Shown here: positions 1-64,000 of the stretch, in pieces
Layout of the letters: each line of letters starts with the position of its first letter
How positions within the stretch are numbered: the first letter of the stretch is position 1
DNA from: Clostridium sp.
Lineage (GTDB): Bacteria > Bacillota > Clostridia > Clostridiales > Clostridiaceae
Length of the DNA: 64,000 bases
Direction: 5' to 3'
NCBI GenBank assembly: GCA_031292145.1
Contig: JARLHR010000111.1
Coordinates: 1-64,000, forward strand
Program-made: the position numbers and the translations under genes
Notes under the pieces: generated by a model
What the model was told of the DNA's origin: nothing
The model's input: only the letters and a program-made list of their open reading frames with translations
Databases searched by the model: none

Positions 1-160
1 GAGCTTGCATCAACATTAGCTTGCTCCCACTTTCAGTGTGACAAGCTAATGTTGAACAAGCCCCCATTAAGTGCTTTTAGCATCGAAATTTTCAAATGCC
101 TGCTACACACAAATGTATTTGATTTCTAGTGTAGATATATACTCAAAATTTAGTATGATT
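1..160. repeat. Palindromic repeat family A, truncated copy
   Basis: This is the inverse complement of the copy at 7370-7555 plus its flank. It has the same nested arms, with CAAGCTAATGTTGA facing its inverse and ACACAAATGTATTTG at the outer edge near 106-120. The window edge cuts off one half. It contains no coding sequence. It is probably a non-autonomous, MITE-like palindrome. Confidence 0.75.
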
Positions 161-165
161 TCATA

Positions 166-432
166 ATGATTCAAGTTATAAGTCCAAATCTTAAATTGGA
201 TATCTATAGATACCCAACGTGTATTCTAGAGTTAGGTGCTCATCAAATAATTGGTAAATGCAACCTAGAAAACATTTCATTATTGAGATTGTTAGAAAGA
301 TTATCAATGAGGAGAGAAGGGCACTTTAAAAAACCAGCATTCTTTAGAGAAGATTTGAACGGAAAGCCAATGTTGTGGCATTATGCTTATCAATACTCAA
401 TTTTAGCTGAAGAATTTTTGAATATTGAGTGA
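166..432 (+). CDS. Hypothetical 88-aa protein
   Basis: This is an open frame of 88 codons with no recognised domain, signal peptide or membrane segment. No convincing ribosome-binding site precedes the ATG, and the frame starts at the very edge of a palindromic repeat. The frame may therefore be a surviving C-terminal piece of a longer gene that the repeat interrupted. Charged and aromatic residues look protein-like (for example GKPMLWHYAYQYS near the end), but I assign no function. Whether it is expressed is doubtful. Confidence 0.35.
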   Translation: MIQVISPNLKLDIYRYPTCILELGAHQIIGKCNLENISLLRLLERLSMRREGHFKKPAFFREDLNGKPMLWHYAYQYSILAEEFLNIE

Positions 433-625
433 AAACCGTAATCTTAAACATATTAAAAATCGGTAGTCAAATTTTAATTTAAAATTAGGCTACCGATTTG
501 TTTGTTAAATAATTAAATAAGTTACTTTTCGATATATATATATTGATAATCGATAAAAACATATTGCTAATTGATAAGTGGTGTGATATATTAATGGTAC
601 CATATTTTACGAGGAGATGTTTTGT

Positions 626-1156
626 ATGACGAAAAATTTAGTTGTATTTAACAAAATATTATTATTTATAAAAAAATATTTCACAGGATTTAATAAGAAA
701 TTATTGATTAGAAAGAAGCATTTAGCAATCAGTGTTAGCAAAGTGTTTTTAAACATTATATTATTTATATTAGGAATGTTATTAGTGATGTTTATATCAA
801 CTATACCATTACATGGAATTAATATGAATATATGTATTTGGATTATATTATGTTCAATATACTTCTTAATAATTTATGATTTGCGTAAAATTGTATATAG
901 TACTAAATCAACACCATTTTGTTTTGATAACGTGAAGAGATTTAGGAGAATTGGATATTACATGGTCTTTATGGCTATCTTAGATGGTATTATTAATTGG
1001 AAAACAAAAAGTAATTTTATATTATTCGGATCAGAATCTGGATCTCTCAAAGGAAGTTTTGTAATGTATATTATATTAGCATGCATAGCTTTAGTTTTAG
1101 CAGAAATATTTGAAAAAGCAGTTGAAATAAAAGATGAAAATGACCTTACTATTTAA
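626..1156 (+). CDS. DUF2975-type membrane protein
   Basis: The 176-residue protein has about four hydrophobic segments, near residues 40-65, 70-90, 110-130 and 145-165, with a basic N-terminus. The layout and the following small XRE regulator match the common DUF2975/YozG-type pair of Firmicutes, whose role is not established. GAGGAG at 611-616 lies directly against the ATG at 617 and about 9 nt before the ATG at 626, so I take 626 as the start. It is followed 11 nt later by the regulator gene, so the two are probably co-transcribed. Confidence 0.7.
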   Translation: MTKNLVVFNKILLFIKKYFTGFNKKLLIRKKHLAISVSKVFLNIILFILGMLLVMFISTIPLHGINMNICIWIILCSIYFLIIYDLRKIVYSTKSTPFCFDNVKRFRRIGYYMVFMAILDGIINWKTKSNFILFGSESGSLKGSFVMYIILACIALVLAEIFEKAVEIKDENDLTI

Positions 1157-1167
1157 AGGAGCATGAT

Positions 1168-1380
1168 ATGGGAATTATTATAAACTTAGATGTAATGATG
1201 GCAAAAAGAAAAATATCACTGTCAGAGCTGGCGGAAAAGGTTGGAATTACAAATGCAAACTTGTCTATATTAAAAAATAATAAAGCAAAGGCTGTACGAT
1301 TTTCTACGCTTGAGGCAATTTGCCGTGAATTACAGTGTCAGCCAGGGGATATATTAGAGTATAGCGAGGATGATGTATAA
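1168..1380 (+). CDS. Small XRE/Cro-type regulator (YozG-like)
   Basis: The 70-aa protein is essentially one helix-turn-helix domain. ISLSELAEKVGITNANLSIL is the HTH, followed by a segment ending in CQPGDILEY that is characteristic of the short YozG/Cro family. AAGGAG at 1157-1162 sets the ATG 5 nt downstream. It sits directly behind the DUF2975 membrane gene. In such pairs the regulator is thought to control its own operon, but no operator was identified here. Confidence 0.85.
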   Translation: MGIIINLDVMMAKRKISLSELAEKVGITNANLSILKNNKAKAVRFSTLEAICRELQCQPGDILEYSEDDV

Positions 1381-1424
1381 ATGCATATTACTTGATTGTG
1401 CCAAAATAAAGCTAATATTATATA

Positions 1425-1838
1425 TTAATAAGCTATAACTTCTACTGGGCTAAATCCTCTAGCAAGTTTTAATTCACCATTTGATACATAGAAAATCTCT
1501 AGAATTGGATCATCCCAAGATTTATAAATGCCCTTAACGATTTTATCTAATTTAGCATAAGCTTGTTCTTTTTCAGATTTATCAGTAATGAATGTAGCTT
1601 TTCCTGTAATTCTAACAGTATGTTTACCAGTTGGTTCCATTGCAGTAACAGCTACATTAGGATTAGCTATCATTTCTTTATATACATCTTTTGTATTATT
1701 AGTAGCAAAGTAAAATTTACCAGCTTCTTCAAAAAGGAATTGCCATCCTCTTCCATCTGGAATTCCTTTTTCATTAATAGTTGAGAAAATTCCCATTGAT
1801 CCATTTGGTAATAATTCTAATATATTTTCTATTGTCAT
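1425..1838 (-). CDS. Pyridoxamine 5'-phosphate oxidase-family FMN-binding protein
   Basis: The 137-aa protein has the split-barrel PPOX fold of the general-stress-protein-26 type: GRGWQFLFEEAGKFYFATNN, then a VAVTAMEPTGKHTVRITGKA strand pair. These small proteins bind FMN, F420 or haem, and their substrates are mostly unknown. True PdxH enzymes are longer (about 200 aa), so vitamin B6 synthesis is unlikely. An AGGAGG on the minus strand (about 1849-1854) precedes the ATG. It is a single-gene unit convergent with the XRE gene. Confidence 0.8.
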   Translation of the reverse strand: MTIENILELLPNGSMGIFSTINEKGIPDGRGWQFLFEEAGKFYFATNNTKDVYKEMIANPNVAVTAMEPTGKHTVRITGKATFITDKSEKEQAYAKLDKIVKGIYKSWDDPILEIFYVSNGELKLARGFSPVEVIAY

Positions 1839-2096
1839 TTGGCATGACCTCCTAAAAGTAATTTGTTCATAAGATTATTATACATATAGATTTATGTGCT
1901 ACAAGTACGCATAATTTTACGAGTTAGTCACATAATTATGACCTTTACTGATTTTACTTGGTTAAGCTAACATCATTATTTTAAAACTTTAGGTAGATTA
2001 TATACTCTTAAAAATTTTAGTTAACCGTCTGCTGTTACTTTAAAGAGCTCTAATAAAGGATTATTTAAGTTAATAGCCTATATAGCAAGAAATTAA

Positions 2097-2131
2097 AAGC
2101 TCCCCTATGTTACTATAGGGAAGCTTTATTA
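2097..2131. terminator. Stem-loop terminator, AAGCTCCCCTATG/CTATAGGGAAGCTT
   Basis: A GC-rich inverted repeat with a short TTA loop is followed by TTATTATTT on the plus strand. It lies at the 3' end of the HxlR reading frame and probably ends transcription of that unit. Confidence 0.6.
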
Positions 2132-2503
2132 TTTGGATTTAACAAACTTAACGTTATGAGTTTTTATATAATCTTTTCCAAAATCAATTAAGACATTCAT
2201 AACCGGTAAAAAATTCTTACCTGTTTAACTTAATGAGTATTCAACTTTTGGTGGAATTTCGTTATATGCTTTTCGATTTATCATATGTGATTTTTCTAAT
2301 TCCTTTAATTGAGATGAAAGAACTCCATGAGATATATTAGGTATTAATTTTTGAAGCTCATTAAATCTAGTCGGCTTTAAACTTAAATAATAAAAAATTA
2401 TAACTTTCCACTTACCTTCAACTATTTTTTGAGCTGTACGTACGGGGCATACTTCTCCATCTTCTGTTTCAATTACTAATTCGTAAGGTTCGTTATTATT
2501 CAT
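2129..2503 (-). pseudogene. HxlR-family regulator with in-frame TAA
   Basis: The first 92 codons encode an HxlR winged helix: CPVRTAQKIVEGKWKVIIFY, then ELQKLIPNISHGVLSSQLKE and PPKVEYSLS. A TAA at 2225-2227 follows. The same frame then continues as TGKNFLPVMNVLIDFGKDYI and so on to a natural TAA at 2129-2131, which is the usual HxlR C-terminal helix. The expected residue at the stop is Glu (GAA), so one G-to-T change explains the break. HxlR proteins dimerise through this helix, so the truncated product is probably inactive. The intact length would be about 124 aa. Confidence 0.8.
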
Positions 2504-2662
2504 TTCTAATCCCCTCCATGATAACTGTAATTATATTTTAATATCATTAAACATAATTTCTAGTATTTGTTTTATTATAATATTACCATTATTTTTTATC
2601 AAGATTATCAAAATAGCTAATATATTGGGGATTAGAAGCAAATTAATTTTAGTGATGCATTA

Positions 2663-2930
2663 AGGGACATTCAAAAAAATAACAAGTCAATCTGCTAGAA
2701 AAGTTCCGTATTGCAGCATAGCTGCTTTTTTCTAATGTGCCCATTTTCCATCAGAGGAAGCTCGACTCGCATACGCTTGCTGAGTAAGCGATTCACACCA
2801 AATCATAGATTTTGGTTCACTGCTTATCAGCAGATTGCCCTAATAGGCCCACTATTAGACCAATCTGCTTCCTTGTCTGATGAAAAATAATCATGGCATT
2901 TTTGACTTGTTATTTTCTTTCATGTCCCTA
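2663..2930. repeat. Palindromic repeat family B, long copy
   Basis: The outer arms are AGGGACATTCAAAAAAATAA and its near complement ending in TTTCATGTCCCT. The inside holds further nested repeats, such as a CAATCTGCT segment at both ends and GATTTTGG near the middle. It fills the gap between the HxlR and DUF1540 genes and has no coding sequence. Confidence 0.7.
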
Positions 2931-2940
2931 AAATAGACAA

Positions 2941-3261
2941 TTATTCTTTAGAATCAAAACTAGAGCATTTTGTTTCAGAATATATTTGAGCGCCATTTCC
3001 TGATACATAGATAGAACTTAAATCACAGAATCTATTATCATTATGAGTACAGCTTTCAACGTTACAGGTGAGTGAATCACAATGTCCTTGAGAATTTGTA
3101 TTATTAGTTAAACTGCCATAGGATGATTCATGCAAAAATGATCCACAGCAAGTGCCACGTGCACTACTTGCAGAAATTCCTCCAATATCAACTCTGTTGG
3201 AATAACAAATTCCAGTTTTATTATGTGAACAATTCGATACGTTACAATTAATTCTTTGCAT
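2941..3261 (-). CDS. DUF1540 tandem-domain protein
   Basis: The 106-aa protein contains two copies of the DUF1540 motif, C-x4-C-x-HN-x4-C followed by a hydrophobic strand and T-x-C-xSF (CNVSNCSHNKTGIC and CNVESCTHNDNRFC). The regularly spaced Cys and His suggest metal binding. DUF1540 proteins are common in clostridia and often sporulation-linked, with unknown function. A GTG at 3270 lies too close to GGAG; the ATG at 3261 is about 10 nt from it, so I use 3261. It is downstream of reverse rubrerythrin on the same strand. Confidence 0.85.
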   Translation of the reverse strand: MQRINCNVSNCSHNKTGICYSNRVDIGGISASSARGTCCGSFLHESSYGSLTNNTNSQGHCDSLTCNVESCTHNDNRFCDLSSIYVSGNGAQIYSETKCSSFDSKE

Positions 3262-3304
3262 AAAAAACACACTCCTTTAATATAAGCATAATTTTGTTGT
3301 AATA

Positions 3305-3850
3305 TTATTTGCTGAAGTATCTATCAAGTAAGCCTTTAAATGCTCTACCATGTCTAGCTTCATCTTTACACATTTCATGTACTGTATCATGTATAGCATC
3401 TAAATTCTCTTGCTTAGCTAACGTAGCTAGTTTCTTTTTACCTTCACAAGCGCCATATTCTGCTTCAACTCTGGCACTCAAATTTGACTTAGTATCAGCA
3501 ACTACAACTTCACCTAAGATTTCAGCAAATTTGGCTGCATGTTCTGCTTCTTCAAAGGCAATTCTCTTATATGCTTCACCAACTTCGGGATAGCCTTCAC
3601 GGTCAGCTTGACGTGACATGGCTAAATACATTCCAACTTCAGTACATTCACCCATAAAATTAGCTCTTAAACCCTCTAATAATTCATCGTTAAGACCATT
3701 TGCAATTCCAATTCTATGTTCATCAGCAAAATTTAATGCATCTGTCAGTTCTTTGAATTTATCAGCACCTGCTTTGCAAATAGGACAAATTTCTGGTGGG
3801 GTATCACCTTCATGGATATAGCCACAAATAGTACAAATAAATTTCTTCAT
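3305..3850 (-). CDS. Reverse rubrerythrin (H2O2/O2 reductase)
   Basis: The 181-aa protein has the reversed domain order. An N-terminal rubredoxin-type Fe(Cys)4 site comes first (CTICG at residues 6-10 and CPICKAG near 22), then a ferritin-like di-iron domain with E..EH pairs ([43 protein letters not shown]). In clostridia this family reduces H2O2 and O2 using NADH via rubredoxin reductase and is strongly induced by air. It is cytoplasmic and appears to be a single gene. The RBS (GGAGG on the minus strand) precedes the ATG at 3850. Confidence 0.9.
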
Positions 3851-3884
3851 TTAAAATTCCTCCATAAACTATTATAGTATTTTT

Positions 3885-3943
3885 AGGCACATGAAAGAAA
3901 ATAATAGACAAGTATACTGGTTTATTATTTTTTGATTGTTCCT
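3885..3943. repeat. Palindromic repeat family B, short copy
   Basis: AGGCACATGAAAGAAAATAA faces its complement ending in GTTCCT, with ATAGAC and GGTTTAT inside. It lies upstream of the HAD gene and may fold as a hairpin in RNA. Confidence 0.65.
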
Positions 3944-4124
3944 TGGATATCATATGACCTTAAGAAATAGTATTAACATTTATAATTAAATTTATTAATA
4001 ATATGATTTTATATTTTTATACATTAAGATATAAGTTAATATTACATTTTACACATATATATTCTAAATATGTTATAATTTATTGAGATAATGTAGAACT
4101 GTAAATAAGGGGAGGAATTTTTAA

Positions 4125-4778
4125 TTGGATAATAATTTTGAATACATATTATTTGACTTAGATGGGACGCTTACTGATTCAGGGGAAGGAATAACTAAAT
4201 CTGTTCAGTATGCGTTAAAATCTTTTGGAATTATAGTAGATGATATTAAGGAGCTAAATAAATTTGTAGGTCCACCATTAAGAGATTCTTTTAAGATGTT
4301 TTATAATTTAAGTGATGAACAAGCAGAACTTGGTATAAAAAGATATAGAGAATATTATGCAGATAAAGGCATTTATGAAAATAGTCTATATGATGGCATA
4401 GTAGAACTTTTAGAGACACTTAAAAAATATAATAAGAAAATTGTACTTGCTACATCAAAGCCAGAAGTGTATGCAAAACAAATTCTAAAATATTTTAATA
4501 TAGATAAATATTTTTCTTTTGTAGCTGGAGCTGATTTTGAAGAGACGAGAGTAAAAAAAGGTGACGTGATAAAGTATGCCTTAGAAGAAGCAAAGATTTC
4601 AGATTTATCAAAAGCTGTCATGGTTGGGGATCGAGAACATGATATTATAGGCGCAAAAGAAAATAACATCAAATCAATTGGAGTTCTTTATGGATTTGGA
4701 GATGTAATAGAGTTAACACAGGCTAGAGCAGATTATATAGCAAAGAATACTAGTGAATTATTAAATATTCTCCTTTGA
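4125..4778 (+). CDS. HAD-superfamily phosphatase (phosphoglycolate phosphatase-like)
   Basis: The 217-aa protein carries all HAD motifs: DLDGTLTDS (nucleophile and acid Asp, residues 11-19), a helical cap from about 20 to 85, motif II ATSKP near residue 110, Lys in KKGDVI, and motif IV MVGDREHDIIGA. This is the Gph/PpaX-type subfamily, acting on small phosphorylated metabolites; the substrate is not determinable. The start is TTG at 4125, about 8 nt after GGGGAGG. It is probably monocistronic. Confidence 0.85.
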   Translation: MDNNFEYILFDLDGTLTDSGEGITKSVQYALKSFGIIVDDIKELNKFVGPPLRDSFKMFYNLSDEQAELGIKRYREYYADKGIYENSLYDGIVELLETLKKYNKKIVLATSKPEVYAKQILKYFNIDKYFSFVAGADFEETRVKKGDVIKYALEEAKISDLSKAVMVGDREHDIIGAKENNIKSIGVLYGFGDVIELTQARADYIAKNTSELLNILL

Positions 4779-4895
4779 GTTTAAAGGCATAAAAAGGACA
4801 AATAATTTATGGATTTATTTGCAAATAGATAGAATAAATTGTAATATAATTATAGTTAGAAAGTAATTTAAATTAATATAGGGGGAAGATTTTAG

Positions 4896-5318
4896 ATGAT
4901 AAAAAAATTAACATTATCGTTATTGCTAGTTGTATCTGTATTTGGAGGGATTTCTTCAGGAGCATCAGCAAAATGGAAAACAGATAAAAATAATAATGTT
5001 AGCTGGGAAGAAAATGGAGTAAAATCAAAGGGATGGAAGCTAATTGAAGGACAATGGTATAATTTTGGAGATAATGGAGTAATGACTAAGGGCTGGAAGC
5101 AAGATGGCGGTAACTGGTATTATTTCTGGTCAAATGGAACTATGGCAAGTAGTACTTGGTTAACTAATGGAGGATTCTGGTATTACTTTGATGCAAGTGG
5201 TAAACTAGTTTATGATTCTGCTATTGTTCAAAATAGAAAATATAACATAACACCTGCATTTATAATATCAGAAGATTTAAATAATGCATCACAAACAAAT
5301 TCAGATACAAAAAAATAA
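4896..5318 (+). CDS. Secreted cell-wall-binding repeat protein
   Basis: This 140-aa protein has an N-terminal signal peptide (KKLTLSLLLVVSVFGG, cleavage after ASA). It then has about four CW_binding_1 repeats of the form GW-x-W-YYF/NGxMxxGW (for example GWKQDGGNWYYFWSNGTMAS). These repeats bind choline-like or other wall polymers. No catalytic domain is attached, so it is probably a surface accessory protein. A similar gene lies at 8584. GGGGGAAG precedes the ATG. A family B repeat begins 20 nt after its stop and may act as its terminator. Confidence 0.85.
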   Translation: MIKKLTLSLLLVVSVFGGISSGASAKWKTDKNNNVSWEENGVKSKGWKLIEGQWYNFGDNGVMTKGWKQDGGNWYYFWSNGTMASSTWLTNGGFWYYFDASGKLVYDSAIVQNRKYNITPAFIISEDLNNASQTNSDTKK

Positions 5319-5337
5319 TAAATTAATATGAAATATA

Positions 5338-5497
5338 AGGCACATGAAAGAAAATAATAGACCAAAGATGTGACGTATATTTCGTGTCAGACAATGAAGT
5401 GAATTGCGCTCATAGCAGGCCTATTAGCTCAATTTGCAGACGCAGTATGATGCGAAATAGACGAACATACTGGTCTATTATTTTTTTGAATGTGCCT
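5338..5497. repeat. Palindromic repeat family B, long copy
   Basis: The outer arms are AGGCACATGAAAGAAAATAA and TTATTTTTTTGAATGTGCCT. The inner arms are ATAGACC and GGTCTAT, with a variable middle containing GTCAGACAATGAAG. The middle resembles the copies at 2663 and 55199. Confidence 0.75.
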
Positions 5498-5626
5498 AAA
5501 TAAACATTGGTATTTGTTTTATAAAAATATCAATGTTTATTTTATATACAGTTTACTTAATAAAATAATAGTAGCTTGAAGTTTTCATCAAATTCAATTA
5601 AAATGATGTTAGTAAGAGGGAAAAAC

Positions 5627-5674
5627 ATGAGAAAAGCAAGGCTGTTGTTATATATTGTTAAAACGGCTTTTTAG
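5627..5674 (+). CDS. Possible 15-aa leader peptide upstream of alarmone synthetase
   Basis: A short frame MRKARLLLYIVKTAF with a modest AGAGGG site about 6 nt upstream ends 15 nt before the next start. Its stop sits beside the RBS of the alarmone synthetase gene, so translation of the short frame could influence initiation downstream. This is an inference from position only; the frame may be chance. Confidence 0.25.
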   Translation: MRKARLLLYIVKTAF

Positions 5675-5689
5675 GTTAAGGAGGACAAG

Positions 5690-6376
5690 ATGTTTATGGG
5701 GCAGTTAAAAGGAAAAGATAATTTATTTAATGATGGTGATGAAATGAATATATCACCGGACGTGGTTGAAGAAAGAATAGAAGAAATGAATGAAACTCTG
5801 CTTATTTATCGCTCTGCTATAAAAGAAGTTAAAACTAAATTAGATATTTTAGATGATGAGCTAAAAATTAAGAGAAAAAGAAATCCAATAGAATATATGA
5901 AATCTAGAGTTAAAACGCCAAGCAGCATTATGGACAAGCTTAGGCGTAAAGGTTTAGAGATGAGCATTGAATCTGCAAAAAAGAATCTCAATGACATTGC
6001 AGGGATAAGAGTAATTTGTTCTTTTGTCGGAGATATATATGATATTGCAAAAATGCTTATAAGACAAGATGATATCACATTGATTGAAGAAAAAGATTAT
6101 ATAAGTAATCCTAAGCCTAATGGATATAGAAGTCTTCATTTAGTTGTAGAAGTTCCTATATTTTTTTCGGACTGTGCAGAATTAGTTAGAGTAGAGGTTC
6201 AAATACGAACAATAGCCATGGATTTTTGGGCAAGCCTTGAACATAAATTATATTATAAAACATCAGGAGAAAGTCCAGTACATATTACACAAGATTTAAA
6301 AGAATGTGCAGAGCTTATAGCATCCACAGATATGAGGATGCAGGACATACAAAGGGAAGTTGAAAAATTAAGATAA
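5690..6376 (+). CDS. Small alarmone synthetase, RelQ/YjbM-type
   Basis: This 228-aa protein has the RelA/SpoT synthetase domain only and no hydrolase or TGS/ACT domains. Visible motifs are RVKTPSSIMDKLRRKG (73-88), NDIAGIRVIC (101-110), NPKPNGYRSLHLVV (140-153) and EVQIRTIAMDFWASLEHKLY (169-188). It makes (p)ppGpp from ATP plus GDP/GTP. Its length fits RelQ-like enzymes (about 210-230 aa), which have a C-terminal helix for tetramer assembly. AAGGAGG at 5678-5684 sets the ATG at 5690. The stop overlaps a short palindrome that could terminate the transcript. Confidence 0.9.
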   Translation: MFMGQLKGKDNLFNDGDEMNISPDVVEERIEEMNETLLIYRSAIKEVKTKLDILDDELKIKRKRNPIEYMKSRVKTPSSIMDKLRRKGLEMSIESAKKNLNDIAGIRVICSFVGDIYDIAKMLIRQDDITLIEEKDYISNPKPNGYRSLHLVVEVPIFFSDCAELVRVEVQIRTIAMDFWASLEHKLYYKTSGESPVHITQDLKECAELIASTDMRMQDIQREVEKLR

Positions 6377-6412
6377 GGGATCTTCAAAAATGTTATTTTC
6401 TTTCAGATCCCT
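6376..6412. repeat. Short palindrome of the family B type (GGGATC variant)
   Basis: AGGGATCTTCAAAA faces TTTTCTTTCAGATCCCT. The same variant is at 48568-48610. It begins on the stop codon of the alarmone synthetase gene. Confidence 0.6.
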
Positions 6413-6429
6413 AATTGGAGGTGTTAAAA

Positions 6430-7005
6430 ATGATTAAGGAGCTTATATCAAAAAACAGATCATACAGAAGGTTTTATCAAGAAAAATCCGTTGAAATGAG
6501 CACTTTGAGAGAATTAGTGGATTTGGCTAGGTTATCACCTTCAGGTGCTAATAAACAAACCTTAAGGTATATTTTATCAAATACTGAAGAACTAAATAAT
6601 AAAATAGGCCAATGTATATTTTGGGCAGGGTATTATAAAGATTGGGATGGTCCAGAAGAAGGAGAGAAGCCAAGTGCTTATATGGTAATAGTTAAAGATA
6701 CTACTTTTGGAAGTGGTATACCTCAAGACGATGGTATAGCAGTTCAAAGTATTTTACTTGGAGTAGTTGAAAAAGGCCTTGGGGGATGTATTATAGGTAA
6801 TATAGATAGAAATAAATTAAGAGAAAAATTTAATTTGGATGAAAAATATGAAATAGCTTTGGTAGTAGCATTAGGATATCCAAAGGAAGAAGTAGTTGTT
6901 GAAACTATAAATGAATCTGGAGACATAAAGTATTGGAGAGATGAAAATCAAGTTCACCATGTGCCAAAAAGAACTCTAGAAGAGCTGATTATCAAAGAAA
7001 ATTAA
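6430..7005 (+). CDS. Nitroreductase-family FMN oxidoreductase
   Basis: The 191-aa protein matches the nitroreductase fold. It begins with NRSYRRFYQEKSVEMSTLRE, where the Arg residues contact FMN phosphate, followed by ARLSPSGANKQTLRY, GIPQDDGIAVQSILLGVVEKG and GCIIGNIDR. It reduces nitro compounds, quinones or related substrates with NAD(P)H; the natural substrate is unknown. GGAGGTG at 6417-6423 points to the ATG at 6430 rather than an upstream TTG at 6415. Confidence 0.85.
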   Translation: MIKELISKNRSYRRFYQEKSVEMSTLRELVDLARLSPSGANKQTLRYILSNTEELNNKIGQCIFWAGYYKDWDGPEEGEKPSAYMVIVKDTTFGSGIPQDDGIAVQSILLGVVEKGLGGCIIGNIDRNKLREKFNLDEKYEIALVVALGYPKEEVVVETINESGDIKYWRDENQVHHVPKRTLEELIIKEN

Positions 7006-7024
7006 ATTTGAATCGTAATCAACC

Positions 7025-7210
7025 GAAATAAGTAACATATTGTGTTCCGGTTTCTATGAATTTTTATGGATGATTCTAGGACCAAAAGTTGTACCCAAAA
7101 TGCTTGCCTCAAAGACAAGCTTTGAACAAGCATTTTGGAACAACTTTTAGTCAAGAATCATTACCATCAAAATTCCAATGAAACACTCCACACAATATGT
7201 TACTTATTTC
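7025..7210. repeat. Palindromic repeat family A, variant arms
   Basis: This is a perfect terminal inverted repeat, GAAATAAGTAACATATTGTG against CACAATATGTTACTTATTTC. Inside it are AAAAGTTGT/ACAACTTTT and AAAATGCTTG/CAAGCATTTT arms. It has the same architecture as the copy at 7370 but different arm sequences. Confidence 0.75.
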
Positions 7211-7369
7211 TAGTGTAGTTGTTCGCTTGAAATGTATGGAATTTCGGTGGGATACCACATAAGTCTAAGTTCACATTTTGATATCCAAATAGATATCCAA
7301 TTTACGATTTAGACTTATAATTTGAATTATTATGAAATTATACTAAAATTTGAGTATATATCTACACTA

Positions 7370-7555
7370 GAAATCAAATACATTTGTGTGTAGCAGGCAT
7401 TTGAAAATCTCGATGCTAAAAGCACTTAATGGGAGCTTGTTCAACATTAGCTTGTCACACTGAAAGTAGGAGCAAGCTAATGTTGATGCAAGCTCCCATT
7501 TAGTGCTTTCAGCGAAATTTTCATAGTCTTGCGTAACACAAATGTATTTGATTTC
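7370..7555. repeat. Palindromic repeat family A, complete copy
   Basis: The terminal arms are GAAATCAAATACATTTGTGT and ACACAAATGTATTTGATTTC. The inner arms are AAGCACTTAATGGGAGCTTG and CAAGCTCCCATTTAGTGCTT, then ACATTAGCTTG/CAAGCTAATGT around the centre. It is followed by CGGTAGATT...CATAAGTCTAG, a flank shared by the other copies. Confidence 0.85.
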
Positions 7556-7687
7556 GGTAGATTATCGCATAAGTCTAGAATATGCGTTTGTTATCTATAT
7601 TATTTTCTTTGATTTTTTTGTTTCATAATAAAAATAAATTTTGAACATACTATACTTGTGACTTTATAATAAAGGAGACGAGTATGT

Positions 7688-7891
7688 ATGGAAAGAGAAC
7701 ATTATATTGTTGATGGATTAGCAAATGAAAATATGAAAACGCAAATTAAAAATGCATTAGAAAAGATTGAGGGCGTAAACCAGGTTTGTGTAGATCTTGC
7801 ACGCGGAAGTGTTGAGGTAGTATATAATACTCCAGCTACTCAAGAAGAAATTAAAAGCTGTATAGAAAACACAGGACATAGCGTTCAGTAA
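7688..7891 (+). CDS. HMA-fold protein lacking the CxxC metal site
   Basis: The 67-residue protein has the beta-alpha-beta-beta-alpha-beta pattern of CopZ/HMA domains: YIVDGLANENMKTQIKNALE, then VNQVCVDLARGSVEVVYNTP and EEIKSCIENTGHSV. The position that holds GMxCxxC in copper chaperones reads GLANENM, so both metal-binding Cys are missing. Copper binding in the usual way is therefore not expected. GGAG at 7674-7677 precedes two ATGs; only 7688 gives this frame. A strong bidirectional terminator follows. Confidence 0.75.
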   Translation: MEREHYIVDGLANENMKTQIKNALEKIEGVNQVCVDLARGSVEVVYNTPATQEEIKSCIENTGHSVQ

Positions 7892-7957
7892 AAATACTGC
7901 AATTATTAAAGAGGAAGATTACTTTATTCTTCCTCTTTAATAATTGCAGTATTTTTT
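7889..7957. terminator. Bidirectional intrinsic terminator
   Basis: A long, nearly perfect stem starts at AAAAATACTGCAATTATTAA and GAGGAAGA and meets its complement (TCTTCCTC...CAGTATTTTT). It ends in a T tract on both strands, separating the convergent HMA-like and YjbQ genes. Confidence 0.9.
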
Positions 7958-7960
7958 ATA

Positions 7961-8368
7961 TTATCCTTCTAATATTTTTACATAGAAAGTTCTATCTCTT
8001 GGTCCATCAAATTCACAGAAATATATATTTTGCCACCTACCTAAAATTAAATTCCCATTATTTAAAATAAGACTTTGTGAAGCACCAATTGTAGAAGATT
8101 TTAAATGAGCATGAGAATTTCCTTCAAAATGTTTATAATTATCATCGCTAGATGGATAAACCTTTTCAAAACCATAGATTAAATCATGAACTACATCAGG
8201 ATCAGCATTTTCATTTATAGTGATTCCAGCAGTAGTATGAGGGCAATAAACCACTACAATACCATTTGTAATATCACTATTTTTAATATCTTCCTTTACA
8301 TGAGAAGTGATATCGACCATAGCTTGTCTGGGATTGATCTCAATAGAATGTTTAAATAAATTAGACAT
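7961..8368 (-). CDS. YjbQ/UPF0047-family protein
   Basis: The 135-aa protein shows the family signature CPHTTAGITINENADPDVVH (residues about 43-62), then HAHLKSSTIGASQSL and LGRWQNIYFCEFDGPRDRTF. Members bind a divalent metal through conserved His and have weak thiamine-phosphate synthase activity in E. coli; the physiological role is unclear. It is full length for the family and a single gene. GGAGG on the minus strand precedes the ATG. Confidence 0.88.
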   Translation of the reverse strand: MSNLFKHSIEINPRQAMVDITSHVKEDIKNSDITNGIVVVYCPHTTAGITINENADPDVVHDLIYGFEKVYPSSDDNYKHFEGNSHAHLKSSTIGASQSLILNNGNLILGRWQNIYFCEFDGPRDRTFYVKILEG

Positions 8369-8583
8369 AAAAAGCCTCCTTAATAATATTGTAATTATAA
8401 TAAATATTATATCAGTTACAATAACATATTATAATAGTTTTCAAAAAAGTAATATGAAGTTTTTTTATGAAGTTAGGCACATAAAATATTAGGTTTCCTG
8501 ACAATTGAGTAATTCTATTTTACACATTATGTTAATAAAAATATTATGAAGGAAAAAATCTATATCTTTGAGGGGATGAGAAG

Positions 8584-9042
8584 ATGATAAAATTTAAGAT
8601 TTTAAAGAGAATTTTAACTAGTGGAATTGCTATTGTTGGACTAGTTACTTTTGTAGAAATTAATGGGGTGAAAGCAAATGCTGAAGGGTGGGTAAAGGTT
8701 AATAATAGTTGGCGCTATTATAGTGGACCGTCAATACAAACTGGCTGGTGTCATGATAATGGAGCGTGGTATTACTTCGATGAATATGGCATGGCGAAAA
8801 CAGGATGGATTAAAAGTGAAGGGAGATTTTACTATCTTGATCCTGTGACTGGAAAAATGTTAACTGGCTGGATTCAAGATAGAGGAAATTGGTATTATTT
8901 AAATAGTTCTGGTGAAATGGTCACAGGGTGGCTTGAGTATAATGGAAATTTATATTATTTAAATACTTCTGGTGTAATGGTAAAGGATATTTATATTGGA
9001 TCATATTACCTTGGACCAGATGGAGCATGGAAAGAAGGTTAA
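8584..9042 (+). CDS. Secreted cell-wall-binding repeat protein
   Basis: This 152-aa protein starts with a basic, hydrophobic signal peptide (ILTSGIAIVGLVTFVEING, cleavage near KANA). About five CW_binding_1 repeats follow, each about 20 residues: GWCHDNGAWYYFDEYGMAKT, GWIKSEGRFYYLDPVTGKML, GWIQDRGNWYYLNSSGEMVT and so on. It lacks an enzymatic domain, like the gene at 4896. The role is probably wall attachment. AGGGGATGAG lies upstream of the ATG. Confidence 0.85.
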   Translation: MIKFKILKRILTSGIAIVGLVTFVEINGVKANAEGWVKVNNSWRYYSGPSIQTGWCHDNGAWYYFDEYGMAKTGWIKSEGRFYYLDPVTGKMLTGWIQDRGNWYYLNSSGEMVTGWLEYNGNLYYLNTSGVMVKDIYIGSYYLGPDGAWKEG

Positions 9043-9143
9043 CATCATAATAGGTAATTAAAGTTATATTTGACAATTGAGGGATAAATGATTATAATTC
9101 AGTTTACTAATGGAAAGTGGATATAAAACCCAAGGGAGGAATT

Positions 9144-9339
9144 ATGAGTGTGAAAATAGCAGTTTGATAATGACAATAGAGCATCTTATGGAATATTAGA
9201 TTTTTCTAAAGGAAATGTTGAATTTATAAATAGAATGATAAGCTATCCTATAGATGAATTATTAGTAATTGCTACAAAGAATAATTTTCCTTATTTAGAT
9301 GAATATAAATTAGTAATGGAAAGTGCAAGAATGAACTAA
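9144..9339 (+). pseudogene. Small gene broken by an early frameshift
   Basis: A perfect AGGGAGGA (9132-9139) and ATG at 9144 begin MSVKIAV and hit TGA after seven codons. One base over, the frame stays open from about 9164 as FDNDNRASYGILDFSKGNVE, then INRMISYPIDELLVIATK and so on, to TAA at 9337-9339. The continuous product would be about 65 aa. I do not recognise the family. The intact signals suggest recent decay or a sequencing indel. Confidence 0.55.
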
Positions 9340-9380
9340 AAATTATTTTGAAAGAATACCTTTGAAAGGAATTGATTTTT

Positions 9381-10361
9381 ATGAAAATTTTAGCCTATAG
9401 TCATAGGTCAGATGAAACAAAATTTTTTAAAGAGTTTAGTGAAAAATATAATGTTGAAGTTGTATTAACCAATGAAAGCCCAACTATGAAAACAGCAGAT
9501 CTTGCTAAAGGTTTTGATTGTATTAGTATAATTACAACTATGATATCAGAAGAATTAGTTGAGAAATTTCATGAATTAGGAGTCAAATTTATTTCTACAA
9601 GAACTATTGGATATGACCATATTGATTTAAAAAAAGCTAAAGAATTAGGTATAGGAGTTGGAAATGCTACATATTCACCAAACAGTGTAGCAGATTATAC
9701 TATCATGCTAATGCTTATGGCAATTAGAAAAGTTAAGCTTATTATGGAGAAAAGCAATGTACAGGATTATTCTTTAAAAGGTGTCCAAGGAAAAGAATTA
9801 CCTAATTTAACTATAGGAGTGTTGGGAACAGGAAGAATCGGACAAACTGTCATTAAACACTTAAGTGGATTTGACTGTGAGATAGTGGCATATGATTTAT
9901 ATGAAAATGAAGATGTGAAATCTTATGCAAAATATGTGGATTTAGATACTTTATTGAAAAATAGTGATATTATAACTCTTCACATGCCTGCTACAGATGA
10001 TAATTACCATATGATTAATAAAAATTCGATTAGAATAATGAAAGAGGGAGTTTTTATTATAAATACTGCTCGTGGATCATTAATTAATACATGCGACTTA
10101 ATTCAGGGGATTGAAAAGAAAAAAATAGGTGGAGCAGCTTTGGATGTAATAGAGCATGAAGCGAATTTATACTATAATGATTTAAAGGATCAGATATTAG
10201 ATAATAGGGATTTGGCAATTTTGAAATCATTTCCAAATGTAATTGTTACGCCACATACTGCATTTTATACTGATCAAGCTGTAAGTGATATGGTGGAAAA
10301 TTCAATAAAAAGTTGTATCTTTTTTTCTGAAAACAAGGAAAATCCATGGCAAGTGTGCTAA
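9381..10361 (+). CDS. D-2-hydroxyacid dehydrogenase (D-lactate dehydrogenase type)
   Basis: This 326-aa NAD-dependent enzyme has the Rossmann motif GVLGTGRIG (near residues 146-154). It also has the catalytic set of the family: Arg in NTARGSLIN, Glu in DVIEHE, and His in TPHTAFYT. The sequence of FISTRTIGYDHIDLKKAKEL is typical of fermentative D-LDH and VanH. It would reduce pyruvate to D-lactate. GAAAGGA at 9364-9370 is 10 nt from the ATG at 9381 and only 1 nt from a TTG at 9372, which decides the start. Confidence 0.88.
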   Translation: MKILAYSHRSDETKFFKEFSEKYNVEVVLTNESPTMKTADLAKGFDCISIITTMISEELVEKFHELGVKFISTRTIGYDHIDLKKAKELGIGVGNATYSPNSVADYTIMLMLMAIRKVKLIMEKSNVQDYSLKGVQGKELPNLTIGVLGTGRIGQTVIKHLSGFDCEIVAYDLYENEDVKSYAKYVDLDTLLKNSDIITLHMPATDDNYHMINKNSIRIMKEGVFIINTARGSLINTCDLIQGIEKKKIGGAALDVIEHEANLYYNDLKDQILDNRDLAILKSFPNVIVTPHTAFYTDQAVSDMVENSIKSCIFFSENKENPWQVC

Positions 10362-10461
10362 GATTTTTTCTAGATGAGTATAATTACAATAGACAAGTGG
10401 TATCATAAGCGCAAATTAATTTAGTAAAAATAATGACTGTAGATAGTTAGGGAGAACAATA

Positions 10462-10911
10462 ATGACGGCAGAAGAATTGTTGAATAAATATATAACGAAA
10501 AATAAAGAAGACGCAAACCAAACTTATTTGGCCTGGAGTTTTGGAAATAGTGAAGAAATGGCAAATAGTTTAGCTCAATTAGTAGTAAGTGAAGAAAAAA
10601 CAGCTACAGCATCCTTGTTTTATTTATATGAAGTAGAAAATGAGGAATTACCGAAAGTAGGTGGATATAATATTATTTTAGATGGAAGCGAAAATGCAAA
10701 ATGTATTATTAAAACATCAAAAGTATATGTTACCCCTTTTAATGAAGTGACAAAGGAGCATGCATTTAAAGAAGGTGAGGGTGATAAATCTTTAGATTAT
10801 TGGAGAAATGGACATAAGAAGTTCTTCAAATTAGATTTAGAAGGTCTGGATAAAAACTTTGATGAAAATATCATGGTTGTTTGCGAAGAATTTAATGTTG
10901 TATATAAATAA
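10462..10911 (+). CDS. ASCH-domain protein
   Basis: The 149-aa protein has the ASCH fold: the N-terminal helix pair AEELLNKYITKNKEDANQTY, the strand segment LPKVGGYNIILDGSENAKCI, then VTPFNEVTKEHAFKEGEGDK and YWRNGHKKFF. ASCH domains resemble PUA domains and are presumed to bind RNA or modified nucleosides; some hydrolyse N4-acetylcytidine. The function here is not set by context. AGGGAG lies 9 nt before the ATG. Confidence 0.82.
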   Translation: MTAEELLNKYITKNKEDANQTYLAWSFGNSEEMANSLAQLVVSEEKTATASLFYLYEVENEELPKVGGYNIILDGSENAKCIIKTSKVYVTPFNEVTKEHAFKEGEGDKSLDYWRNGHKKFFKLDLEGLDKNFDENIMVVCEEFNVVYK

Positions 10912-10914
10912 AAA

Positions 10915-10965
10915 AATAGTGTAAAAGGTGCGCGAATTTTAAGTTTGCGTATTTTTACACTATAA
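10915..10965. terminator. Bidirectional stem-loop terminator
   Basis: TAGTGTAAAA at 10917 pairs with TTTTACACTA, with an inner GCGCGAA/TTTGCGT pair. It lies between the convergent ASCH and azoreductase genes. Confidence 0.8.
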
Positions 10966-10981
10966 ATTTTTTATAGATCTA

Positions 10982-11629
10982 CTATCTCCAAACTTCTTCG
11001 ATAACACCATCAATTTTTGCCATGGCATTTTGAATAGCTTGTGCTTTTTCTTGTTCTGTAGTTCCAGTGCCATCTACTAAAAGTTCTTCAAATCTTTTTA
11101 TTCCAATAAATTTCATTATATCATGGACATAGTTTAAGCCTTTATTCATTACTAATTTTAAATACCAAGGAATAGGGCCGCCAGAGGATTGAACATATAT
11201 CATGCCTCTTTGCTTATCATCTAATAAACCTTCCACATTGTCCTTTTCTATATGCATAGTTTTACCTTCCATAATGACACAATCAAGATATTCCTTTAAA
11301 GGAGCAGGAAAAGATAAACTCCACATTGGAGCTGCAATTACATATAAATCAGCTGTTTTAAATTGGTCTGCTAGCTGAACCATTTTATGAACTTCTTCTT
11401 TTTGTGTTTCATCCAACTTATTAAAATCTTCTTCTTTTATCATACAATTTCTTTTTTCAAAATATTGATATTCAAGTCTTGGTACATGACAATTATATAA
11501 ATCTAATTCTTCTAGCTGAAAATCAGAATGTTTAGTTAAAAAACTGTTTACTACTTTTCTTCCAACTGTTTTACTAACTGAAAGTTCCTCAGGTTTTGAG
11601 TTTACTGTTATATAAAGTAATGTTTTCAT
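10982..11629 (-). CDS. FMN-dependent NADH:quinone oxidoreductase/azoreductase
   Basis: This 215-aa flavodoxin-fold protein of the AzoR family has an N-terminal strand TLLYITVNSKP, then VINSF-like helix, ADLYVIAAPMWSLSFPAPLK (FMN-binding loop near 95-114), and YVQSSGGPIPWY. It transfers two electrons from NADH to quinones or azo bonds, as a cytoplasmic dimer. Length matches the family (about 200-215 aa). The gene stands alone, convergent with the ASCH gene. Confidence 0.88.
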   Translation of the reverse strand: MKTLLYITVNSKPEELSVSKTVGRKVVNSFLTKHSDFQLEELDLYNCHVPRLEYQYFEKRNCMIKEEDFNKLDETQKEEVHKMVQLADQFKTADLYVIAAPMWSLSFPAPLKEYLDCVIMEGKTMHIEKDNVEGLLDDKQRGMIYVQSSGGPIPWYLKLVMNKGLNYVHDIMKFIGIKRFEELLVDGTGTTEQEKAQAIQNAMAKIDGVIEEVWR

Positions 11630-11639
11630 TCTATATACA

Positions 11640-12000
11640 CCTTCTTAAGTTTGATTTTCCATTATAGTATTTACGTATTTAAGAATATTATTAAAGATAT
11701 TCCAAGGAAATACTTCATAAAGAAATGCAGTAAATATAAAATGGAATAAGATTATCATTACTATACAAACATTAGAAAACAACACAAATTGCATTGAAAT
11801 GATTAAATTTAAATTGCCCTCATCGCTGAATAATTAATATAATTTCTAATTTAACTTAGATACAAGATTCTTAATTAGTGTATTAGTTAATGGGTGCTCT
11901 AAGTTTTTTTTAGATGTAACTCGAAAACATGTAAGATACCCTATAATTATTTTTTGTGGTAAAATGTAGATATTATGTATATTAAAAATGAGATACGTTA
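11640..12000. other. Intergenic stretch without recognised features
   Basis: This AT-rich spacer separates the azoreductase (minus strand) from the membrane protein (plus strand). TATTATG-like and TTTTTTGTGG-type segments near 11950 could hold promoters, but nothing is clear enough to assign. Confidence 0.4.
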
Positions 12001-12011
12001 GGAGAAGGAAA

Positions 12012-12734
12012 ATGTATACACTTGTTTCATCTAAATATGATATTGCTATTATTTTTTTATGTTTAGGTATATTAATGTTTGTTAGTTCAATGATAACAGC
12101 TGAAATTCAAAAAAAGAAAAATAAATTTAAATATGGAGTATTTAATCTTCTATACATCATTGGATTCTTTTTGATTATAATAGCGGCGGCAAAATTTAAT
12201 TTGGATTATATATTTAATTTGGCTATTTATATATCAGGTGCAGTTATTTTAGGCAAAGACATAATATCTTTTAGAGTAAGAAAGAAATGTTCAAATGAAA
12301 GATGTAAAGCAGTTAAAATAAGGGGTTACTGGATTGGCAGCATAATTACATTTTTAGTAGTTACTCTTTTAAATAAAGTTGATAATCCCAAATTTGAATT
12401 AGTAGAAATATATTTTATAATAGTGTTATTAATTGATTTACCTATAGCGTATTCATTAAATCATTATTTAAATATTTATGAAAGTGGAATTGCAATAAGC
12501 ACATTTTCATTTCCTAAAAAAATACTACCTTACGATGAAATAATTCCATATGAAAATATCGAAAATATAAATCTTGCAGAGTATCAAAAGAATAGGTTCA
12601 TATTAAAGATAAAAGTTAAGGATTCCAAAAGAAAATCTCCTTATGAATATATTATTAAAGGTGAAGGTAAAGAGGAGTTCGTTTCATTTATAGAGGATTA
12701 TATTGAAGAGGATAAAATAACGTATATAATATAA
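12012..12734 (+). CDS. Membrane protein of unknown function
   Basis: This protein of about 240 aa has five or six hydrophobic segments in its first 160 residues (for example AIIFLCLGILMFVSSMI and NLLYIIGFFLIIIAAA). A soluble C-terminal part follows, of PH-like appearance: LNIYESGIAISTFSFPKKIL, PYENIENINLAEYQ and KIKVKDSKRKSPYEYIIKGE. The layout resembles DUF5673-type bacterial proteins. An ATG at 11988 has no RBS; GGAGAAGG at 12001-12008 lies just before the ATG at 12012, which I prefer. A hairpin terminator follows at 12830. Confidence 0.6.
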   Translation: MYTLVSSKYDIAIIFLCLGILMFVSSMITAEIQKKKNKFKYGVFNLLYIIGFFLIIIAAAKFNLDYIFNLAIYISGAVILGKDIISFRVRKKCSNERCKAVKIRGYWIGSIITFLVVTLLNKVDNPKFELVEIYFIIVLLIDLPIAYSLNHYLNIYESGIAISTFSFPKKILPYDEIIPYENIENINLAEYQKNRFILKIKVKDSKRKSPYEYIIKGEGKEEFVSFIEDYIEEDKITYII

Positions 12735-12829
12735 TTCAATTTTGATTGCTTATGCTAAATAACTTCTATAAGATTTGCAAAAAAATGTAGTAGAACTAGC
12801 GCAAAGGCTCTGAAAATCATTGATTACAT

Positions 12830-12862
12830 ACTGCCCACGAATTCGTGGGCAGTTATTATTTT
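12830..12862 (+). terminator. Intrinsic terminator
   Basis: ACTGCCCACGAATTCGTGGG is a near-perfect GC-rich hairpin closing with CAGT and followed by TATTATTTT. It isolates the sulfur region from upstream transcription. Confidence 0.85.
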
Positions 12863-12892
12863 AAAATCGAATAATAAATATAAAATTTAAAA

Positions 12893-12921
12893 TTGACAAG
12901 AAGATAAAATGATGATATTAT
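12893..12921 (+). promoter_or_regulatory. Sigma-A-type promoter of the cystine transporter/DK1 operon
   Basis: TTGACA (12893-12898), a 17-nt spacer and TATTAT (12916-12921) form a near-consensus promoter. The start point would fall about 30 nt before the attenuator motif at 12955. Confidence 0.8.
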
Positions 12922-12954
12922 CTTTATAAATCCCATACGAATACTTTGAATTAA

Positions 12955-13018
12955 GCTGACTAGAAAAACTAGAGGCGTTAAATAAAATTATTGTAATTTT
13001 ATTTAATGCCTTTTTTTA
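12955..13018 (+). promoter_or_regulatory. Leader attenuator motif, copy 1
   Basis: GCTGACTAGAAAAACTAGAG forms a small CTAG/CTAG hairpin. It is followed immediately by a terminator whose stem starts at AGGC (AGGCGTTAAATAAAATT against its complement ending GCCTTTTTTT). The same arrangement recurs at 19058, 21665 and 29306. It precedes the ABC transporter and first DK pair. It is not a riboswitch class I recognise. Confidence 0.7.
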
Positions 13019-13072
13019 TTACATAAAAGCAGAGTATTTATATAGGAATAACAAGAATAGGGGGAATTAAAA

Positions 13073-13894
13073 ATGAAAAAATTAAAATTTATAGGAGTGA
13101 TAATGGGAATTGCAATTACAGGTATGTTATTTACGGGATGTGGATCAACTTCTAGTTCAAGTACAGCGAGTAATTCAAATGTTAAGAAAATAATAGTTGG
13201 AACAGGAAATTCGTATAAACCGTACTGCTATTTAGATGAGAAGAATAATCCAGCTGGATTTGATGTTGAGGTATTAAAAGAAGTCAATAAAAGACTTCCA
13301 CAATATGAGTTTGAATTTCAGACAAGCGAATTTAAAAATGTATTGATAAGTTTAGATACAAAAAAAATAGATATAGCAGCTCATGAATATGAAAAAAATC
13401 CAGAAAGAGAAGCAAAATACCTTTATGGAAAAGAAGGATATGCAGATTATTCTCTAAAATTAGCTGTAAAAAAAGGAAGAACAGATATAAAAACTCTTGA
13501 TGATTTAAAAGGAAAAAGTATAACTGTTAGCCAAGGATCTAATGCTGCTTATCTTGTAGAACAGTACAATAAAAAGAATAATAATGCCATTAATATAGTT
13601 TATGGAGCAAGTGATGATGCTGTTCAGTATAATGATGTGGCTACTGGCAGAGTAGATGCAATACTTTTAACAAAGAGCGATTTGAATTTGAAAAATAAAG
13701 CTTATGGAGATAAACTAGAATTTCCAAAAGATGCACCAGTAATAAATGTTTCATATGCTTATTTCCTTTTTGATAAGAGTAATACACAATTACAAGAAGA
13801 TGTGGATAGTGCATTAAAATCTATGAAGGAAGATGGAACATTAGCTAAATTATCAATAGATATTCTAGGTGATGATTATACAAAGAGTGAATAA
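13073..13894 (+). CDS. Amino-acid ABC transporter substrate-binding lipoprotein, cystine type
   Basis: This 273-aa lipoprotein has a signal peptide and lipobox LFTGC (Cys about residue 23), then a type-3 (polar amino acid) binding fold: IVGTGNSYKPYCYLDEKNNP, AGFDVEVLKEVNKRLPQYEF, and LKGKSITVSQGSNA. It captures an amino acid outside the membrane for the two permeases and ATPase that follow. The gene order SBP-permease-permease-ATPase is that of the B. subtilis TcyJKLMN system for cystine and S-alkylated cysteines. The substrate here is inferred from that and from the sulfur context. GGGGGAA precedes the ATG. Confidence 0.82.
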   Translation: MKKLKFIGVIMGIAITGMLFTGCGSTSSSSTASNSNVKKIIVGTGNSYKPYCYLDEKNNPAGFDVEVLKEVNKRLPQYEFEFQTSEFKNVLISLDTKKIDIAAHEYEKNPEREAKYLYGKEGYADYSLKLAVKKGRTDIKTLDDLKGKSITVSQGSNAAYLVEQYNKKNNNAINIVYGASDDAVQYNDVATGRVDAILLTKSDLNLKNKAYGDKLEFPKDAPVINVSYAYFLFDKSNTQLQEDVDSALKSMKEDGTLAKLSIDILGDDYTKSE

Positions 13895-13947
13895 AAATTT
13901 ATAAATACTATTAACTATGCACTATTAAGAAATACAGGGGGAATTTA

Positions 13948-14649
13948 ATGGGAAAATTATTTGATTTTAAATTAATATTTGAATACCTGCCATCGATCTT
14001 AGCACGTATTCATATTACTTTATTGATAGTATTATTAGCAACAATTGTAGGATTACTTTTAGGTGTATTTATAGCGTTGGCTCGAATTTATAAGATTCCA
14101 GTTATCAATCAATTAACTATAATATATATATCATTTATTAGAGGAACACCAATAATTGTACAATTATTTATAGTTTATTATGGTCTCCCAGAAATTTTAA
14201 TAGGCATAGGTATTAACATTAATAGATGGGATAAATTAAATTTTGTATTAGTTACTTATGCCCTTAATAGTGCAGCATTTATGGCTGAAATAATAAGGGC
14301 ATCTATTACAAGTGTACCAATTGGTCAAACAGAAGCTGCTTATTCCATAGGTATGACAAGGTGGCAGGCATTTTATCGTATAATAGCACCTCAAGCTATA
14401 ATTACTTCTTTGCCAAGTTTAGGAACCAGTATAATAGGACTTCTCCAAGATACATCTTTAGCTTACACTCTCGGCATTATTGATATGATGGGACAAGCAC
14501 AAGCTATTGGAGCTAGAACTTTACATACAATTGAAGGATATATTGGTGCTACAATAATTTTTATAGTGTTGAGTATTCTATTAGAAAAAGTATTTTCTAT
14601 AATTGAAAAAAAGGTTACATTTGAAAAAATAATTGGAGACGGTAGGTGA
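13948..14649 (+). CDS. tcyL: Amino-acid ABC transporter permease (TcyL-like)
   Basis: This 233-aa membrane protein of the HisMQ type has about five transmembrane segments (for example ITLLIVLLATIVGLLLGVFI). The EAA loop reads EAAYSIGMTRWQAFYRIIAP, which docks to the ATPase. The charged entry RGTPIIVQLFIVYYG is typical of polar amino-acid permeases. It forms a heterodimer with the next gene product. GGGGGAA precedes the ATG. The symbol is by analogy to TcyL; the substrate is not shown by sequence. Confidence 0.82.
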   Translation: MGKLFDFKLIFEYLPSILARIHITLLIVLLATIVGLLLGVFIALARIYKIPVINQLTIIYISFIRGTPIIVQLFIVYYGLPEILIGIGININRWDKLNFVLVTYALNSAAFMAEIIRASITSVPIGQTEAAYSIGMTRWQAFYRIIAPQAIITSLPSLGTSIIGLLQDTSLAYTLGIIDMMGQAQAIGARTLHTIEGYIGATIIFIVLSILLEKVFSIIEKKVTFEKIIGDGR

Positions 14650-14653
14650 ATTT

Positions 14654-15358
14654 ATGAAATTTGATATAGCATTTGCATTTATTGCGTTAAAAGAAGCGTT
14701 AAAATATACTCCAATTACGCTAATTCTGGCTATTGTACCTCTAATTATTGGCATAATCCTGGGAACGCTTGTTGCAATAGGAAGATTATTTAAAATTAAA
14801 ATATTGGGAAGGTTATTACAAGCATTTGTGGTGACTATTAAGGGTATACCATTAGTACTTCAAATCATAATTATTAACTTCGCAGTTATTCAGCCTGTTG
14901 ACTATTTTTCAGAAAAATATAACTGGTCATTTGCTTCAAAAGATATAAATAGAATTTATATAGTTTTGGTAGCTTTGTCTATATTTTCTGTAGTAAATAT
15001 ATCGGAAGCAATACGTGGAGCACTTATAGCAGTAGATAAAGGTCAATACGAAGCTGCCTATTCAGTTGGTTTAACTAGAACACAAACGTTGATACGAATT
15101 ATATTGCCTCAAGCTTTTCCAGTAGCGGTACCAGTTCTATGTAATAATTTTATTGGTCTTATTAAAGGTTCATCATTAGCTTTTATACTTTCTGTTACAG
15201 ATCTTATGAATGGAGCTTTAATTGCTGCTACATCAAATTATAGATATTTAGAAGCTTATGTGGCATCAGCATTAGTTTATTGGGTCATTTGTATTACTAT
15301 TGAGAAAGCCTCATTTATTTTAGAGAAACGTCTTAATGTAAAGGAGGGATTTATTTGA
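14654..15358 (+). CDS. tcyM: Amino-acid ABC transporter permease (TcyM-like)
   Basis: This 234-aa HisMQ-type permease has the EAA loop [20 protein letters not shown] and about five membrane segments. GGTAGGTG, which overlaps the stop of the previous gene (14647-14649), favours the ATG at 14654 over an in-frame TTG at 14633 that would overlap by 17 nt. Its last 4 nt overlap the ATPase gene, indicating translational coupling. Confidence 0.82.
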
Positions 15359-16107
15359 TTGAAATAAAGGGTATTCATAAGAAGTTTGGTAAAAATGAAG
15401 TATTAAAGGGTGTTGATATTAAAGTCAATAAAGGCGAAGTTATTGTAATATTAGGACCTAGTGGCTCTGGAAAAACTACTTTATTAAGGTGTATAAATTT
15501 TCTTGAAAAAGCAGATGACGGTGAGTTAGCAGTAGGAGAAAAGAGCGTTCATTTTAAAAGTGCAACTAAAAAAGACATATTAGAAATTAGAAGGCAGACA
15601 GCTATGGTATTTCAAAGCTACAATCTCTTTAGCAATAAAACAGCTCTTGAAAATGTAATGGAAGGATTAATTATTGCAAGAAAGATACCTAGAAATGAAG
15701 CGGAGGAAATAGGGAAAAGGACATTAGATAAGGTTGGATTAAGAGATAAATATAATTTTTATCCATCACAGCTTTCAGGTGGGCAGCAGCAGCGAGTTGG
15801 AATTGCACGTGCTGTTGCCCTAAACCCAGAAGTGATTTTATTTGATGAACCAACATCTGCCCTTGATCCAGAGCTTGTAGGAGAAGTACTTTCTGTAATG
15901 AAAGCTATAGCAAAAGAAGGAATTACTATGATTGTAGTTACCCATGAAATGTCTTTTGCATCAGACATAGCAAGCAGGGTGATTTTTATGGATGGAGGAG
16001 TGATTGTAGAAGAAGGTTCACCAAAAGATATATTCACAAGACCAAAAGAAGAACGAACTAAGCAGTTTTTAAAGAGAATACTTCCAGAATGGAGTTATAC
16101 AATTTAG
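15355..16107 (+). CDS. tcyN: Amino-acid ABC transporter ATPase (TcyN-like)
   Basis: The 250-aa ABC ATPase has Walker [10 protein letters not shown] (residues 33-41), Q-loop FQSYNLF, signature LSGGQQQR, Walker B VILFDEP and switch His in VVTHEM. It starts with TTG overlapping the permease stop by 4 nt, with AAGGAGGG at 15341. It energises import by the two preceding permeases. The nitrogenase-like D1 gene follows 48 nt later with no terminator, so transporter and enzyme are likely one operon. Confidence 0.88.
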
Positions 16108-16155
16108 GCATATTTAAAAATAGATATTAATAATTAAGAGATGGGGGAATCATAA

Positions 16156-17628
16156 GTGGCTATAGATTTAAAAATATCTTCAGTTGGGACAAGAGAGAGT
16201 CGTTTAGGTTCTATAACAGGATATAATGGTGACTTACATGACATCGTTAATAAATCCCAATGTGGAACGCTAAAAAATAAGGAGAGATGTTTTAGTCAAT
16301 CAAGCACATGTAATGCAATGTGTGCATTAGGGCAATTATCAGGAATAAGAGATGTAGCAATAATAAATCATGCACCATCAGGATGTACAGCAGTTGCATC
16401 AGGTATTAATGTAAATAATAATCAGTTGGCAACTAAACGAGGAGTTTCAAATAGCACAGTATTTTTAGGAACAGATATGGATGAAAATGATACTGTATTT
16501 GGAGCTACCGGAAGTCTTAAGGAAATAATATTAGAAACTTATAATAGATACAAACCAAAAGCTATATTTATAGGTACATCATGTGTATCTGGAATTATTG
16601 GTGAGGATGTTGATAGTGTAGTTGAAGAAGTTAAAAAAGAAATACCAGATGATATTCCAGTAGCAGCAGTTCACTGCGAAGGCTTTAGATCAAGAATATG
16701 GGCAACGGGATTTGATGCATCAGACCATGCTGTTCTTAGCAGCATAGTAAAACCACCCAAAAAGAAAACTAATAAAATTAATTTTAAGAATTTCTATGAA
16801 AGTGAAAGAAAACAAATAATTGATATATTTAGTAACTTTGGAGTTGAACCAGTATTTTTTTATCAAAACTCTACTGTAGAAGAATTATCGCATCTTTCAG
16901 AAGCGCTTGCAACTGTAAGTATATGTGGAGTTTTAGGTTCATATTTAGGAAATGGATTAGAACAGCAATATGGAGTTCCATTTGTAAAAACAATTAATCC
17001 ATTAGGCGCTGCAGGGTTTGAAACATGGCTTAGAGGTATTGGTACAGCTGTTAGAAAAGAAAAGGAAGTAGAAGCTTATATCGAAAGAGAAAGAGCAATT
17101 TATCTTCCTAAAATAGAGGAAGTTAAAAAAGAACTTAAGGGATTAAAAGCTGTACTTGGAATGGGCCCGGGATATACATATGAAGTATCTCGTGTTCTTC
17201 AAGAATTGGAAATGGAAGTAGTTTGGGCTGCATCATGGCACCATGATAAAATGCATGATAATGAAGACTTGCCAGCACCACTTAAATATTTAGCTGAAAA
17301 TTCCAAAGATAATTTTAAAGTAAGTGTAGCAGACCAACAAAATTTTGAAATTTTAAATATAATAAACCATTATAAACCAGATATTTATTTTTCGCGTCAC
17401 CCAGGTACTACTGTTTGGGCGATTAAGCAGGGGGCAGCAGCATTATGCGTAAATGATGAATATATGATTTTTGGATATAAGGGTACTCTTGATTTTGCTT
17501 ATACAGTTTTAGATACAATTAAGAACAGAAGTTTTGAAAAAAATTTAGCAGCTAGGGTTAAACTTCCTTATACAGAATGGTGGTACAAACAAGAAAATTC
17601 AACGTTCTTACTAGAGGAGGCAAAATAA
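16156..17628 (+). CDS. Nitrogenase-like component 1, D-type subunit (D1)
   Basis: The 490-aa protein belongs to the NifD superfamily. Cys at 52, 77 and 143 (STC, APSGC, GTSCVSGIIGED) match the three P-cluster ligands of NifD. Cys257 in LATVSICGVLGSYLGNGLEQ aligns with the FeMo-co ligand Cys275. The region that holds His442 in NifD reads ALCVNDEYMIFGYKG (430-444) and has no His, so classical FeMo-co binding is unlikely. The N-terminus VGTRESRLGS and the cystine-transporter operon resemble group IV/VI nitrogenase-like enzymes such as methylthio-alkane reductase. Inferred role: reductive C-S cleavage. The start is GTG 16156 after GGGGGAA. Confidence 0.8.
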   Translation: MAIDLKISSVGTRESRLGSITGYNGDLHDIVNKSQCGTLKNKERCFSQSSTCNAMCALGQLSGIRDVAIINHAPSGCTAVASGINVNNNQLATKRGVSNSTVFLGTDMDENDTVFGATGSLKEIILETYNRYKPKAIFIGTSCVSGIIGEDVDSVVEEVKKEIPDDIPVAAVHCEGFRSRIWATGFDASDHAVLSSIVKPPKKKTNKINFKNFYESERKQIIDIFSNFGVEPVFFYQNSTVEELSHLSEALATVSICGVLGSYLGNGLEQQYGVPFVKTINPLGAAGFETWLRGIGTAVRKEKEVEAYIERERAIYLPKIEEVKKELKGLKAVLGMGPGYTYEVSRVLQELEMEVVWAASWHHDKMHDNEDLPAPLKYLAENSKDNFKVSVADQQNFEILNIINHYKPDIYFSRHPGTTVWAIKQGAAALCVNDEYMIFGYKGTLDFAYTVLDTIKNRSFEKNLAARVKLPYTEWWYKQENSTFLLEEAK

Positions 17629-17630
17629 AA

Positions 17631-18929
17631 ATGGCTAAAATATTAGATCAACCAAGATATAAATGTGCACTAGCTGCAATGCAGACTGTACAATCAATAG
17701 AAGGTGCTATACCCATATTACATGCAGGTCCAGGGTGCGGTGCTAAGCTTGGAAGCGGAGCAGGAAATTCAGGACATTTTTCACATAATATTTTTCCATG
17801 TACTAATATAAGTGAAAAAGAAGTAGTTTTTGGTGGAGAAAAAAAATTAAATGAAATAGTGGAAAATTCATTAAAGGTTATAGATGCTGATTTATATGTG
17901 GTGCTAACAAGCTGTACATCAGAGGTTATTGGTGATGATGCAGAAGAAATTGCACGTTCTTTTAGGGAGGATGGGAAACCAGTAATATTTACATCTACAC
18001 CAGGATTTAAAGGAAATAACTATTTAGGTCATGAATGGGTAATTGACTCTATTATAAATCAATACTTAGAACCAAGTGATGAAAAGATAAAAGGACTTGT
18101 TAATATTTGGGCAGGAATTCCATTGCATGATCCATTTTGGTTAGGAAATTTAAGAGAATTAGAAAAGCTTATAGAACAGCTAGGATTAATACCAAATACT
18201 ATATTTGGACATGATAGGGGAATTAAGAATTTAAATAAGGTTCCACAAGCTGAATTTAATCTTTTAGTTTCACCATGGCTTGGATTAAATAATGTTAAAA
18301 ACCTAGAAAGAAAATTTGGAACTCCTTATCTTCACTATCCTGTTCTGCCGGTAGGTGCAACAGAAACAAGTAAGTTTTTAAGGGCAGTTGGAGACTTTGC
18401 TGGAATTGATAAGGAAAAGGTAGATAAAATTATAGAAAAGCAAGAAAAAGAATATTATTACTATATTGAACGATTTGCAGATGTATTCCTTGAAACACGT
18501 GTAATGTCAAAGCGTTTTGTTGTAGTCTCAGATTCACAATATTCACTTGCATTAACAAAATTCTTAGTAAATGATTTAGGCTTATTTCCAGCCAAACAAT
18601 TTATAATTGATGATGCACCAGAAAAATATAGAAAACCTATAGAAGGATATTTTAAAGAATTAAATTATGATATTGAAGCAGATGTAGAATTCTCTGTTGA
18701 TGGACATAAGATTCATGAGGAAATAAAAAATACAGATTATCATGGTTATCCTTTAATTTTAGGAAGCTCATGGGAAAAGAAGGCTGCCAAAGATACAGAA
18801 GGTCATTACTTAGCTATATCATGGCCAATTAATGAGAGATTGGTTATTAATAGTTCATATGTAGGGTATACAGGAGGGCTTAAGCTTTTAGAAGATATAT
18901 ATTCTGTGGTTCTTACTAGATTTAATTAA
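17631..18929 (+). CDS. Nitrogenase-like component 1, K-type subunit (K1)
   Basis: The 432-aa K-type subunit starts MAKILDQPRYKCALAAMQTV. P-cluster Cys are at 12 (RYKC), 36 (AGPGC) and 95 (LTSCTSEVIGDD), like NifK Cys70, 95 and 153. It lacks the long N-terminal extension of NifK. It shares TPGFKGNNYLGHE, SPWLGLNNVKNLERKFGTPY and LPVGATETSKFL with K2, but the two are clearly diverged. GAGGAGG at 17614-17620, inside the end of D1, sets the ATG at 17631, 2 nt after the D1 stop; a longer frame from 17577 would overlap D1 and lacks a site. It forms the component 1 heterotetramer with D1. Confidence 0.82.
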   Translation: MAKILDQPRYKCALAAMQTVQSIEGAIPILHAGPGCGAKLGSGAGNSGHFSHNIFPCTNISEKEVVFGGEKKLNEIVENSLKVIDADLYVVLTSCTSEVIGDDAEEIARSFREDGKPVIFTSTPGFKGNNYLGHEWVIDSIINQYLEPSDEKIKGLVNIWAGIPLHDPFWLGNLRELEKLIEQLGLIPNTIFGHDRGIKNLNKVPQAEFNLLVSPWLGLNNVKNLERKFGTPYLHYPVLPVGATETSKFLRAVGDFAGIDKEKVDKIIEKQEKEYYYYIERFADVFLETRVMSKRFVVVSDSQYSLALTKFLVNDLGLFPAKQFIIDDAPEKYRKPIEGYFKELNYDIEADVEFSVDGHKIHEEIKNTDYHGYPLILGSSWEKKAAKDTEGHYLAISWPINERLVINSSYVGYTGGLKLLEDIYSVVLTRFN

Positions 18930-19475
18930 AAAGATAATGTATTAATATATATTTCAATTAACAATGCATGGTTAAGGTTACTGTTAGATCTATTAATAGA
19001 GTAAAACTGAGTAAACATATAAAAATAAGAAAATACTTGCGCAGTATTTAAGTAAATCTGAATGAAAAATCAGAGGACTTACTTCTAAAAAAATAGAAGT
19101 AAGTCCTCTTTTTTAAGAAATATTAGTGAAATAAATTTATTTCTAAATTCATTTACGATTTTTAAAATTCCTTTAATGGATTAATTGTTCCTTCTTCAGT
19201 ACTTCTAATCACAGTAGCCACCATAAGTTATAGTTTTTCAAATCTTTGCACACTTCTCAAGGGTTTCTCTTAATATATTTTTATGTTTATTTAGGGAATG
19301 GTTTCTTTTTACAAATAAGACTTTTCATTGAGTTTTATGACACAATTTGTTAGAATGTGTATATAAGCATAGACAAATTTAAAGTTATAGTAAGAGTTAT
19401 CGACTATAAATATAGTATTAGTGAATATTATAATAAAATATTATATATTATGGGGAATTTTAGGGGGAGAATTAC
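18930..19475. other. Intergenic region after DK1
   Basis: It contains attenuator-like copy 2 (19058-19114), which also serves as a terminator. The rest is AT-rich with no supported gene. A short minus-strand segment near 19155-19220 translates as MVATVIRSTEEGTINPLKEF but has no RBS and is only 20 codons, so I do not call it. Confidence 0.5.
19058..19114 (+). promoter_or_regulatory. Leader attenuator motif, copy 2
   Basis: CTGAATGAAAAATCAGAGGA repeats the hairpin-AAAA-hairpin-GAGG pattern. A perfect terminator begins within GAGG (GAGGACTTACTTCTA against TAGAAGTAAGTCCTC, then TTTTTT). No strong promoter is visible just upstream, so it may terminate the DK1 operon or be the leader of a lost gene. 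Confidence 0.65.
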
Positions 19476-20618
19476 TTGGTTGATTTTGATTTGGAAATAA
19501 AAAAGGCACATCCAATTAATATTAAGGAAATAGAATTAAACAGGTATAGAATTGACGACAAGATTAAGAAATCTATTATTTTATATAATACAGCCATAGG
19601 AGAGATAAAGAAAGGCAACTTCGATTTAGTAATAAATGATTTGAAAAAAGCTTTATCTTATAATAAAGGTTTTACAGAAGCTATTAAACTTATGGGCTTA
19701 TGTTATGTTAATATGAAAGAATATAAAAAAGCAGAAAAAATTTTTAAAAAGCTTGATAAATATGCAATGTATAATGAATTAGTAAATGAGTATATGCAAA
19801 GTTTATTAATAAAAACATTTATGTCTAAAAATATAAATACAATAGAATACGCTAATCATATTTCTGGTAGAAAAAAGGAGCAATCCGTTGCAGTTAAGGG
19901 TTCAAAAGGAAAGATTATTATAAGTTTATTATTTTTTATGATTGTTATAGCTGGAACAAGCCTAAATTACTTCTATCCTAAAACTGTTCAAGGGATTTTG
20001 GCGAAATTTTCCATAAGTATCAAAGGTGTTCAAGAAAAATTTCAAGCTAATAATAAAATAGCTGATTCTGAGGAAAAAACGGATAAAAATTCAGTTAAAG
20101 ATGATATTTCATCAGAGGAAAATACTGCAGCTAACAAAGAATATGAAAATACCCAAAAGAGCTTAGAAGATACTAAATTAGAGGCAGATAATTATAAAAA
20201 TGATACTGTAAATATGTTAAATGATGCCGAAAAGTTTTTTAATGATGGAAATTATGAGAAGGCTGCTAGCATTTTAATAAGTATGAAAAGTAGGAATTTT
20301 GATGATGAAACAAAAATGAGATTTGATAAGTTGTGGCAAAATTTAAAACCAAATCCACTATGGACTATATACAATGAAGGGAATAAACTGTATAAAGAAA
20401 AGAATTATTCGGAAGCACTTCCCAAATTAGTAATAGCTTCAGAAATTGATCCTAATTTAGATATTATGCCATGGATTACTTTTCAGATAGGGATGTGCTA
20501 TAAAGAAACAAATGATAATACCAATGCTCTTACATACTTTAATAAAGTAAAAGATGACTATCCAAAATCGCAATACGCTTCAAATGCCAAAATGATGATA
20601 AGTCAAATAGGTAATTAG
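19476..20618 (+). CDS. Membrane-anchored TPR protein
   Basis: The 380-aa protein has N-terminal TPR-like helices (IILYNTAIGEIKKGNFDLVI, AIKLMGLCYVNMKEYKKAEK), one membrane helix at about 149-165 (IIISLLFFMIVIAGTSLNYF), a charged coiled-coil linker, and C-terminal TPRs (LNDAEKFFNDGNYEKAASIL, WITFQIGMCYKETNDNTNAL). It probably has a scaffolding or assembly role at the membrane; the partner is unknown. It sits between DK1 and the T-box but has no link in sequence to nitrogenase. The start is TTG at 19476 after AGGGGGAG. Confidence 0.7.
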   Translation: MVDFDLEIKKAHPINIKEIELNRYRIDDKIKKSIILYNTAIGEIKKGNFDLVINDLKKALSYNKGFTEAIKLMGLCYVNMKEYKKAEKIFKKLDKYAMYNELVNEYMQSLLIKTFMSKNINTIEYANHISGRKKEQSVAVKGSKGKIIISLLFFMIVIAGTSLNYFYPKTVQGILAKFSISIKGVQEKFQANNKIADSEEKTDKNSVKDDISSEENTAANKEYENTQKSLEDTKLEADNYKNDTVNMLNDAEKFFNDGNYEKAASILISMKSRNFDDETKMRFDKLWQNLKPNPLWTIYNEGNKLYKEKNYSEALPKLVIASEIDPNLDIMPWITFQIGMCYKETNDNTNALTYFNKVKDDYPKSQYASNAKMMISQIGN

Positions 20619-20847
20619 AATTTTGTGAAGATAAACCCAAAAGAGTAGTCAAGATTTATGGCGTGAATCGGAATACTAAATTGTCTGAGTTTTGAGATAT
20701 GGTCTGCTAATAAAAGTATACAAATAATGCACAACCATAATAGATTTGTAATCCAACATTTTATTATGGTTAAGCAAGTATACAATATATTTATTGGATA
20801 AGGCTTGTGTTAGTAATATTGCTTTAAAATTAAATTTTAAAATAATA

Positions 20848-20915
20848 TTGACTAATTACTATAACATGGAATATAATTATTATAAATCATACTAAGTAAA
20901 TGGGAATTGTATGAA
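20848..20915 (+). promoter_or_regulatory. Promoter with CymR-like operator ahead of the T-box
   Basis: TTGACT (20848-20853), 18 nt, then TATAAT (20872-20877). Just downstream, ATCATACTAAGTAAATGGGA and ATTGTATGAA (20886-20915) match motifs at 27028, 32497 and 33253. The GGAATT half-site resembles the operator of the cysteine regulator CymR. The match is from memory of the consensus and is an inference. Confidence 0.6.
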
Positions 20916-20939
20916 AAACGATTAGTATAATTATTTATA

Positions 20940-21192
20940 AGATAAATGCGTTGAAAGGAATAAGTATATTAAGGAAAGTTTTCAGAGAGGAATTCTTAAA
21001 ATAGCTGAAAGGAATTCTAAATGGAACTTAATAGAATGCATCCTGGAGCACTAAGTTGAACAAGCGGTAGGCTTAGCAGGAGTGCCTGATATAGCACAAA
21101 GAGATGTTATGTGTAATAATTTAAACATAATAATCAGAGTGGGACCGCGGATATTTTCTGCCTCTGTTTAACAACAGAGGCAGTTTTCTTTA
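20940..21192 (+). ncRNA. T-box riboswitch, apparent cysteine (UGC) specifier
   Basis: The T-box sequence AGAGTGGGACCGCGG is at 21136-21150, followed by terminator TGCCTCTGTT and AACAGAGGCA with TTTTCTTT. Stem I features include AGAGAGGAATTC (20984) and a second GGAATTC arm. The specifier loop reads GAATGCA (21034-21040), giving TGC (Cys) at 21037-21039 in the usual GAA-NNN-A setting. Stem II is AAGCGGTAGGCTTAGCAGG onward. Uncharged tRNA-Cys would permit antitermination. It controls the YezD-type gene at 21316 and possibly genes beyond. Confidence 0.88.
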
Positions 21193-21315
21193 TATAAAGA
21201 AAAATTATATTAAATTGCGAATCATGATTATGGATTTTGTATAAAAATTAATATTTCACATAAAAATCAGAAAGGATAAGTTTTTTATAATTTAAAGTGT
21301 AGGGGGAATAGGCTT

Positions 21316-21468
21316 ATGGAAATTAGTAGTAGGGAAATTATTGAAGACAAAAAACTTAAAGAAATATTTAAGATGATTGAAAAAATAAAATACGGGTCTA
21401 TAACATTGATAATACAAGATGGCGTAATTATACAAGTAGACAAGAATGAGAAAATAAGAATGAAATAA
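21316..21468 (+). CDS. YezD/DUF2292-family small protein
   Basis: The 50-aa protein has the C-terminal pattern IKYGSITLIIQDGVIIQVDK followed by NEKIRMK. This is the DUF2292 (YezD) signature, a short basic protein repeatedly found in sulfate/cysteine assimilation operons and of unknown biochemical role. AGGGGGA at 21301-21307 is placed 8 nt before the ATG. Being directly downstream of a Cys-type T-box, it should be made when cysteine is short. No terminator is obvious before the next promoter at 21575. Confidence 0.8.
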   Translation: MEISSREIIEDKKLKEIFKMIEKIKYGSITLIIQDGVIIQVDKNEKIRMK

Positions 21469-21531
21469 AATATATATTGAGTACAAAAGAGAAATTATCA
21501 TTAATAGTAATTTAAAACTAAATTTAAAAAA

Positions 21532-21571
21532 CAAATAATTAATTAGAAAAACAAATAATTAATTAGAAAAA
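21532..21571. repeat. Tandem 20-nt duplication upstream of a promoter
   Basis: ACAAATAATTAATTAGAAAA occurs twice head to tail, followed by a partial third unit that overlaps the promoter spacer (CAAATAATTAGAA). It may hold repeated protein-binding sites upstream of the nifH-side promoter, or be simple slippage. Confidence 0.7.
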
Positions 21572-21574
21572 TTG

Positions 21575-21603
21575 TTGACAAATACAAATAATTAGAATAT
21601 ATT
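21575..21603 (+). promoter_or_regulatory. Sigma-A-type promoter for the nifH-side unit
   Basis: TTGACA (21575-21580), 17-nt spacer, TATATT (21598-21603). It lies about 60 nt before attenuator copy 3 and upstream of the broken gene and nifH. Confidence 0.8.
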
Positions 21604-21664
21604 ATAACAAAACACAGTAAATTTATAAGAATAAACGGAATTTTTAAATAATATTTTAGTAAAT

Positions 21665-21722
21665 CTGACTGGAAAACCAGAGGATGTACTTCTAAGTAAT
21701 AGAAGTATGTCCTCTTTTCTTT
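21665..21722 (+). promoter_or_regulatory. Leader attenuator motif, copy 3
   Basis: CTGACTGGAAAACCAGAGGA forms a CTGG/CCAG hairpin with an AAAA loop. The terminator starts in GAGG (GAGGATGTACTTCTA against TAGAAGTATGTCCTC, then TTTT). The stem bases differ from copy 1 (CTAG) but pairing is kept, which indicates selection on RNA structure. Confidence 0.75.
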
Positions 21723-21760
21723 TAAACTATTTAAAAAATCCAGGGAGGGCAATCTCAAAT

Positions 21761-22063
21761 ATGGTAACAATTAATTTAAATGAATCTTCAGTAACTATAA
21801 GAGAATCAAGATTGGGTTCAAAATATTTCTGACTTTAGGTCTGCAGAAGTTGAATTTAATGTAGATGCTGGATCAGTTCAAATAGAAATAGAAAAAGAGT
21901 CCCAGGAAAGCAGAGTATTAATCCTTGGAAGTGGGAGGGACAAGAATCTTCCAGCAAAAGAAAGTGGAGGTAGAGGTAAAATGATGGAGTTTAATTTTGA
22001 CACTATAAAGGTTATAGGAGGATATAAGACTTAAAACAAGCAGTCAGAGAAGCTTTGAAATAA
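21761..22063 (+). pseudogene. Frameshifted gene upstream of nifH with a D-subunit-like N-terminus
   Basis: CAGGGAGG (21741-21748) and ATG 21761 start MVTINLNESSVTIRESRLGS, similar to the N-terminus of D1 (VGTRESRLGS), then a TGA at 21830. Another frame continues SDFRSAEVEFNVDAGSVQIE, IEKESQESRVLILGSGRDKN and so on to TAA at 22032. A second shift restores DLKQAVREALK to TAA at 22061-22063. The middle is not recognised and lacks nitrogenase Cys motifs. It could be a decayed accessory gene or a deletion relic of a third D gene. The intact promoter, leader and RBS suggest recent decay. Confidence 0.55.
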
Positions 22064-22088
22064 TATAAACGTAGATTAAAAATACTTT

Positions 22089-22142
22089 AGGCATATGAAA
22101 AATAATAAGTCCATTATGTGACAAATAGTTTTTTATATGCCG
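22089..22142. repeat. Palindromic repeat family B, degenerate copy
   Basis: AGGCATATGAAAAATAATAA faces GTTTTTTATATGCCG. It lies between the broken gene and nifH; as RNA it could be a weak hairpin. Confidence 0.5.
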
Positions 22143-22170
22143 TACATAAAGTTTTTAATATTTAAATTAA

Positions 22171-23046
<876 letters not shown>

Positions 23047-23119
23047 TTTTAAATTTTGGAGTATAAAGTTAAGAATACCTAATTAACATTAGTATTCAAA
23101 ATAATGGGGAGGCAATGTA

Positions 23120-23899
23120 ATGATAAATGTTAAGAATATAAGTAAGAATTTTAATACTCCAACTGGCAAAGTGGAAGTATTAAAAGACATAAGTTTAAAT
23201 GTTAATCAAGGCGATATCTTTGGGATAATAGGTTTTAGCGGTGCAGGAAAATCTACATTAATAAGGTGTTTAAATGGACTTGAAAAACCTGATGCTGGAA
23301 ATATAATCATTGGAGAAAATGAGATAACTAAATTAAACAGAAAAGAACTAAGATGTGCAAGAAAAAAGATAGGTATGATATTTCAACAATTTAATTTATT
23401 TGATTCAAGAACTGTTTATGAAAATATTGCTTTCCCATTAGAAATCTCTGGGTATAAAAAAGATAAGATAAAAAATAGAGTTGAAGAAATATTAGAGTTA
23501 GTTGAATTATCAGAAAAAAGGGACTCATATCCACTTCAATTAAGTGGAGGACAAAAGCAGAGAGTTGGCATTGCAAGAGCATTAGCAAATGAACCAGATG
23601 TGTTGCTTAGTGATGAGGCAACTTCTGCGTTAGATCCTCAAACAACATTTTCGATTTTAGAACTTTTAAAAAATATAAATCAAAAATTAAACTTGACAAT
23701 AGTTATAATAACCCATGAATTAGATGTATTAAGATATTGTGCAGATAATATGGTAGTTTTAGAAGATGGTCACATTGTTGAAAAAGGAAAAACAGAAGAT
23801 TTATTTTTAAATCCTAAAAGTAATACATTAAAAAATTTTATAAATATTACAGAAGGTTTTCAAAAGAATAGGAAATTTTCAGGAGGTGAGGGAATATGA
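23120..23899 (+). CDS. metN: Methionine ABC transporter ATPase MetN
   Basis: This 259-aa ABC ATPase has Walker A GFSGAGKST (about residues 38-46), Q-loop IFQQFNLFD, signature LSGGQKQR, Walker B VLLSDEA and His in IITHEL. FSGAGKSTLIRCLNGLE is typical of MetN. MetN usually carries a C-terminal NIL domain and is about 340 aa; this one ends at 259 aa, so the regulatory methionine-sensing domain is absent and uptake may lack trans-inhibition. GGGGAGG lies before the ATG. It overlaps metI by 4 nt. Confidence 0.88.
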   Translation: MINVKNISKNFNTPTGKVEVLKDISLNVNQGDIFGIIGFSGAGKSTLIRCLNGLEKPDAGNIIIGENEITKLNRKELRCARKKIGMIFQQFNLFDSRTVYENIAFPLEISGYKKDKIKNRVEEILELVELSEKRDSYPLQLSGGQKQRVGIARALANEPDVLLSDEATSALDPQTTFSILELLKNINQKLNLTIVIITHELDVLRYCADNMVVLEDGHIVEKGKTEDLFLNPKSNTLKNFINITEGFQKNRKFSGGEGI

Positions 23900-24564
23900 A
23901 TAGCGATTTAGTTAATTTGCTATTAACTGGAACAAAAGAAACGCTATATATGGTACTTCTTTCATCAATAATAGCATTTTTGCTTGGGGTACCAATTGGG
24001 GTTTTACTTGTTGTTAGCGATAAAGGCGGTATATTTCCTTTACTTAAAGTGAATAAGATAGTTGGATTTATAATTAATGTTATTCGATCAATGCCAGAAA
24101 TGATATTAATAATTATTTTATTACCATTAGCAAAATTGATAGTAGGAACAACCTTAGGAGCAAATGCAGCTATAGTTTCTATTTCAATAGGTTCAGCGCC
24201 TTTTATAGCTAGAATAATTGAAAATAGTTTAAAAGAGGTTGAGTTTGGAAAAATTGAAGCAGCAGAATCCATGGGAGCGACGACTTTTGAAATAATTAAA
24301 AAAGTTTTACTTCCTGAAGCACTTCCTTCAATAGTTAGAGGAGCAACCATTGCAGTAATAGGAATAATAGGATTTACAGCTATAGCAGGTGCAATTGGTG
24401 CAGGTGGACTTGGAAGTTTGGCTATAAGATTTGGATATCAAAGATTCCGTACAGATGTGTTGATTGGAACTGTCATAATACTTGTGGCAATTGTACAGGC
24501 TATTCAACTGGTAGGAGATTTTAGTGCAAGACTTATAAATAAGAAGAGATTTAAGTTTGAGTAG
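23896..24564 (+). CDS. metI: Methionine ABC transporter permease MetI
   Basis: The 222-aa permease has five membrane segments (LYMVLLSSIIAFLLGVPIGV near residue 15, others near 55, 85, 145 and 190). The loop EFGKIEAAESMGATTFEIIK is the EAA motif, and ARFGYQRF-like AIRFGYQRFRTDV is typical of MetI. Usual MetI length is about 217-222 aa. It overlaps metN by 4 nt, with AGGAGGTGAGG just upstream. Confidence 0.9.
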   Translation: MNSDLVNLLLTGTKETLYMVLLSSIIAFLLGVPIGVLLVVSDKGGIFPLLKVNKIVGFIINVIRSMPEMILIIILLPLAKLIVGTTLGANAAIVSISIGSAPFIARIIENSLKEVEFGKIEAAESMGATTFEIIKKVLLPEALPSIVRGATIAVIGIIGFTAIAGAIGAGGLGSLAIRFGYQRFRTDVLIGTVIILVAIVQAIQLVGDFSARLINKKRFKFE

Positions 24565-24628
24565 AAAGTAATTTAAATTTACCTAAATAGATAATTATAA
24601 AATTGAAAATTTAGAGGAGGAATATATA

Positions 24629-25471
24629 ATGAAGAAGAAAATAATCGCAATTATTACAAGTACATTTATTTTAATGGGAGCACTTACAGGCTGCTCTGCT
24701 AATAGTAAGCAAGATTCAAGTAATTTAAATAATAGTGCAAGCGAAAAAAAGGAGGTAACTTTAAAAGTAGGAGCATCATTAACACCTCATTCTGAAATAT
24801 TAGAGCATATAAAACCAAAACTTAAAGAAGAAGGTATTAATTTAGAGATAGTAAATCTAGATGATGAAGGTCAGTTAAATCCAGCATTAGATGAAAAACA
24901 AATTGATGCAAACTATTTTCAACACGTTCCTTATTTAGAATCAGTATCTAAGGAAAAGGGTTATAACTTTGAAGTTGCAGGAAAAATTCATATTGAGCCG
25001 ATAGGGTTATATTCTAATAAAATAAAATCTATTAATGATTTAAAAGATGGAGATAAAATAGGTATACCTAACAATCCATCGAATGAGTATAGAGCATTAG
25101 TGCTTCTTGAAAAAAATGGAATTATTAAATTGAAAAGTGGACTAGCAAATTATTCAGCAACACCTAATGATATAGCAGAAAATCCTAAGCATCTTCAATT
25201 TGTAGAAGCTGATGCAGCACAATTACCAAGATCTCTTGATGATTTAGCAGGGGCAGTAATAAATACTAATATAATTTTAGATGCAAAAATAGACCCAAAC
25301 ACTGCTTTAATTAGGGAAAGTGGAGATTCTCCTTATGCTAATATAGTTGTGGTAAGAAAAGGTGATAAAGATAGACCTGAAATTCAAGCTCTTATAAAGG
25401 CTTTAACATCAGATGATGTTAAAAGTTTTATTAAAGAAAAATATGGTGTGGCAGTAGTTCCAGCATTTTAG
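24629..25471 (+). CDS. metQ: MetQ/NlpA-family methionine-binding lipoprotein
   Basis: The 280-aa lipoprotein has lipobox LTGCSAN (Cys about residue 22). It shows the NlpA fold: LKVGASLTPHSEILEHIKPK, NPALDEKQIDANYFQHVPYL, KIHIEPIGLYSNKIKSINDL and IGIPNNPSNEYRALVLLEK. It binds methionine or related thioethers for MetNI. Its position between nifH and nifB suggests that the substrate or product of the nitrogenase-like enzyme is a methionine-like sulfur compound. AGGAGG precedes the ATG. Confidence 0.9.
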   Translation: MKKKIIAIITSTFILMGALTGCSANSKQDSSNLNNSASEKKEVTLKVGASLTPHSEILEHIKPKLKEEGINLEIVNLDDEGQLNPALDEKQIDANYFQHVPYLESVSKEKGYNFEVAGKIHIEPIGLYSNKIKSINDLKDGDKIGIPNNPSNEYRALVLLEKNGIIKLKSGLANYSATPNDIAENPKHLQFVEADAAQLPRSLDDLAGAVINTNIILDAKIDPNTALIRESGDSPYANIVVVRKGDKDRPEIQALIKALTSDDVKSFIKEKYGVAVVPAF

Positions 25472-25545
25472 ACATATGAAAGAAAATAATAAGTAGATGA
25501 TTGGAGATATACTAGCATGCTGCTTACTATTTTCTTAAATATGCA
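25471..25545. repeat. Palindromic repeat family B, short copy
   Basis: GACATATGAAAGAAAATAAT against ACTATTTTCTTAAATATGCA, with AAGTAG inside and TGCTTACT opposite. It starts at the metQ stop, between metQ and the nifX-like gene. Confidence 0.6.
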
Positions 25546-25564
25546 TTGAAAGGGGAGGAAGAGA

Positions 25565-25918
25565 GTGTCATATAAGGTAGCGTTTGCTAGTAGTGATGGA
25601 AAAGTTGTTAATCAGCATTTTGGCAGGACAAAGCAATTTTTAATAGTTGAAATAGATAAAGATAATAAGGATTATAAGTATGTTGAAACGCGAATTAATG
25701 AACCATCTTGTCAGGAATTCCAACATACAGAGGATGCTTTGAAAAGTTCTGTTGAGTTAATATCTGATTGCAAAGCAGTCTTTGTTGCTAGAATAGGACA
25801 AGGCGCATTAGTCCAAGTCGAAGCTAGAGGAATAAAAGGAATTGAAGCACCATATTTTATTGAAGATATACTCGATAAAATATTAAATTCAAAGGTCAAT
25901 ATTCTAGATATATATTAG
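25565..25918 (+). CDS. NifX/NafY-domain (dinitrogenase cofactor) protein
   Basis: The 117-residue protein is a single RNase H-like NifX domain: VAFASSDGKVVNQHFGRTKQ, FLIVEID, CKAVFVARIGQGALVQVEAR, GIKGIEAPYFIEDILDKIL. Such domains bind iron-sulfur cofactor precursors; in many NifB proteins the domain is fused to the C-terminus, whereas here it is a separate gene placed before nifB. It probably carries the NifB product to component 1. The start is GTG at 25565 after GGGGAGGA. Confidence 0.85.
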   Translation: MSYKVAFASSDGKVVNQHFGRTKQFLIVEIDKDNKDYKYVETRINEPSCQEFQHTEDALKSSVELISDCKAVFVARIGQGALVQVEARGIKGIEAPYFIEDILDKILNSKVNILDIY

Positions 25919-26058
25919 GAATGAAAATTAATTTATAGATATTATAATTACCAATTATCAATGCGCTATTCAAAATTGTGGTTGAAAGCTCACAGAGAAT
26001 ATAATATGAAATTCGAGAAAGTAAATTTAAATAAAGTTAACAAAAGGAAGTGAATTAA

Positions 26059-26931
26059 ATGGGGAATTTTGATCACCTTGCAAAGACTCATCCATGCTTG
26101 GGAGGAGAAGCACATTTTAAATATGGAAGAATACATTTACCAGTAAGTCCGACCTGTAATATACAATGTAAGTTTTGCAAAAGAGGATTTAATAAATCAG
26201 AAGTACGACCAGGAGTAAGTTCATTACTTTTAACTCCAGAAGAAGCAGTAAAAACAGTTAGAAAAGCATTGACATTATGTCCGGAAATTAGTGTTGTTGG
26301 AATAGCAGGACCAGGCGATACACTTGCAACTGATCATGCACTTGAAACTTTTCGTTTAGTAAAAAAGGAATTTCCGCATCTTATAAATTGCTTAAGTACT
26401 AATGGATTACGATTAGAAGAAAAGGCAGAAAAAATTGTTGAAGCAGGTGTACAAACTATAACAGTAACTGTTAATGCAATTGATGCTGGGATACAAAAAG
26501 ATATATGTTCCTTTATAATTGATGAAAATGGAAAGAAAATAGAAGGCGAGGAAGGTGCTAGAAAATTAATTGATGCACAGCTTAGAGGTATTAAAAAGAT
26601 TAGCGAATTAGGCGTAATAGTTAAAATAAACAGTGTTTTGGTTCCAGGGATAAATGATAAGCATATTAAGGAAGTAGCTAGAGTAACAAGGGAATTAGGA
26701 GCTTCAATATTAAATATTATTCCATTAATTCCTCAAAATGAGTTATCTCATCTTGAAGCACCAACATGTGGGCTTTTAGAAAAGTGCAGGGGAGAAGCCG
26801 GGGAATTTCTTGATGTATTTAGGCATTGCAAACATTGTAGAGCAGATGCTTGTGGTGTGCCTGGTAAAAATCAAGATATACACAGTCAATTGTATGATAA
26901 GGAAGTTGTGGAAACTTTCTCACACGGCTAA
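26059..26931 (+). CDS. nifB: NifB-type radical SAM cofactor synthase
   Basis: The 290-aa protein matches the stand-alone NifB core. The radical SAM motif CNIQCKFC gives Cys33, 37 and 40. Upstream is HPCLGGEAH with Cys13, and the C-terminal CKHCRADAC (Cys257, 260 and 265) resembles the region that ligates the K clusters. NifB fuses two [4Fe-4S] clusters with a carbide to make the [Fe8S9C] NifB-co. Its presence with H and two DK pairs suggests the DK enzymes carry a NifB-co-derived cluster. nifE and nifN are not in the window. AAGGAAG precedes the ATG. Confidence 0.9.
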   Translation: MGNFDHLAKTHPCLGGEAHFKYGRIHLPVSPTCNIQCKFCKRGFNKSEVRPGVSSLLLTPEEAVKTVRKALTLCPEISVVGIAGPGDTLATDHALETFRLVKKEFPHLINCLSTNGLRLEEKAEKIVEAGVQTITVTVNAIDAGIQKDICSFIIDENGKKIEGEEGARKLIDAQLRGIKKISELGVIVKINSVLVPGINDKHIKEVARVTRELGASILNIIPLIPQNELSHLEAPTCGLLEKCRGEAGEFLDVFRHCKHCRADACGVPGKNQDIHSQLYDKEVVETFSHG

Positions 26932-27027
26932 AATTAAATGTATTTAGATTGAATTTTTATTAGCATTTAATTTTGCAGATTACTAATTGAAGGAAGGTAA
27001 AATTGAGTGTAAAAAATTTAATTTTAA

Positions 27028-27050
27028 TTCTTAGTAAACAAATAGGAATG
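27028..27050 (+). promoter_or_regulatory. CymR-like operator upstream of mccBA
   Basis: TTCTTAGTAAACAAATAGGA then ATG matches the operator motif next to the promoters at 20848, 32468 and 33224 (TAGTAAACAAATAGGAATTG). The promoter here is unclear; TTGAGT-type and TATATAGTAT segments flank the site. Confidence 0.5.
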
Positions 27051-27070
27051 ATATTAATATTATATAGTAT

Positions 27071-27164
27071 AGGGCTAAATTAATCTATAACAAGTCAATA
27101 TTAAGATATATTTTATCAGGTGCAAAATATTGTATCTTTGACTTGTTATTTTTTGAATATGCCT
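27071..27164. repeat. Palindromic repeat family B, variant
   Basis: ATAACAAGTCAA and TTGACTTGTTAT are inverted arms around AGATATA/TGTATCT, ending in GAATATGCCT. It lies in the mccB leader and could fold as a terminator-like stem. Confidence 0.6.
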
Positions 27165-27203
27165 TAAATGTCAAAGTAGTAATTACATGAGGAGGAAAAA
27201 GCA

Positions 27204-28364
27204 ATGAGAATAGAATCATTATTAGTTCATGGTGCTGTGGATGGAGATGAATTAACAGGGTCAGTAAATGTTCCTATATATCAAACTTCCACATACAAGC
27301 AAGAAGAATTAGGTAATAATAAAGGATATGAATATTCAAGGACTGGAAACCCAACAAGGCAGGCATTAGAAAAAACTATCGCGTTATTAGAAAGTGGAAC
27401 AGGTGGACTTGCTTTTAGCAGTGGAATGGCTGCAATTACAGCAGTGCTATCATTGTTTAATAGTGGAGATAAAATAGTAATTCCAAGTAACCTTTATGGA
27501 GGTACATTTAGAGTAATTGATAAAGTATTTAAAAATTTTAATATTCATTATGAGATAGTTGATTTTTCAAGACTGACAGATGTGAAAAGACTTTTAGAAA
27601 GTGATAAAGAGACTGCCAGAATAAAGGCTGTACTTATTGAAACCCCAACTAATCCACTTATGGATATTACTGATATTGAAGAAGTCAGCAAGCTAGCAAG
27701 GGAACATGATGTTCTTACAATTGTAGATAATACATTTATGTCACCATATTTACAAAGGCCTTTAGAATTTGGAGCAGATATAGTTGTTCATAGTGCAACT
27801 AAATATTTAGGTGGCCATAGTAATGTAGTAGCTGGTTTAATAGCTTTAAGGGATCAAGAACTTTGGGAAAGACTCCATTTTATACAAAATTCTACAGGTG
27901 GAGTACTTGGACCGTTTGACTCATTTATATTACTTCAAGGTATAAAAACCTTGGGTGTTAGATTAGATAGGCATAATGAAAATGCAGAAAAGATAGCAGA
28001 GTTTTTGTCAAAAAGTGAATATGTTGCAAAAATTTATTATCCAGGATTAAAAGATTCTAAGGGATATGAAATTCATAAAAAACAAGCATCAGGGTTTGGA
28101 GGAGTATTATCTTTTGTAATTAACGAGAAAGTTGATTATAAGAAATTCTTAAGCTCATTAAGGCTCATAACTTTAGGAGAAAGTTTAGGGGGGGTAGAAT
28201 CACTAATATGCCATCCAGCAAGTATGACCCATGCTGCAATTCCATATGAAATCAGACAAGAGGTTGGAATTGTTGATAATTTGGTGAGATTGTCAGTTGG
28301 AATTGAAAACATTGATGATTTATTAGCGGATTTAATTAATGCATTCAAGGAGAGTTTAATATGA
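27204..28364 (+). CDS. mccB: Cystathionine gamma-lyase-type PLP enzyme (MccB-like)
   Basis: This 386-aa Cys/Met-metabolism PLP enzyme has GYEYSRTGNPTRQALEKTIA near residue 50, FSSGMAAITA, IVDNTFMSPYLQ, and the PLP lysine in SATKYLGGHSN. The length fits cystathionine lyases (about 380) better than O-acetylhomoserine sulfhydrylase (about 425). It is followed, with 4-nt overlap, by a TAGNTG-type beta-synthase, the order of the mccBA reverse transsulfuration pair. It would split cystathionine to cysteine, 2-oxobutyrate and NH3. An O-acetylhomoserine thiol-lyase role cannot be excluded. GAGGAGG precedes the ATG. Confidence 0.82.
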   Translation: MRIESLLVHGAVDGDELTGSVNVPIYQTSTYKQEELGNNKGYEYSRTGNPTRQALEKTIALLESGTGGLAFSSGMAAITAVLSLFNSGDKIVIPSNLYGGTFRVIDKVFKNFNIHYEIVDFSRLTDVKRLLESDKETARIKAVLIETPTNPLMDITDIEEVSKLAREHDVLTIVDNTFMSPYLQRPLEFGADIVVHSATKYLGGHSNVVAGLIALRDQELWERLHFIQNSTGGVLGPFDSFILLQGIKTLGVRLDRHNENAEKIAEFLSKSEYVAKIYYPGLKDSKGYEIHKKQASGFGGVLSFVINEKVDYKKFLSSLRLITLGESLGGVESLICHPASMTHAAIPYEIRQEVGIVDNLVRLSVGIENIDDLLADLINAFKESLI

Positions 28365-29275
28365 ATTTCGTAAGTGATGTGAAGGAACTTATAGGAAATA
28401 CTCCATTAATAAAACTTACTAATATTGATGTAAAAGAAAATGTTAATATATTTGCTAAACTGGAATGCTTTAATCCAGGTGGCAGTGTAAAAGATAGGAT
28501 TGGCGTAGCAATGATTGAAGGCGCTGAAAAGAAAGGAATATTAAAAAAGGGATATACAATAATTGATGCAACAGCAGGAAATACTGGACTTGGAATAGCG
28601 TTAGCAGCAATTAATAGAGGATACAATATAATTTTTGTGGTACCAACTAAATTTTCGATAGAAAAGCAAAAATTGATGAAAGCCTTGGGTGCAAATATAA
28701 TAAATACTCCAGATGAAGAGGGAATGCTTGGAGCAATAAATAAAGCAGATGAATTATTAAAGGAAAATCCGAATAGTATTAGTTTGGGGCAATTTGAAAA
28801 TACTGATAACCCTTTAGCTCATTATGAAACAACAGGTCCTGAAATATATAAGGCACTAGAAGGACATATAAGCTACTTTGTAGCAGGGGCAGGAAGTGGG
28901 GGAACCTTTACTGGGATTGTGAAGTTTCTAAAGGAAAAGAACAAGAATATTAAGGGCGTATTAGCAGATCCAGAAGGATCAACTATGGTTGGAGGTGAGC
29001 ATAAAAGCTATAAAATTGAAGGTATAGGAAATGATTTTGTACCAAAGACAATGGACATATCTTTAGTTGATAAAGTGATAAAAGTTAATGATGAAGAAGC
29101 ATTTGAAAAGGTACGATTATTAGCTAAAAAGGAAGGTCTAATAGTTGGGTCATCATCTGGGGCAATACTAGCAGCAGCATTAAAATTAGCTGAAGAAATA
29201 GATAGTGGCAATATAGTTGTAGTTTTCCCAGATAGGGGAGATAGATATTTAAGTACAACTTTGTTTGGCGAATAA
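28361..29275 (+). CDS. mccA: O-acetylserine-dependent cystathionine beta-synthase/cysteine synthase (MccA-like)
   Basis: The 304-aa fold-type II PLP enzyme has LIGNTPLIKL, the PLP lysine in NPGGSVKDRIG (about Lys43), and GSGGTFTG for the phosphate cup. The Asn loop reads DATAGNTGLGIALAA, the TAGNTG variant of MccA rather than the TSGNTG of CysK. It would join homocysteine to O-acetylserine, giving cystathionine for the preceding lyase. It overlaps mccB by 4 nt and is followed by attenuator copy 4 and D2. Cysteine synthase activity is the alternative. Confidence 0.82.
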   Translation: MNFVSDVKELIGNTPLIKLTNIDVKENVNIFAKLECFNPGGSVKDRIGVAMIEGAEKKGILKKGYTIIDATAGNTGLGIALAAINRGYNIIFVVPTKFSIEKQKLMKALGANIINTPDEEGMLGAINKADELLKENPNSISLGQFENTDNPLAHYETTGPEIYKALEGHISYFVAGAGSGGTFTGIVKFLKEKNKNIKGVLADPEGSTMVGGEHKSYKIEGIGNDFVPKTMDISLVDKVIKVNDEEAFEKVRLLAKKEGLIVGSSSGAILAAALKLAEEIDSGNIVVVFPDRGDRYLSTTLFGE

Positions 29276-29305
29276 AAACAAAATTATGAAGGACTTTTAA
29301 ATGAA

Positions 29306-29365
29306 GTTGACTAGAAAACTAGAGGCTAAGTTTCCAATTATAAAGGATACTTGGCCTTATTGTTT
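29306..29365 (+). promoter_or_regulatory. Leader attenuator motif, copy 4
   Basis: GTTGACTAGAAAACTAGAGG repeats the motif, followed by a stem AGGCTAAGT against ACTTGGCCT with a weaker T run (TATTGTTT). It stands between mccA and D2, so it may tune D2K2 expression within the mccBA transcript. Confidence 0.7.
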
Positions 29366-29398
29366 CTGTCAAATGAAATTGATTAGGAGGCATAAAAC

Positions 29399-30931
29399 AT
29401 GGCAAATAAAAAAATTAATCTTGATATTCCAGAAGTTGAAAGTCGCGAGCAGAGATTAGGAACAATCATTGCTTGGGATGGAAAGGCATCAGAGTTATCA
29501 GAACAATCATCATATGAACATCGAGGCTGTAAAGGTAATGGGAAACAATGCAGGCTTTGTGAAGTAAAAGGACCTTTTACTCAAGGGTCAGTATGTAGTG
29601 AACAAATGGTTGAATGTCAGGCTGGAAATGTACGAGATGCAGTACTTATTCAACATTCACCAATAGGGTGTGCTGCAGGGCAAGTACCTTATAATTCAAT
29701 TTATCGTAATGGCCTTGCACTTAGAAATCTGCCTGTAGAAAACATAAGAATTATTTGTACAAATTTAGATGAAAGTGACATGGTATTTGGAGGAGTTAAA
29801 AAATTAAAACAATCAATTAAAGATGCTTTTGAAAGATACAATCCCAAAGCTATTTTTTTAGGAACATCTTGTGCAACAGGAATTATTGGAGAAGATATGG
29901 AAAGTGTAGCGACTGAAGCAGAAAAGGAAATCGGTATACCAGTAATTCCACTTGCTTGTGAAGGATTTAGGTCTAAACATTGGAGTACAGGTTTTGATGC
30001 TACTCAACACGGAATCCTAAGAAAAATTGTACGTAAAAATCCTAAGAAGCAAGAAGATTTAATTAATGTTATTAACCTTTGGGGGTCAGATGTATTTACA
30101 CCTATACTTGGTGAATTGGGATTAAGAGTAAATTATATTGTAGATTTAGCAACAGTAGAGGATCTTGCACAGCTTTCAGAAGCAGCTGCAACAGTAGGTT
30201 TTTGTTATACTTTATCATCATATATGGCAGCAGCGCTTGAACAGGAATTTGGAGTACCAGAAATAAAGGCACCTCAGCCTTATGGTTTTGCAGGGACAGA
30301 TGCTTGGCTACGTGAAATTGGAAGAGTTACACACAGGAAAGAACTTGCTGAAGCTTATATCAAAAAGGAACATGAAAGAGTAAAACCTAAATTAGAAGAA
30401 CTGAGGGAAAAACTTAAAGGTGTTAAGGGATATGTTGCAACAGGTTCAGCTTATGCCCATGGATTAATTACTGTTTTAAGAGAATTAGGAGTAGAAGTAA
30501 ATGGGTCTTTAGTTTTCCATCATGATCCTGTTTACGACAGTGGGGATCCAAAGCAAGATTCTCTTAAATTTTTAATAGATAATTATGATGATGTACCTTC
30601 ATTTAGCGTAAGTAATAGGCAGCAATATCAATTCTATGGGCTCTTAAAGAAGACAAATCCAGATTTTATATTAATTAGACACAATGGACTTGCACCTTTA
30701 GCGTCTAGATTAGGAATACCAGCAGCACCACTTGGAGATGAACATCTTGCTATTGGATATGATGGGATGATCAATTTAGGAGAAGCAGTTTTAGATGTCC
30801 TTGCACATAAAAAATTTCATCAAGATCTCAAGGAACATGTTAAATTGCCTTATACAGAATGGTGGCTAAATCAAGAAGATCCTTATATACTTGCAAAACA
30901 ACCAGAAATATTAAATGAAGAAATAATATAG
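29399..30931 (+). CDS. Nitrogenase-like component 1, D-type subunit (D2, MarD-like)
   Basis: The 510-aa NifD-superfamily protein has P-cluster-type Cys66 (GSVC), Cys91 (SPIGC) and Cys158 (GTSCATGIIGED). Cys269 in ATVGFCYTLSSYMAAALEQE matches cofactor ligand Cys275. The His442 region reads APLGDEHLAIGYDG, with a His at 449 displaced six residues from the aligned position. The extra N-terminal motif HRGCKGNGKQCRLC (Cys44, 51, 54) is absent from D1. Closest expected role: methylthio-alkane reductase (MarD), given mccBA, metNIQ and nifB neighbours; substrate specificity is inferred. TAGGAGG precedes the ATG. Confidence 0.82.
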   Translation: MANKKINLDIPEVESREQRLGTIIAWDGKASELSEQSSYEHRGCKGNGKQCRLCEVKGPFTQGSVCSEQMVECQAGNVRDAVLIQHSPIGCAAGQVPYNSIYRNGLALRNLPVENIRIICTNLDESDMVFGGVKKLKQSIKDAFERYNPKAIFLGTSCATGIIGEDMESVATEAEKEIGIPVIPLACEGFRSKHWSTGFDATQHGILRKIVRKNPKKQEDLINVINLWGSDVFTPILGELGLRVNYIVDLATVEDLAQLSEAAATVGFCYTLSSYMAAALEQEFGVPEIKAPQPYGFAGTDAWLREIGRVTHRKELAEAYIKKEHERVKPKLEELREKLKGVKGYVATGSAYAHGLITVLRELGVEVNGSLVFHHDPVYDSGDPKQDSLKFLIDNYDDVPSFSVSNRQQYQFYGLLKKTNPDFILIRHNGLAPLASRLGIPAAPLGDEHLAIGYDGMINLGEAVLDVLAHKKFHQDLKEHVKLPYTEWWLNQEDPYILAKQPEILNEEII

Positions 30932-30952
30932 TTTTATCAGAAGGAGATTATT

Positions 30953-32311
30953 ATGGGAAATAGTGAAAATAAAAATTTAAAACAAACAAATTCAATAAAC
31001 CAAGTTCGTTATGGATGTGCAATAGGATCAATATATAGTGTATCATCTATCCCAGGAGCAATGCCAATTGTAAACTGTGGACCAGGATGTGCAGATAAAC
31101 AATATACGAGTCTTGCATTTTATAATGGATTTCAAGGTGGAGGATATAGTGGAGGTGCTGTATCACCAAGCTCAAATGCAGGTGAAAATGAAGTTGTATT
31201 CGGTGGAGAAAATCGTCTTAGAGAATTAATTAAATCTTCATTGAAAATCATGAAAGCAGATTTATTTGTAGTTCTTACAGGGTGTATTGGAGAAATTGTA
31301 GGAGATGATGTAGGCTCTGTTGTAGGGGAGTTTCAGAAAAAAGGAGCACCTATAGTATATGCAGATACTGGTGGATTTAAAGGAAACAATTTTGTAGGTC
31401 ATGAATTAGTAACAAAAGCCATAATTGATCAATATGTGGGGGAATATGAAGGTGAAAAAGAAGAGGGGTTAGTCAATGTTTGGTCATTATTGCCTTATCA
31501 AAATACTTTTTGGAGAGGGGACCTTAGAGAAATAAAGCGCGTACTAGAAGGTACAGGATTAAAAGTTAATATTTTATTTGGGCCAGATTCAAAAGGAGTA
31601 AGTGAATGGAAAAGCATACCTAAGGCTCAATTCAATTTAGTGCTTTCACCTTGGCTTGGATTAGACACAGCAAAACATCTAGAAAAGAAATATGGGCAGC
31701 CATTTTTACATGTTTCAACTATTCCTATTGGAGCAAAGGAAACAACAGAATTTATACATAAGGTAGTAGCCTTTGCGGGAATTGATAAAGAACAAAGTGA
31801 GAAATTTATAAAAGATGAAGAGAAAACTTATTACTATTATTTAGAACATTTTGCAGATTTTTATGCAGAATACTGGTGGGGATTGCCAGCAAAATATGCA
31901 GTAGTTGGAGATAGTGCTTATAATCTTGCTCTTAATAAATTTCTAGTAAACCAGCTAGGACTAATTCCAGCTAAACAAATTATTACAGAAAATCCACCAG
32001 AGCAATATAGAGAAGCTATTGCAAGTGAATACAAAACTTTAGCAGAAGATGTATCAGCAGAAGTTGATTTTGCTGAAGATGGATATATAATAGGCCAATT
32101 ATTAAGGCAGACAGATTTTGGGCATAAACCTCCTATTATTTTTGGAACCACATGGGAAAGGGATACTGCAAAAGAATTAAAGGGAGCAATTATTGAAGTA
32201 GGCTTTCCTGCATCTTATGAGGTAGTTTTAGCCAGAACCTATGTAGGATATAGGGGAGCATTAAATTTACTAGAAAAGATTTATACTACAGCAATTAGTG
32301 CAAGTGCATAA
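30953..32311 (+). CDS. Nitrogenase-like component 1, K-type subunit (K2, MarK-like)
   Basis: The 452-aa K-type subunit has Cys22 (RYGC), Cys46 (CGPGC, with Cys42) and Cys111 (LTGCIGEIVGDD) as P-cluster-type ligands. A glycine-rich insert follows Cys46 (FQGGGYSGGAVSPSS). It shares DTGGFKGNNFVGHE, SPWLGLDTAKHLEKKYGQPF and IPIGAKETTEF with K1. It pairs with D2, whose stop is 21 nt upstream. AGAAGGAG precedes the ATG. A promoter and strong terminator follow, closing the operon. Confidence 0.85.
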   Translation: MGNSENKNLKQTNSINQVRYGCAIGSIYSVSSIPGAMPIVNCGPGCADKQYTSLAFYNGFQGGGYSGGAVSPSSNAGENEVVFGGENRLRELIKSSLKIMKADLFVVLTGCIGEIVGDDVGSVVGEFQKKGAPIVYADTGGFKGNNFVGHELVTKAIIDQYVGEYEGEKEEGLVNVWSLLPYQNTFWRGDLREIKRVLEGTGLKVNILFGPDSKGVSEWKSIPKAQFNLVLSPWLGLDTAKHLEKKYGQPFLHVSTIPIGAKETTEFIHKVVAFAGIDKEQSEKFIKDEEKTYYYYLEHFADFYAEYWWGLPAKYAVVGDSAYNLALNKFLVNQLGLIPAKQIITENPPEQYREAIASEYKTLAEDVSAEVDFAEDGYIIGQLLRQTDFGHKPPIIFGTTWERDTAKELKGAIIEVGFPASYEVVLARTYVGYRGALNLLEKIYTTAISASA

Positions 32312-32351
32312 GGTATATCCTAAAAATAAAAAGCCAGTATGTTAACATAGC

Positions 32352-32443
32352 TTGACGGATAATTTATTGGTGTATAATATAAACCACATTTTATAGTATA
32401 AATTTAGTCTGAAAAAGATATTGCTATAAAAATGTGGTTTTTT
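32352..32443 (+). promoter_or_regulatory. Promoter-like boxes followed by hairpin terminator (cassette copy 1)
   Basis: TTGACG (32352-32357), 17 nt and TAATAT (32375-32380) precede a stem AACCACATTTTATAG (32382-32396) pairing with CTATAAAAATGTGGTT and T run. Any start at this promoter would run straight into the terminator. The hairpin probably ends D2K2; near-identical copy at 33137. Confidence 0.65.
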
Positions 32444-32467
32444 ATAGTAATAATATATATAAAGGCA

Positions 32468-32525
32468 TTGACGGTAGACAAAGGAAAGATTATATTGATA
32501 TCATGGTAAAAAAATAGGAATTGTA
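32468..32525 (+). promoter_or_regulatory. Promoter with CymR-like operator for the HD gene
   Basis: TTGACG (32468-32473), 17 nt, TATATT (32491-32496), then ATATCATGGTAAAAAAATAG and GAATTGTATG. The operator overlaps the start point, as expected for repression. Confidence 0.65.
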
Positions 32526-32558
32526 TGAATAATTTTTTAAAGAAAGGATGTAATTAAT

Positions 32559-33116
32559 ATGGCTAAAATACTTACACGAGAGGAAGCGTGGGACTTATTA
32601 ACAGAATATAATCAAGATAATTTTCATTTAGAACATGCTACAATTGTAGAAAATACTCTTCGCTATTTTGCAAAAGAGCTTGGCTATGAAGATGACGTTG
32701 ATTTTTGGGGAATTGTAGGATTGCTTCATGATTTAGATTTTGAAAAATATCCAGAAGCACATTGTATAAAACAGCAAGAAATTATGCATGAACGTGGAAT
32801 TGATGAAGCAATAATCCACGCTACTGCAAGTCATGGCTATGCTATTACTGTTGATATTAAGCCTGAACATGAAATGGAGAAAGTTTTATATGCTGTGGAT
32901 GAGTTAACAGGATTGATAGGCGCAGTTGCCATTATGAGGCCATCAAAAAGTGTTCAAGATTTAGAAGTAAAATCAGTGAAAAAGAAATATAAAAATTCCA
33001 AATTTGCTGCTGGATGCTCTAGAGAGGTTATTGAAAGAGGAGCTGCAATGCTTGGCTGGGAACTAGATGACTTAATTGAAAAAACAATTAATGCATTAAG
33101 AACATTTCAAAAATAA
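32559..33116 (+). CDS. HD-domain hydrolase
   Basis: The 185-aa HD-superfamily protein has His27-type start (FHLEHATIVENTLRYFAKEL), the HD pair in GIVGLLHDLDFEKYP, His in AIIHATASHGYAI, and Asp in YAVDELTGL. The family hydrolyses phosphate esters such as nucleotides, but the substrate is not evident. Its promoter carries the same operator motif as the sulfur operons, so it probably belongs to the same regulon, although a sulfur role is not obvious from its sequence. AAAGGATG precedes the ATG at 32559. Confidence 0.82.
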   Translation: MAKILTREEAWDLLTEYNQDNFHLEHATIVENTLRYFAKELGYEDDVDFWGIVGLLHDLDFEKYPEAHCIKQQEIMHERGIDEAIIHATASHGYAITVDIKPEHEMEKVLYAVDELTGLIGAVAIMRPSKSVQDLEVKSVKKKYKNSKFAAGCSREVIERGAAMLGWELDDLIEKTINALRTFQK

Positions 33117-33136
33117 TAATTGGAATATATAATATT

Positions 33137-33200
33137 AACCACATTTTATAGTATAAATTTAGCTTGAGAACAGGCATTACTATAAAAATGTGGTTTTTTT
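33137..33200 (+). terminator. Hairpin terminator (cassette copy 2)
   Basis: AACCACATTTTATAGTATAA repeats copy 1 almost exactly; only the loop (GCTTGAGAACAGGCATTA) differs. The 3' arm CTATAAAAATGTGGTTTTTT is the same. It ends the HD gene. Confidence 0.8.
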
Positions 33201-33223
33201 ATCGGAATAGTGTAAAAAAGGTA

Positions 33224-33280
33224 TTGACGTGAATGAAAGGAAATAATATACTTATATCATAGTAAACAAATAGGAATTGT
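33224..33280 (+). promoter_or_regulatory. Promoter with CymR-like operator for the peptide-transport operon
   Basis: TTGACG (33224-33229), 17 nt, TATACT (33247-33252), then TATATCATAGTAAACAAATA and GGAATTGT. This is a duplicate of the arrangement at 32468. The leader to 33432 has no further gene. Confidence 0.7.
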
Positions 33281-33432
33281 GAGAAAAGAGCAGACGGAGG
33301 TGGAAAATTATAGATAGATTGGGGAGCGGAGTAAGGTATAAGTATTATATTGTCAAAATAAAATATTAGGACAACAAATTTTTGTACCATAGAAGATTCT
33401 ATAAAAATTATAAGCAATAAGGGGGAAATATT

Positions 33433-35085
33433 ATGAAAAATAAATATTTATCATTGTTAACAATAATATTTTTATTATGTGGAATTATTTTAACAGGCTG
33501 TAAACCACAAGAATCACCAAAAATAGAAACTAGCCAAACAGCAGCACAATCAGGAGGCACATTAAAATATGCCTTATGGAGTTCGCCTCCAGGTGTATTC
33601 CATCCAAGCTTAAGTTCAAATGTTTATGATAATAAAATAATTGATTTAGTATATGAAAAATTAATAAATATAGATGAAAGTGGTAATTATATACCAGGTC
33701 TTGCTGATAAATATGAAGTATCAAGTGATCAGCTTACTATAACTTTTTACTTAAGCAAAACTGCAAAGTGGCATGATGGTCAAGCAGTAACTGCTGATGA
33801 CGTTGCATATACCTATACAACTATAGCTGATCCAGATTATGACGGACCAAGATTTTCACAAGTGGAAAATATAGTTGGAGCAAAAGATTACAAAGCTAAA
33901 GAAGCAACTAGTATTTCAGGAATCAAGGTTATTGATGACCATACTGTAAGCTTTACTTTTTCACAAGTATATTCACCAGCCCTTGCTACTTTTGCACAAA
34001 GAGGTATAATTCCAAAGCATATATGGGAAAAGATACCCGTAGCACAATGGTCAAAGAGTGATCAGCTTAAAAAACCAATTGGAAGCGGACCTTTTAAATT
34101 TAAGGATTTTGTCCCAGGCCAATCTGTAGAACTTGAAAAGTATTCAGATTATAATTTAGGAGAACCTAAGTTAGATGGTATTATATTTAAAGTTGCTAAT
34201 CAGGATACTGCACAATCAGAACTTATAAAAGGAGATTTAGATTTAGTTCAGATATCTTCATTTAATCAAAAGGATTTAGATGCATATAAACAAGCAGGAA
34301 TAACTGAATTGGAAAATGATGGAGTAAGTTATCAATTCTTGGGCTTTAATTTTGATAATCCTACGCTAAAAGATCAAAAGTTTAGACAAGCAATAGAATA
34401 TGCTATTAATCGTAAAGGTATAGTTGATAGTGTATTAGAAGGTCATGGTAAAGTTGTTAATACTGTCTTTTCATCAAAAAGCTGGGCAAATCCTGGTGAA
34501 GATGATCTTAATAAGTATGAGTATAGCACCGATAAGGCTAAATCATTATTACAAGAAGATGGTTATGAGTTAAAAGATGGAGTGTTATATAAGGACGGAC
34601 AACCAGTAAAATTATCTTTAAAATATTCAACTGGTAATAAACCAAGAGAACAATCTGCTGTATTAATCCAACAAAACTTAAAAGATATTGGGATTGATGT
34701 TAACATTGAGAGTATGGAATATGCAACTCTTTCGCAACAATTGGACCAAAAGGATTTTCAAATATATCTTTTAGGCTGGACTAATGATATAGATCCAGAC
34801 ATTAAGAGTTCATGGTATTCAACTCCAGGAAGCATAATTGCAAAATTTGAAGATTTTTCAAATCCAAATTTAGATAAGTTAATTGATGCTGGAAGAAGCG
34901 ATTTTGATCAAAATAAACGTAAAGCGGCTTATAAAGATTTAGCAAAAGAATTTAATGATACAGTTCCAGCAGTATTGTTATATAGCTCGAATGATGGATA
35001 TGCATATAATCCAAAATTAAAAAATTATAAGCCAATTCCGTATAATGAATTTTCAAATGTTCAAAACTGGTATTTAGAACAATAA
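33433..35085 (+). CDS. Peptide ABC transporter substrate-binding lipoprotein (DppA/OppA type)
   Basis: The 550-aa family-5 lipoprotein has lipobox LTGCKP (Cys about residue 23). It contains GGTLKYALWSSPPGVFHPSL, VTADDVAYTYTTIADPDYDG, IGSGPFKFKDF and QKFRQAIEYAINRKGIVDSV, all typical of peptide/nickel binders. It captures peptides outside the membrane for the following permeases. With two gamma-glutamyl-hydrolase genes in the same operon, glutathione or gamma-glutamyl-cysteine-type peptides are plausible substrates (inference). AAGGGGGAAA precedes the ATG. Confidence 0.85.
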   Translation: MKNKYLSLLTIIFLLCGIILTGCKPQESPKIETSQTAAQSGGTLKYALWSSPPGVFHPSLSSNVYDNKIIDLVYEKLINIDESGNYIPGLADKYEVSSDQLTITFYLSKTAKWHDGQAVTADDVAYTYTTIADPDYDGPRFSQVENIVGAKDYKAKEATSISGIKVIDDHTVSFTFSQVYSPALATFAQRGIIPKHIWEKIPVAQWSKSDQLKKPIGSGPFKFKDFVPGQSVELEKYSDYNLGEPKLDGIIFKVANQDTAQSELIKGDLDLVQISSFNQKDLDAYKQAGITELENDGVSYQFLGFNFDNPTLKDQKFRQAIEYAINRKGIVDSVLEGHGKVVNTVFSSKSWANPGEDDLNKYEYSTDKAKSLLQEDGYELKDGVLYKDGQPVKLSLKYSTGNKPREQSAVLIQQNLKDIGIDVNIESMEYATLSQQLDQKDFQIYLLGWTNDIDPDIKSSWYSTPGSIIAKFEDFSNPNLDKLIDAGRSDFDQNKRKAAYKDLAKEFNDTVPAVLLYSSNDGYAYNPKLKNYKPIPYNEFSNVQNWYLEQ

Positions 35086-35097
35086 AAATTATTTAAA

Positions 35098-35140
35098 ATA
35101 TGAGGCTTTAGGAATATGTAAATATGCCTAGGCCTCATAT
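35098..35140 (+). other. Intraoperon stem-loop
   Basis: ATATGAGGC pairs with GCCTCATAT, with inner TTTAGG/CCTA around AATATGTAAATATG. There is no T run after it. Placed between the binding protein and permease genes, it may protect the upstream mRNA and raise binding-protein levels. Confidence 0.55.
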
Positions 35141-35198
35141 GTGCATAAAAGGAAAGCTTATCTTTTGAAAATTAATATATTGAGAGGAAGGCAAATGA

Positions 35199-36161
35199 AT
35201 GTTTAAATATGCAATAAAACGTATGATAAACACTATACCAATACTTATAGGTATATCTATAATAGTATTTATTCTTATTAACTGTCAACCAGGTAACCCA
35301 TATTCTAATATGGTAGATCCAACTGTGACAGAAGAAGTAAAAGAGCAAATGCTTAGGCAGATTGGTTATTATGATCCATTACCAGTTAAATATTTTAAAT
35401 GGGTAACAAGAGCAGTGCAAGGAGATTTGGGATATTCAATTACTTATAAACAACCTGTACTAGATGTAATAAGTTCAAGAATTGGAAATACAGTTTTACT
35501 TGGTACAGCATCATTGTTTTTAAGCATTCTAATAGCAATACCTATAGGAATGATTAGTTCTGTCAAAAGATATTCGGTCTTTGATTATATTATGACAGTA
35601 TTAGCATTTATAGGTTTATCTATTCCAGCTTTTTTCTTTGGGCTGCTTTTGATTAAAGTGTTTTCAGTAGATTTGAAAATATTACCTGTATCTGGAATGG
35701 TCACTATTGGAAAAAATTATGAAGGCATAAATCATGTTATGGATGTTTTTAATCATATGATTTTACCAACTATTGTACTAGCACTATTAAATACAGCTTC
35801 TTTTATGAGATATACAAGATCAAGCATGATAGATATAATTGGCCAGGATTACATAAGAACAGCAAGAGCAAAAGGGGTATCTTCTCGTATGATTGTCTTA
35901 AAGCATGCTTTTAAAAATGCATTGATTCCAATTATAACTGTTATTAGCTTAGAACTTCCTACTTTGTTTTCAGGAGCTTTAGCTACAGAAACAATTTTTG
36001 TATGGCCGGGAATAGGAAGATTAAATTTTGAAGCAGTAACTAACAGAGATTATTCCTTAATAATGGGATTGGTTATGATATTTGCAGTAGTAACTCTTTT
36101 ATCTAATTTAATTGCAGATATTTTATATGCGGCAGTAGATCCTAGAATTAAATATGATTAA
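35199..36161 (+). CDS. Peptide ABC transporter permease (DppB type)
   Basis: The 320-aa permease has six predicted membrane segments. It starts FKYAIKRMINTIPILIGISI with the usual QPGNPY...LGLDDPL-like segment (IGYYDPLPVKYFKWVTRAVQ). The EAA loop is IRTARAKGVSSRMIVLKHAF followed by KNALIPI, and FVWPGIGRL lies near the end. It pairs with the next gene product. AGGAAGGC lies upstream of the ATG. No regulatory site is seen inside the operon. Confidence 0.88.
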   Translation: MFKYAIKRMINTIPILIGISIIVFILINCQPGNPYSNMVDPTVTEEVKEQMLRQIGYYDPLPVKYFKWVTRAVQGDLGYSITYKQPVLDVISSRIGNTVLLGTASLFLSILIAIPIGMISSVKRYSVFDYIMTVLAFIGLSIPAFFFGLLLIKVFSVDLKILPVSGMVTIGKNYEGINHVMDVFNHMILPTIVLALLNTASFMRYTRSSMIDIIGQDYIRTARAKGVSSRMIVLKHAFKNALIPIITVISLELPTLFSGALATETIFVWPGIGRLNFEAVTNRDYSLIMGLVMIFAVVTLLSNLIADILYAAVDPRIKYD

Positions 36162-36175
36162 AAGGAGGGGTAGAT

Positions 36176-37039
36176 GTGGCTAAGGAAAAGGTATTATCTC
36201 CAGCTAAAATCGCTTTAAATAAATTGAAAAGAAATAAACTTGCAGTATTTGGAGCTGCTGTTTTAATTATATTGATATTATTAGCAATAATTGCACCAGT
36301 AATATCTCCTTACGGAAGAGATACTGTAGACTTATCAAATATAGAATCTGCTCCTACAACTCAGCATATATTAGGAACCGATGAATTAGGACGTGATGTT
36401 TTTGCAAGGCTTATATACGGAGGACAAGTTTCCTTAAGTGTTGGAGTAGTGGCAATTATTATACAGCTTGCTATTGGAATAACCTTAGGGACTATAGCAG
36501 GATATTTAGGTGGAATTGCTGACAAAATAATAATGAGACTTGTAGATATGGTACTATGTTTTCCATTTTTGGTAATAGCAATAACTATGGCATCGATTTT
36601 AGGGCCTAGTATTTGGAACGTTATGATTATAATTGGAATTTTGAGTTGGCCTAAAATTACAAGAATAGTGAGAGCTGAGATTTTATCTTTAAAAGAAAGA
36701 GAATTTATTGAAGCAGCTAAAGCATTAGGGCTAGATAGTAAGGATATTATATTAAAGCATTTAATTCATAATATTTATACGCCAATTATCGTTTATGGAA
36801 CTTTAGGTATAGCCCAGGGAATTTTATATGAATCATTTTTAAGCTTTCTTGGAATGGGAGTGACACAACCACAGCCAAGCTGGGGGAATATGTTATCAGC
36901 AGCTCAAAATATGAGGATTCTCCAAAGTGAATGGTGGTTATGGATTCCACCAGGTTTATGTGTATTTTTGACTATTGTTTCAATTAATTTTTTAGGTGAT
37001 GGTCTTAGAGATGCTTTAGATCCGCAAATAAAGGTATAG
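36176..37039 (+). CDS. Peptide ABC transporter permease (DppC type)
   Basis: The 287-aa permease starts with GTG at 36176 after AAGGAGGGG. It has the N-terminal segment NKLKRNKLAVFGAAVLIILI, then LGTDELGRDVFARLIYGGQV (DppC hallmark), and EAA loop FIEAAKALGLDSKDIILKHL. Near the C-terminus is GDGLRDALDPQIK, another hallmark. The spacing to neighbours is 14 nt on each side, so the operon is compact. Confidence 0.88.
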   Translation: MAKEKVLSPAKIALNKLKRNKLAVFGAAVLIILILLAIIAPVISPYGRDTVDLSNIESAPTTQHILGTDELGRDVFARLIYGGQVSLSVGVVAIIIQLAIGITLGTIAGYLGGIADKIIMRLVDMVLCFPFLVIAITMASILGPSIWNVMIIIGILSWPKITRIVRAEILSLKEREFIEAAKALGLDSKDIILKHLIHNIYTPIIVYGTLGIAQGILYESFLSFLGMGVTQPQPSWGNMLSAAQNMRILQSEWWLWIPPGLCVFLTIVSINFLGDGLRDALDPQIKV

Positions 37040-37053
37040 GAGGTGGAGAGCAG

Positions 37054-38034
37054 GTGGAAAAAGAATTACTTAAAGTAAATAAATTAAAGACAAGCTTTTA
37101 TACATCAGAAGGAAAAGTAACAGCAGTAAATGATGTGAGTTTTAAGATTCAAGAAGGGAAAATACTTGGAATAGTTGGTGAATCAGGCTGCGGTAAAAGT
37201 GTTACCTCCATGTCTATAATGAGACTATTAAATGATTCAATTAGTAAGATTGAGGAAGGAGAAATCATTTTTGAAGGAATTGATATAATTAAGCTTTCTG
37301 AAAAAGAAATGAATAAGATAAGAGGTAATAAGCTTGCAATGATATTTCAAGAGCCAATGACTTCGCTAAATCCAGTGTTCACAATAGGACAGCAGATAGG
37401 TGAAGCAATAAAAATTCATCAAAGGATAAAAGGAAAAGGAAACAAACAAAAATCCATTGAAATGCTAAAGCTTATTGGTATTCCTATGCCAGAGAAGGTT
37501 ATTAATGAATATCCACATCAGCTTAGTGGTGGAATGAGACAAAGAGTTATGATAGCAATGGCACTTTCATGTAATCCTAAATTAATAATTGCTGATGAAC
37601 CAACTACAGCCCTTGATGTTACAATTCAAGCACAGGTTTTAGAACTTATGAAAAAATTAAGCAGAGAGCTTAAAACTTCGATTATGTTAATAACTCATGA
37701 TCTTGGTGTAATTGCTGAGATGGCGGATGATATTATAGTTATGTACGCAGGAAAGATTGTTGAAGAATGCAAAGTTCGGGATATATTTGAAAATTCAAAA
37801 CATCCGTATACTAAAGGTTTATTGTATTCTAGAACTGAGAATTTTAAAAGAGGTGAAAAATTGCACAACATTCCTGGAATGGTGCCAAATTTAAAAGACA
37901 TGCCTATTGGTTGTAGTTTTAATCCAAGATGTGAAAATTGTATGGATATATGTAAAGAAAAAATGCCAAAACTTATAGAAATAGAAAAAGGTCATAAGGT
38001 TAGATGCTGGCTATATAGTGGAAAGGAGGTTTAG
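37054..38034 (+). CDS. Peptide ABC transporter ATPase (DppD type)
   Basis: The 326-aa ATPase has Walker A GESGCGKS (about residues 39-46), Q-loop FQEPMTSLNP, signature LSGGMRQR, and Walker B LIIADEP. The C-terminal oligopeptide/dipeptide domain contains the Cys cluster CSFNPRCENCMDIC, the usual Fe-S-like motif of DppD/DppF. The start is GTG at 37054 after AGGAGGTGGAG. It works as a heterodimer with the next ATPase. Confidence 0.9.
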   Translation: MEKELLKVNKLKTSFYTSEGKVTAVNDVSFKIQEGKILGIVGESGCGKSVTSMSIMRLLNDSISKIEEGEIIFEGIDIIKLSEKEMNKIRGNKLAMIFQEPMTSLNPVFTIGQQIGEAIKIHQRIKGKGNKQKSIEMLKLIGIPMPEKVINEYPHQLSGGMRQRVMIAMALSCNPKLIIADEPTTALDVTIQAQVLELMKKLSRELKTSIMLITHDLGVIAEMADDIIVMYAGKIVEECKVRDIFENSKHPYTKGLLYSRTENFKRGEKLHNIPGMVPNLKDMPIGCSFNPRCENCMDICKEKMPKLIEIEKGHKVRCWLYSGKEV

Positions 38035-38036
38035 TT

Positions 38037-39032
38037 TTGGAAAAGGAATTATTAAAGGTTAAAAACTTAAAAAAATACTATACTAATAAAAAAGGTATTT
38101 TTTTTCGTAATTCTAGAGTAGTTAAAGCTGTTAATGATGTTTCATTTAATATTATAGAAGGTTCCAGCTTTGGATTGGTTGGTGAATCTGGATGTGGAAA
38201 ATCAACAACTGCAAGAACCATACTAAATTTACTCGAGCCTAGCGGAGGTTCTGTTGAATTTAATAACGAAATTATTTATAATGTTGAAGACAATATATAT
38301 CTAAGTAAGGAAGAGATGAGAAGAAAGAGGAAAGAAATGCAGATTATATTTCAAGATCCTTATGCTTCCTTAGATCCTAGGATGAATATTGGTGATATTG
38401 TCACTGAAGGATTGAAAAAGCATAAGATAGCGCTGGGAAATGATGCAATTAATATGGCTAAAGAATTTTTAGAACTTTGTGGCTTACGTGGAGATTCTAT
38501 TAATAAATATCCACATGAATTTAGTGGAGGGCAAAGACAGCGTATAGGAATAGCTAGAGCAATGATATTAAAGCCGAAGTTCATAATAGGAGATGAGCCT
38601 ATATCAGCTTTAGATGTATCAATACAAGCGCAGGTAACTAACTTATTAATTGATTTAAAAGAAAGATTTAAATTAACTTATTTGTTTATATCCCATGATT
38701 TAAGCTTTGTAAGATATTTTTGCGATAGAGTAGCAGTCATGTATCTCGGATCTATTATAGAAATAGGAGATTCTGGGGAGCTGTTTAATAAAAGACTTCA
38801 TCCATATACAAAATCATTGATATCTGCTATTCCAACAACTAATCCTCTGCTTAGAACAAATAGAATAATTCTTGAAGGAGATGTACCAAGTCCTTCTAAT
38901 CCACCTAATGGATGTAAATTTCATACTAGGTGCAAATATTGTACAAAAATTTGCACAGAAGAGGTACCAGCTCTTAAGGAAGTGGATAAAGGATATTTTG
39001 TTGCATGCCACAATTGGCAAGCTATAAATTAG
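38037..39032 (+). CDS. Peptide ABC transporter ATPase (DppF type)
   Basis: The 331-aa ATPase has Walker A GESGCGKST, Q-loop FQDPYASLDPRM, signature FSGGQRQR, and Walker B FIIGDEP. The C-terminal Cys cluster is CKFHTRCKYCTKIC. The start is TTG at 38037, 2 nt after the DppD stop, with GGAGG inside the end of the previous gene. It is followed 15 nt later by a C26 peptidase gene. Confidence 0.9.
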   Translation: MEKELLKVKNLKKYYTNKKGIFFRNSRVVKAVNDVSFNIIEGSSFGLVGESGCGKSTTARTILNLLEPSGGSVEFNNEIIYNVEDNIYLSKEEMRRKRKEMQIIFQDPYASLDPRMNIGDIVTEGLKKHKIALGNDAINMAKEFLELCGLRGDSINKYPHEFSGGQRQRIGIARAMILKPKFIIGDEPISALDVSIQAQVTNLLIDLKERFKLTYLFISHDLSFVRYFCDRVAVMYLGSIIEIGDSGELFNKRLHPYTKSLISAIPTTNPLLRTNRIILEGDVPSPSNPPNGCKFHTRCKYCTKICTEEVPALKEVDKGYFVACHNWQAIN

Positions 39033-39047
39033 AAAGGATGAAATAAA

Positions 39048-39755
39048 ATGAAACCCATAATAGGCATAACTACGTTTCAGGAGATTGAAATAGAAAAATC
39101 TTTTAGTTTAGTAAGCAATAATTATTTAAATGCTGTTGAAAATGCAGGAGGAGTACCACTATTTATTCCTATTAGCGAAGATATGGACGATGTTAAATCT
39201 TATTTGAATATGATTGATGGTATTATTTTTTCAGGCGGAGAAGGAGTAGGCCCTATAAAATTTGGAGAAAACCCATCAAAGGCTATTTCAAATATAAATT
39301 ATTTAAGAGATAATTTTGAATTAGCACTTTTTAAGGAAGCATATAAAAGAGATATGCCTATTTTAGGAGTATGTAGAGGGGCGCAATTAATAAATGTAGC
39401 ATTAGGAGGTAGTCTATACCAAGATATTTTTTCAGAGATTCCAAATTGTCATGGACATATGCCTTCGGGAATGCAGGTGTATGATTTATTTCATATTATT
39501 GATATAGAAGAAAATAGCAAGTTATTTGATATATTTAAAGCTACAGAATTAGAGGTGAATTCTTTTCATCATCAAGCAATAAAAGATTTAGGGAAAGACT
39601 TAAAGGTTACTGCTGCTTCTAAGGATGGAGTTATAGAAGGAATTGAAAGTTTGAGTAGAAAATTCTTAGTTGGAGTACAATGGCATCCAGAAGATTTAAC
39701 TTTAAAACACAAGGAATTTTTAAAACTTTTTAAGGCACTAATTGATAGTATATAA
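39048..39755 (+). CDS. Class I glutamine amidotransferase-like gamma-glutamyl hydrolase (peptidase C26)
   Basis: The 235-aa protein has FSGGEGVGPIKFGE, nucleophile Cys in GVCRGAQLINVALGGSLYQD, VNSFHHQAIKDLG, and catalytic His-Glu in VQWHPED. The PuuD/C26 family cleaves gamma-glutamyl bonds. Placed in a peptide-import operon with a sulfur-type operator, it would release glutamate from imported gamma-glutamyl peptides such as glutathione, freeing Cys-containing dipeptide. The next gene is a paralogue. AGAAAGGATG precedes the ATG. Confidence 0.85.
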   Translation: MKPIIGITTFQEIEIEKSFSLVSNNYLNAVENAGGVPLFIPISEDMDDVKSYLNMIDGIIFSGGEGVGPIKFGENPSKAISNINYLRDNFELALFKEAYKRDMPILGVCRGAQLINVALGGSLYQDIFSEIPNCHGHMPSGMQVYDLFHIIDIEENSKLFDIFKATELEVNSFHHQAIKDLGKDLKVTAASKDGVIEGIESLSRKFLVGVQWHPEDLTLKHKEFLKLFKALIDSI

Positions 39756-39782
39756 CAATAGATAAGCAAGGAGGAGTAACCA

Positions 39783-40499
39783 ATGAAGCCAATAATTGGA
39801 TTAGCTTTGTCTAATCGAGTTAAACCTAAAAAAATATATAGTGTAATAAATAATGATTATATTAAGGCAGTGCAGAAGGCAGGAGGCATACCAATTCTCA
39901 TTCCATTTAGTGATAATATAGAAAATATAAAGGTTTATGCTAATAAAATTCAAGGAATTATTTTTACAGGTGGAGAAGATATATCACCTTTAGCTTATAA
40001 TGAAGATCCAATAAAAGAAGTTGAATGTATAATTGAAGAAAGAGATAGATTTGAGTTAGAACTTTTTAAGGAAGTATATGAGAAGAATATACCTATTTTG
40101 GGAATATGCAGAGGCCTTCAGCTTATTAATGTAGCACTTGGTGGAAGCTTGAATCAAGATATTTATGTTCAAATTCCTAATTGCAATGGGCATTCACCTA
40201 AGCATGTTTTAAGATCAAATTTGTATCACTCAGTAAAAATTGAAGAAGAAAGTAAATTATTTGATATCTTTAAAACTAAAGAGTTAAAAGTTAATTCATT
40301 TCATCATCAAAGTGTAAAAAAGCTTGGAACTGACTTAAAGGTAACAGCGTTTTCTAACGATGGAATAGTCGAAGCAATTGAAAGTATCAATAATAAATTT
40401 CTAGTTGCTGTACAATGGCATCCAGAAAATTTAGTAGAGAAGCATGAAGAATTTTTAAAGTTTTTTAAAGCATTAATCAATAATGCCAAGGAAACGTAA
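39783..40499 (+). CDS. Second gamma-glutamyl hydrolase (peptidase C26)
   Basis: The 238-aa tandem paralogue keeps all catalytic features: FTGGEDISPLAYNEDPIKEV, GICRGLQLINVALGGSLNQD, VNSFHHQSVKKLG and VQWHPEN. Differences around the active site (LSNRVKPKKIYSVINNDYIK at the N-terminus) may mean a different peptide or acyl acceptor. It is the last gene of the operon. GGAGGAG precedes the ATG. Confidence 0.85.
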   Translation: MKPIIGLALSNRVKPKKIYSVINNDYIKAVQKAGGIPILIPFSDNIENIKVYANKIQGIIFTGGEDISPLAYNEDPIKEVECIIEERDRFELELFKEVYEKNIPILGICRGLQLINVALGGSLNQDIYVQIPNCNGHSPKHVLRSNLYHSVKIEEESKLFDIFKTKELKVNSFHHQSVKKLGTDLKVTAFSNDGIVEAIESINNKFLVAVQWHPENLVEKHEEFLKFFKALINNAKET

Positions 40500-40885
40500 T
40501 TACAATTTATGTTATAATCTAAAATTGTGAGGCACATGGACTTGTTATTTTTTTGAATGTGCTTAAGAGCCATTCCAGCCTGCATTATAGCTATGTATAT
40601 ATTTAACTATATTAACAAAACTTTGGACGGATATCTATACCAGAAATCAAATACATTTGTGTGTAGCAGGCATTTGAAAATTTCGATGCTAAAAGCACTT
40701 AATGGGAGCTTGTTCAACTTTAGATTGTCCAGCCAAATGGCTAGAGCAAGCTAAAGTTGGTGCAAGCTCCCATTTAGTGATTTCAGCGAAATTTTCATAG
40801 CCCTGCGTAACACAAATGTATTTGATTTCGGTAAATTATCGCATAAATTTAGGTCATGATTTGTCTATCTATAAGTTTTATTTGA
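40500..40885. other. Intergenic region dominated by repeats
   Basis: It contains a short family B remnant (AGGCACATGGACTTGTTATT, 40531 on, ending GAATGTGCTT) and the complete family A palindrome at 40643-40829. No gene is supported. Confidence 0.6.
40643..40829. repeat. Palindromic repeat family A, complete copy
   Basis: The outer arms are GAAATCAAATACATTTGTGT and ACACAAATGTATTTGATTTC, identical to the copy at 7370. The centre is changed: AACTTTAGATTG/CAAGCTAAAGTT around GTCCAGCCAAATGGCTAGAG. Confidence 0.85.
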
Positions 40886-41950
40886 TTAATCTTTATAAAA
40901 ACAAGGCTTCCAATTAGTATAAATTTTTTCGCTTCTAATTGAATAAGCTATATCATTACAGTTATCCATAGATGAGCCTAGAGAATTAAGTTTATTATTG
41001 AAAGATGCTGAAAAAGCTTTAAGTGCTTTAGGAGCTAATGACAAAGATGAATTATAAGTTTCTAAAGGATTAGCACAATTGTTATCACTTCTAGTAGCAG
41101 AAATAACTTCATACGCTGCTTCACTAGCCTCATTGGCCAACTTTTGGATGGTATTCTTTGAGATATCATCATAACTGCTTGGATATGTTATCTCTAGGGT
41201 AAGTCTATAACCAATATTTCTTGTTTTTACGCATGGCAGATCATTTTTGATTTCAGTATCATCTATACAACCTATAGTTCTAGTTATAACATCTTCTTTA
41301 ATTTCAGGAATATCTATAGAAGTTAAAGTATGAGAATATATTTCTTTAGTATCATTTAAGGAATATTCTTTATTTATATTTAATTGAGACTTGTCACCTC
41401 GGTTTAAGTCTATACAATCTGTACAGTTATCACATAAAGTAGAAGATCTATAGCATATGAAAGAATCAATTCTTCTTAAGTCAACACCCCAATAAACCCA
41501 AGTGTTTCTATACCACCTAAATCCAGATGCAGTACGTTTATCAACATTTAGTAAAAAAGTCCAATAACTTCTGCCATTTGTTTCCCAAATATATGTGTAT
41601 TTATAAAGGCAAAACCTTATAGAATTAGAGCTAACAGCTTTAGTTTCTGCACCTCCTGAAGCTGCGTTAAGTGTTTGAACTCCAGTGGCATTTTTTTGAG
41701 GGGTATAATTTGGTGGTGGAGATTTAGGCATTCCAGGAGGATTAAATGTTCCACCAGGATAATTAAAATTAGGTTGATTTCCACTAGGGTTAGACGGAAA
41801 ATTGCTTATTGGTGGGGGAAAATTCCCGCCTGGCTTTGGTGGTGTAAATGGTTGCTTTTGCCTTTCCAATGATTCATATGGAAAAGATGAAAATTCAAAT
41901 TTTTCAAATTCTATATCATCTTCAAAAGTGAAATTATTTTCGTTATACAT
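40886..41950 (-). CDS. Proline-rich protein of unknown function (possible spore-surface protein)
   Basis: The 354-aa protein starts with an acidic segment, then a Pro/Gly/Asn-rich stretch (residues 33-84; PPKPGGNFPPPISNFPSNPS). It then has a Trp/Tyr-rich globular part (YIWETNGRSYWTFLLNVDKR, WVYWGVDLRRIDSFICYRSS) with several Cys. No signal peptide is visible. The CotA-type oxidase is divergently encoded 270 bp away, so a coat or exosporium role is plausible but only by context. GAGGAG precedes the ATG. Confidence 0.65.
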   Translation of the reverse strand: MYNENNFTFEDDIEFEKFEFSSFPYESLERQKQPFTPPKPGGNFPPPISNFPSNPSGNQPNFNYPGGTFNPPGMPKSPPPNYTPQKNATGVQTLNAASGGAETKAVSSNSIRFCLYKYTYIWETNGRSYWTFLLNVDKRTASGFRWYRNTWVYWGVDLRRIDSFICYRSSTLCDNCTDCIDLNRGDKSQLNINKEYSLNDTKEIYSHTLTSIDIPEIKEDVITRTIGCIDDTEIKNDLPCVKTRNIGYRLTLEITYPSSYDDISKNTIQKLANEASEAAYEVISATRSDNNCANPLETYNSSLSLAPKALKAFSASFNNKLNSLGSSMDNCNDIAYSIRSEKIYTNWKPCFYKD

Positions 41951-42114
41951 TTATATTAGAACTCCTCATGAATTAGTTATAGATATTATATTCATAAAAG
42001 TTAGATATTGTTATAATTTATATTTCTTTTGCTTTAAAATCTATTTTTAAATAATCAAAAAGTTACATTTTTAAGATAATGTTTATAATTAATTTCGATT
42101 CACTATGAAAAGGC

Positions 42115-42141
42115 ACATATTTGGCTAAGTTGCATAACTTA
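42115..42141 (+). promoter_or_regulatory. Sigma-K-like promoter of the multicopper oxidase
   Basis: AC at 42115, 16-nt spacer and CATAACTTA (42133-42141) match the sigma-K consensus AC-N16-CATAnnnTA. The site is 80 nt before the start codon and would give late mother-cell expression. The AC lies in a stretch resembling a family B repeat end, so chance is possible. Confidence 0.55.
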
Positions 42142-42220
42142 TACTATAATACCTCACCATTCAAAACTATGATTAAACGATTAAAAAAGGTGAATATATA
42201 CTAAAGAGGAGGGAATTATA

Positions 42221-44020
42221 GTGCCAAATCCACTTAATCCAAATGACATTACAAAGTTTGAAAATCAACTGGTTATTCCACCTGTATATGAGCCAACTGT
42301 GATTAGAGATCCAATTACAGGCAGAATAAGTCATAATTATTTGGTGACAATAAGTCAATTTACTCAACAAATATTACCTGAAGGGTATCCTGAAACTACT
42401 GTTTGGGGTTATGAAAGTAAAGTCAGGGATCCTGAAACTGGTGATATTATTCCAGATTTCAAATCTACACCCGGTCCGACTTTCGAGGCCGTAAGACACA
42501 TTCCAATCAATGTTCAATGGGTTAATAACTTGATCGTACCCCAACCGTTGGCGGTAGATCCAACTATTCACTGGGCTGATCCTAACAATATGGGAATGCC
42601 AATGCCACCATTTCCGCCATTTCCACCAGGATTTCCTTTAGCTCAAAGCCCAGTGCCAATTGTGACTCACCTACATGGCGGGGAGACTGAACCAGCATCT
42701 GATGGCTATCCTGAAGCATGGTTTACTGCTGGAGGAGCTATTACTGGACCTGATTTTATAAAATCTCGATATCACTATATTAATGAGCAAGAGCCGACTA
42801 CTTTATGGTATCATGACCATGCGTTAGGACTTACCCGCCTAAATGTTTATATGGGCCTAGCAGGTTTTTATCTATTACGCGATCCTAATAAATGTCTTGA
42901 TGGAGAGTATTCTAACTTACCACGAGGCAAATATGAGATCCCTCTTGCTATACAGGACCGTTCTTTCTATGATGATGGATCTTTATTGTTCCCTAGTAAT
43001 GGTGTAAATCCTGATGTTCATCCATATTGGAGACCATCGTTTTTGGGTAATACCATAATGGTTAATGGTAAAGTATGGCCGAATCTAGATGTTGAACCTA
43101 GACAATACCGTTTTAGAGTTTTAAATGGCTCAAATACCCGATTTTATAATCTGGCACTATCAAATCAAATGCCATTTTTACAAATCGGTACTGATGGAGG
43201 ATACCTTCCAAAACCTGTACAGCTAGTATCTTTGCTCATTTCCCCTGGAGAACGTGCCGATATCCTTGTAGATTTTTCACAGTTGCCACCTGGAACGAAA
43301 TTAACTTTAACCAACACTGCAAATGCTCCTTTTCCAAACGGAAATCCTCCTGATCAACAAACAACAGGACAGGTTATGCAGTTTACGGTTCTTAACAAAC
43401 CAATTGTGAAACCATCACCACTGCCAAAAATCTTAAATGTTTTAACTCCTTTAAAGTGCAGTGATAAAAAAAGAACTTTGACTCTTATGGTAGTTGGAGA
43501 TCCTACAAAACCAGTAGAACTTTTACTAGATGGTCAAAAATGGAATGCACCTGTCTCTGAACTGCCGCTAGTAGGATCAACTGAAGATTGGCAACTAATA
43601 AATTTGACAAAAGGTGCTCATCCAATTCATCTTCATTTGATTCAATTCCGTCTTGTCAGCCGTCAGGATTTCCTAGTTACTCAATATACGAACGACTGGT
43701 TAGCACTCAATGGTCAGCCACCATTTGACCATCCGACAAAAGTGTTACCTGTGGGACCATACCTTCTAGATGGGCCAATTAATCCACCAGCCCATGAGAA
43801 TGGTTGGAAAGACACAATCCAGGCTTATCCTGGGCAGGTAACTACAATCAGAGTCCGTTTTGCTCCACAAGATGTGGTAAATTCGGTTCCAGGTATTAAT
43901 CTATTTCCATTCAATCCAGCAGCAGAACCAGGCTATGTGTGGCACTGCCATATCATCGATCACGAAGACAATGAAATGATGCGTCCTTACAAAGTTATAA
44001 ATCCATTTTGTGGTTGCTAA
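42221..44020 (+). CDS. CotA-like multicopper oxidase (spore-coat laccase type)
   Basis: The 599-aa protein keeps all four copper motifs: THLHGGETE (about residue 150), WYHDHALGLTRLNVYMGLAG (195), HPIHLH (467), and WHCHIIDHEDNEMM (574). It lacks a signal peptide, as does B. subtilis CotA, and starts MPNPLNPNDITKFENQL. It oxidises phenolics, bilirubin or metals with O2 as acceptor, odd for a strict anaerobe but reported in spore coats of clostridia. The start is GTG at 42221 after AGAGGAGGG. The base composition is higher in GC and C-ending codons than neighbours, suggesting transfer. Confidence 0.9.
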   Translation: MPNPLNPNDITKFENQLVIPPVYEPTVIRDPITGRISHNYLVTISQFTQQILPEGYPETTVWGYESKVRDPETGDIIPDFKSTPGPTFEAVRHIPINVQWVNNLIVPQPLAVDPTIHWADPNNMGMPMPPFPPFPPGFPLAQSPVPIVTHLHGGETEPASDGYPEAWFTAGGAITGPDFIKSRYHYINEQEPTTLWYHDHALGLTRLNVYMGLAGFYLLRDPNKCLDGEYSNLPRGKYEIPLAIQDRSFYDDGSLLFPSNGVNPDVHPYWRPSFLGNTIMVNGKVWPNLDVEPRQYRFRVLNGSNTRFYNLALSNQMPFLQIGTDGGYLPKPVQLVSLLISPGERADILVDFSQLPPGTKLTLTNTANAPFPNGNPPDQQTTGQVMQFTVLNKPIVKPSPLPKILNVLTPLKCSDKKRTLTLMVVGDPTKPVELLLDGQKWNAPVSELPLVGSTEDWQLINLTKGAHPIHLHLIQFRLVSRQDFLVTQYTNDWLALNGQPPFDHPTKVLPVGPYLLDGPINPPAHENGWKDTIQAYPGQVTTIRVRFAPQDVVNSVPGINLFPFNPAAEPGYVWHCHIIDHEDNEMMRPYKVINPFCGC

Positions 44021-44112
44021 TTACTATTGATTTCTTAATGCAATAGAATACTAGGGAAGAGTAACCTTAAAAAAGATTGTAATAAACTAAGACAAGTTAA
44101 CTACCTCCATTT

Positions 44113-44170
44113 AGTAGACATAAAAATAAAAGTTAGTGTTTAGATTTTGTTTTTATTGTCTGCTTTTTAC
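44113..44170 (+). terminator. Terminator after the multicopper oxidase
   Basis: AGTAGACATAAAAATAAAA faces TTTTGTTTTTATTGTCTGCT, then TTTT. It ends the oxidase transcript; the 44171-44349 remainder shows no gene. Confidence 0.6.
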
Positions 44171-44349
44171 GGTATAGTTCATTTGTGGGTGATTATCACT
44201 TTTATTAGTAAACTATATATAGAGATTGAATCAAAACGTTGGAAAGTTTAATTTTAACAAATATTATAACGTTTCAACGTTTTATTTATAGTATCTTTTT
44301 TATTTATGGGCATAATAATTTCAAATAACTTATGAAAGGAAGTGATGAT

Positions 44350-46407
44350 ATGACTAACTTAATTGAAGCACCCAATAGATTAATAAACGAGAAATCTCCT
44401 TATCTATTGCAACATGCTTACAATCCTATTAATTGGTTTGGATGGGGAAGTGAAGCATTTGAATTAGCTAAGAAAGAAGATAAACCGATATTCCTCTCTA
44501 TTGGGTATTCATAGCGTTGGTTATAGAAATCGACTTGTCATTGGTGTCATGTAATGGCACATGAATCCTTTGAAGATGAAGAAGTCGCTAAGATTATTAA
44601 TGATAATTTCATAGCAATAAAGGTTGATAGGGAGGAAAGGCCTGATGTTGATAGTGTTTATATGACAGTCTGTCAAGCCTTGACTAGTCATGGAGGTTGG
44701 CCGCTTACTATAATAATGACTCCAGATCAAAAACCTTTTTTTGCTGGAACATATTTTCCTAAGAATTCAAAATATAATATGCCAGGACTTACAGATATTT
44801 TATATTCTATAATTACCTATTGGAGTGATGACAGAAATAAACTTATATCAATGAGTGAAGGTATTTTATCAGAATTAACACAATATTTTGAAGGTGAAAC
44901 TAATAAAACAAAATTAACATCAAAAACATTGGAAAATGGTTATAATCAACTCTCACGAGCCTTTGATAAAAATTATGGTGGTTTTGGAGGAGCTCCTAAA
45001 TTTCCAACACCACATAAAATAATGTTTTTGCTTAGGTATTATGAATCTCATAAAGATATAAAAGCATTGGAAATGGCTGAAACAACTTTAGAATGTATGT
45101 ATAGAGGTGGAATATTTGATCATATAGGATTTGGATTTTCTAGATATTCTACTGATAATAAATGGTTAATACCTCATTTTGAAAAGATGCTTTATGACAA
45201 TGCATTATTAATTATGGCATATCTTGAGGGATACGAAATTACTAAAAATGAACTATATAAAGAAGTAGCAATAAAAGCATTAGAGTATGTGTTTAGAGAA
45301 CTTAGAAATGAACAAGGGGGATTTTATTGTGCAGAAGATGCAGATAGTGAAGGAGAAGAGGGAAAGTATTATGTATTTAATCCTCCAGAAATTATTAAAG
45401 TATTAGATGAAGAAGATGGAATGTATTTTAATGAATATTTTGATATAACGCCTAAAGGAAATTTTGAAGGAAAGAGCATTCCAAATTTGCTGAAAAATAA
45501 TGATTATAATAAAACTAATGATAAAATAGGATATTTAAGTGAACAAATTCTTCAATATAGAAGTGAAAGGTTGAAATTACATAAGGATGACAAAATTTTA
45601 ACATCGTGGAATGGCCTTATGATAGCAGCACTTGGAAAGGCATATAAGGTCCTCGAAGATATAAGATATTTAGAATATGCTAAAAAGGCAGTGAATTTTA
45701 TATTTGATAATTTAATTGATGAAAATAAAAGATTACTTGCTAGATATAGAGATGAGGAAGCTCGTCATAAGGCATATTTAGATGATTATACTTTCCTTTG
45801 TTTTGGACTTATAGAGCTTTATGAAAGCAGTTTTGACATTATGTTCTTAAAAAAAGCTATTGATTTAAATAAAGATATGATTAATTTCTTTTGGGATAAA
45901 GAAAAACATGGATTTTTCCTTTATGGAGAAGATAGTGAAAAATTAATTGCTAAACCTAAGGAACTGTTTGATGGAGCAATGCCATCAGGAAATTCTGTTG
46001 CTGCTTATAACTTAATAAGACTTGCAAGGATAACTGGAGATTCGTATTTAGAAGAAATGGCTGAAAAACAGCTTAACTTTATTTGTGGAGCTATATTTAG
46101 CGAAGAGATAAATCATTCTTTCTTTTTAATGGCAGCATCCTATGCATTGGATGAAGGAAGGGAATTAGTTTGTATTATTAAGGATAAAAGTGATGAAGAA
46201 CAAATTAAAGATTTATTAAGTGAGATACCTAATTTTAACCTAACAACTATTATAAAAAGTAGTGATAATAAAGAAGAAATAGAGAAGTTAATACCATTTA
46301 TTAAAGAGTATGATTATGTGAATGGGAAATCTACATATTATTTATGCAAAGGGAAGTCGTGTTTAGCTCCAGTTAATGATATTGACGAATTAAGAAAATT
46401 ATTATGA
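44350..46407 (+). pseudogene. DUF255/thioredoxin-domain protein broken by a 21-nt insertion
   Basis: It starts at ATG 44350 (GGAAG 44338-44342): [20 protein letters not shown], then [15 protein letters not shown] at 44512-44514 follows, then RWL, a second TAG and KS; then STCHWCHVMAHESFEDEEVA resumes in the same frame. The family has GYSTCHWCHVM without a gap, so 21 nt carrying two stops were inserted (about 44512-44532). The rest is intact to 46407, with the alpha/alpha-barrel YyaL-type part (KMLYDNALLIMAYLEGY). Internal re-initiation at 44554 would miss the CxxC motif. Confidence 0.8.
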
Positions 46408-46410
46408 AAT

Positions 46411-46457
46411 AAAAATTAACCAACTAGATTTATAATCGGGTTGGTTAATTTTTATAT
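46411..46457. terminator. Bidirectional terminator
   Basis: AAAATTAACCAAC pairs with GTTGGTTAATTTTT. It lies between the DUF255 gene and the histidine kinase, which converge. Confidence 0.75.
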
Positions 46458-46519
46458 ATTAGGTTTTGTAATGAGAATTAATTTAATAATTTGCAAATAA
46501 CATTTTTAGAAAATTAAAG

Positions 46520-47770
46520 TTATCTTATCTTAGATAAAGGGAAACTTACTGTAAAAGTAGTACCTTCAGATTCGGAACTTTTTACTAGTATTTTTCCATT
46601 ATGGGAGTCCACTATGGTTTTTGCAATAGCGAGTCCTAAGCCATAACCATCTTTTTTTCTAGCTCTTGATTCATCAACACGGTAAAAACGTTCAAAAAGG
46701 TGTGTGATTTTCTCTTTAGGAAGAGGTTCTCCAGTATTGTTAACAGATAAATGCACTTTATCTTGTTTTTTTTCTAAGAGTATAGTAATAGTACCTTTTT
46801 CATTAGAGTACTTTATTGCATTATCAATAAGAATAAAAATTAACTGTTTTAATCTATTACTATCTCCATTTATAAAAATATCTGGAGGAATTTCATTATC
46901 AATTTTTTTTTCTTCTTCAAATGCAACTGATTCAAAAGGCAAGACGCAATTCCAAATGATATCGCTAAAATTCACTTTAGAAAAAATAACTTCATTTTTA
47001 TTTGCATCTGTTTTAGCAAGAAAAAGTAAATCATTTACTAAGGTAGTCATCCTCTCACATTCAGTCTTAATGTAATTAATCCATTTAATTTGATCATTTA
47101 TAGTATCTTCTTTATGAGATAAGATAATATCAGTATTTGCTAGAATTACAGTAAGTGGTGTCTTTAATTCATGGGAAGCATCTGCTACAAATTGACGCTG
47201 TTGTTCCCAAGATTTTTTTATAGGTCTAACTGCCCAATTGGCTAAATATAGACTTACTGAAAAAAATGCAATTAGACTTCCAATTCCAACTATAATAAAT
47301 GTTTTTAATAGCGATTTTAAAGTATTTATTTCTAAGCTTCTGTCAGTAAATGCAATTTTAGTTCCTTTTTCATTGTTATGTTTTAAAAACCTAAAATTTT
47401 TATTTTCAATCAACCCAGTTGTATTGTTATCTGATAATGCAGAATTAACTAGAGTCAGTAACCGATCTGTATCCAATTCATCAATATTATTATAAAATAC
47501 TTCACTTAAATTATTGTTTTTATCTATCTGAACTGCAAAAGAAAACATTTGAGGAGCAGGAGGCGGAGAATCAGTATTTGATCCACTTATATCAATTTGA
47601 TTTTTATGTATTTCATTTTCTTGTTCAATGGTTTTTTGGAGCATATCATTACTTTCTCTTGTAAGCCTATTGCTGGTTGAAATATAAACAGCACCAAAAG
47701 TAAAAGAAAGTATAATAATTATTAGTATCATATTAATAAAAACAAATTTTTTCTTTAGTTTATTAATCAT
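46520..47770 (-). CDS. Sensor histidine kinase
   Basis: The 416-aa membrane kinase has an N-terminal membrane helix (VFINMILIIIILSFTFGAVY), an extracellular domain of about 110 residues, a second helix (FIIVGIGSLIAFFSVSLYLA), the H-box DASHELKTPLTVI, the N-box LIFILIDNAIKYS, and G-box DGYGLGLAIAKTIVDSHNGK. It phosphorylates the adjacent OmpR-type regulator, with which it overlaps by 4 nt. The signal is unknown; a PAPPQ-rich stretch in the sensor may sense the envelope. The beta-helix lipoprotein gene is divergent from the pair and is a possible target. Confidence 0.9.
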   Translation of the reverse strand: MINKLKKKFVFINMILIIIILSFTFGAVYISTSNRLTRESNDMLQKTIEQENEIHKNQIDISGSNTDSPPPAPQMFSFAVQIDKNNNLSEVFYNNIDELDTDRLLTLVNSALSDNNTTGLIENKNFRFLKHNNEKGTKIAFTDRSLEINTLKSLLKTFIIVGIGSLIAFFSVSLYLANWAVRPIKKSWEQQRQFVADASHELKTPLTVILANTDIILSHKEDTINDQIKWINYIKTECERMTTLVNDLLFLAKTDANKNEVIFSKVNFSDIIWNCVLPFESVAFEEEKKIDNEIPPDIFINGDSNRLKQLIFILIDNAIKYSNEKGTITILLEKKQDKVHLSVNNTGEPLPKEKITHLFERFYRVDESRARKKDGYGLGLAIAKTIVDSHNGKILVKSSESEGTTFTVSFPLSKIR

Positions 47771-48444
47771 TTTTTATTCTCCTCTAGATGGTATCCAATC
47801 TTTCTTACTGTCTCTATTGTGACAGTTGAACCTAAAAAGAAGAATTTCTTTCTTAAAAAAGATATATATACTTCTACATTATTATCTTCAGCATTAGAAT
47901 CTGAACCCCAAACTTTCAGAAGCAAATCTTCTTTGGTAACTATATTTTTATGATTACACATTAATAATCGTAATATTTCAAATTCTTTTAAGCCTAGGCG
48001 TATTGATTTAGCACCACAAAAAAGTGTATTGGCAGATTGATTTAAAACTAAATCACCAAAGCTAAGTTCATTTAAGATAACTTCTCCTTGTCTTCTAGAT
48101 AAAGCTCTAACTCTAGCAAGTAATTCCTCTGGGGAAAAAGGTTTTGTTAAATAATCATCAGCACCACAATCCAGGCCCATTACCTTATCGGTAACTTCAT
48201 CTTTTGCAGTTAATAATATTACAGGGGTTTTTTCTTTATTTTCGCGCATTTTACGAACTATATCAAAGCCATTCATTTTAGGAAGCATAACATCTAATAT
48301 TATTACATCATAAATACCACTCATGGCATAATCATATCCTGATTCACCGTTGTTAACTATATCAGCAATATATTTGTTTTCAGTCATAATTTGTCCTAAA
48401 GCTTCAGCTAACCTTATCTCGTCATCAACTATAAGAATCCTCAT
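47767..48444 (-). CDS. OmpR/PhoB-type response regulator
   Basis: The 225-aa protein has a receiver domain with IVDDEIRLAEALG, phospho-Asp in VIILDVMLPKMNGFD, Thr in VILLTAKDEV and Lys in YLTKPFSPEELLAR. A C-terminal winged helix reads LGLKEFEILRLLMCNHKNIV and EVYISFLRKK. Its kinase follows with 4-nt overlap. It may regulate the divergent operon starting at 48726. No operator can be called with confidence. Confidence 0.9.
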   Translation of the reverse strand: MRILIVDDEIRLAEALGQIMTENKYIADIVNNGESGYDYAMSGIYDVIILDVMLPKMNGFDIVRKMRENKEKTPVILLTAKDEVTDKVMGLDCGADDYLTKPFSPEELLARVRALSRRQGEVILNELSFGDLVLNQSANTLFCGAKSIRLGLKEFEILRLLMCNHKNIVTKEDLLLKVWGSDSNAEDNNVEVYISFLRKKFFFLGSTVTIETVRKIGYHLEENKK

Positions 48445-48567
48445 ATGCTTTTACCTCATTTCTTCAATAATTATATATGTAATATAAGTTTAGCATAGTT
48501 TCCTTAAATTAACCTGAAAGATTTCTTTAAGACTAATTTAAGGTTTAAGTATTAAAATACAGACATA

Positions 48568-48610
48568 AGGGATCTTCAAAAAATAACCAGTCATATTCTT
48601 TCAGATCCCT
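48568..48610. repeat. Short palindrome, GGGATC variant of family B
   Basis: AGGGATCTTCAAAAAATAAC faces TATTCTTTCAGATCCCT. The same variant is at 6376. Confidence 0.6.
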
Positions 48611-48725
48611 AAACCAAAAGCAAACAGTAAATAAGAACAATAAAGCTCTTGAATAATACTGATGCATATTAAAAATGTATTAAAACTGATTAAAATAAAA
48701 ATATATTAGGAAGAAGGAATGAAAG

Positions 48726-50567
48726 ATGATAAGAAAAAAATATAATAAAATTATAGCGGTGTTAGTTGGAACGTTTTTAATAGGAAGTACGTTTGTAGGA
48801 TGTACAAATAAGCCAGTAAAGGCTGAAGTCTCAACCACTAGTATTTCAGTAGAACAAACTAAAGATACTACAATACTTGGAAAAGTAAAAGCAATAGATG
48901 GAAGTAAGGTAACTATTTCATTAGGGGAAGAAGTTACTACAAGTAATTCAGATACAACAAATGGAAATACTCAAAGTAATCAAGGGCAAACTTCTGCTCC
49001 TCCAGCAAAACCAGATGGAGATTCATCAACAAATGGAAATGGACAAACACCTGATCAAAGTGGAACAACGAGTGGAAATCCACCTGAAATGCCACAAGGC
49101 GGGGGCGCACCTGATGGAGGTCAAGGAGCACCAGGAATGGGAAATTCCAGCACAACTTCATTTAAAGAAAATGGAGAAGAAAAGACTATTAATATTACAA
49201 ATGAAGGAATTATATCAGTTACAAAAGGAAGTAAATCTCTGACTGGCACTTTAGCAGATATAACTATAGGTGAAATTCTAAGTGTTAGCTATGATAGTAC
49301 AGGAAATATTTCAGGTATTACTGTAAAATCTAATAATACTACTTACACAGGAGGTTCTGAAACTGGAAAAACTACATTAACTGGAGCATATTCAGCAAAT
49401 GGTGAAACAAAAACTTCTACAAATGAGAAAATTAGCACAACTACAGTAGATCAAAATGCTGTCTTAGCTAGTAATGGTGGAAATATAACAATTTCTGGAG
49501 CTACTATTAATAAATCTGGAGATACAAAATCAGAGGATGAATGTAATTTCTATGGTATAAATAGTGGTGTGGTTGCAGCCGGAGCTAGTAATATTACAAT
49601 TAGCGACAGTACAATTAATACTGATTCAGAGGGATCAAATGCTATTTTTTCAACAGGTGATGCATCTGTAATAAATGTTTCAAATGTAACTATTAATACA
49701 ACTAAAAACTCTTCAAGAGGATTAGATGCAACTTATAATGGTACCATAATTGCTAAAGATGTAAATATTACAACGAAAGGAGCACACTGCGCAGCACTTG
49801 CTACAGATAGAGGTGAAGGAACAATTCATGTAACAGGTGGAACAATGAATACAGCAGGTGAAGGATCTCCAGCAATTTATTCTACAGGTAATATTACAGT
49901 AAAAGGAGCAACACTTAAATCTACTGGTTCAGAAGCCGCTGTAGTTGAAGGTAAAAATTCTATTACATTAAATGATTGTGATATTTCAGGTGAAAAGACT
50001 AACGGTGTTATGCTTTATCAAAGTATGTCAGGTGACTCAGGGGTTGGAACAAGTTACTTCAATATGACAGGTGGTACTCTTACATCATCAGCAGGATCAC
50101 TATTCTTTATTACAAATACTGACTCGCAAATTAACTTAAAAGGAGCAACATTAAAAAATAGTACTGGAATATTATTAAATGCAGCAGCAACATCAAGATG
50201 GGGAACTCAAGGTTCTAATGGAGGAAATATTACATTAAATGCTGACAGTCAAACGCTTGAAGGAACTATCACTTGCGATAAGATTAGCACAGTAGCTTTA
50301 AATTTAACAAATAAATCTTCATTAAAAAGTACAATTAATGAAAGTAATACTGCAAAAACTGTTACATTATCTTTAGATAAAGATTCTACATGGACAGTTA
50401 CAGGAACATCTTATTTAACAGCATTAACAGATGCAGATACAAGTTTAGCTAACATTAAAGACAATGGAAATACAATTTACTACGATTCATCTAACAGTGC
50501 AAACAGCTGGTTAAATGGAAAAACCGTTACTTTAAGTGGTGGTGGAACATTAAAACCTATTCAATAA
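48726..50567 (+). CDS. Beta-helix lipoprotein with carbohydrate-binding-like repeats
   Basis: The 613-aa lipoprotein has lipobox FVGC (Cys about residue 26). A Pro/Gln/Gly-rich low-complexity linker (residues 75-140) follows. A long parallel beta-helix then reads ITISGATINKSGDTKSEDEC, INVSNVTINTTKNSSRGLDA and GNITVKGATLKSTGSEAAVV. The layout fits the DUF4353/carbohydrate-binding surface proteins of clostridia. Extracellular attachment to the membrane is implied. It is followed by an ABC transporter and faces a two-component system, which may respond to it or control it. AGGAAGG precedes the ATG. Confidence 0.8.
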   Translation: MIRKKYNKIIAVLVGTFLIGSTFVGCTNKPVKAEVSTTSISVEQTKDTTILGKVKAIDGSKVTISLGEEVTTSNSDTTNGNTQSNQGQTSAPPAKPDGDSSTNGNGQTPDQSGTTSGNPPEMPQGGGAPDGGQGAPGMGNSSTTSFKENGEEKTINITNEGIISVTKGSKSLTGTLADITIGEILSVSYDSTGNISGITVKSNNTTYTGGSETGKTTLTGAYSANGETKTSTNEKISTTTVDQNAVLASNGGNITISGATINKSGDTKSEDECNFYGINSGVVAAGASNITISDSTINTDSEGSNAIFSTGDASVINVSNVTINTTKNSSRGLDATYNGTIIAKDVNITTKGAHCAALATDRGEGTIHVTGGTMNTAGEGSPAIYSTGNITVKGATLKSTGSEAAVVEGKNSITLNDCDISGEKTNGVMLYQSMSGDSGVGTSYFNMTGGTLTSSAGSLFFITNTDSQINLKGATLKNSTGILLNAAATSRWGTQGSNGGNITLNADSQTLEGTITCDKISTVALNLTNKSSLKSTINESNTAKTVTLSLDKDSTWTVTGTSYLTALTDADTSLANIKDNGNTIYYDSSNSANSWLNGKTVTLSGGGTLKPIQ

Positions 50568-50591
50568 AACAGATCAATTATAAAAAATGTT

Positions 50592-50637
50592 AAAAGCTCA
50601 AGCAATATTCAATATTAGAATATTACTTGGGCTTTTA
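50592..50637 (+). terminator. Intrinsic terminator
   Basis: AAAAGCTCAAGCAATATTC pairs with GAATATTACTTGGGCTTTT. It ends the lipoprotein transcript before the ABC transporter promoter region. Confidence 0.8.
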
Positions 50638-50736
50638 GGCATGCATATAATTTATATATGTGAAAATTAAGGTTAATTTAAGTTGTCATGCAATTAGATT
50701 TTAGTATAATAGTCCTAAAAGGGGGAGGCTTAAATT

Positions 50737-51462
50737 ATGATAACTATAGATAATATAACAAAGAGTTATAATGGAACTTATAAAGCCGTAGACAACTTAA
50801 ATTTAGAAATAAATAATGGGGAAATTTATGGATTACTTGGACCAAATGGTGCAGGAAAAACTACAACTATTAAAATGATAACAGGAATAATAGCACCAAC
50901 TAAAGGAACCGTAATGATTAATGATGTTGATATTAATAAAGATCCAATTAAGGCAAAGGAACAATTTGGATATGTTCCAGATAGTCCAGATATGTTTTTA
51001 AGATTAACAGGAATTGAATATTTAAACTTTATGGCAGATGTTTATGGTGTTTCTAAAGAAGATAGGGCAGAGAGAATAAAAGAAATGTCAAAAAGATTTG
51101 GAATGGAATCTGCTTTAGGAGATAAAATACAAGCATATTCTCATGGGATGAGGCAAAAAATAATATTAATAGGGGTTATGATTCATAAACCTAAAATTTG
51201 GATTTTAGACGAGCCAATGACAGGTTTAGATCCTAAATCAGCATTTATACTAAAGGAAATGATGAGAGAGCATGCTGATGCAGGGAATACTGTAGTTTTC
51301 TCTACCCATGTACTAGAAGTCGCAGAAAAAGTATGTGATAAAGTAGCAATAATTAATAAAGGGCAATTAATATTTAATGGAACTCTAAGGGATATGCATA
51401 AGCAATTCAAAGAAAATGAATCTTTGGAAGAGATGTTTTTGGAGATGACTGAAAATGAGTAG
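50737..51462 (+). CDS. ABC transporter ATPase (ABC-2 type)
   Basis: The 241-aa ATPase has Walker A GPNGAGKTT, Q-loop YVPDSPDMFLRL, signature YSHGMRQK, Walker B IWILDEPMTGLDP and His in STHVLE. YSHGMRQK is the variant signature common in multidrug or export ATPases of the CcmA type. It overlaps the permease by 8 nt. It probably exports a lipid, peptide or drug; the substrate is unknown. GGGGGAGG precedes the ATG. Confidence 0.88.
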   Translation: MITIDNITKSYNGTYKAVDNLNLEINNGEIYGLLGPNGAGKTTTIKMITGIIAPTKGTVMINDVDINKDPIKAKEQFGYVPDSPDMFLRLTGIEYLNFMADVYGVSKEDRAERIKEMSKRFGMESALGDKIQAYSHGMRQKIILIGVMIHKPKIWILDEPMTGLDPKSAFILKEMMREHADAGNTVVFSTHVLEVAEKVCDKVAIINKGQLIFNGTLRDMHKQFKENESLEEMFLEMTENE

Positions 51463-53089
51463 ACTTAGAATAATAACAAAATACTTTATAAAAAGCGCTA
51501 TTAGTGAAATGTTTGGAAACAGCAAAATGAAATCAGCTTTTTTAATAGTATTAATGATTTTTACAATTAGTATGATATCTATGCCTTTTACATTATTGAT
51601 AGGAACAGAATATGGAGCATTTCATGCAGCAGGTCAAGAAGGCATGTTATTGATGATTATAATATCAGCTGGCGCAGCCGTTTCATTTTTCTTAGGTATA
51701 TATACAATAATGAATGTGCTTTATTTTTCAGATGATATTGAAGTGCTCTTACCACTGCCTTTTAAAAGCAGCGAACTGGTAATTGGTAAATTTATGGCTG
51801 TATTGATCAATATGTATATATATAGTTCTATGTTAATATTGCCACTAATAACTTATGGAGTAGTATCAAAAGCAAGTTTACTTTATTATTTGTATCTTAT
51901 TATTGTCTTAATAATAACTCCTGTTTTTCCAATGGCATTAGCTTCAATAATATGTATGGCACTTATGAGATTTACTAATCTTTCAAAGCATAAAGATGGT
52001 TTTAGAATGTTTACAGGATGTGCAGCGTTAGTTTTAGTCGTTGCCTTTAATTATTTCAATTCTAGTTCGAGAGGAAATATGTCTCAGGAACAGGCACTCT
52101 TAAAATTTTCAGAAGGTCATAACAGCATGATGAATATGATGTCTGATATATTTATTACAAATAAATTCTCAGCATTTGGGCTGTTATATAATGGAGAAAC
52201 TAAAGGCTTGTTATATATACTTTTAACCCTGGCTTTAAGTATGATAATATTTATTCTATACGCATACATTGGTGGAAATTTGTATCTAAAAGGTATAATA
52301 GGAATTTCAGAATCTTATAGCAAGAGAGAAAATATACTGGAAAGTGGAAAAGTAGATAAACTTATAAAGATAAATTCACCTTTAAAGGCTTTAGTAATCA
52401 GAGATGTTAAGATTATGTTTAGAACACCTACGTATTTCATCAATTGCATAGCAATGATATTGTATATGCCTGCAATATTTGGAGTAGCAATGTTATCCCG
52501 TAGTAATCTTACTCAGATAAGAGGTATGTTAAGTAGTAATACGAATATGTATGGATTTGTCATAGTTGGTGCATTTATATTGGCATCGATGAGTGTAATG
52601 ACAGGAGGAGCCAGTGCAACAGCACTTTCTAGAGAAGGTAGAGATTTTATAGTATCTAAATACATTCCAGTTACTTATAAAATTCAATTGTATTCAAAGA
52701 TTATATCATCTTTATGTATAAATGAAATTGGAGCAGTTATTGTAGCTATAGTGCTAGTATTAATAGGCGCAAGTCCAATGCTATTAATTTTAGGCGTATT
52801 AGCATCAATAGGAGCAATAGTAGTAATTTCTTTATTAGGACTATTCATAGATTTTAAATCGCCAAAACTAGAATGGGAAAATGAAAAGGCGATGTTTAAG
52901 AAAAACTATATGCCGCTCTTAATTATGTTTATTGTATTTGTATTATCAGCAATTCTTGTAGTTTTAAATATAGTGATAAAGAATTATATGATAACATTTG
53001 GAGTCTGCATGGGAATTGTGCTTATTGGAAGCTATATTTTATATAGACTTCTAGTTAAACTTTCATATAAGGTATATAACGAAAATTAA
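51455..53089 (+). CDS. ABC exporter membrane protein
   Basis: The 544-aa protein has about twelve hydrophobic segments, in two halves of six (for example AFLIVLMIFTISMISMPFTL, LLMIIISAGAAVSFFLGIYT and MPLLIMFIVFVLSAILVVLN near the end). A long cytoplasmic loop around residues 290-310 holds SYSKRENILESGKVDKLIKI. It matches the large putative ABC exporter proteins paired with CcmA-type ATPases. The start overlaps the ATPase by 8 nt, implying coupling. The family B hairpin at 53089 begins at its stop. Confidence 0.8.
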   Translation: MSRLRIITKYFIKSAISEMFGNSKMKSAFLIVLMIFTISMISMPFTLLIGTEYGAFHAAGQEGMLLMIIISAGAAVSFFLGIYTIMNVLYFSDDIEVLLPLPFKSSELVIGKFMAVLINMYIYSSMLILPLITYGVVSKASLLYYLYLIIVLIITPVFPMALASIICMALMRFTNLSKHKDGFRMFTGCAALVLVVAFNYFNSSSRGNMSQEQALLKFSEGHNSMMNMMSDIFITNKFSAFGLLYNGETKGLLYILLTLALSMIIFILYAYIGGNLYLKGIIGISESYSKRENILESGKVDKLIKINSPLKALVIRDVKIMFRTPTYFINCIAMILYMPAIFGVAMLSRSNLTQIRGMLSSNTNMYGFVIVGAFILASMSVMTGGASATALSREGRDFIVSKYIPVTYKIQLYSKIISSLCINEIGAVIVAIVLVLIGASPMLLILGVLASIGAIVVISLLGLFIDFKSPKLEWENEKAMFKKNYMPLLIMFIVFVLSAILVVLNIVIKNYMITFGVCMGIVLIGSYILYRLLVKLSYKVYNEN

Positions 53090-53146
53090 GGTATATGAAA
53101 CAATAATAGACGAGCATGCTCGTCTATTATTGTTTTTGATATTCCT
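53089..53146. repeat. Family B palindrome serving as convergent terminator
   Basis: AGGTATATGAAACAATAATA, then GACGAGCATGCTCGTC as a perfect palindrome, then TATTATTGTTTTTGATATTCCT. It sits between the exporter and the orphan binding protein and has T runs on both sides. Confidence 0.75.
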
Positions 53147-54185
53147 TGTAAGTTAAATGAATTGTAAATCCTGTATCATCAAATTTATAGTTTGTATTTT
53201 CAAGAGGATACTTACCAACAGCTAAATTCATTCCAACAGCATAAAGAAGTTCAGCAAGATCATGGGGATCTACAATAACAGTACCTAACATAAATCCTTT
53301 TTGGATTAAATCTTTGGCAGCGGGCATTCCATCAATTCCTACAACTGGAATAGTTGTTTCTTTGTCACCTTTATTATATCCATATTTTTGTAAGGCTTTA
53401 ACTGCGCCTACTGCCATAGCATCATTATTTGCAATTATGGCTTCAATTTTGTTACCGTATTTAAGAAATAAAGATTCAATGGAACTTTCAGCACAATCTT
53501 CAAGCCATTCGCAATCGACGGAAGCAAGTTCTTCTGTTTTTATCCCAGCATCATTAAGTGCTAAAATGGAGTACTTTGTCCTTAAAGCTACTAATGGACT
53601 GCCTGCTCGGCCTTTTAACATGACATACTGTAATATATTATCATTATTTTTATCTATAACTTCCTTATTAAGATTCCATTCTTTAGCAAGAATGTTTCCT
53701 TCCATAGTACCAGATTGTTCAAAATCTGCTCCAATAACTACAAATTTCTTATAAGGTTTAACAAAATCTATTATATTTTGAGTAGGATCTGGATTTAAAA
53801 TTAGAGGGATGTTTTTCTCCATAATTTTATTCAAAGTGCTTTCTATATCGCTTACATTAGGAGTAATTATGCCTACAATAAAAAGATCAAAATTGTCCGA
53901 AAGTGCTTTTTCAATACTTTCATTTTGTAGAGTTTGATTATCTTTTGCATCAAAGAAAGTAAATTTAACTTTATTTTCATTTTCTTTTTGAATACGTTCT
54001 AAATTTTGTTTAAGAAGAGAAATATACATGGCATTAGCATTATCCAAGAACACGGCTATTTTAACAGGAATCCCTGTGCTAGAATTTGGGGCAGCAGATG
54101 CATTATTCTTAGCAAAATATATGAATGTAGTCAATATAATAATTGGAATCATAATAAGTATTAATATTTTTTTAAAGATTTTCAT
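53127..54185 (-). CDS. Orphan galactose/ribose-type periplasmic binding protein
   Basis: The 352-aa protein has an N-terminal hydrophobic segment (KILILIMIPIIILTTFIYFA) without a lipobox Cys. It then has a type-1 sugar-binding fold: KIAVFLDNANAMYISLLKQN, IVGIITPNVSDIESTLNKIM, AIIANNDAMAVGAVKALQKY and PVVGIDGMPAAKDLIQKGFM. This resembles MglB. No permease or ATPase is adjacent, so it may feed a chemoreceptor or sensor kinase rather than import. A TTG at 54203 begins a longer frame, but GGAGGC stands 6 nt before the ATG at 54185. Confidence 0.85.
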   Translation of the reverse strand: MKIFKKILILIMIPIIILTTFIYFAKNNASAAPNSSTGIPVKIAVFLDNANAMYISLLKQNLERIQKENENKVKFTFFDAKDNQTLQNESIEKALSDNFDLFIVGIITPNVSDIESTLNKIMEKNIPLILNPDPTQNIIDFVKPYKKFVVIGADFEQSGTMEGNILAKEWNLNKEVIDKNNDNILQYVMLKGRAGSPLVALRTKYSILALNDAGIKTEELASVDCEWLEDCAESSIESLFLKYGNKIEAIIANNDAMAVGAVKALQKYGYNKGDKETTIPVVGIDGMPAAKDLIQKGFMLGTVIVDPHDLAELLYAVGMNLAVGKYPLENTNYKFDDTGFTIHLTYKEYQKQ

Positions 54186-54319
54186 TAGTAAGCCTCCATA
54201 CAACTGATTAATTTTAGGTTATGTTTAAATAAAAAAATTATTCTAGTAGAATATATACTCATAATTAATCATATTTAAATGTATGTAGGGACAAAGAAGT
54301 TATATAAATGTTTGTGTGA

Positions 54320-54641
54320 TTTTCAAAGTCTTTCGTAATAAAAATATTTATGATTTCGGTAAGTTTTCACATAGGTCTAGAATTTATGTTGTTTATCTAA
54401 ATAGATATCCAAATCATAAGTTTGATTTATAATTGGAATGTGTTTCTATACTGGAAATTCCATACATTTTTGTGAAACAGGCATTTGAAATTGAGCTGCG
54501 AAGGTTCTTAGTGCAAGGTTGTACCATTTACTGCTTGTCAAAATTTTATATTTGGAACATGCAGAAATGGGCACAACCTCGCGCTTAGAATCTTACAGTG
54601 AAAATTTCATAGTCCTGTGGAACAAAAATGTATGGAATTTC
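54320..54641. repeat. Palindromic repeat family A, one copy plus a solo arm
   Basis: The core at 54452-54641 has arms GAAATTCCATACATTTTTGT and ACAAAAATGTATGGAATTTC. A single 3' arm with flank (TTCGTAATAAAAATATTTAT, then GATTTCGGTAAG) lies at 54328-54362 and matches the opposite arm of the copy at 59923. Confidence 0.75.
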
Positions 54642-54691
54642 GGTAGATTGCCACATAAGTCTAAATTCACATATGGATATATAAGTTGAAA

Positions 54692-55105
54692 TTATTTTAT
54701 TGTAGAAGTTGATAAATTCAATCTATAAGTGCCAAATTCCATAATAGCATCGAGAAGTGTATTAATCTCGTCCATATTTGAACAGATGACTTTAAGTAAA
54801 TAGCAGCCATCACCACTAATTCTATGTGATTCTTCTATAATAGGTGTTGATTTAATAAACTTAACTAATTTTTCGTGCTTTGTAGTTTTCATAAAAATAG
54901 TAATATATGCAGTAATACTTTTACCAAGCAGAGCATCATTAGTACATATAGTATACTGGGTTATAAGACCTAAATCTTGAAGGCGTATAATTCTATTAGA
55001 TACTCCTTGGGGTGTTAAATGTATATGTTCACCAATTGTTTTCAGGGATATTTTAGAATTAATCTTTAACATATCTATAATTTTTAAATCTATTTCATCA
55101 AACAT
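54692..55105 (-). CDS. Lrp/AsnC-family regulator
   Basis: The 137-aa protein has an N-terminal winged HTH (IIDMLKINSKISLKTIGEHI, HLTPQGVSNRIIRLQDLGLI) and a C-terminal RAM ligand domain (ITAYITIFMKTTKHEKLVKF, ISGDGCYLLKVICSN). It would bind amino acids or related ligands and control transcription, often of the divergent gene, here an isochorismatase-family hydrolase. It is shorter than E. coli Lrp (164 aa) but within range. AAAGGAT precedes the ATG. Confidence 0.88.
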   Translation of the reverse strand: MFDEIDLKIIDMLKINSKISLKTIGEHIHLTPQGVSNRIIRLQDLGLITQYTICTNDALLGKSITAYITIFMKTTKHEKLVKFIKSTPIIEESHRISGDGCYLLKVICSNMDEINTLLDAIMEFGTYRLNLSTSTIK

Positions 55106-55198
55106 AAAGCATAGAATCCTTTCGTATTTAAAGAGGTATTAGGGAATTCCTTTCACATTTCAACCTCAATTTAAGATAATATTAGTATAACAAATATA

Positions 55199-55359
55199 AG
55201 GCACATGAAAATAAATAGCAAGTACAAAGCTGCTATGTATATTTTTCATCAGACAAGGAAGCAAAGTGCCATCATAGCAAGCCTATTATGGGATTTTGCT
55301 GACGCAGAATGATGGAAAATAGGCTAGCAGATTGACTTGTTATTTATTTGATTGTGCCT
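55199..55359. repeat. Palindromic repeat family B, long copy
   Basis: AGGCACATGAAAATAAATAG faces TTATTTATTTGATTGTGCCT. Inside, CAAGTA/TACAAAG-type arms and CATCAGACAAGGAAGCAAAG match the interior of the copies at 2663 and 5338. It lies between the Lrp and hydrolase genes. Confidence 0.75.
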
Positions 55360-55392
55360 AAATAAATTAATAAATTTAAAGGTGGAATAAAA

Positions 55393-55938
55393 ATGAAAAA
55401 AGCATTACTTGTAATTGATGTACAAAATGAATATTTTACTGGGAAATTAAAAGTAACTTATCCTAATAACAGTCTTGATAATATACTAAAGGTGATGGAT
55501 TATGCAAAAGAAAATGATATGCTTATTATAATTGTTCAGCATGCAAGTATTAATGGAAATACTTTTATTAAAAATTCAAATGAGTGGGAGATACACCCTA
55601 AGATTCTTGAAAAGTCCTATGATTATATTATTGAAAAAAATAAACCAAGCAGTTTTTATGGGACAAATTTAGAAGAAATATTAAAAAAAGAAAATATAGA
55701 CGAGGTAGTTATTTCGGGTTATATGACCCAAATGTGTTGTGATACAACTGCTAGAGAAGCTTTTCATAAAGGATATTTAGTAGAATTTTTGTCAGATGCT
55801 ACGGGAACTATTGATGTAAGTAATGAGGTAGGTACAATAAGTAGTAAAGATCTTCACATAGCTACATTAATAGCTCAAAGCTTAAGATTTAGTAAAATAA
55901 TAAGTAGTGAAGAGTGGATTAAATCACAGAAGATTTGA
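55393..55938 (+). CDS. Isochorismatase-family cysteine hydrolase
   Basis: The 181-aa protein has catalytic Asp in LVIDVQNEYFTG (Asp9), Lys in IEKNKPSSFYGTNLEE and Cys in ISGYMTQMCCDTTAREAFHK. Those three residues form the triad of nicotinamidase-like hydrolases, which act on amides or vinyl ethers. The substrate is unknown. It is divergent from the Lrp-type gene. AGGTGG precedes the ATG. Length matches the family (180 aa). Confidence 0.88.
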   Translation: MKKALLVIDVQNEYFTGKLKVTYPNNSLDNILKVMDYAKENDMLIIIVQHASINGNTFIKNSNEWEIHPKILEKSYDYIIEKNKPSSFYGTNLEEILKKENIDEVVISGYMTQMCCDTTAREAFHKGYLVEFLSDATGTIDVSNEVGTISSKDLHIATLIAQSLRFSKIISSEEWIKSQKI

Positions 55939-55969
55939 ATTAGAGAGTAACTTTTTTATAGGTTGCGAT

Positions 55970-56002
55970 TGTAGTAGATTTATATAAAACAAATCTACTA
56001 CA
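55970..56002. terminator. Stem-loop between convergent genes
   Basis: TGTAGTAGATTTATATAAAA then CAAATCTACTACA form a 12-bp stem. It separates the hydrolase from the LysR gene; no strong T run follows on either strand. Confidence 0.6.
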
Positions 56003-56016
56003 TTACAAAGTATCAT

Positions 56017-56883
56017 TTATGAATCAATTAAATTAAGCAAATCATTAATATGCTTGGACTTTAAATTCTTTTTGTTTATTATTATATAGCTTTTCATTGT
56101 AGGTGATAAAGATTCTAAAAGGTGTATATGAATTAGAGTATTATTTTCTAACTCATCTAATATTAAACTACGAGGTAAAAAGCTATAACCTAATCCGTCT
56201 TTTAAAAAAGAAATTATTTTATTACCTATATCGATTTCCAATGGAAAAGTATGGTTTTCTGGAAAAAGATTATTGAACCAGCTTAAATTTTCACTTATAG
56301 CAAAATCACAGTATAACCAGTAAAGATTTTTTAAATCATCATTTTTTATGCCTTGCTTAAATGTAGTATTATTATTGCTAGTCACTAATGCTAATTCATC
56401 AATTTTAAATGGAATACATTCAAATTGAGAATAATTCACAGGGATATAGCTAAAGCATACATCTATTACATTATCATGCAATAGTTCAAGTAAGTTCTTT
56501 GAATGATCGATATTAATTTTTACTGAAACATCTTTATAGGTTTTTAGATACTTTGAAATATATTTGTGAAGATGACAATCATAAAGTGTATGTACAGAGC
56601 CTATTCTTAGAATGGATGAATAGGTATCAAGGGTAGTTAATTCACTAGAGGCAGTTTCAGCTAATTCAACGATTCTTTTAGCATAAGAAAGCAAATGATG
56701 TCCTGCAGTAGTTAATGATATATTTTTTTTATCTCTAATAAACAGTTCCTTTCCAAGTTCGGCTTCAAGTTCTTTAATTCTATTTGTTACAGTGGATTGT
56801 ACGACATTATGTTTTTCAGCAGTTTTTGTAAAGTTATTTAAAGTTGTTAGTGTAATGAAAGTCTTTAAAGATTCTATATCCAT
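56017..56883 (-). CDS. LysR-family regulator
   Basis: The 288-aa protein has an N-terminal HTH (FITLTTLNNFTKTAEKHNVV, QSTVTNRIKELEAELGKELF) and effector-binding domain (LRIGSVHTLYDCHLHKYISK onward). LysR proteins typically regulate the divergent gene, here the second isochorismatase-family hydrolase at 57134. An operator should lie in 56884-57133; ATTATACATATTTATGTATA near 57062 is partly dyadic and could be part of it. AAGGAGA precedes the ATG. Confidence 0.88.
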   Translation of the reverse strand: MDIESLKTFITLTTLNNFTKTAEKHNVVQSTVTNRIKELEAELGKELFIRDKKNISLTTAGHHLLSYAKRIVELAETASSELTTLDTYSSILRIGSVHTLYDCHLHKYISKYLKTYKDVSVKINIDHSKNLLELLHDNVIDVCFSYIPVNYSQFECIPFKIDELALVTSNNNTTFKQGIKNDDLKNLYWLYCDFAISENLSWFNNLFPENHTFPLEIDIGNKIISFLKDGLGYSFLPRSLILDELENNTLIHIHLLESLSPTMKSYIIINKKNLKSKHINDLLNLIDS

Positions 56884-57133
56884 AAAATTAATCTCCTTAT
56901 TTAGATAATAAAAAGTTAGTGTTACAGGCTATTTGATTCACTTGTTTAAAGTTATATCGATAGCGTGTAGTTCATTAGGAGCAAACATAAATTTAATTAT
57001 TAAATTTCAAGTTCCTATATAACTTATCGAAAAAATGAATTAAATAACCAAGAAATATTCATTATACAAATTATACATATTTATGTATAATATAGTCAAT
57101 AAATGGATTCAAATTTAGGAGGAAAATATAATA

Positions 57134-57661
57134 ATGAAAAATACAGTATTACTTGTAGTAGATATGCAGGAAGCATTAGTAAAGCACAATCCTTTTAATA
57201 AGGAAACAACAATTGAAAATATAGAATTATTAATTAAGCACTGTAGAGCAAAAAACATAGAGGTTATTTACATAAGACATGATGGCGGCATCGGGGATGA
57301 ATTAGAATTTGGATCTGAAGGATGGCAGATTCATAGGAAAATTGCACCTATAGATGGGGAAAAGATAATAGAAAAGAGGTATAATAGTGCTTTTAAAAAT
57401 ACTGAATTAAAGGACTATTTGGATGAAAGAAATATTGAAACAATTATTTTAGTAGGAATGATGACTGAATATTGCATGGATGCTACTTGTAAAGTGGCTT
57501 TTGAATATGGATATAATTTAATTATTCCAGAAGAAACAAATACTACTTGTGATAATGAATATATGTCAGGTAAGGAGATATATGAGTATTACAATTCGAA
57601 GATATGGAAAAATAGATTTGCAAAACTAGAAAAGGTTAAGGAATTAATCAATATTTATTAA
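57134..57661 (+). CDS. Isochorismatase-family cysteine hydrolase
   Basis: The 175-aa protein has Asp in LLVVDMQEALVKHNPFNKET, Lys in IIEKRYNSAFKNTELKDYLD and Cys in VGMMTEYCMDATCKVAFEYG. These are the expected triad residues, so it is probably an amidohydrolase for a small amide. It is related to but distinct from the gene at 55393. The divergent LysR gene is the likely regulator. AGGAGGAAA precedes the ATG. Confidence 0.87.
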   Translation: MKNTVLLVVDMQEALVKHNPFNKETTIENIELLIKHCRAKNIEVIYIRHDGGIGDELEFGSEGWQIHRKIAPIDGEKIIEKRYNSAFKNTELKDYLDERNIETIILVGMMTEYCMDATCKVAFEYGYNLIIPEETNTTCDNEYMSGKEIYEYYNSKIWKNRFAKLEKVKELINIY

Positions 57662-57770
57662 AGATAATAATGAAACAGCTTAAGGTTTTAGGGAAACATT
57701 ACGTAAATATAGCATCAACAGAGATATAATTTTTCATGTGCCTAACAAATTAGTTATAAGAGGTGAGAAA

Positions 57771-58469
57771 ATGGCTGAAAATCAATTGAGTGATTACTTA
57801 AAAAGTCTTGGCGCAGATTTAGTTGGATTTGCTAATTTAGAGAATATTAATACTTCATCAACACAAAATATGAATTATGGTATTGCTTTAGGAATAAAAC
57901 TAAATCCAACAGTTATAAGAGGAATTAGTGCAGGTCCTAACAAAGAATACTATGAAGAATATAAGAAAGTAAATGAATGTCTAGATAATATAACAATAGC
58001 ATGTGTAAAATATATAAATGAATTAGGATATAATGGAGTAGGACAAACTTCAACATATGTCACAACTAATGATAATTTAAATACACCACTACCTCATAAA
58101 ACTGTTGCAACAAGGGCTGGGTTAGGATGGATTGGGAAAAATGCTCTTTTGATTGTTCCAGAATATGGCTCTGCAATTCGTATATCTTCAGTTATAACAA
58201 ATATGCCACTTATAACTAGTGAGCCAATTAATGAATCTAAATGCGGAAAGTGTAATAGATGTGCAGAAGCATGTCCGGCTTCCGCAATTAAAGGTAACTT
58301 GTGGAATGTAAATTTAAAAAGGGAAGATTTACTCGATGCATTAAAATGCAGATTAAAAGCAAGAGAATTATTGAAGCAAAGAATTGGAATTGAAAGTGCA
58401 ATTTGCGGTAAATGTATAGAAATTTGTCCATTTACACAGAAATATATTAACAGTCATAAATTAAACTAA
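57771..58469 (+). CDS. QueG-like double [4Fe-4S] protein
   Basis: The 232-aa protein has a QueG-type N-terminal portion (LKSLGADLVGFANLENINTS, TVATRAGLGWIGKNALLIVP). Two 4Fe-4S motifs follow: CGKCNRCAEACPASAIKG and CGKCIEICPFTQKY. True QueG (epoxyqueuosine reductase) is longer, with a cobalamin-binding part and HEAT repeats, so this is a shorter relative. The role is probably electron transfer or reduction. A longer frame from 57738 starts inside a palindrome end; AGGTGAG before the ATG at 57771 decides the start. Confidence 0.8.
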   Translation: MAENQLSDYLKSLGADLVGFANLENINTSSTQNMNYGIALGIKLNPTVIRGISAGPNKEYYEEYKKVNECLDNITIACVKYINELGYNGVGQTSTYVTTNDNLNTPLPHKTVATRAGLGWIGKNALLIVPEYGSAIRISSVITNMPLITSEPINESKCGKCNRCAEACPASAIKGNLWNVNLKREDLLDALKCRLKARELLKQRIGIESAICGKCIEICPFTQKYINSHKLN

Positions 58470-58561
58470 GAATATATAATTCTTTTTATATTAAGTTCAT
58501 ATTAGAATAAATTTTTTGATTGTGCCTAAATGAAATTAATATTTAAGAATAGGAGCACTAA

Positions 58562-59176
58562 ATGGATATATATACAATTGGACACTCAAATTATGAAATA
58601 GAAAAGTTAATTGATATGTTGAAATATTATAATATTAACTGTGTTGTGGATATAAGAGGAATTCCTTATTCAAAATATAATATTCAATATAATAAAGAAG
58701 CTATAGCTAAAACTTTAAAAGAAGAAGGTTTTTTATACATATATATGGCAAAAGAGTTTGCAGCTAATAGAGAAAATAGAATATCCTATAATAAAGAAGG
58801 ATATTGTGATTTTGAAAAAGTAATTACTGAAAAAGAATTTTTAAACGGCATAGCTCGTTTGAAAACAGGATGTGCAAAGGGGTATAAAATAGTATTGCTT
58901 GGAGCAATGCAAGATCCAATAAGGTGTCATAGAAGTATATTATTAGGGAGGACACTAAGAAAAGAAGGATTTAATGTTAAACATATTCTAGATGATTACA
59001 CAATAGCTTCGCAAGAAAATATAGAAGAAAATCTTCTGAATAAATATTTTATTAATAGAAATCAATTAACAATAGATAGTCTTCTTGGAGATTCTCTGAA
59101 TGAAGAGGAAATGATTAATAAAGGTTACAGATTAGCGAATAAAGAAATTGGATATAGAGTTGAAAATTTAAAATAG
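58562..59176 (+). CDS. DUF488-family protein
   Basis: The 204-aa protein has the DUF488 signature: IYTIGHSNYEIEKLIDMLKY, VVDIRGIPYSKYNIQYNKEA and GAMQDPIRCHRSILLGRTLR. DUF488 proteins are suggested to be involved in RNA or nucleotide metabolism, with conserved Cys and His near the C-terminus (Cys and His in RCHR), but no activity is established. AGGAGC stands before the ATG. Confidence 0.85.
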   Translation: MDIYTIGHSNYEIEKLIDMLKYYNINCVVDIRGIPYSKYNIQYNKEAIAKTLKEEGFLYIYMAKEFAANRENRISYNKEGYCDFEKVITEKEFLNGIARLKTGCAKGYKIVLLGAMQDPIRCHRSILLGRTLRKEGFNVKHILDDYTIASQENIEENLLNKYFINRNQLTIDSLLGDSLNEEEMINKGYRLANKEIGYRVENLK

Positions 59177-59358
59177 ATTATTATCAATGAAAATGGTCAT
59201 GTTCATTAAATCATAAAATTAGGATATTAAATTTTCAGAATATAAAACATAATTTGATTATGCTTATAGCTAGGAATTTAGTTTTGAAAAATATAATAAA
59301 ATCAAATTTCTGATAAGTCACATATACTATCTTAGTAATAATGTTTAGGGATATAAAT

Positions 59359-59847
59359 ATGAAGATTTTATCAAGATTATTTGAAAGTAAAAAATATAAT
59401 ATAGAAAATAATAGGGCAGATGATGTAAATCAAAATTCTAGTAATTCAAGTTATGTTAATAATTTCTCTAGTGAAACAAATTATTTAATTTGGGTAAATC
59501 TTAAAAGTTTTAAGGTAAATATATTTCAAGGAAGCAAAAATAATTGGAATTTAATTCATAGTTATATTTGCACTATAGGAAAGCCATCTACTCCAACGCC
59601 TAAGGGAGTCTATACAGTTGGCATAAAAGGTCTTTATTTTGGAGTGGAAAAAGGCTACAAGTGTTGGTATTATACACAATTTAAAGGCAACTACTTATTT
59701 CATTCAATAATATATAATTTAGATGGTTCTGTTAGAGATGGAAGGCTTGGAATGAGATTATCTGATGGATGCATTAGGTTGGCTAAGGAAAATGCTAAGT
59801 GGATTTATGATAATATACCTCAAGGAACTAAGGTAGTAATTAGTTAA
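59359..59847 (+). CDS. L,D-transpeptidase (YkuD type)
   Basis: This 162-aa protein contains the YkuD fold: LIWVNLKSFKVNIFQGSKNN, CTIGKPSTPTPKGVYTVGIK, and the catalytic motif LFHSI...LSDGCIRLAKENAKW, with nucleophile Cys and His of the SxGCxR set. It would make 3-3 crosslinks in peptidoglycan. It lacks a clear signal peptide, with only a basic N-terminus. An ATG at 59341 has no RBS; AGGGA at 59346-59350 is 8 nt before the ATG at 59359, which I prefer. Confidence 0.8.
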   Translation: MKILSRLFESKKYNIENNRADDVNQNSSNSSYVNNFSSETNYLIWVNLKSFKVNIFQGSKNNWNLIHSYICTIGKPSTPTPKGVYTVGIKGLYFGVEKGYKCWYYTQFKGNYLFHSIIYNLDGSVRDGRLGMRLSDGCIRLAKENAKWIYDNIPQGTKVVIS

Positions 59848-59922
59848 AAGTTATTTTATCAGAGTATTTTTTGAATCGATATAAATAAACAACTTGAAAT
59901 TAAACTGATGTGGTAGCTTGCC

Positions 59923-60106
59923 GAAATAATAAATATTTTTATTACGAAAAACTATGAAAATATCGCTGAAGGTTCTAAGTTGCAAGTTGTACCCAATTCA
60001 GCATGCTCCCGCTTTCAGCGTGACAAGCTAAATTGGAACAACTTACAACTTAGAACCTTCCAGTGGAAATTTCATAGTCCTGTGGAACAAAAATGTATGG
60101 AATTCC
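59923..60106. repeat. Palindromic repeat family A, hybrid copy
   Basis: The inner arms are GAAGGTTCTAAGTTGCAAGT and ACTTACAACTTAGAACCTTC. The 5' outer arm (GAAATAATAAATATTTTTAT) differs in family from the 3' outer arm (ACAAAAATGTATGGAATTCC). The latter matches the copy at 54452, so this may be a recombinant of two subfamilies. Confidence 0.75.
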
Positions 60107-60161
60107 GGTAGAATGCCACATAAGTCTAAGTTCACATTTGGATATATATATACTTGAAATT

Positions 60162-60875
60162 TTACTTCATTAGCCAATAGACTTTATTTTTTGATAGTTC
60201 AAAACCAAGCCTTTTTTGTAAAGCAATTGAAGCTGTGTTATCTTCTACGACTTGGCCATATGCATATCTATTGTTAGCTAAAGCATCATTGGTTGCTGCA
60301 ATTTGCAAGGCAGATCCAATACCTTTACCTCGATATTGCGGGAATATTTCTAACATTCCTATTGAGCCCTCTGTATGGTTACCAATAAAACCACATAAAT
60401 TATTATTAAGAAATGCACCAATCATAACATTTGCTTTTAATCTATTTTCAATATAAACATCGTCTACAATGTCTATTTTAGAATAATTCTCAATGATTAT
60501 ATCTTTATACTCGTGAGTTAATTTTTTTATTTTAACTGTCGAGTTTAGAAATGGTATTGGTACTTTATTCGTATAAACCGTATTATAACAAATCATATTA
60601 TGTGCAAAATTAAATCTTTTTAATAATAAATCATAGGTAAATTTATCATGTGTGACAATAGTTTCCACGTTATTAGGAAGTTTGGAAATTAAATTTTCTG
60701 CAATATTAACATTATTGGCAGAAAGTATGTAAATTTGTGATGGAATATCTATTAAAAAAACAGCATCCACTGAAGCAAATAAAATCTCAGAACTACCTCT
60801 TCGTATGCATTCTAGCATGTCTATATTTAATAACTTGTCTTTAGATAACATTTTAGTTGCGATATTTTTTAGCAT
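60162..60875 (-). CDS. GNAT-family N-acetyltransferase
   Basis: The 237-aa protein has a C-terminal GNAT core with the acetyl-CoA pyrophosphate loop QYRGKGIGSALQIAATNDAL, then AYGQVVEDNTASIALQKRLG. The N-terminal about 120 residues are less conserved (FASVDAVFLIDIPSQIYILS), as in the GNAT proteins of double-domain type. The substrate is unknown. GAAAGGAC on the minus strand precedes the ATG. The family A repeat lies just downstream. Confidence 0.82.
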   Translation of the reverse strand: MLKNIATKMLSKDKLLNIDMLECIRRGSSEILFASVDAVFLIDIPSQIYILSANNVNIAENLISKLPNNVETIVTHDKFTYDLLLKRFNFAHNMICYNTVYTNKVPIPFLNSTVKIKKLTHEYKDIIIENYSKIDIVDDVYIENRLKANVMIGAFLNNNLCGFIGNHTEGSIGMLEIFPQYRGKGIGSALQIAATNDALANNRYAYGQVVEDNTASIALQKRLGFELSKNKVYWLMK

Positions 60876-61058
60876 AATAATGTCCTTTCAATATTAAATC
60901 ACATGTTTTTCCATTATAAATATAATTTATTATAACATTTGAACTTCTTTGAGCAAATAAAGTTCAAAAAGAAATTGTCAATAATTTTTAAATGGATATA
61001 TATTGAGATTAATACATACATTTACTAAAAAAATAAGTCAGAAAATTCAAAATATATA

Positions 61059-61297
61059 TTGAATTTAAACGTAGAATAGTATATAATAAAATCAAGATAA
61101 AGGTTTAAATTTATCTTAGTGTACTGACACTTCAATCCGGCAGAAGAGTATATCTCAAGAGATATACAGTTGGTGACGGGCAACGTAAAAATCCCGGAAG
61201 CAATGTACGACGGACGGTCGTACCCAGTTGGCGGACAACGTAAAAATCAGTAGCTAAGGAAGAGCAAGTGTGATTGTTAAAATGCACTTGCTCTTTT
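61059..61297 (+). ncRNA. Structured RNA candidate with tandem two-hairpin modules
   Basis: Promoter TTGAAT (61059-61064), 17 nt, TATAAT (61082-61087). The RNA then has two similar modules. The first is GTATATCTC/GAGATATAC, then GTTGGTGACGGGCAACGTAAAAATC. The second is GTACGAC/GTCGTAC, then GTTGGCGGACAACGTAAAAATC. A terminator AGAGCAAGTG/CACTTGCTCT with TTTT (61261-61297) follows. There is no coding frame. It is either an independent RNA or a leader of the radical SAM gene 184 nt downstream. I do not recognise the class; raiA and other large clostridial RNAs should be compared. Confidence 0.7.
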
Positions 61298-61480
61298 CAT
61301 GTGAATAATTAAATTTAAAAGAGATTTTCTTAAAATAATTAAAAAATTATTTGAGAAAAGCTCTATTTTAGTTGCAATGAGAATAATATCAATATATACT
61401 AATTTGAGAAATTAAATAAGGTACTCAATACAAGGTACTTATTTTTAGATGCAAAAAGGGAGAATGGAGTTATAATTAAA

Positions 61481-62350
61481 ATGAAAAAATTTAAAAAAGT
61501 TTATATAGAAATAACTAATGCATGTAATTTAAGCTGTAATTTTTGTCCTAAAACATCGAGGGAATTAAGATTTATGGGCAAAGAAAATTTTAAGCATACT
61601 ATTGAAAGTGTAAAACCTTATACAGATTATGTTTATTTTCATTTAATGGGGGAGCCATTTTTAAATAAGGATTTAAAATATTTCTTAGATATAAGTAAGG
61701 AAAATTCATTAAAAGTCAATATTACTACTAATGGAACTATGATAAATAATGTTAAAGAAATATTACTTACTGCACCTGCCTTAAGGCAAGTTAATATTTC
61801 ATTACATAGCTTTGAAGCCAATGACAAGAATGTTGATTTTGAGGAATATATAGATAATATAATAAACTTTGTAAAAGAATCTAATGAGAAAACTAATATA
61901 ATTTGCTCATTAAGGTTATGGAATCTAGATACAAAATACATAGCAAGCAATAATATGAATGTAGATATATTTAATTTGCTTGAAAAGGAATTTGAAATAC
62001 AATGCAATATAAAGGAGGCATTAAAAGAAAAAAATAGTTTTAAATTAAAGAATAATCTATATCTTAGCATGGGGGAAAAGTTTAAGTGGCCTTCATTAAA
62101 GGTAGAGGAATTGGGTGAAAGGGCTTTTTGTTATGGTCTTAGAGATCAAATCGGAGTTTTGGTTGATGGCACAGTTGTACCCTGTTGTTTAGATAGTGAT
62201 GGCAGCATTCCTTTAGGCAATATTTTTGAAAATACTTTAGAAGAAATTTTAAATTCAAAGAGAGCTAAAAATATATATAATGGATTTTCAGAAAGAAAAG
62301 CAGTAGAAGAATTATGCAAAAGATGTGGATTTATAACTAGAGTAAGATAG
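61481..62350 (+). CDS. Radical SAM/SPASM protein
   Basis: This 289-aa protein has radical SAM motif CNLSCNFC (Cys15, 19, 22). It carries a C-terminal SPASM-like Cys set: AFCYGLRDQIGVLVDGTVVP, CCLDSDGSIPLGN and ELCKRCGF. SPASM proteins modify peptides or act as anaerobic maturases; the target is unknown, and no small precursor peptide gene is seen next to it. GGGAGAA precedes the ATG. Confidence 0.85.
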   Translation: MKKFKKVYIEITNACNLSCNFCPKTSRELRFMGKENFKHTIESVKPYTDYVYFHLMGEPFLNKDLKYFLDISKENSLKVNITTNGTMINNVKEILLTAPALRQVNISLHSFEANDKNVDFEEYIDNIINFVKESNEKTNIICSLRLWNLDTKYIASNNMNVDIFNLLEKEFEIQCNIKEALKEKNSFKLKNNLYLSMGEKFKWPSLKVEELGERAFCYGLRDQIGVLVDGTVVPCCLDSDGSIPLGNIFENTLEEILNSKRAKNIYNGFSERKAVEELCKRCGFITRVR

Positions 62351-62367
62351 AAAGGAATGTGACTAAA

Positions 62368-63102
62368 ATGGAAGCAGCAATAAAACCTGTAGTAGTATTT
62401 TTGGTATTATATTTTTCATATTATTATGCGCTAAGATTTATACAATCCGTTTTTCAGGGCGGAGTAGGAAGTATAAGTTCAAAATTGGCCAAGTATATAT
62501 ACATAGCAAGTACACCAGCCCATGAATTAGCTCATTTATTAGTTGCAGTGTTATGCTTTGCTAAAATTGAGCAAGTACAATTGTTTCCAAAGGGGAATAG
62601 ACCAGGATTTGTAAGATCTAGAATTGGAAGCAGTATTCCTTTTGTAATAAGCATTAAGGAATTTTTAGTAGCAATAGCACCGGTGTTGATTAATGTGCCA
62701 TTATTTATATTTATTGAAAGTAAATTTGTATTAAAATGCAAGATTTTAGAAATATCAATGATATTAAATCCAAGAATAATGTTAACTAAGGAGGGCCTAA
62801 TAACATTTTTATTATTTTTAATATTAATAAGTGGAATTGCTCCAAGTCATGAAGATTTTAAAGGAATGATTAAAGGTCTTATAATTTTCAGTGTAGCAAT
62901 ATTTGGAGTATCTTATTTAACTTCGAAAATTTTCGATATTAATTGGATAAACATCAATCCAGTATTAACGGTCGTATTTTATTATCTTGAAATAATATTA
63001 ACAATACTAATAATAAATATAGTAATAAACTATAGAAATGGCATAAGGATTACTTGGAATATATTAACAAGTGCTTTGCGACATACTTTTAAGAGAAGTT
63101 AG
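62368..63102 (+). CDS. HExxH membrane protein (possible M50-like protease)
   Basis: The protein of about 244 aa has hydrophobic segments near residues 5-25, 40-65, 90-120 and 145-215. STPAHELAHLLVAVLCFAKI contains HELAH, an HExxH zinc motif at a membrane edge, as in site-2 proteases; a second metal ligand (NPDG type) is not clear. The ATG at 62368 is 11 nt from AAAGGA (62351-62356) and the GTG at 62359 is too close. It follows the radical SAM gene by 17 nt, so the two may act together. Confidence 0.65.
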   Translation: MEAAIKPVVVFLVLYFSYYYALRFIQSVFQGGVGSISSKLAKYIYIASTPAHELAHLLVAVLCFAKIEQVQLFPKGNRPGFVRSRIGSSIPFVISIKEFLVAIAPVLINVPLFIFIESKFVLKCKILEISMILNPRIMLTKEGLITFLLFLILISGIAPSHEDFKGMIKGLIIFSVAIFGVSYLTSKIFDINWININPVLTVVFYYLEIILTILIINIVINYRNGIRITWNILTSALRHTFKRS

Positions 63103-63241
63103 ACATGAGAAAAAGGTCTAGAAGAAAAAAGAAAGTATAATATTTAGTAGAAATTTATAAAGAAACTTTGAGAAATATTAACAAAACTTGTATATATATT
63201 TCCCAATATGTCTATACTCCTGTATAAAAGGAGTGATTAGT

Positions 63242-63820
63242 ATGATAAATAAAAAGAAATTATTTATAGGCATGGTAATAATTTTAGCACTTATATTTTC
63301 TATAACATATTATGTGTCTAATAGATATATAACAAATAAAAATGTCCCAGATAATTCTGTTAGAGCTGCTAATGATAGTGATAAAAGTGATGAATTAAAT
63401 GATAGTACAAAGATTTGCTTATTTTCAGGCGGAAAGAAAGAAAAAGAATCAACATTAGCAGAATTAAAAACAGAGTTAAATTTAGATAAAAATTTAACTA
63501 AAGCAGAACTATCAAAAGAATTAAAAGATAAAGGTTATGTTTTAGAAATTGAATCTAATGGCGAAATGTCATATAAAAAAGACAGTTTAAAATCAGTAAA
63601 GCCTAATAAGTATTATATAGGCGAAAAAAATGGGTATTTAGCTATATATAAAACTGATGAAGATGGCACATTGTTGATTGAAAATAGTAATGATGTATAT
63701 TCTAGTAGCAAAAAAGTAGATAGTTTAAGAGATATTGATAAAAACAAAATTATAAATTTTGAACTTGAATATAATTCTAAGGAAGATGCAGAAGAAAGTT
63801 TATCTGAATATTTATCGTAG
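63242..63820 (+). CDS. Membrane-anchored or secreted protein of unknown function
   Basis: The 192-aa protein has one N-terminal membrane segment (KLFIGMVIILALIFSITYYV) and a charged, Lys/Glu/Asp-rich exterior part with LFSGGKKEKESTLAELKTEL and YIGEKNGYLAIYKTDEDG. The last 60 residues resemble the BofC C-terminal-like domain found in clostridial secreted proteins, but I cannot confirm this. AAAGGAG at 63227 favours the ATG at 63242 over an upstream ATG at 63188. A family B palindrome overlaps the stop. Confidence 0.6.
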   Translation: MINKKKLFIGMVIILALIFSITYYVSNRYITNKNVPDNSVRAANDSDKSDELNDSTKICLFSGGKKEKESTLAELKTELNLDKNLTKAELSKELKDKGYVLEIESNGEMSYKKDSLKSVKPNKYYIGEKNGYLAIYKTDEDGTLLIENSNDVYSSSKKVDSLRDIDKNKIINFELEYNSKEDAEESLSEYLS

Positions 63821-63932
63821 GCATATGAAAGAAAATAACAAGCCAAAGATGGGATGTCTATTTGGTATAATGTCCTTCGGACCTCAGACAAAATAGACGT
63901 GTATACTGACTTATTATTTTTAAAAATATGCA
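63819..63932. repeat. Palindromic repeat family B, long copy
   Basis: AGGCATATGAAAGAAAATAA faces TTATTATTTTTAAAAATATG, with CAGACAAAATAGACG/ATGTCTATTTGG inside and GTCCTTCGGACC as a central palindrome. After it, to 64000, nothing is identified. Confidence 0.7.
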
Positions 63933-64000
63933 TTAATGAGTACTGAGAATTGATATTTGTAAACATTAAATTGATAAAAAGGTATGAGAGTTAGTTGCTG

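Follow-up and report, generated by a model that had tools for sequence, protein, structure and literature searches.

Only a few enzymes are, to our knowledge, known to apply nitrogenase-type clusters to sulfur compounds. A locus in which two nitrogenase-like DK pairs lie among cysteine and methionine genes raises the question of whether such pairs serve nitrogen fixation or sulfur acquisition, and whether both act on the same compounds. The window, that is, the whole stretch analysed here, is 64,000 nt of Clostridium sp. (GCA_031292145.1, contig JARLHR010000111.1), in which genes were called from ORFs together with Pfam/NCBIfam profiles. The parts predicted for this locus were all located: two D/K pairs (Oxidored_nitro pairs at 16156-18929 and 29399-32311, Pfam/NCBIfam), NifH, a stand-alone NifB and a NifX-domain gene (by profile matches), together with a cystine-type importer, a metNIQ-type importer, mccBA, a YezD gene behind a Cys T-box and a peptide importer. 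The view that they form a sulfur-acquisition island rather than a locus for N2 fixation is supported by sequence and context; the interpretation in the original prediction as a whole is supported in part.

Composition of the island

The genes surrounding the two DK pairs are as follows.

13073..16107, + strand: polar-amino-acid/cystine-type ABC importer (SBP, two permeases, ATPase), directly 5' of D1; SBP_bac_3 (Pfam)
21316..21468, + strand: DUF2292 small protein of 50 aa, behind the T-box; PF10055, 63.3 bits
22192..23046, + strand: H, NifH-type reductase that presumably passes electrons to D1K1 and D2K2; passes TIGR01287 (466 vs 394 bits)
23120..25471, + strand: ABC ATPase, permease and NlpA lipoprotein of a MetN, MetI, MetQ-type importer; Pfam and gene order
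25565..25918, + strand: NifX-domain protein, presumed cluster carrier; PF02579, 75.9 bits
26059..26931, + strand: stand-alone NifB, expected maker of the [Fe8S9C] cluster; 290 bits to NifB 7jma_A
27204..28364, + strand: MccB (cystathionine gamma-lyase type); under all equivalog cut-offs
28361..29275, + strand: MccA (cysteine synthase family); passes cysK (353.3 vs 350.95)
32559..33116, + strand: HD-domain-like protein; score below the Pfam cut-off
33433..39032, + strand: Opp peptide importer, island membership uncertain; SBP and first permease by Pfam, others by reading
39048..40499, + strand: two Peptidase_C26 proteins, island membership uncertain; Peptidase_C26 profile

The clustering is not due to chance, because four of 12 component-1 matches in the genome lie in the island and eight on two other contigs (two further matches, 14 in all, are short pieces) and the same gene set was found again in relatives. 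All four D/K proteins (D1, K1, D2 and K2) failed every curated nitrogenase cut-off listed. Since the host carries nif-type and Vnf-like genes elsewhere in its genome, the island would add to nitrogen fixation and not substitute for it. For the importer upstream of D1, the best NCBIfam match of the ATPase was TcyN, below its cut-off. We take the importer at 23120-25471 to be MetNIQ, with names given by order, and the DUF2292 protein to belong to the YezD family. Past the island, the Opp genes were seen in the related genome G038 and were not seen in G034, G050 and G051, and the contigs of G027 and G032 end earlier.

The shared supply components were characterized by their scores. H gave 499 bits to C. 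pasteurianum NifH vs 289 to MarH and, judged from these values, is NifH-type and not MarH-like. Because H is 85% identical to the other NifH of the host and the H tree does not resolve, its partner was assigned from its position. NifB is a 290-aa radical-SAM protein without a NifX domain, and its 282 bits are under the full-length nifB cut-off of 344. Beyond what had been predicted, the NifH-like nature of H was observed, as were a gene relic at 21761-21820 and copies of an attenuator element.

Identity of the two DK pairs

The two pairs are encoded as follows.

16156..17628, + strand: D1, alpha subunit in a Mar-like clade of uncharacterised reductases; 308.6 bits to 9fmg_A
17631..18929, + strand: K1, beta subunit; 386 bits to MarK 9d9u_C, three P-cluster Cys aligned; start most likely at 17631 rather than 17577
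29399..30931, + strand: D2, MarD, alpha subunit of methylthio-alkane reductase; 868 bits to 9fmg_A
30953..32311, + strand: K2, MarK; 739 bits to 9d9u_C

D2 is 75% identical to R. rubrum MarD, groups with it in the component-1 tree (support 100, 13 rows), and keeps 12 of 12 mapped residues (the P-cluster Cys, Cys270, Arg428-His429 and the pocket residues Cys73, Gln74, His194, Trp195, Phe199 and His375); the P-cluster Cys are also retained in K2. By sequence, clade and residues, D2K2 is assigned as a methylthio-alkane reductase (Mar), so that one of the two pairs is a true Mar pair. The second pair was expected to be differently equipped, and D1K1 falls into a clade of its own. D1 is 35% identical to MarD, and its clade (24 rows, support 98) is separate from R. 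rubrum MarD and neighbours the Mar clade within one 59-row set. In all 82 D1-clade sequences, Cys66/91/158 (P-cluster), Cys270, Arg428-His429, Trp195, Phe199 and His375 are kept. The pocket is altered at two positions: position 73 is Gly or Ser in 78 of 82 sequences and Cys in none, and position 194 is Ile or Val in 82 of 82 and His in none, as against His in 11 of 11 Mar rows. The roles of the cluster ligands and pocket residues follow the available Results text of PMC12552129. The Arg428-His429 hallmark was also present in clusters c3, c6, c7, c17, c19, c21 and c24, and is thus wider than Mar. As far as sequence can tell, D1K1 is neither Mar nor nitrogenase, and we infer that it, too, may cleave C-S bonds reductively, though in another substrate.

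Several other readings of D1K1 were weighed. A nitrogenase fixing N2, of the NifEN-less or the group-IV (Endomicrobium) kind, would fit an H that passes the NifH model; in the available portions of the sources, N2 fixation by a group IV enzyme is reported for Endomicrobium (PMC11423573, PMC4995403) and a NifEN-less Mo-nitrogenase is described (PMC11573651). This reading is nevertheless distinctly unlikely, as D1K1 has none of the marks of Nif, Vnf or Anf in subunit cut-offs, clade or residues: D1 has Trp/Phe where NifD has Gln191/His195, and the surroundings are those of sulfur metabolism in a host already equipped with nif-type genes. In the component-1 phylogeny that had been called for, both pairs lie outside the NifD-like, VnfD and NifE rows, where the NifD-like rows are Clostridium cluster c4, labelled from its position beside a NifH, and NGR234 contributes nifE, not NifD. 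The refuting outcome that the original prediction had named for this phylogeny, both pairs inside canonical nitrogenases, thus did not occur. With R. capsulatus IsrD, Endomicrobium NfaD, CfbD, ChlN, BchN and the Heliophilum proteins, which stand outside this tree, D1 was compared by residues and published text. We consider it unlikely that D1K1 is a further methylthio-alkane reductase sharing the substrates of Mar; the equal ligands, Arg428-His429 and the adjacent clades speak for it, but the identity is low, positions 73 and 194 are altered clade-wide, and the neighbour gene is CysK-like.

The remaining two readings were rejected. IsrBHDK of Rhodobacter capsulatus resembles the island in being a nitrogenase-like enzyme for sulfur assimilation, and importers resembling SsuA/SsuC stand near many D1 loci, although with scores below their cut-offs. 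An identity of D1K1 as isethionate reductase (Isr) or other sulfonate reductase is nonetheless highly improbable, and was dismissed on residues: in the excerpts of PMC11423573 that define IsrDK, IsrD has lost both cofactor ligands and all but one of the three P-cluster Cys, and the likeness of IsrB to NifB is confined to the radical-SAM motif, whereas in D1 every ligand is retained and NifB is found alongside it. It is barely credible that D1K1 serves as a scaffold like NifEN, on which the cluster for D2K2 would mature. NifEN is a homologue and binds the same cluster (PMC12552129, in part), but D1K1 has the Arg-His loop of MarD and stands alone in some genomes: in 4 of 21, no other component-1 pair was found.

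The reading that we prefer, and regard as probable, is that the island is a sulfur-starvation toolkit with D2K2 as Mar and D1K1 as a second C-S-cleaving enzyme. NifB would make [Fe8S9C], NifX would carry that cluster, and a single NifH-type protein would feed ATP-driven electrons via the P-cluster to [Fe8S9C] in exchangeable DK modules, so that H and NifB would be shared. D2K2 would release methanethiol from methyl thioethers. D1K1, with the same clusters and another pocket, would have some other small organosulfur compound as its substrate, and the sulfide or thiol set free would be captured by cysteine-synthase-family enzymes. Expression would be layered, as yezD lies behind the Cys T-box and each module behind a hairpin/terminator attenuator; the limits of the operons and the sense in which the elements control them are those that we infer. 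Some findings count against this explanation: seven NIR_SIR (sulfite/nitrite reductase family) matches in the host, two within one ORF, mean that it need not depend on sulfur salvage, the attenuator is present too in genomes without nitrogenase-like sulfur enzymes, no NPNQ-type CysK-like partner of D1 was found among the family matches read in the host, and H is paired by position.

D1 loci in other genomes and related systems

The D1 survey retained 80 loci at 62-95% identity, out of 131 encoding a relative, and the relatives occur in Clostridium, Lachnospiraceae, Bacteroidales, Treponema and others. Among the 80 loci, H was found in 60, NifB in 57, NifX in 56 and an NPNQ-type CysK-like gene in 50. 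A CysK-family gene is immediately upstream of D1 in 55 of 76 loci, and 43 of those 55 are NPNQ-type. In the host, the genome has three family matches; the two that were read (all but C17) are canonical, and no NPNQ-type partner was found. In the draft of Lachnospira multipara ATCC 19207, no component-1 pair other than D1K1 and no NifH other than the adjoining H were found. Human-gut nifH up to 98% identical to the NifH of this species was placed in nifH Cluster III in the accessible part of PMC4995403, where Clostridiales are named among candidate N2 fixers in the "gut nitrogen fixer" proposal. If D1K1 is a sulfur reductase, some gut nifH counts do not report N2 fixation. This caveat covers a part of the counts and not all, because 15N2 incorporation was measured in faeces and other members of the L. 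multipara nifH clade keep the usual NifD histidine (PMC4995403, same part). If our reading is true, the D1 clade, with intact cluster ligands, another pocket and wide spread, adds a reaction to nitrogenase-type chemistry and a sulfur route in the gut.

Compared with MarBHDK of Rhodospirillum rubrum, the island shares a Mar pair with a NifB partner, and D1K1 has both cluster-ligand sets as well as Arg428-His429. It differs in its NifH-type H in place of a MarH-type partner, which concerns the whole MarBHDK system and not D2K2, in one H and NifB that appear to serve several DK modules, and in the other clade and changed pocket of D1K1. Similar arrangements appear in sources that were available in part. 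For example, group IV-A genes near type I mlp clusters (PMC10418091) include MarHDK-like genes beside CysK, MccA, PatB and methionine genes, with a proposed sulfur role; in contrast to the island, these loci are centred on corrinoid methyltransferases, and the available text does not treat D1-clade ligands or an RNA element. NflDK2-5 of Heliophilum fasciatum (PMC9147875) are likewise several DK homologues per genome, one being Mar, with one shared H proposed for more than one DK pair. A group IV nifDK operon of the termite-gut spirochete P. corrugata pairs DK with cysteine synthase, and a sulfur role is suggested, although in a one-sentence passage without residue or clade analysis (PMC13067680).

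Leader elements and a third D gene relic

The elements in the leaders, and the relic that follows one of them, are as follows.

12952..13017, + strand: attenuator copy 1, CTAG-AAAAA-CTAG hairpin then terminator, leader of the importer-D1K1 genes; model R1, 33.8 bits
19054..19113, + strand: degenerate attenuator, terminator intact; 16 bits
20942..21168, + strand: T-box leader, specifier UGC (Cys); RF00230, 102.9 bits vs gathering 93
21661..21722, + strand: attenuator copy 2, before the relic/H stretch; R1, 38.2 bits, exact pattern match
21761..21820, + strand: relic, a third D gene (c3-type) of which the first 20 codons are left; 17/20 identical to the intact D of G034
29303..29362, + strand: attenuator copy 3, just 5' of D2, weak T-run; R1, 34.5 bits

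In the T-box, UGC is aligned to the specifier and is followed by A, and we take the specifier codon to be the one preceding that A; G051 has a similar T-box. The attenuator consists of a covarying small hairpin and an intrinsic terminator, and three intact copies are present in the island, all of which belong to the alignment from which model R1 was built. The leader with copy 1 was aligned across five genomes. A known riboswitch before the importer genes was sought in Rfam at E up to 0.5 and rejected, as it gave only a sub-threshold sRNA match; this match pointed to the terminator and so led to the element. In the sources scanned, no Rfam match over gathering was found at the attenuator, with permissive scans giving sub-threshold matches only. 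Kink-turn and ANTAR were considered as presumptive readings. In G038 and G027, an intact attenuator occupies the place equivalent to 19054, before the SBP gene of an importer that is absent from the window, and elsewhere the element stands before sat, cysH-sat, cysK-type, mccB and nifB genes. A literature search, thin on subscription papers, found no published description of it; the attenuator mentioned, in the available part of PMC2965389, for the leader of a sulfonate ABC operon of bacilli may be the same element.

Two proposals taken together have, in our judgement, an even chance of being right: that the attenuator (CUGAC-YRG-ANAA-CYRG-AGG) acts in Bacillota as a sulfur-regulon switch not described before, gating nitrogenase-like sulfur reductases, sat, cysH, cysK-type, importer and mcc genes, and that the enzymes of the D1K1 clade are reductive desulfurases coupled to cysteine synthase and common among the bacteria of rumen and gut, whose NifH has been counted as a gut nitrogen-fixation marker. 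The attenuator could then be a handle on sulfur-limitation sensing in anaerobes.

With regard to the relic, the rest of the third D, its K and the Cys_Met_Meta_PP gene of relatives are missing from the window, and a 70-aa frame 3' of it had no Pfam match. As for known leaders, T-box and SAM (S-box) elements resemble the attenuator in its presumed mode of action, transcription attenuation of sulfur amino acid genes, whereas the attenuator is a 4-bp hairpin that largely overlaps its own terminator and lacks an Rfam match. Both kinds of leader were also found 5' of attenuator copies.

Component-1 pairs of the island

All genes named in the original prediction were found by ORF and domain matches at about the positions claimed, and the proposed Cys-type T-box upstream of yezD (a DUF2292 small gene) proved real at 102.9 bits, with UGC placed at the specifier position by the alignment. 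Such T-boxes lead to induction when charged tRNA-Cys is scarce. The following features of the window are discussed here:

D1K1, 16156-18929: first component-1 pair
D2K2, 29399-32311: second component-1 pair
H, 22192-23046: NifH-type reductase gene
c3 relic, 21761-21820: first codons of a third D gene, of sequence cluster c3
Attenuator, at 12952, 21661 and 29303: small hairpin and terminator

The predicted link to the methylthio-alkane reductase of R. rubrum (Mar) was borne out for D2K2. Against chain 9fmg_A, the MarD of R. rubrum, D2 scored 868 bits with 375 identities over 497 aligned positions; K2 scored 739 bits against MarK, and all 12 mapped D2 residues, whose roles were taken from the accessible portion of PMC12552129, were retained. 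D2 also shared a clade of 13 rows (support 100) with R. rubrum MarD in a quick tree of 94 D-type rows, which carries SH-aLRT support only and printed long-branch warnings. Judged by sequence, D2K2 is Mar.

A second, differently equipped pair had also been predicted, and D1K1 is consistent with this. D1 is identical to MarD at 171 of 483 residues and forms its own clade (24 rows, support 98), with pocket positions 73 and 194 changed; in the proposed component-1 tree check, this clade was nested in a Mar-containing set of 59 rows (support 99) that excludes the NifD-like, VnfD and NifE rows. In the D1 cluster (82 distinct sequences, linkage at 55% identity), Cys66, Cys91, Cys158, Cys270, Arg428, His429, Trp195, Phe199 and His375 were invariant (82/82). 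Position 73 was Gly in 40, Ser in 38, Asn in 2, Ala in 1 and His in 1, and position 194 was Ile in 80 and Val in 2; for comparison, the Mar cluster has Cys73 in 10 of 11 (one gap) and His194 in 11 of 11. K1 retains the P-cluster cysteines of MarK. By these sequence features, D1K1 belongs to a clade other than Mar. The Arg-His pair, offered as a possible Mar hallmark in the accessible portion of PMC12552129, is wider than Mar because it is also invariant in the D1 cluster, and it is absent from D3, a more distant D type (20 rows).

For Mar, C-S bond cleavage using H, ATP, the P-cluster and [Fe8S9C] is described as established in the same portion of PMC12552129. D1K1 would use the same machinery because the ligands are invariant, its substrate would differ because the pocket differs, and its product would be sulfide or thiol because a CysK-like gene neighbours D1, although this neighbour is absent from the host's island. 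The T-box on the yezD side would imply switching-on at low charged tRNA-Cys.

D1 neighbourhoods, variable modules and NifH

A scan of genome contigs gave 131 loci encoding a D1 relative, of which the best 80 were retained; their hosts include Clostridium, Pelosinus, Propionispira, Lachnospiraceae, Treponema, Bacteroidales and others. Among these best 80 (in brackets, the 57 loci of at least 18 kb), H was present in 60 (46), NifB in 57 (45), NifX in 56 (44), a CysK-like protein of the NPNQ type, with NPNQ at the place of NPGG in the window's cysteine-synthase-family protein MccA, in 50 (38), and another CysK/MccA-type protein in 55 (42), and a single D gene was seen in 56. Of the 76 loci with D1 called, 55 have a CysK-family gene directly upstream of D1 and on its strand (NPNQ type in 43); four such proteins, when scanned, scored below the cysteine-synthase cut-offs. 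One locus (L060, 12679-14049) encodes a LanM-like protein (below cut-off) from a cluster present in five D1 loci.

A component-1 search matched in all 21 genomes examined. In four of them (G503, G505, G507 and G512, drafts whose completeness is not stated; G505 and G507 are the Lachnospira multipara strains ATCC 19207 and LB2003, respectively), the only two matches were the D1K1 pair, with a single NifH nearby. Because D1K1 is the sole component-1 pair found there, NifEN or another DK pair is seemingly not needed, and D1K1 seems to be independent of either. The host draft genome (6.34 Mb, window on contig C272) has 14 component-1 matches, including two short pieces, and eight of the 12 others lie on contigs C256 and C101, where one groups with Nostoc VnfD and others with NGR234 NifE in the 94-row tree. 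Clostridium records are the nearest named matches to the window, and this is the presumed genus of the host. Elsewhere, Pelosinus propionicus (G494, the L042 genome) has 27, many on one contig.

DK modules come and go among the relatives. A c3-type D with K and a Cys_Met_Meta_PP gene lies between yezD and H in G034 and G027, and these three genes (D, K and the PLP gene) also precede H in G051, behind a T-box. The window retains only the first 20 codons of this D (17/20 identical to G034), and G008, by reading, has another type of remnant, with this D start joined to a NifB-like tail. A D3K3 pair between the importer (ABC importer genes upstream of D1) and D1 occurs in L039, L040, L041, L044, L045 and G038 and is absent from the window. 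After the window's relic, a 70-aa open stretch (21823-22030) without a Pfam match ends before H, and in G013 a c3-type D and K share one 868-aa frame (L020, 1492-4098), an apparent D-K fusion.

On plasmid pTS2 of Treponema saccharophilum (L140), two component-1 pairs are accompanied by cysK, NifX, NifH, an ABC importer and a radical SAM protein, and therefore such islands can be plasmid-borne. A different H-D-K set on a Sporomusa termitida plasmid (L143, 2898-6170) directly follows an iron ABC importer and precedes an esterase-like protein; its D keeps the P-cluster Cys and lacks Cys270, and L030 of G017 groups with it in the tree. Such a set may encode a nitrogenase-like enzyme that acts on iron chelates.

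Besides the island H, the host genome has two other strong NifH genes, and a fourth match is weak. Island H scored 499 bits against C. pasteurianum NifH and only 289 bits against MarH; its identity is 85% to the C101 NifH of the host and 78-85% to eleven H proteins, ten from D1 loci and one from a T. saccharophilum plasmid, and the H tree gave no resolution among these. According to the accessible portion of PMC4995403, human-gut nifH sequences 98% identical to that of L. multipara group in Cluster III, Clostridiales are among the candidate fixers, and the usual histidine is missing from L. multipara NifD and retained in other clade members. In MarD, the counterpart ligand of this histidine sits on a different loop (PMC12552129, same portion), and D1 carries a histidine ligand at the MarD-type loop.

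Structure and distribution of the putative attenuator

Alignment of the importer-D1K1 leader from five genomes revealed that CTGACTAG-AAAA-CTAGAGG is conserved, with a terminator after it. At two mismatches or fewer, the host genome has only two sites, both in the island (reversed pattern, 0); the third island copy has a loop of 5 bases. A loose pattern gave 72 distinct candidate copies in the collected loci, some surely chance (one inside metN). The next gene, a count biased by loci collected for their nitrogenase-like genes, was NifB in 18, a D2-like D in 12, importer SBP in 9, D1 in 4, H in 4, other island genes in 7, unassigned in 15 and none within 1.2 kb in 3. A YezD tail lay directly upstream in 13 of the 72 (strict test).

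Of the 244 cells given by the four hairpin pairs in 61 aligned copies, 99.6% are paired; two pairs are invariant, and in the others the collection patterns admitted variation only among purines or among pyrimidines. Cells with both sides changed (28 vs 10.2 in shuffles) and the covariation score (0.370 vs 0.216) were each matched by 0 of 500 shuffles. The other two measures, pairs with a double change and pair types, stayed within the shuffled range (422 and 423 of 500). A stem of -12 kcal/mol or below ending at a T-run was present in 62 of the 72 copies, and in 48 of these 62 the terminator 5' arm starts within the small hairpin; because of this overlap, the two folds would be mutually exclusive. 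No Rfam family covers the attenuator in the sources scanned.

The motif was found in 16 of 98 relatives (reversed control, 0/98), namely in 12/12 genomes with D above 200 bits vs 4/86 others (Fisher p = 2e-12, kinship uncorrected). A model search of 398 genomes of the phylum matched 76 at E <=0.01 and 28 at 1e-5, these E-values being rough; at 0.01, chance alone would give about four genomes. Eleven genomes with D1 relatives at 1e-40, from the same sample as far as the handles show, included 10 of the 76 and 8 of the 28. A looser pattern with one mismatch gave 90 sites in 55 of the 398 genomes vs 15 sites for the reversed control, and chance therefore accounts for part of the weak sites.

The attenuator is not confined to nitrogenase-like enzymes. 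In a less biased neighbour check of 30 loci (each the best site in a different genome, host included), identified sulfur or nitrogenase-like genes lay within two genes downstream in 10, namely H, MccB, NifX, cysH-sat, NifB, ATP-sulfurylase (two loci), CysK type (two loci) and importer SBP. Other, unassigned or no genes followed in 12, including RACo-like and FtsX proteins. PF03601 transporters followed in two further loci and, by eye, MetK in one. In the remaining five, an ABC importer of uncertain type followed; in four of these the ATPase or SBP best matched MetN or MetQ at 29-38%, and the fifth was assigned by eye. A SAM riboswitch was located 71 to 330 bases upstream of the attenuator in 3 of the 14 loci scanned.
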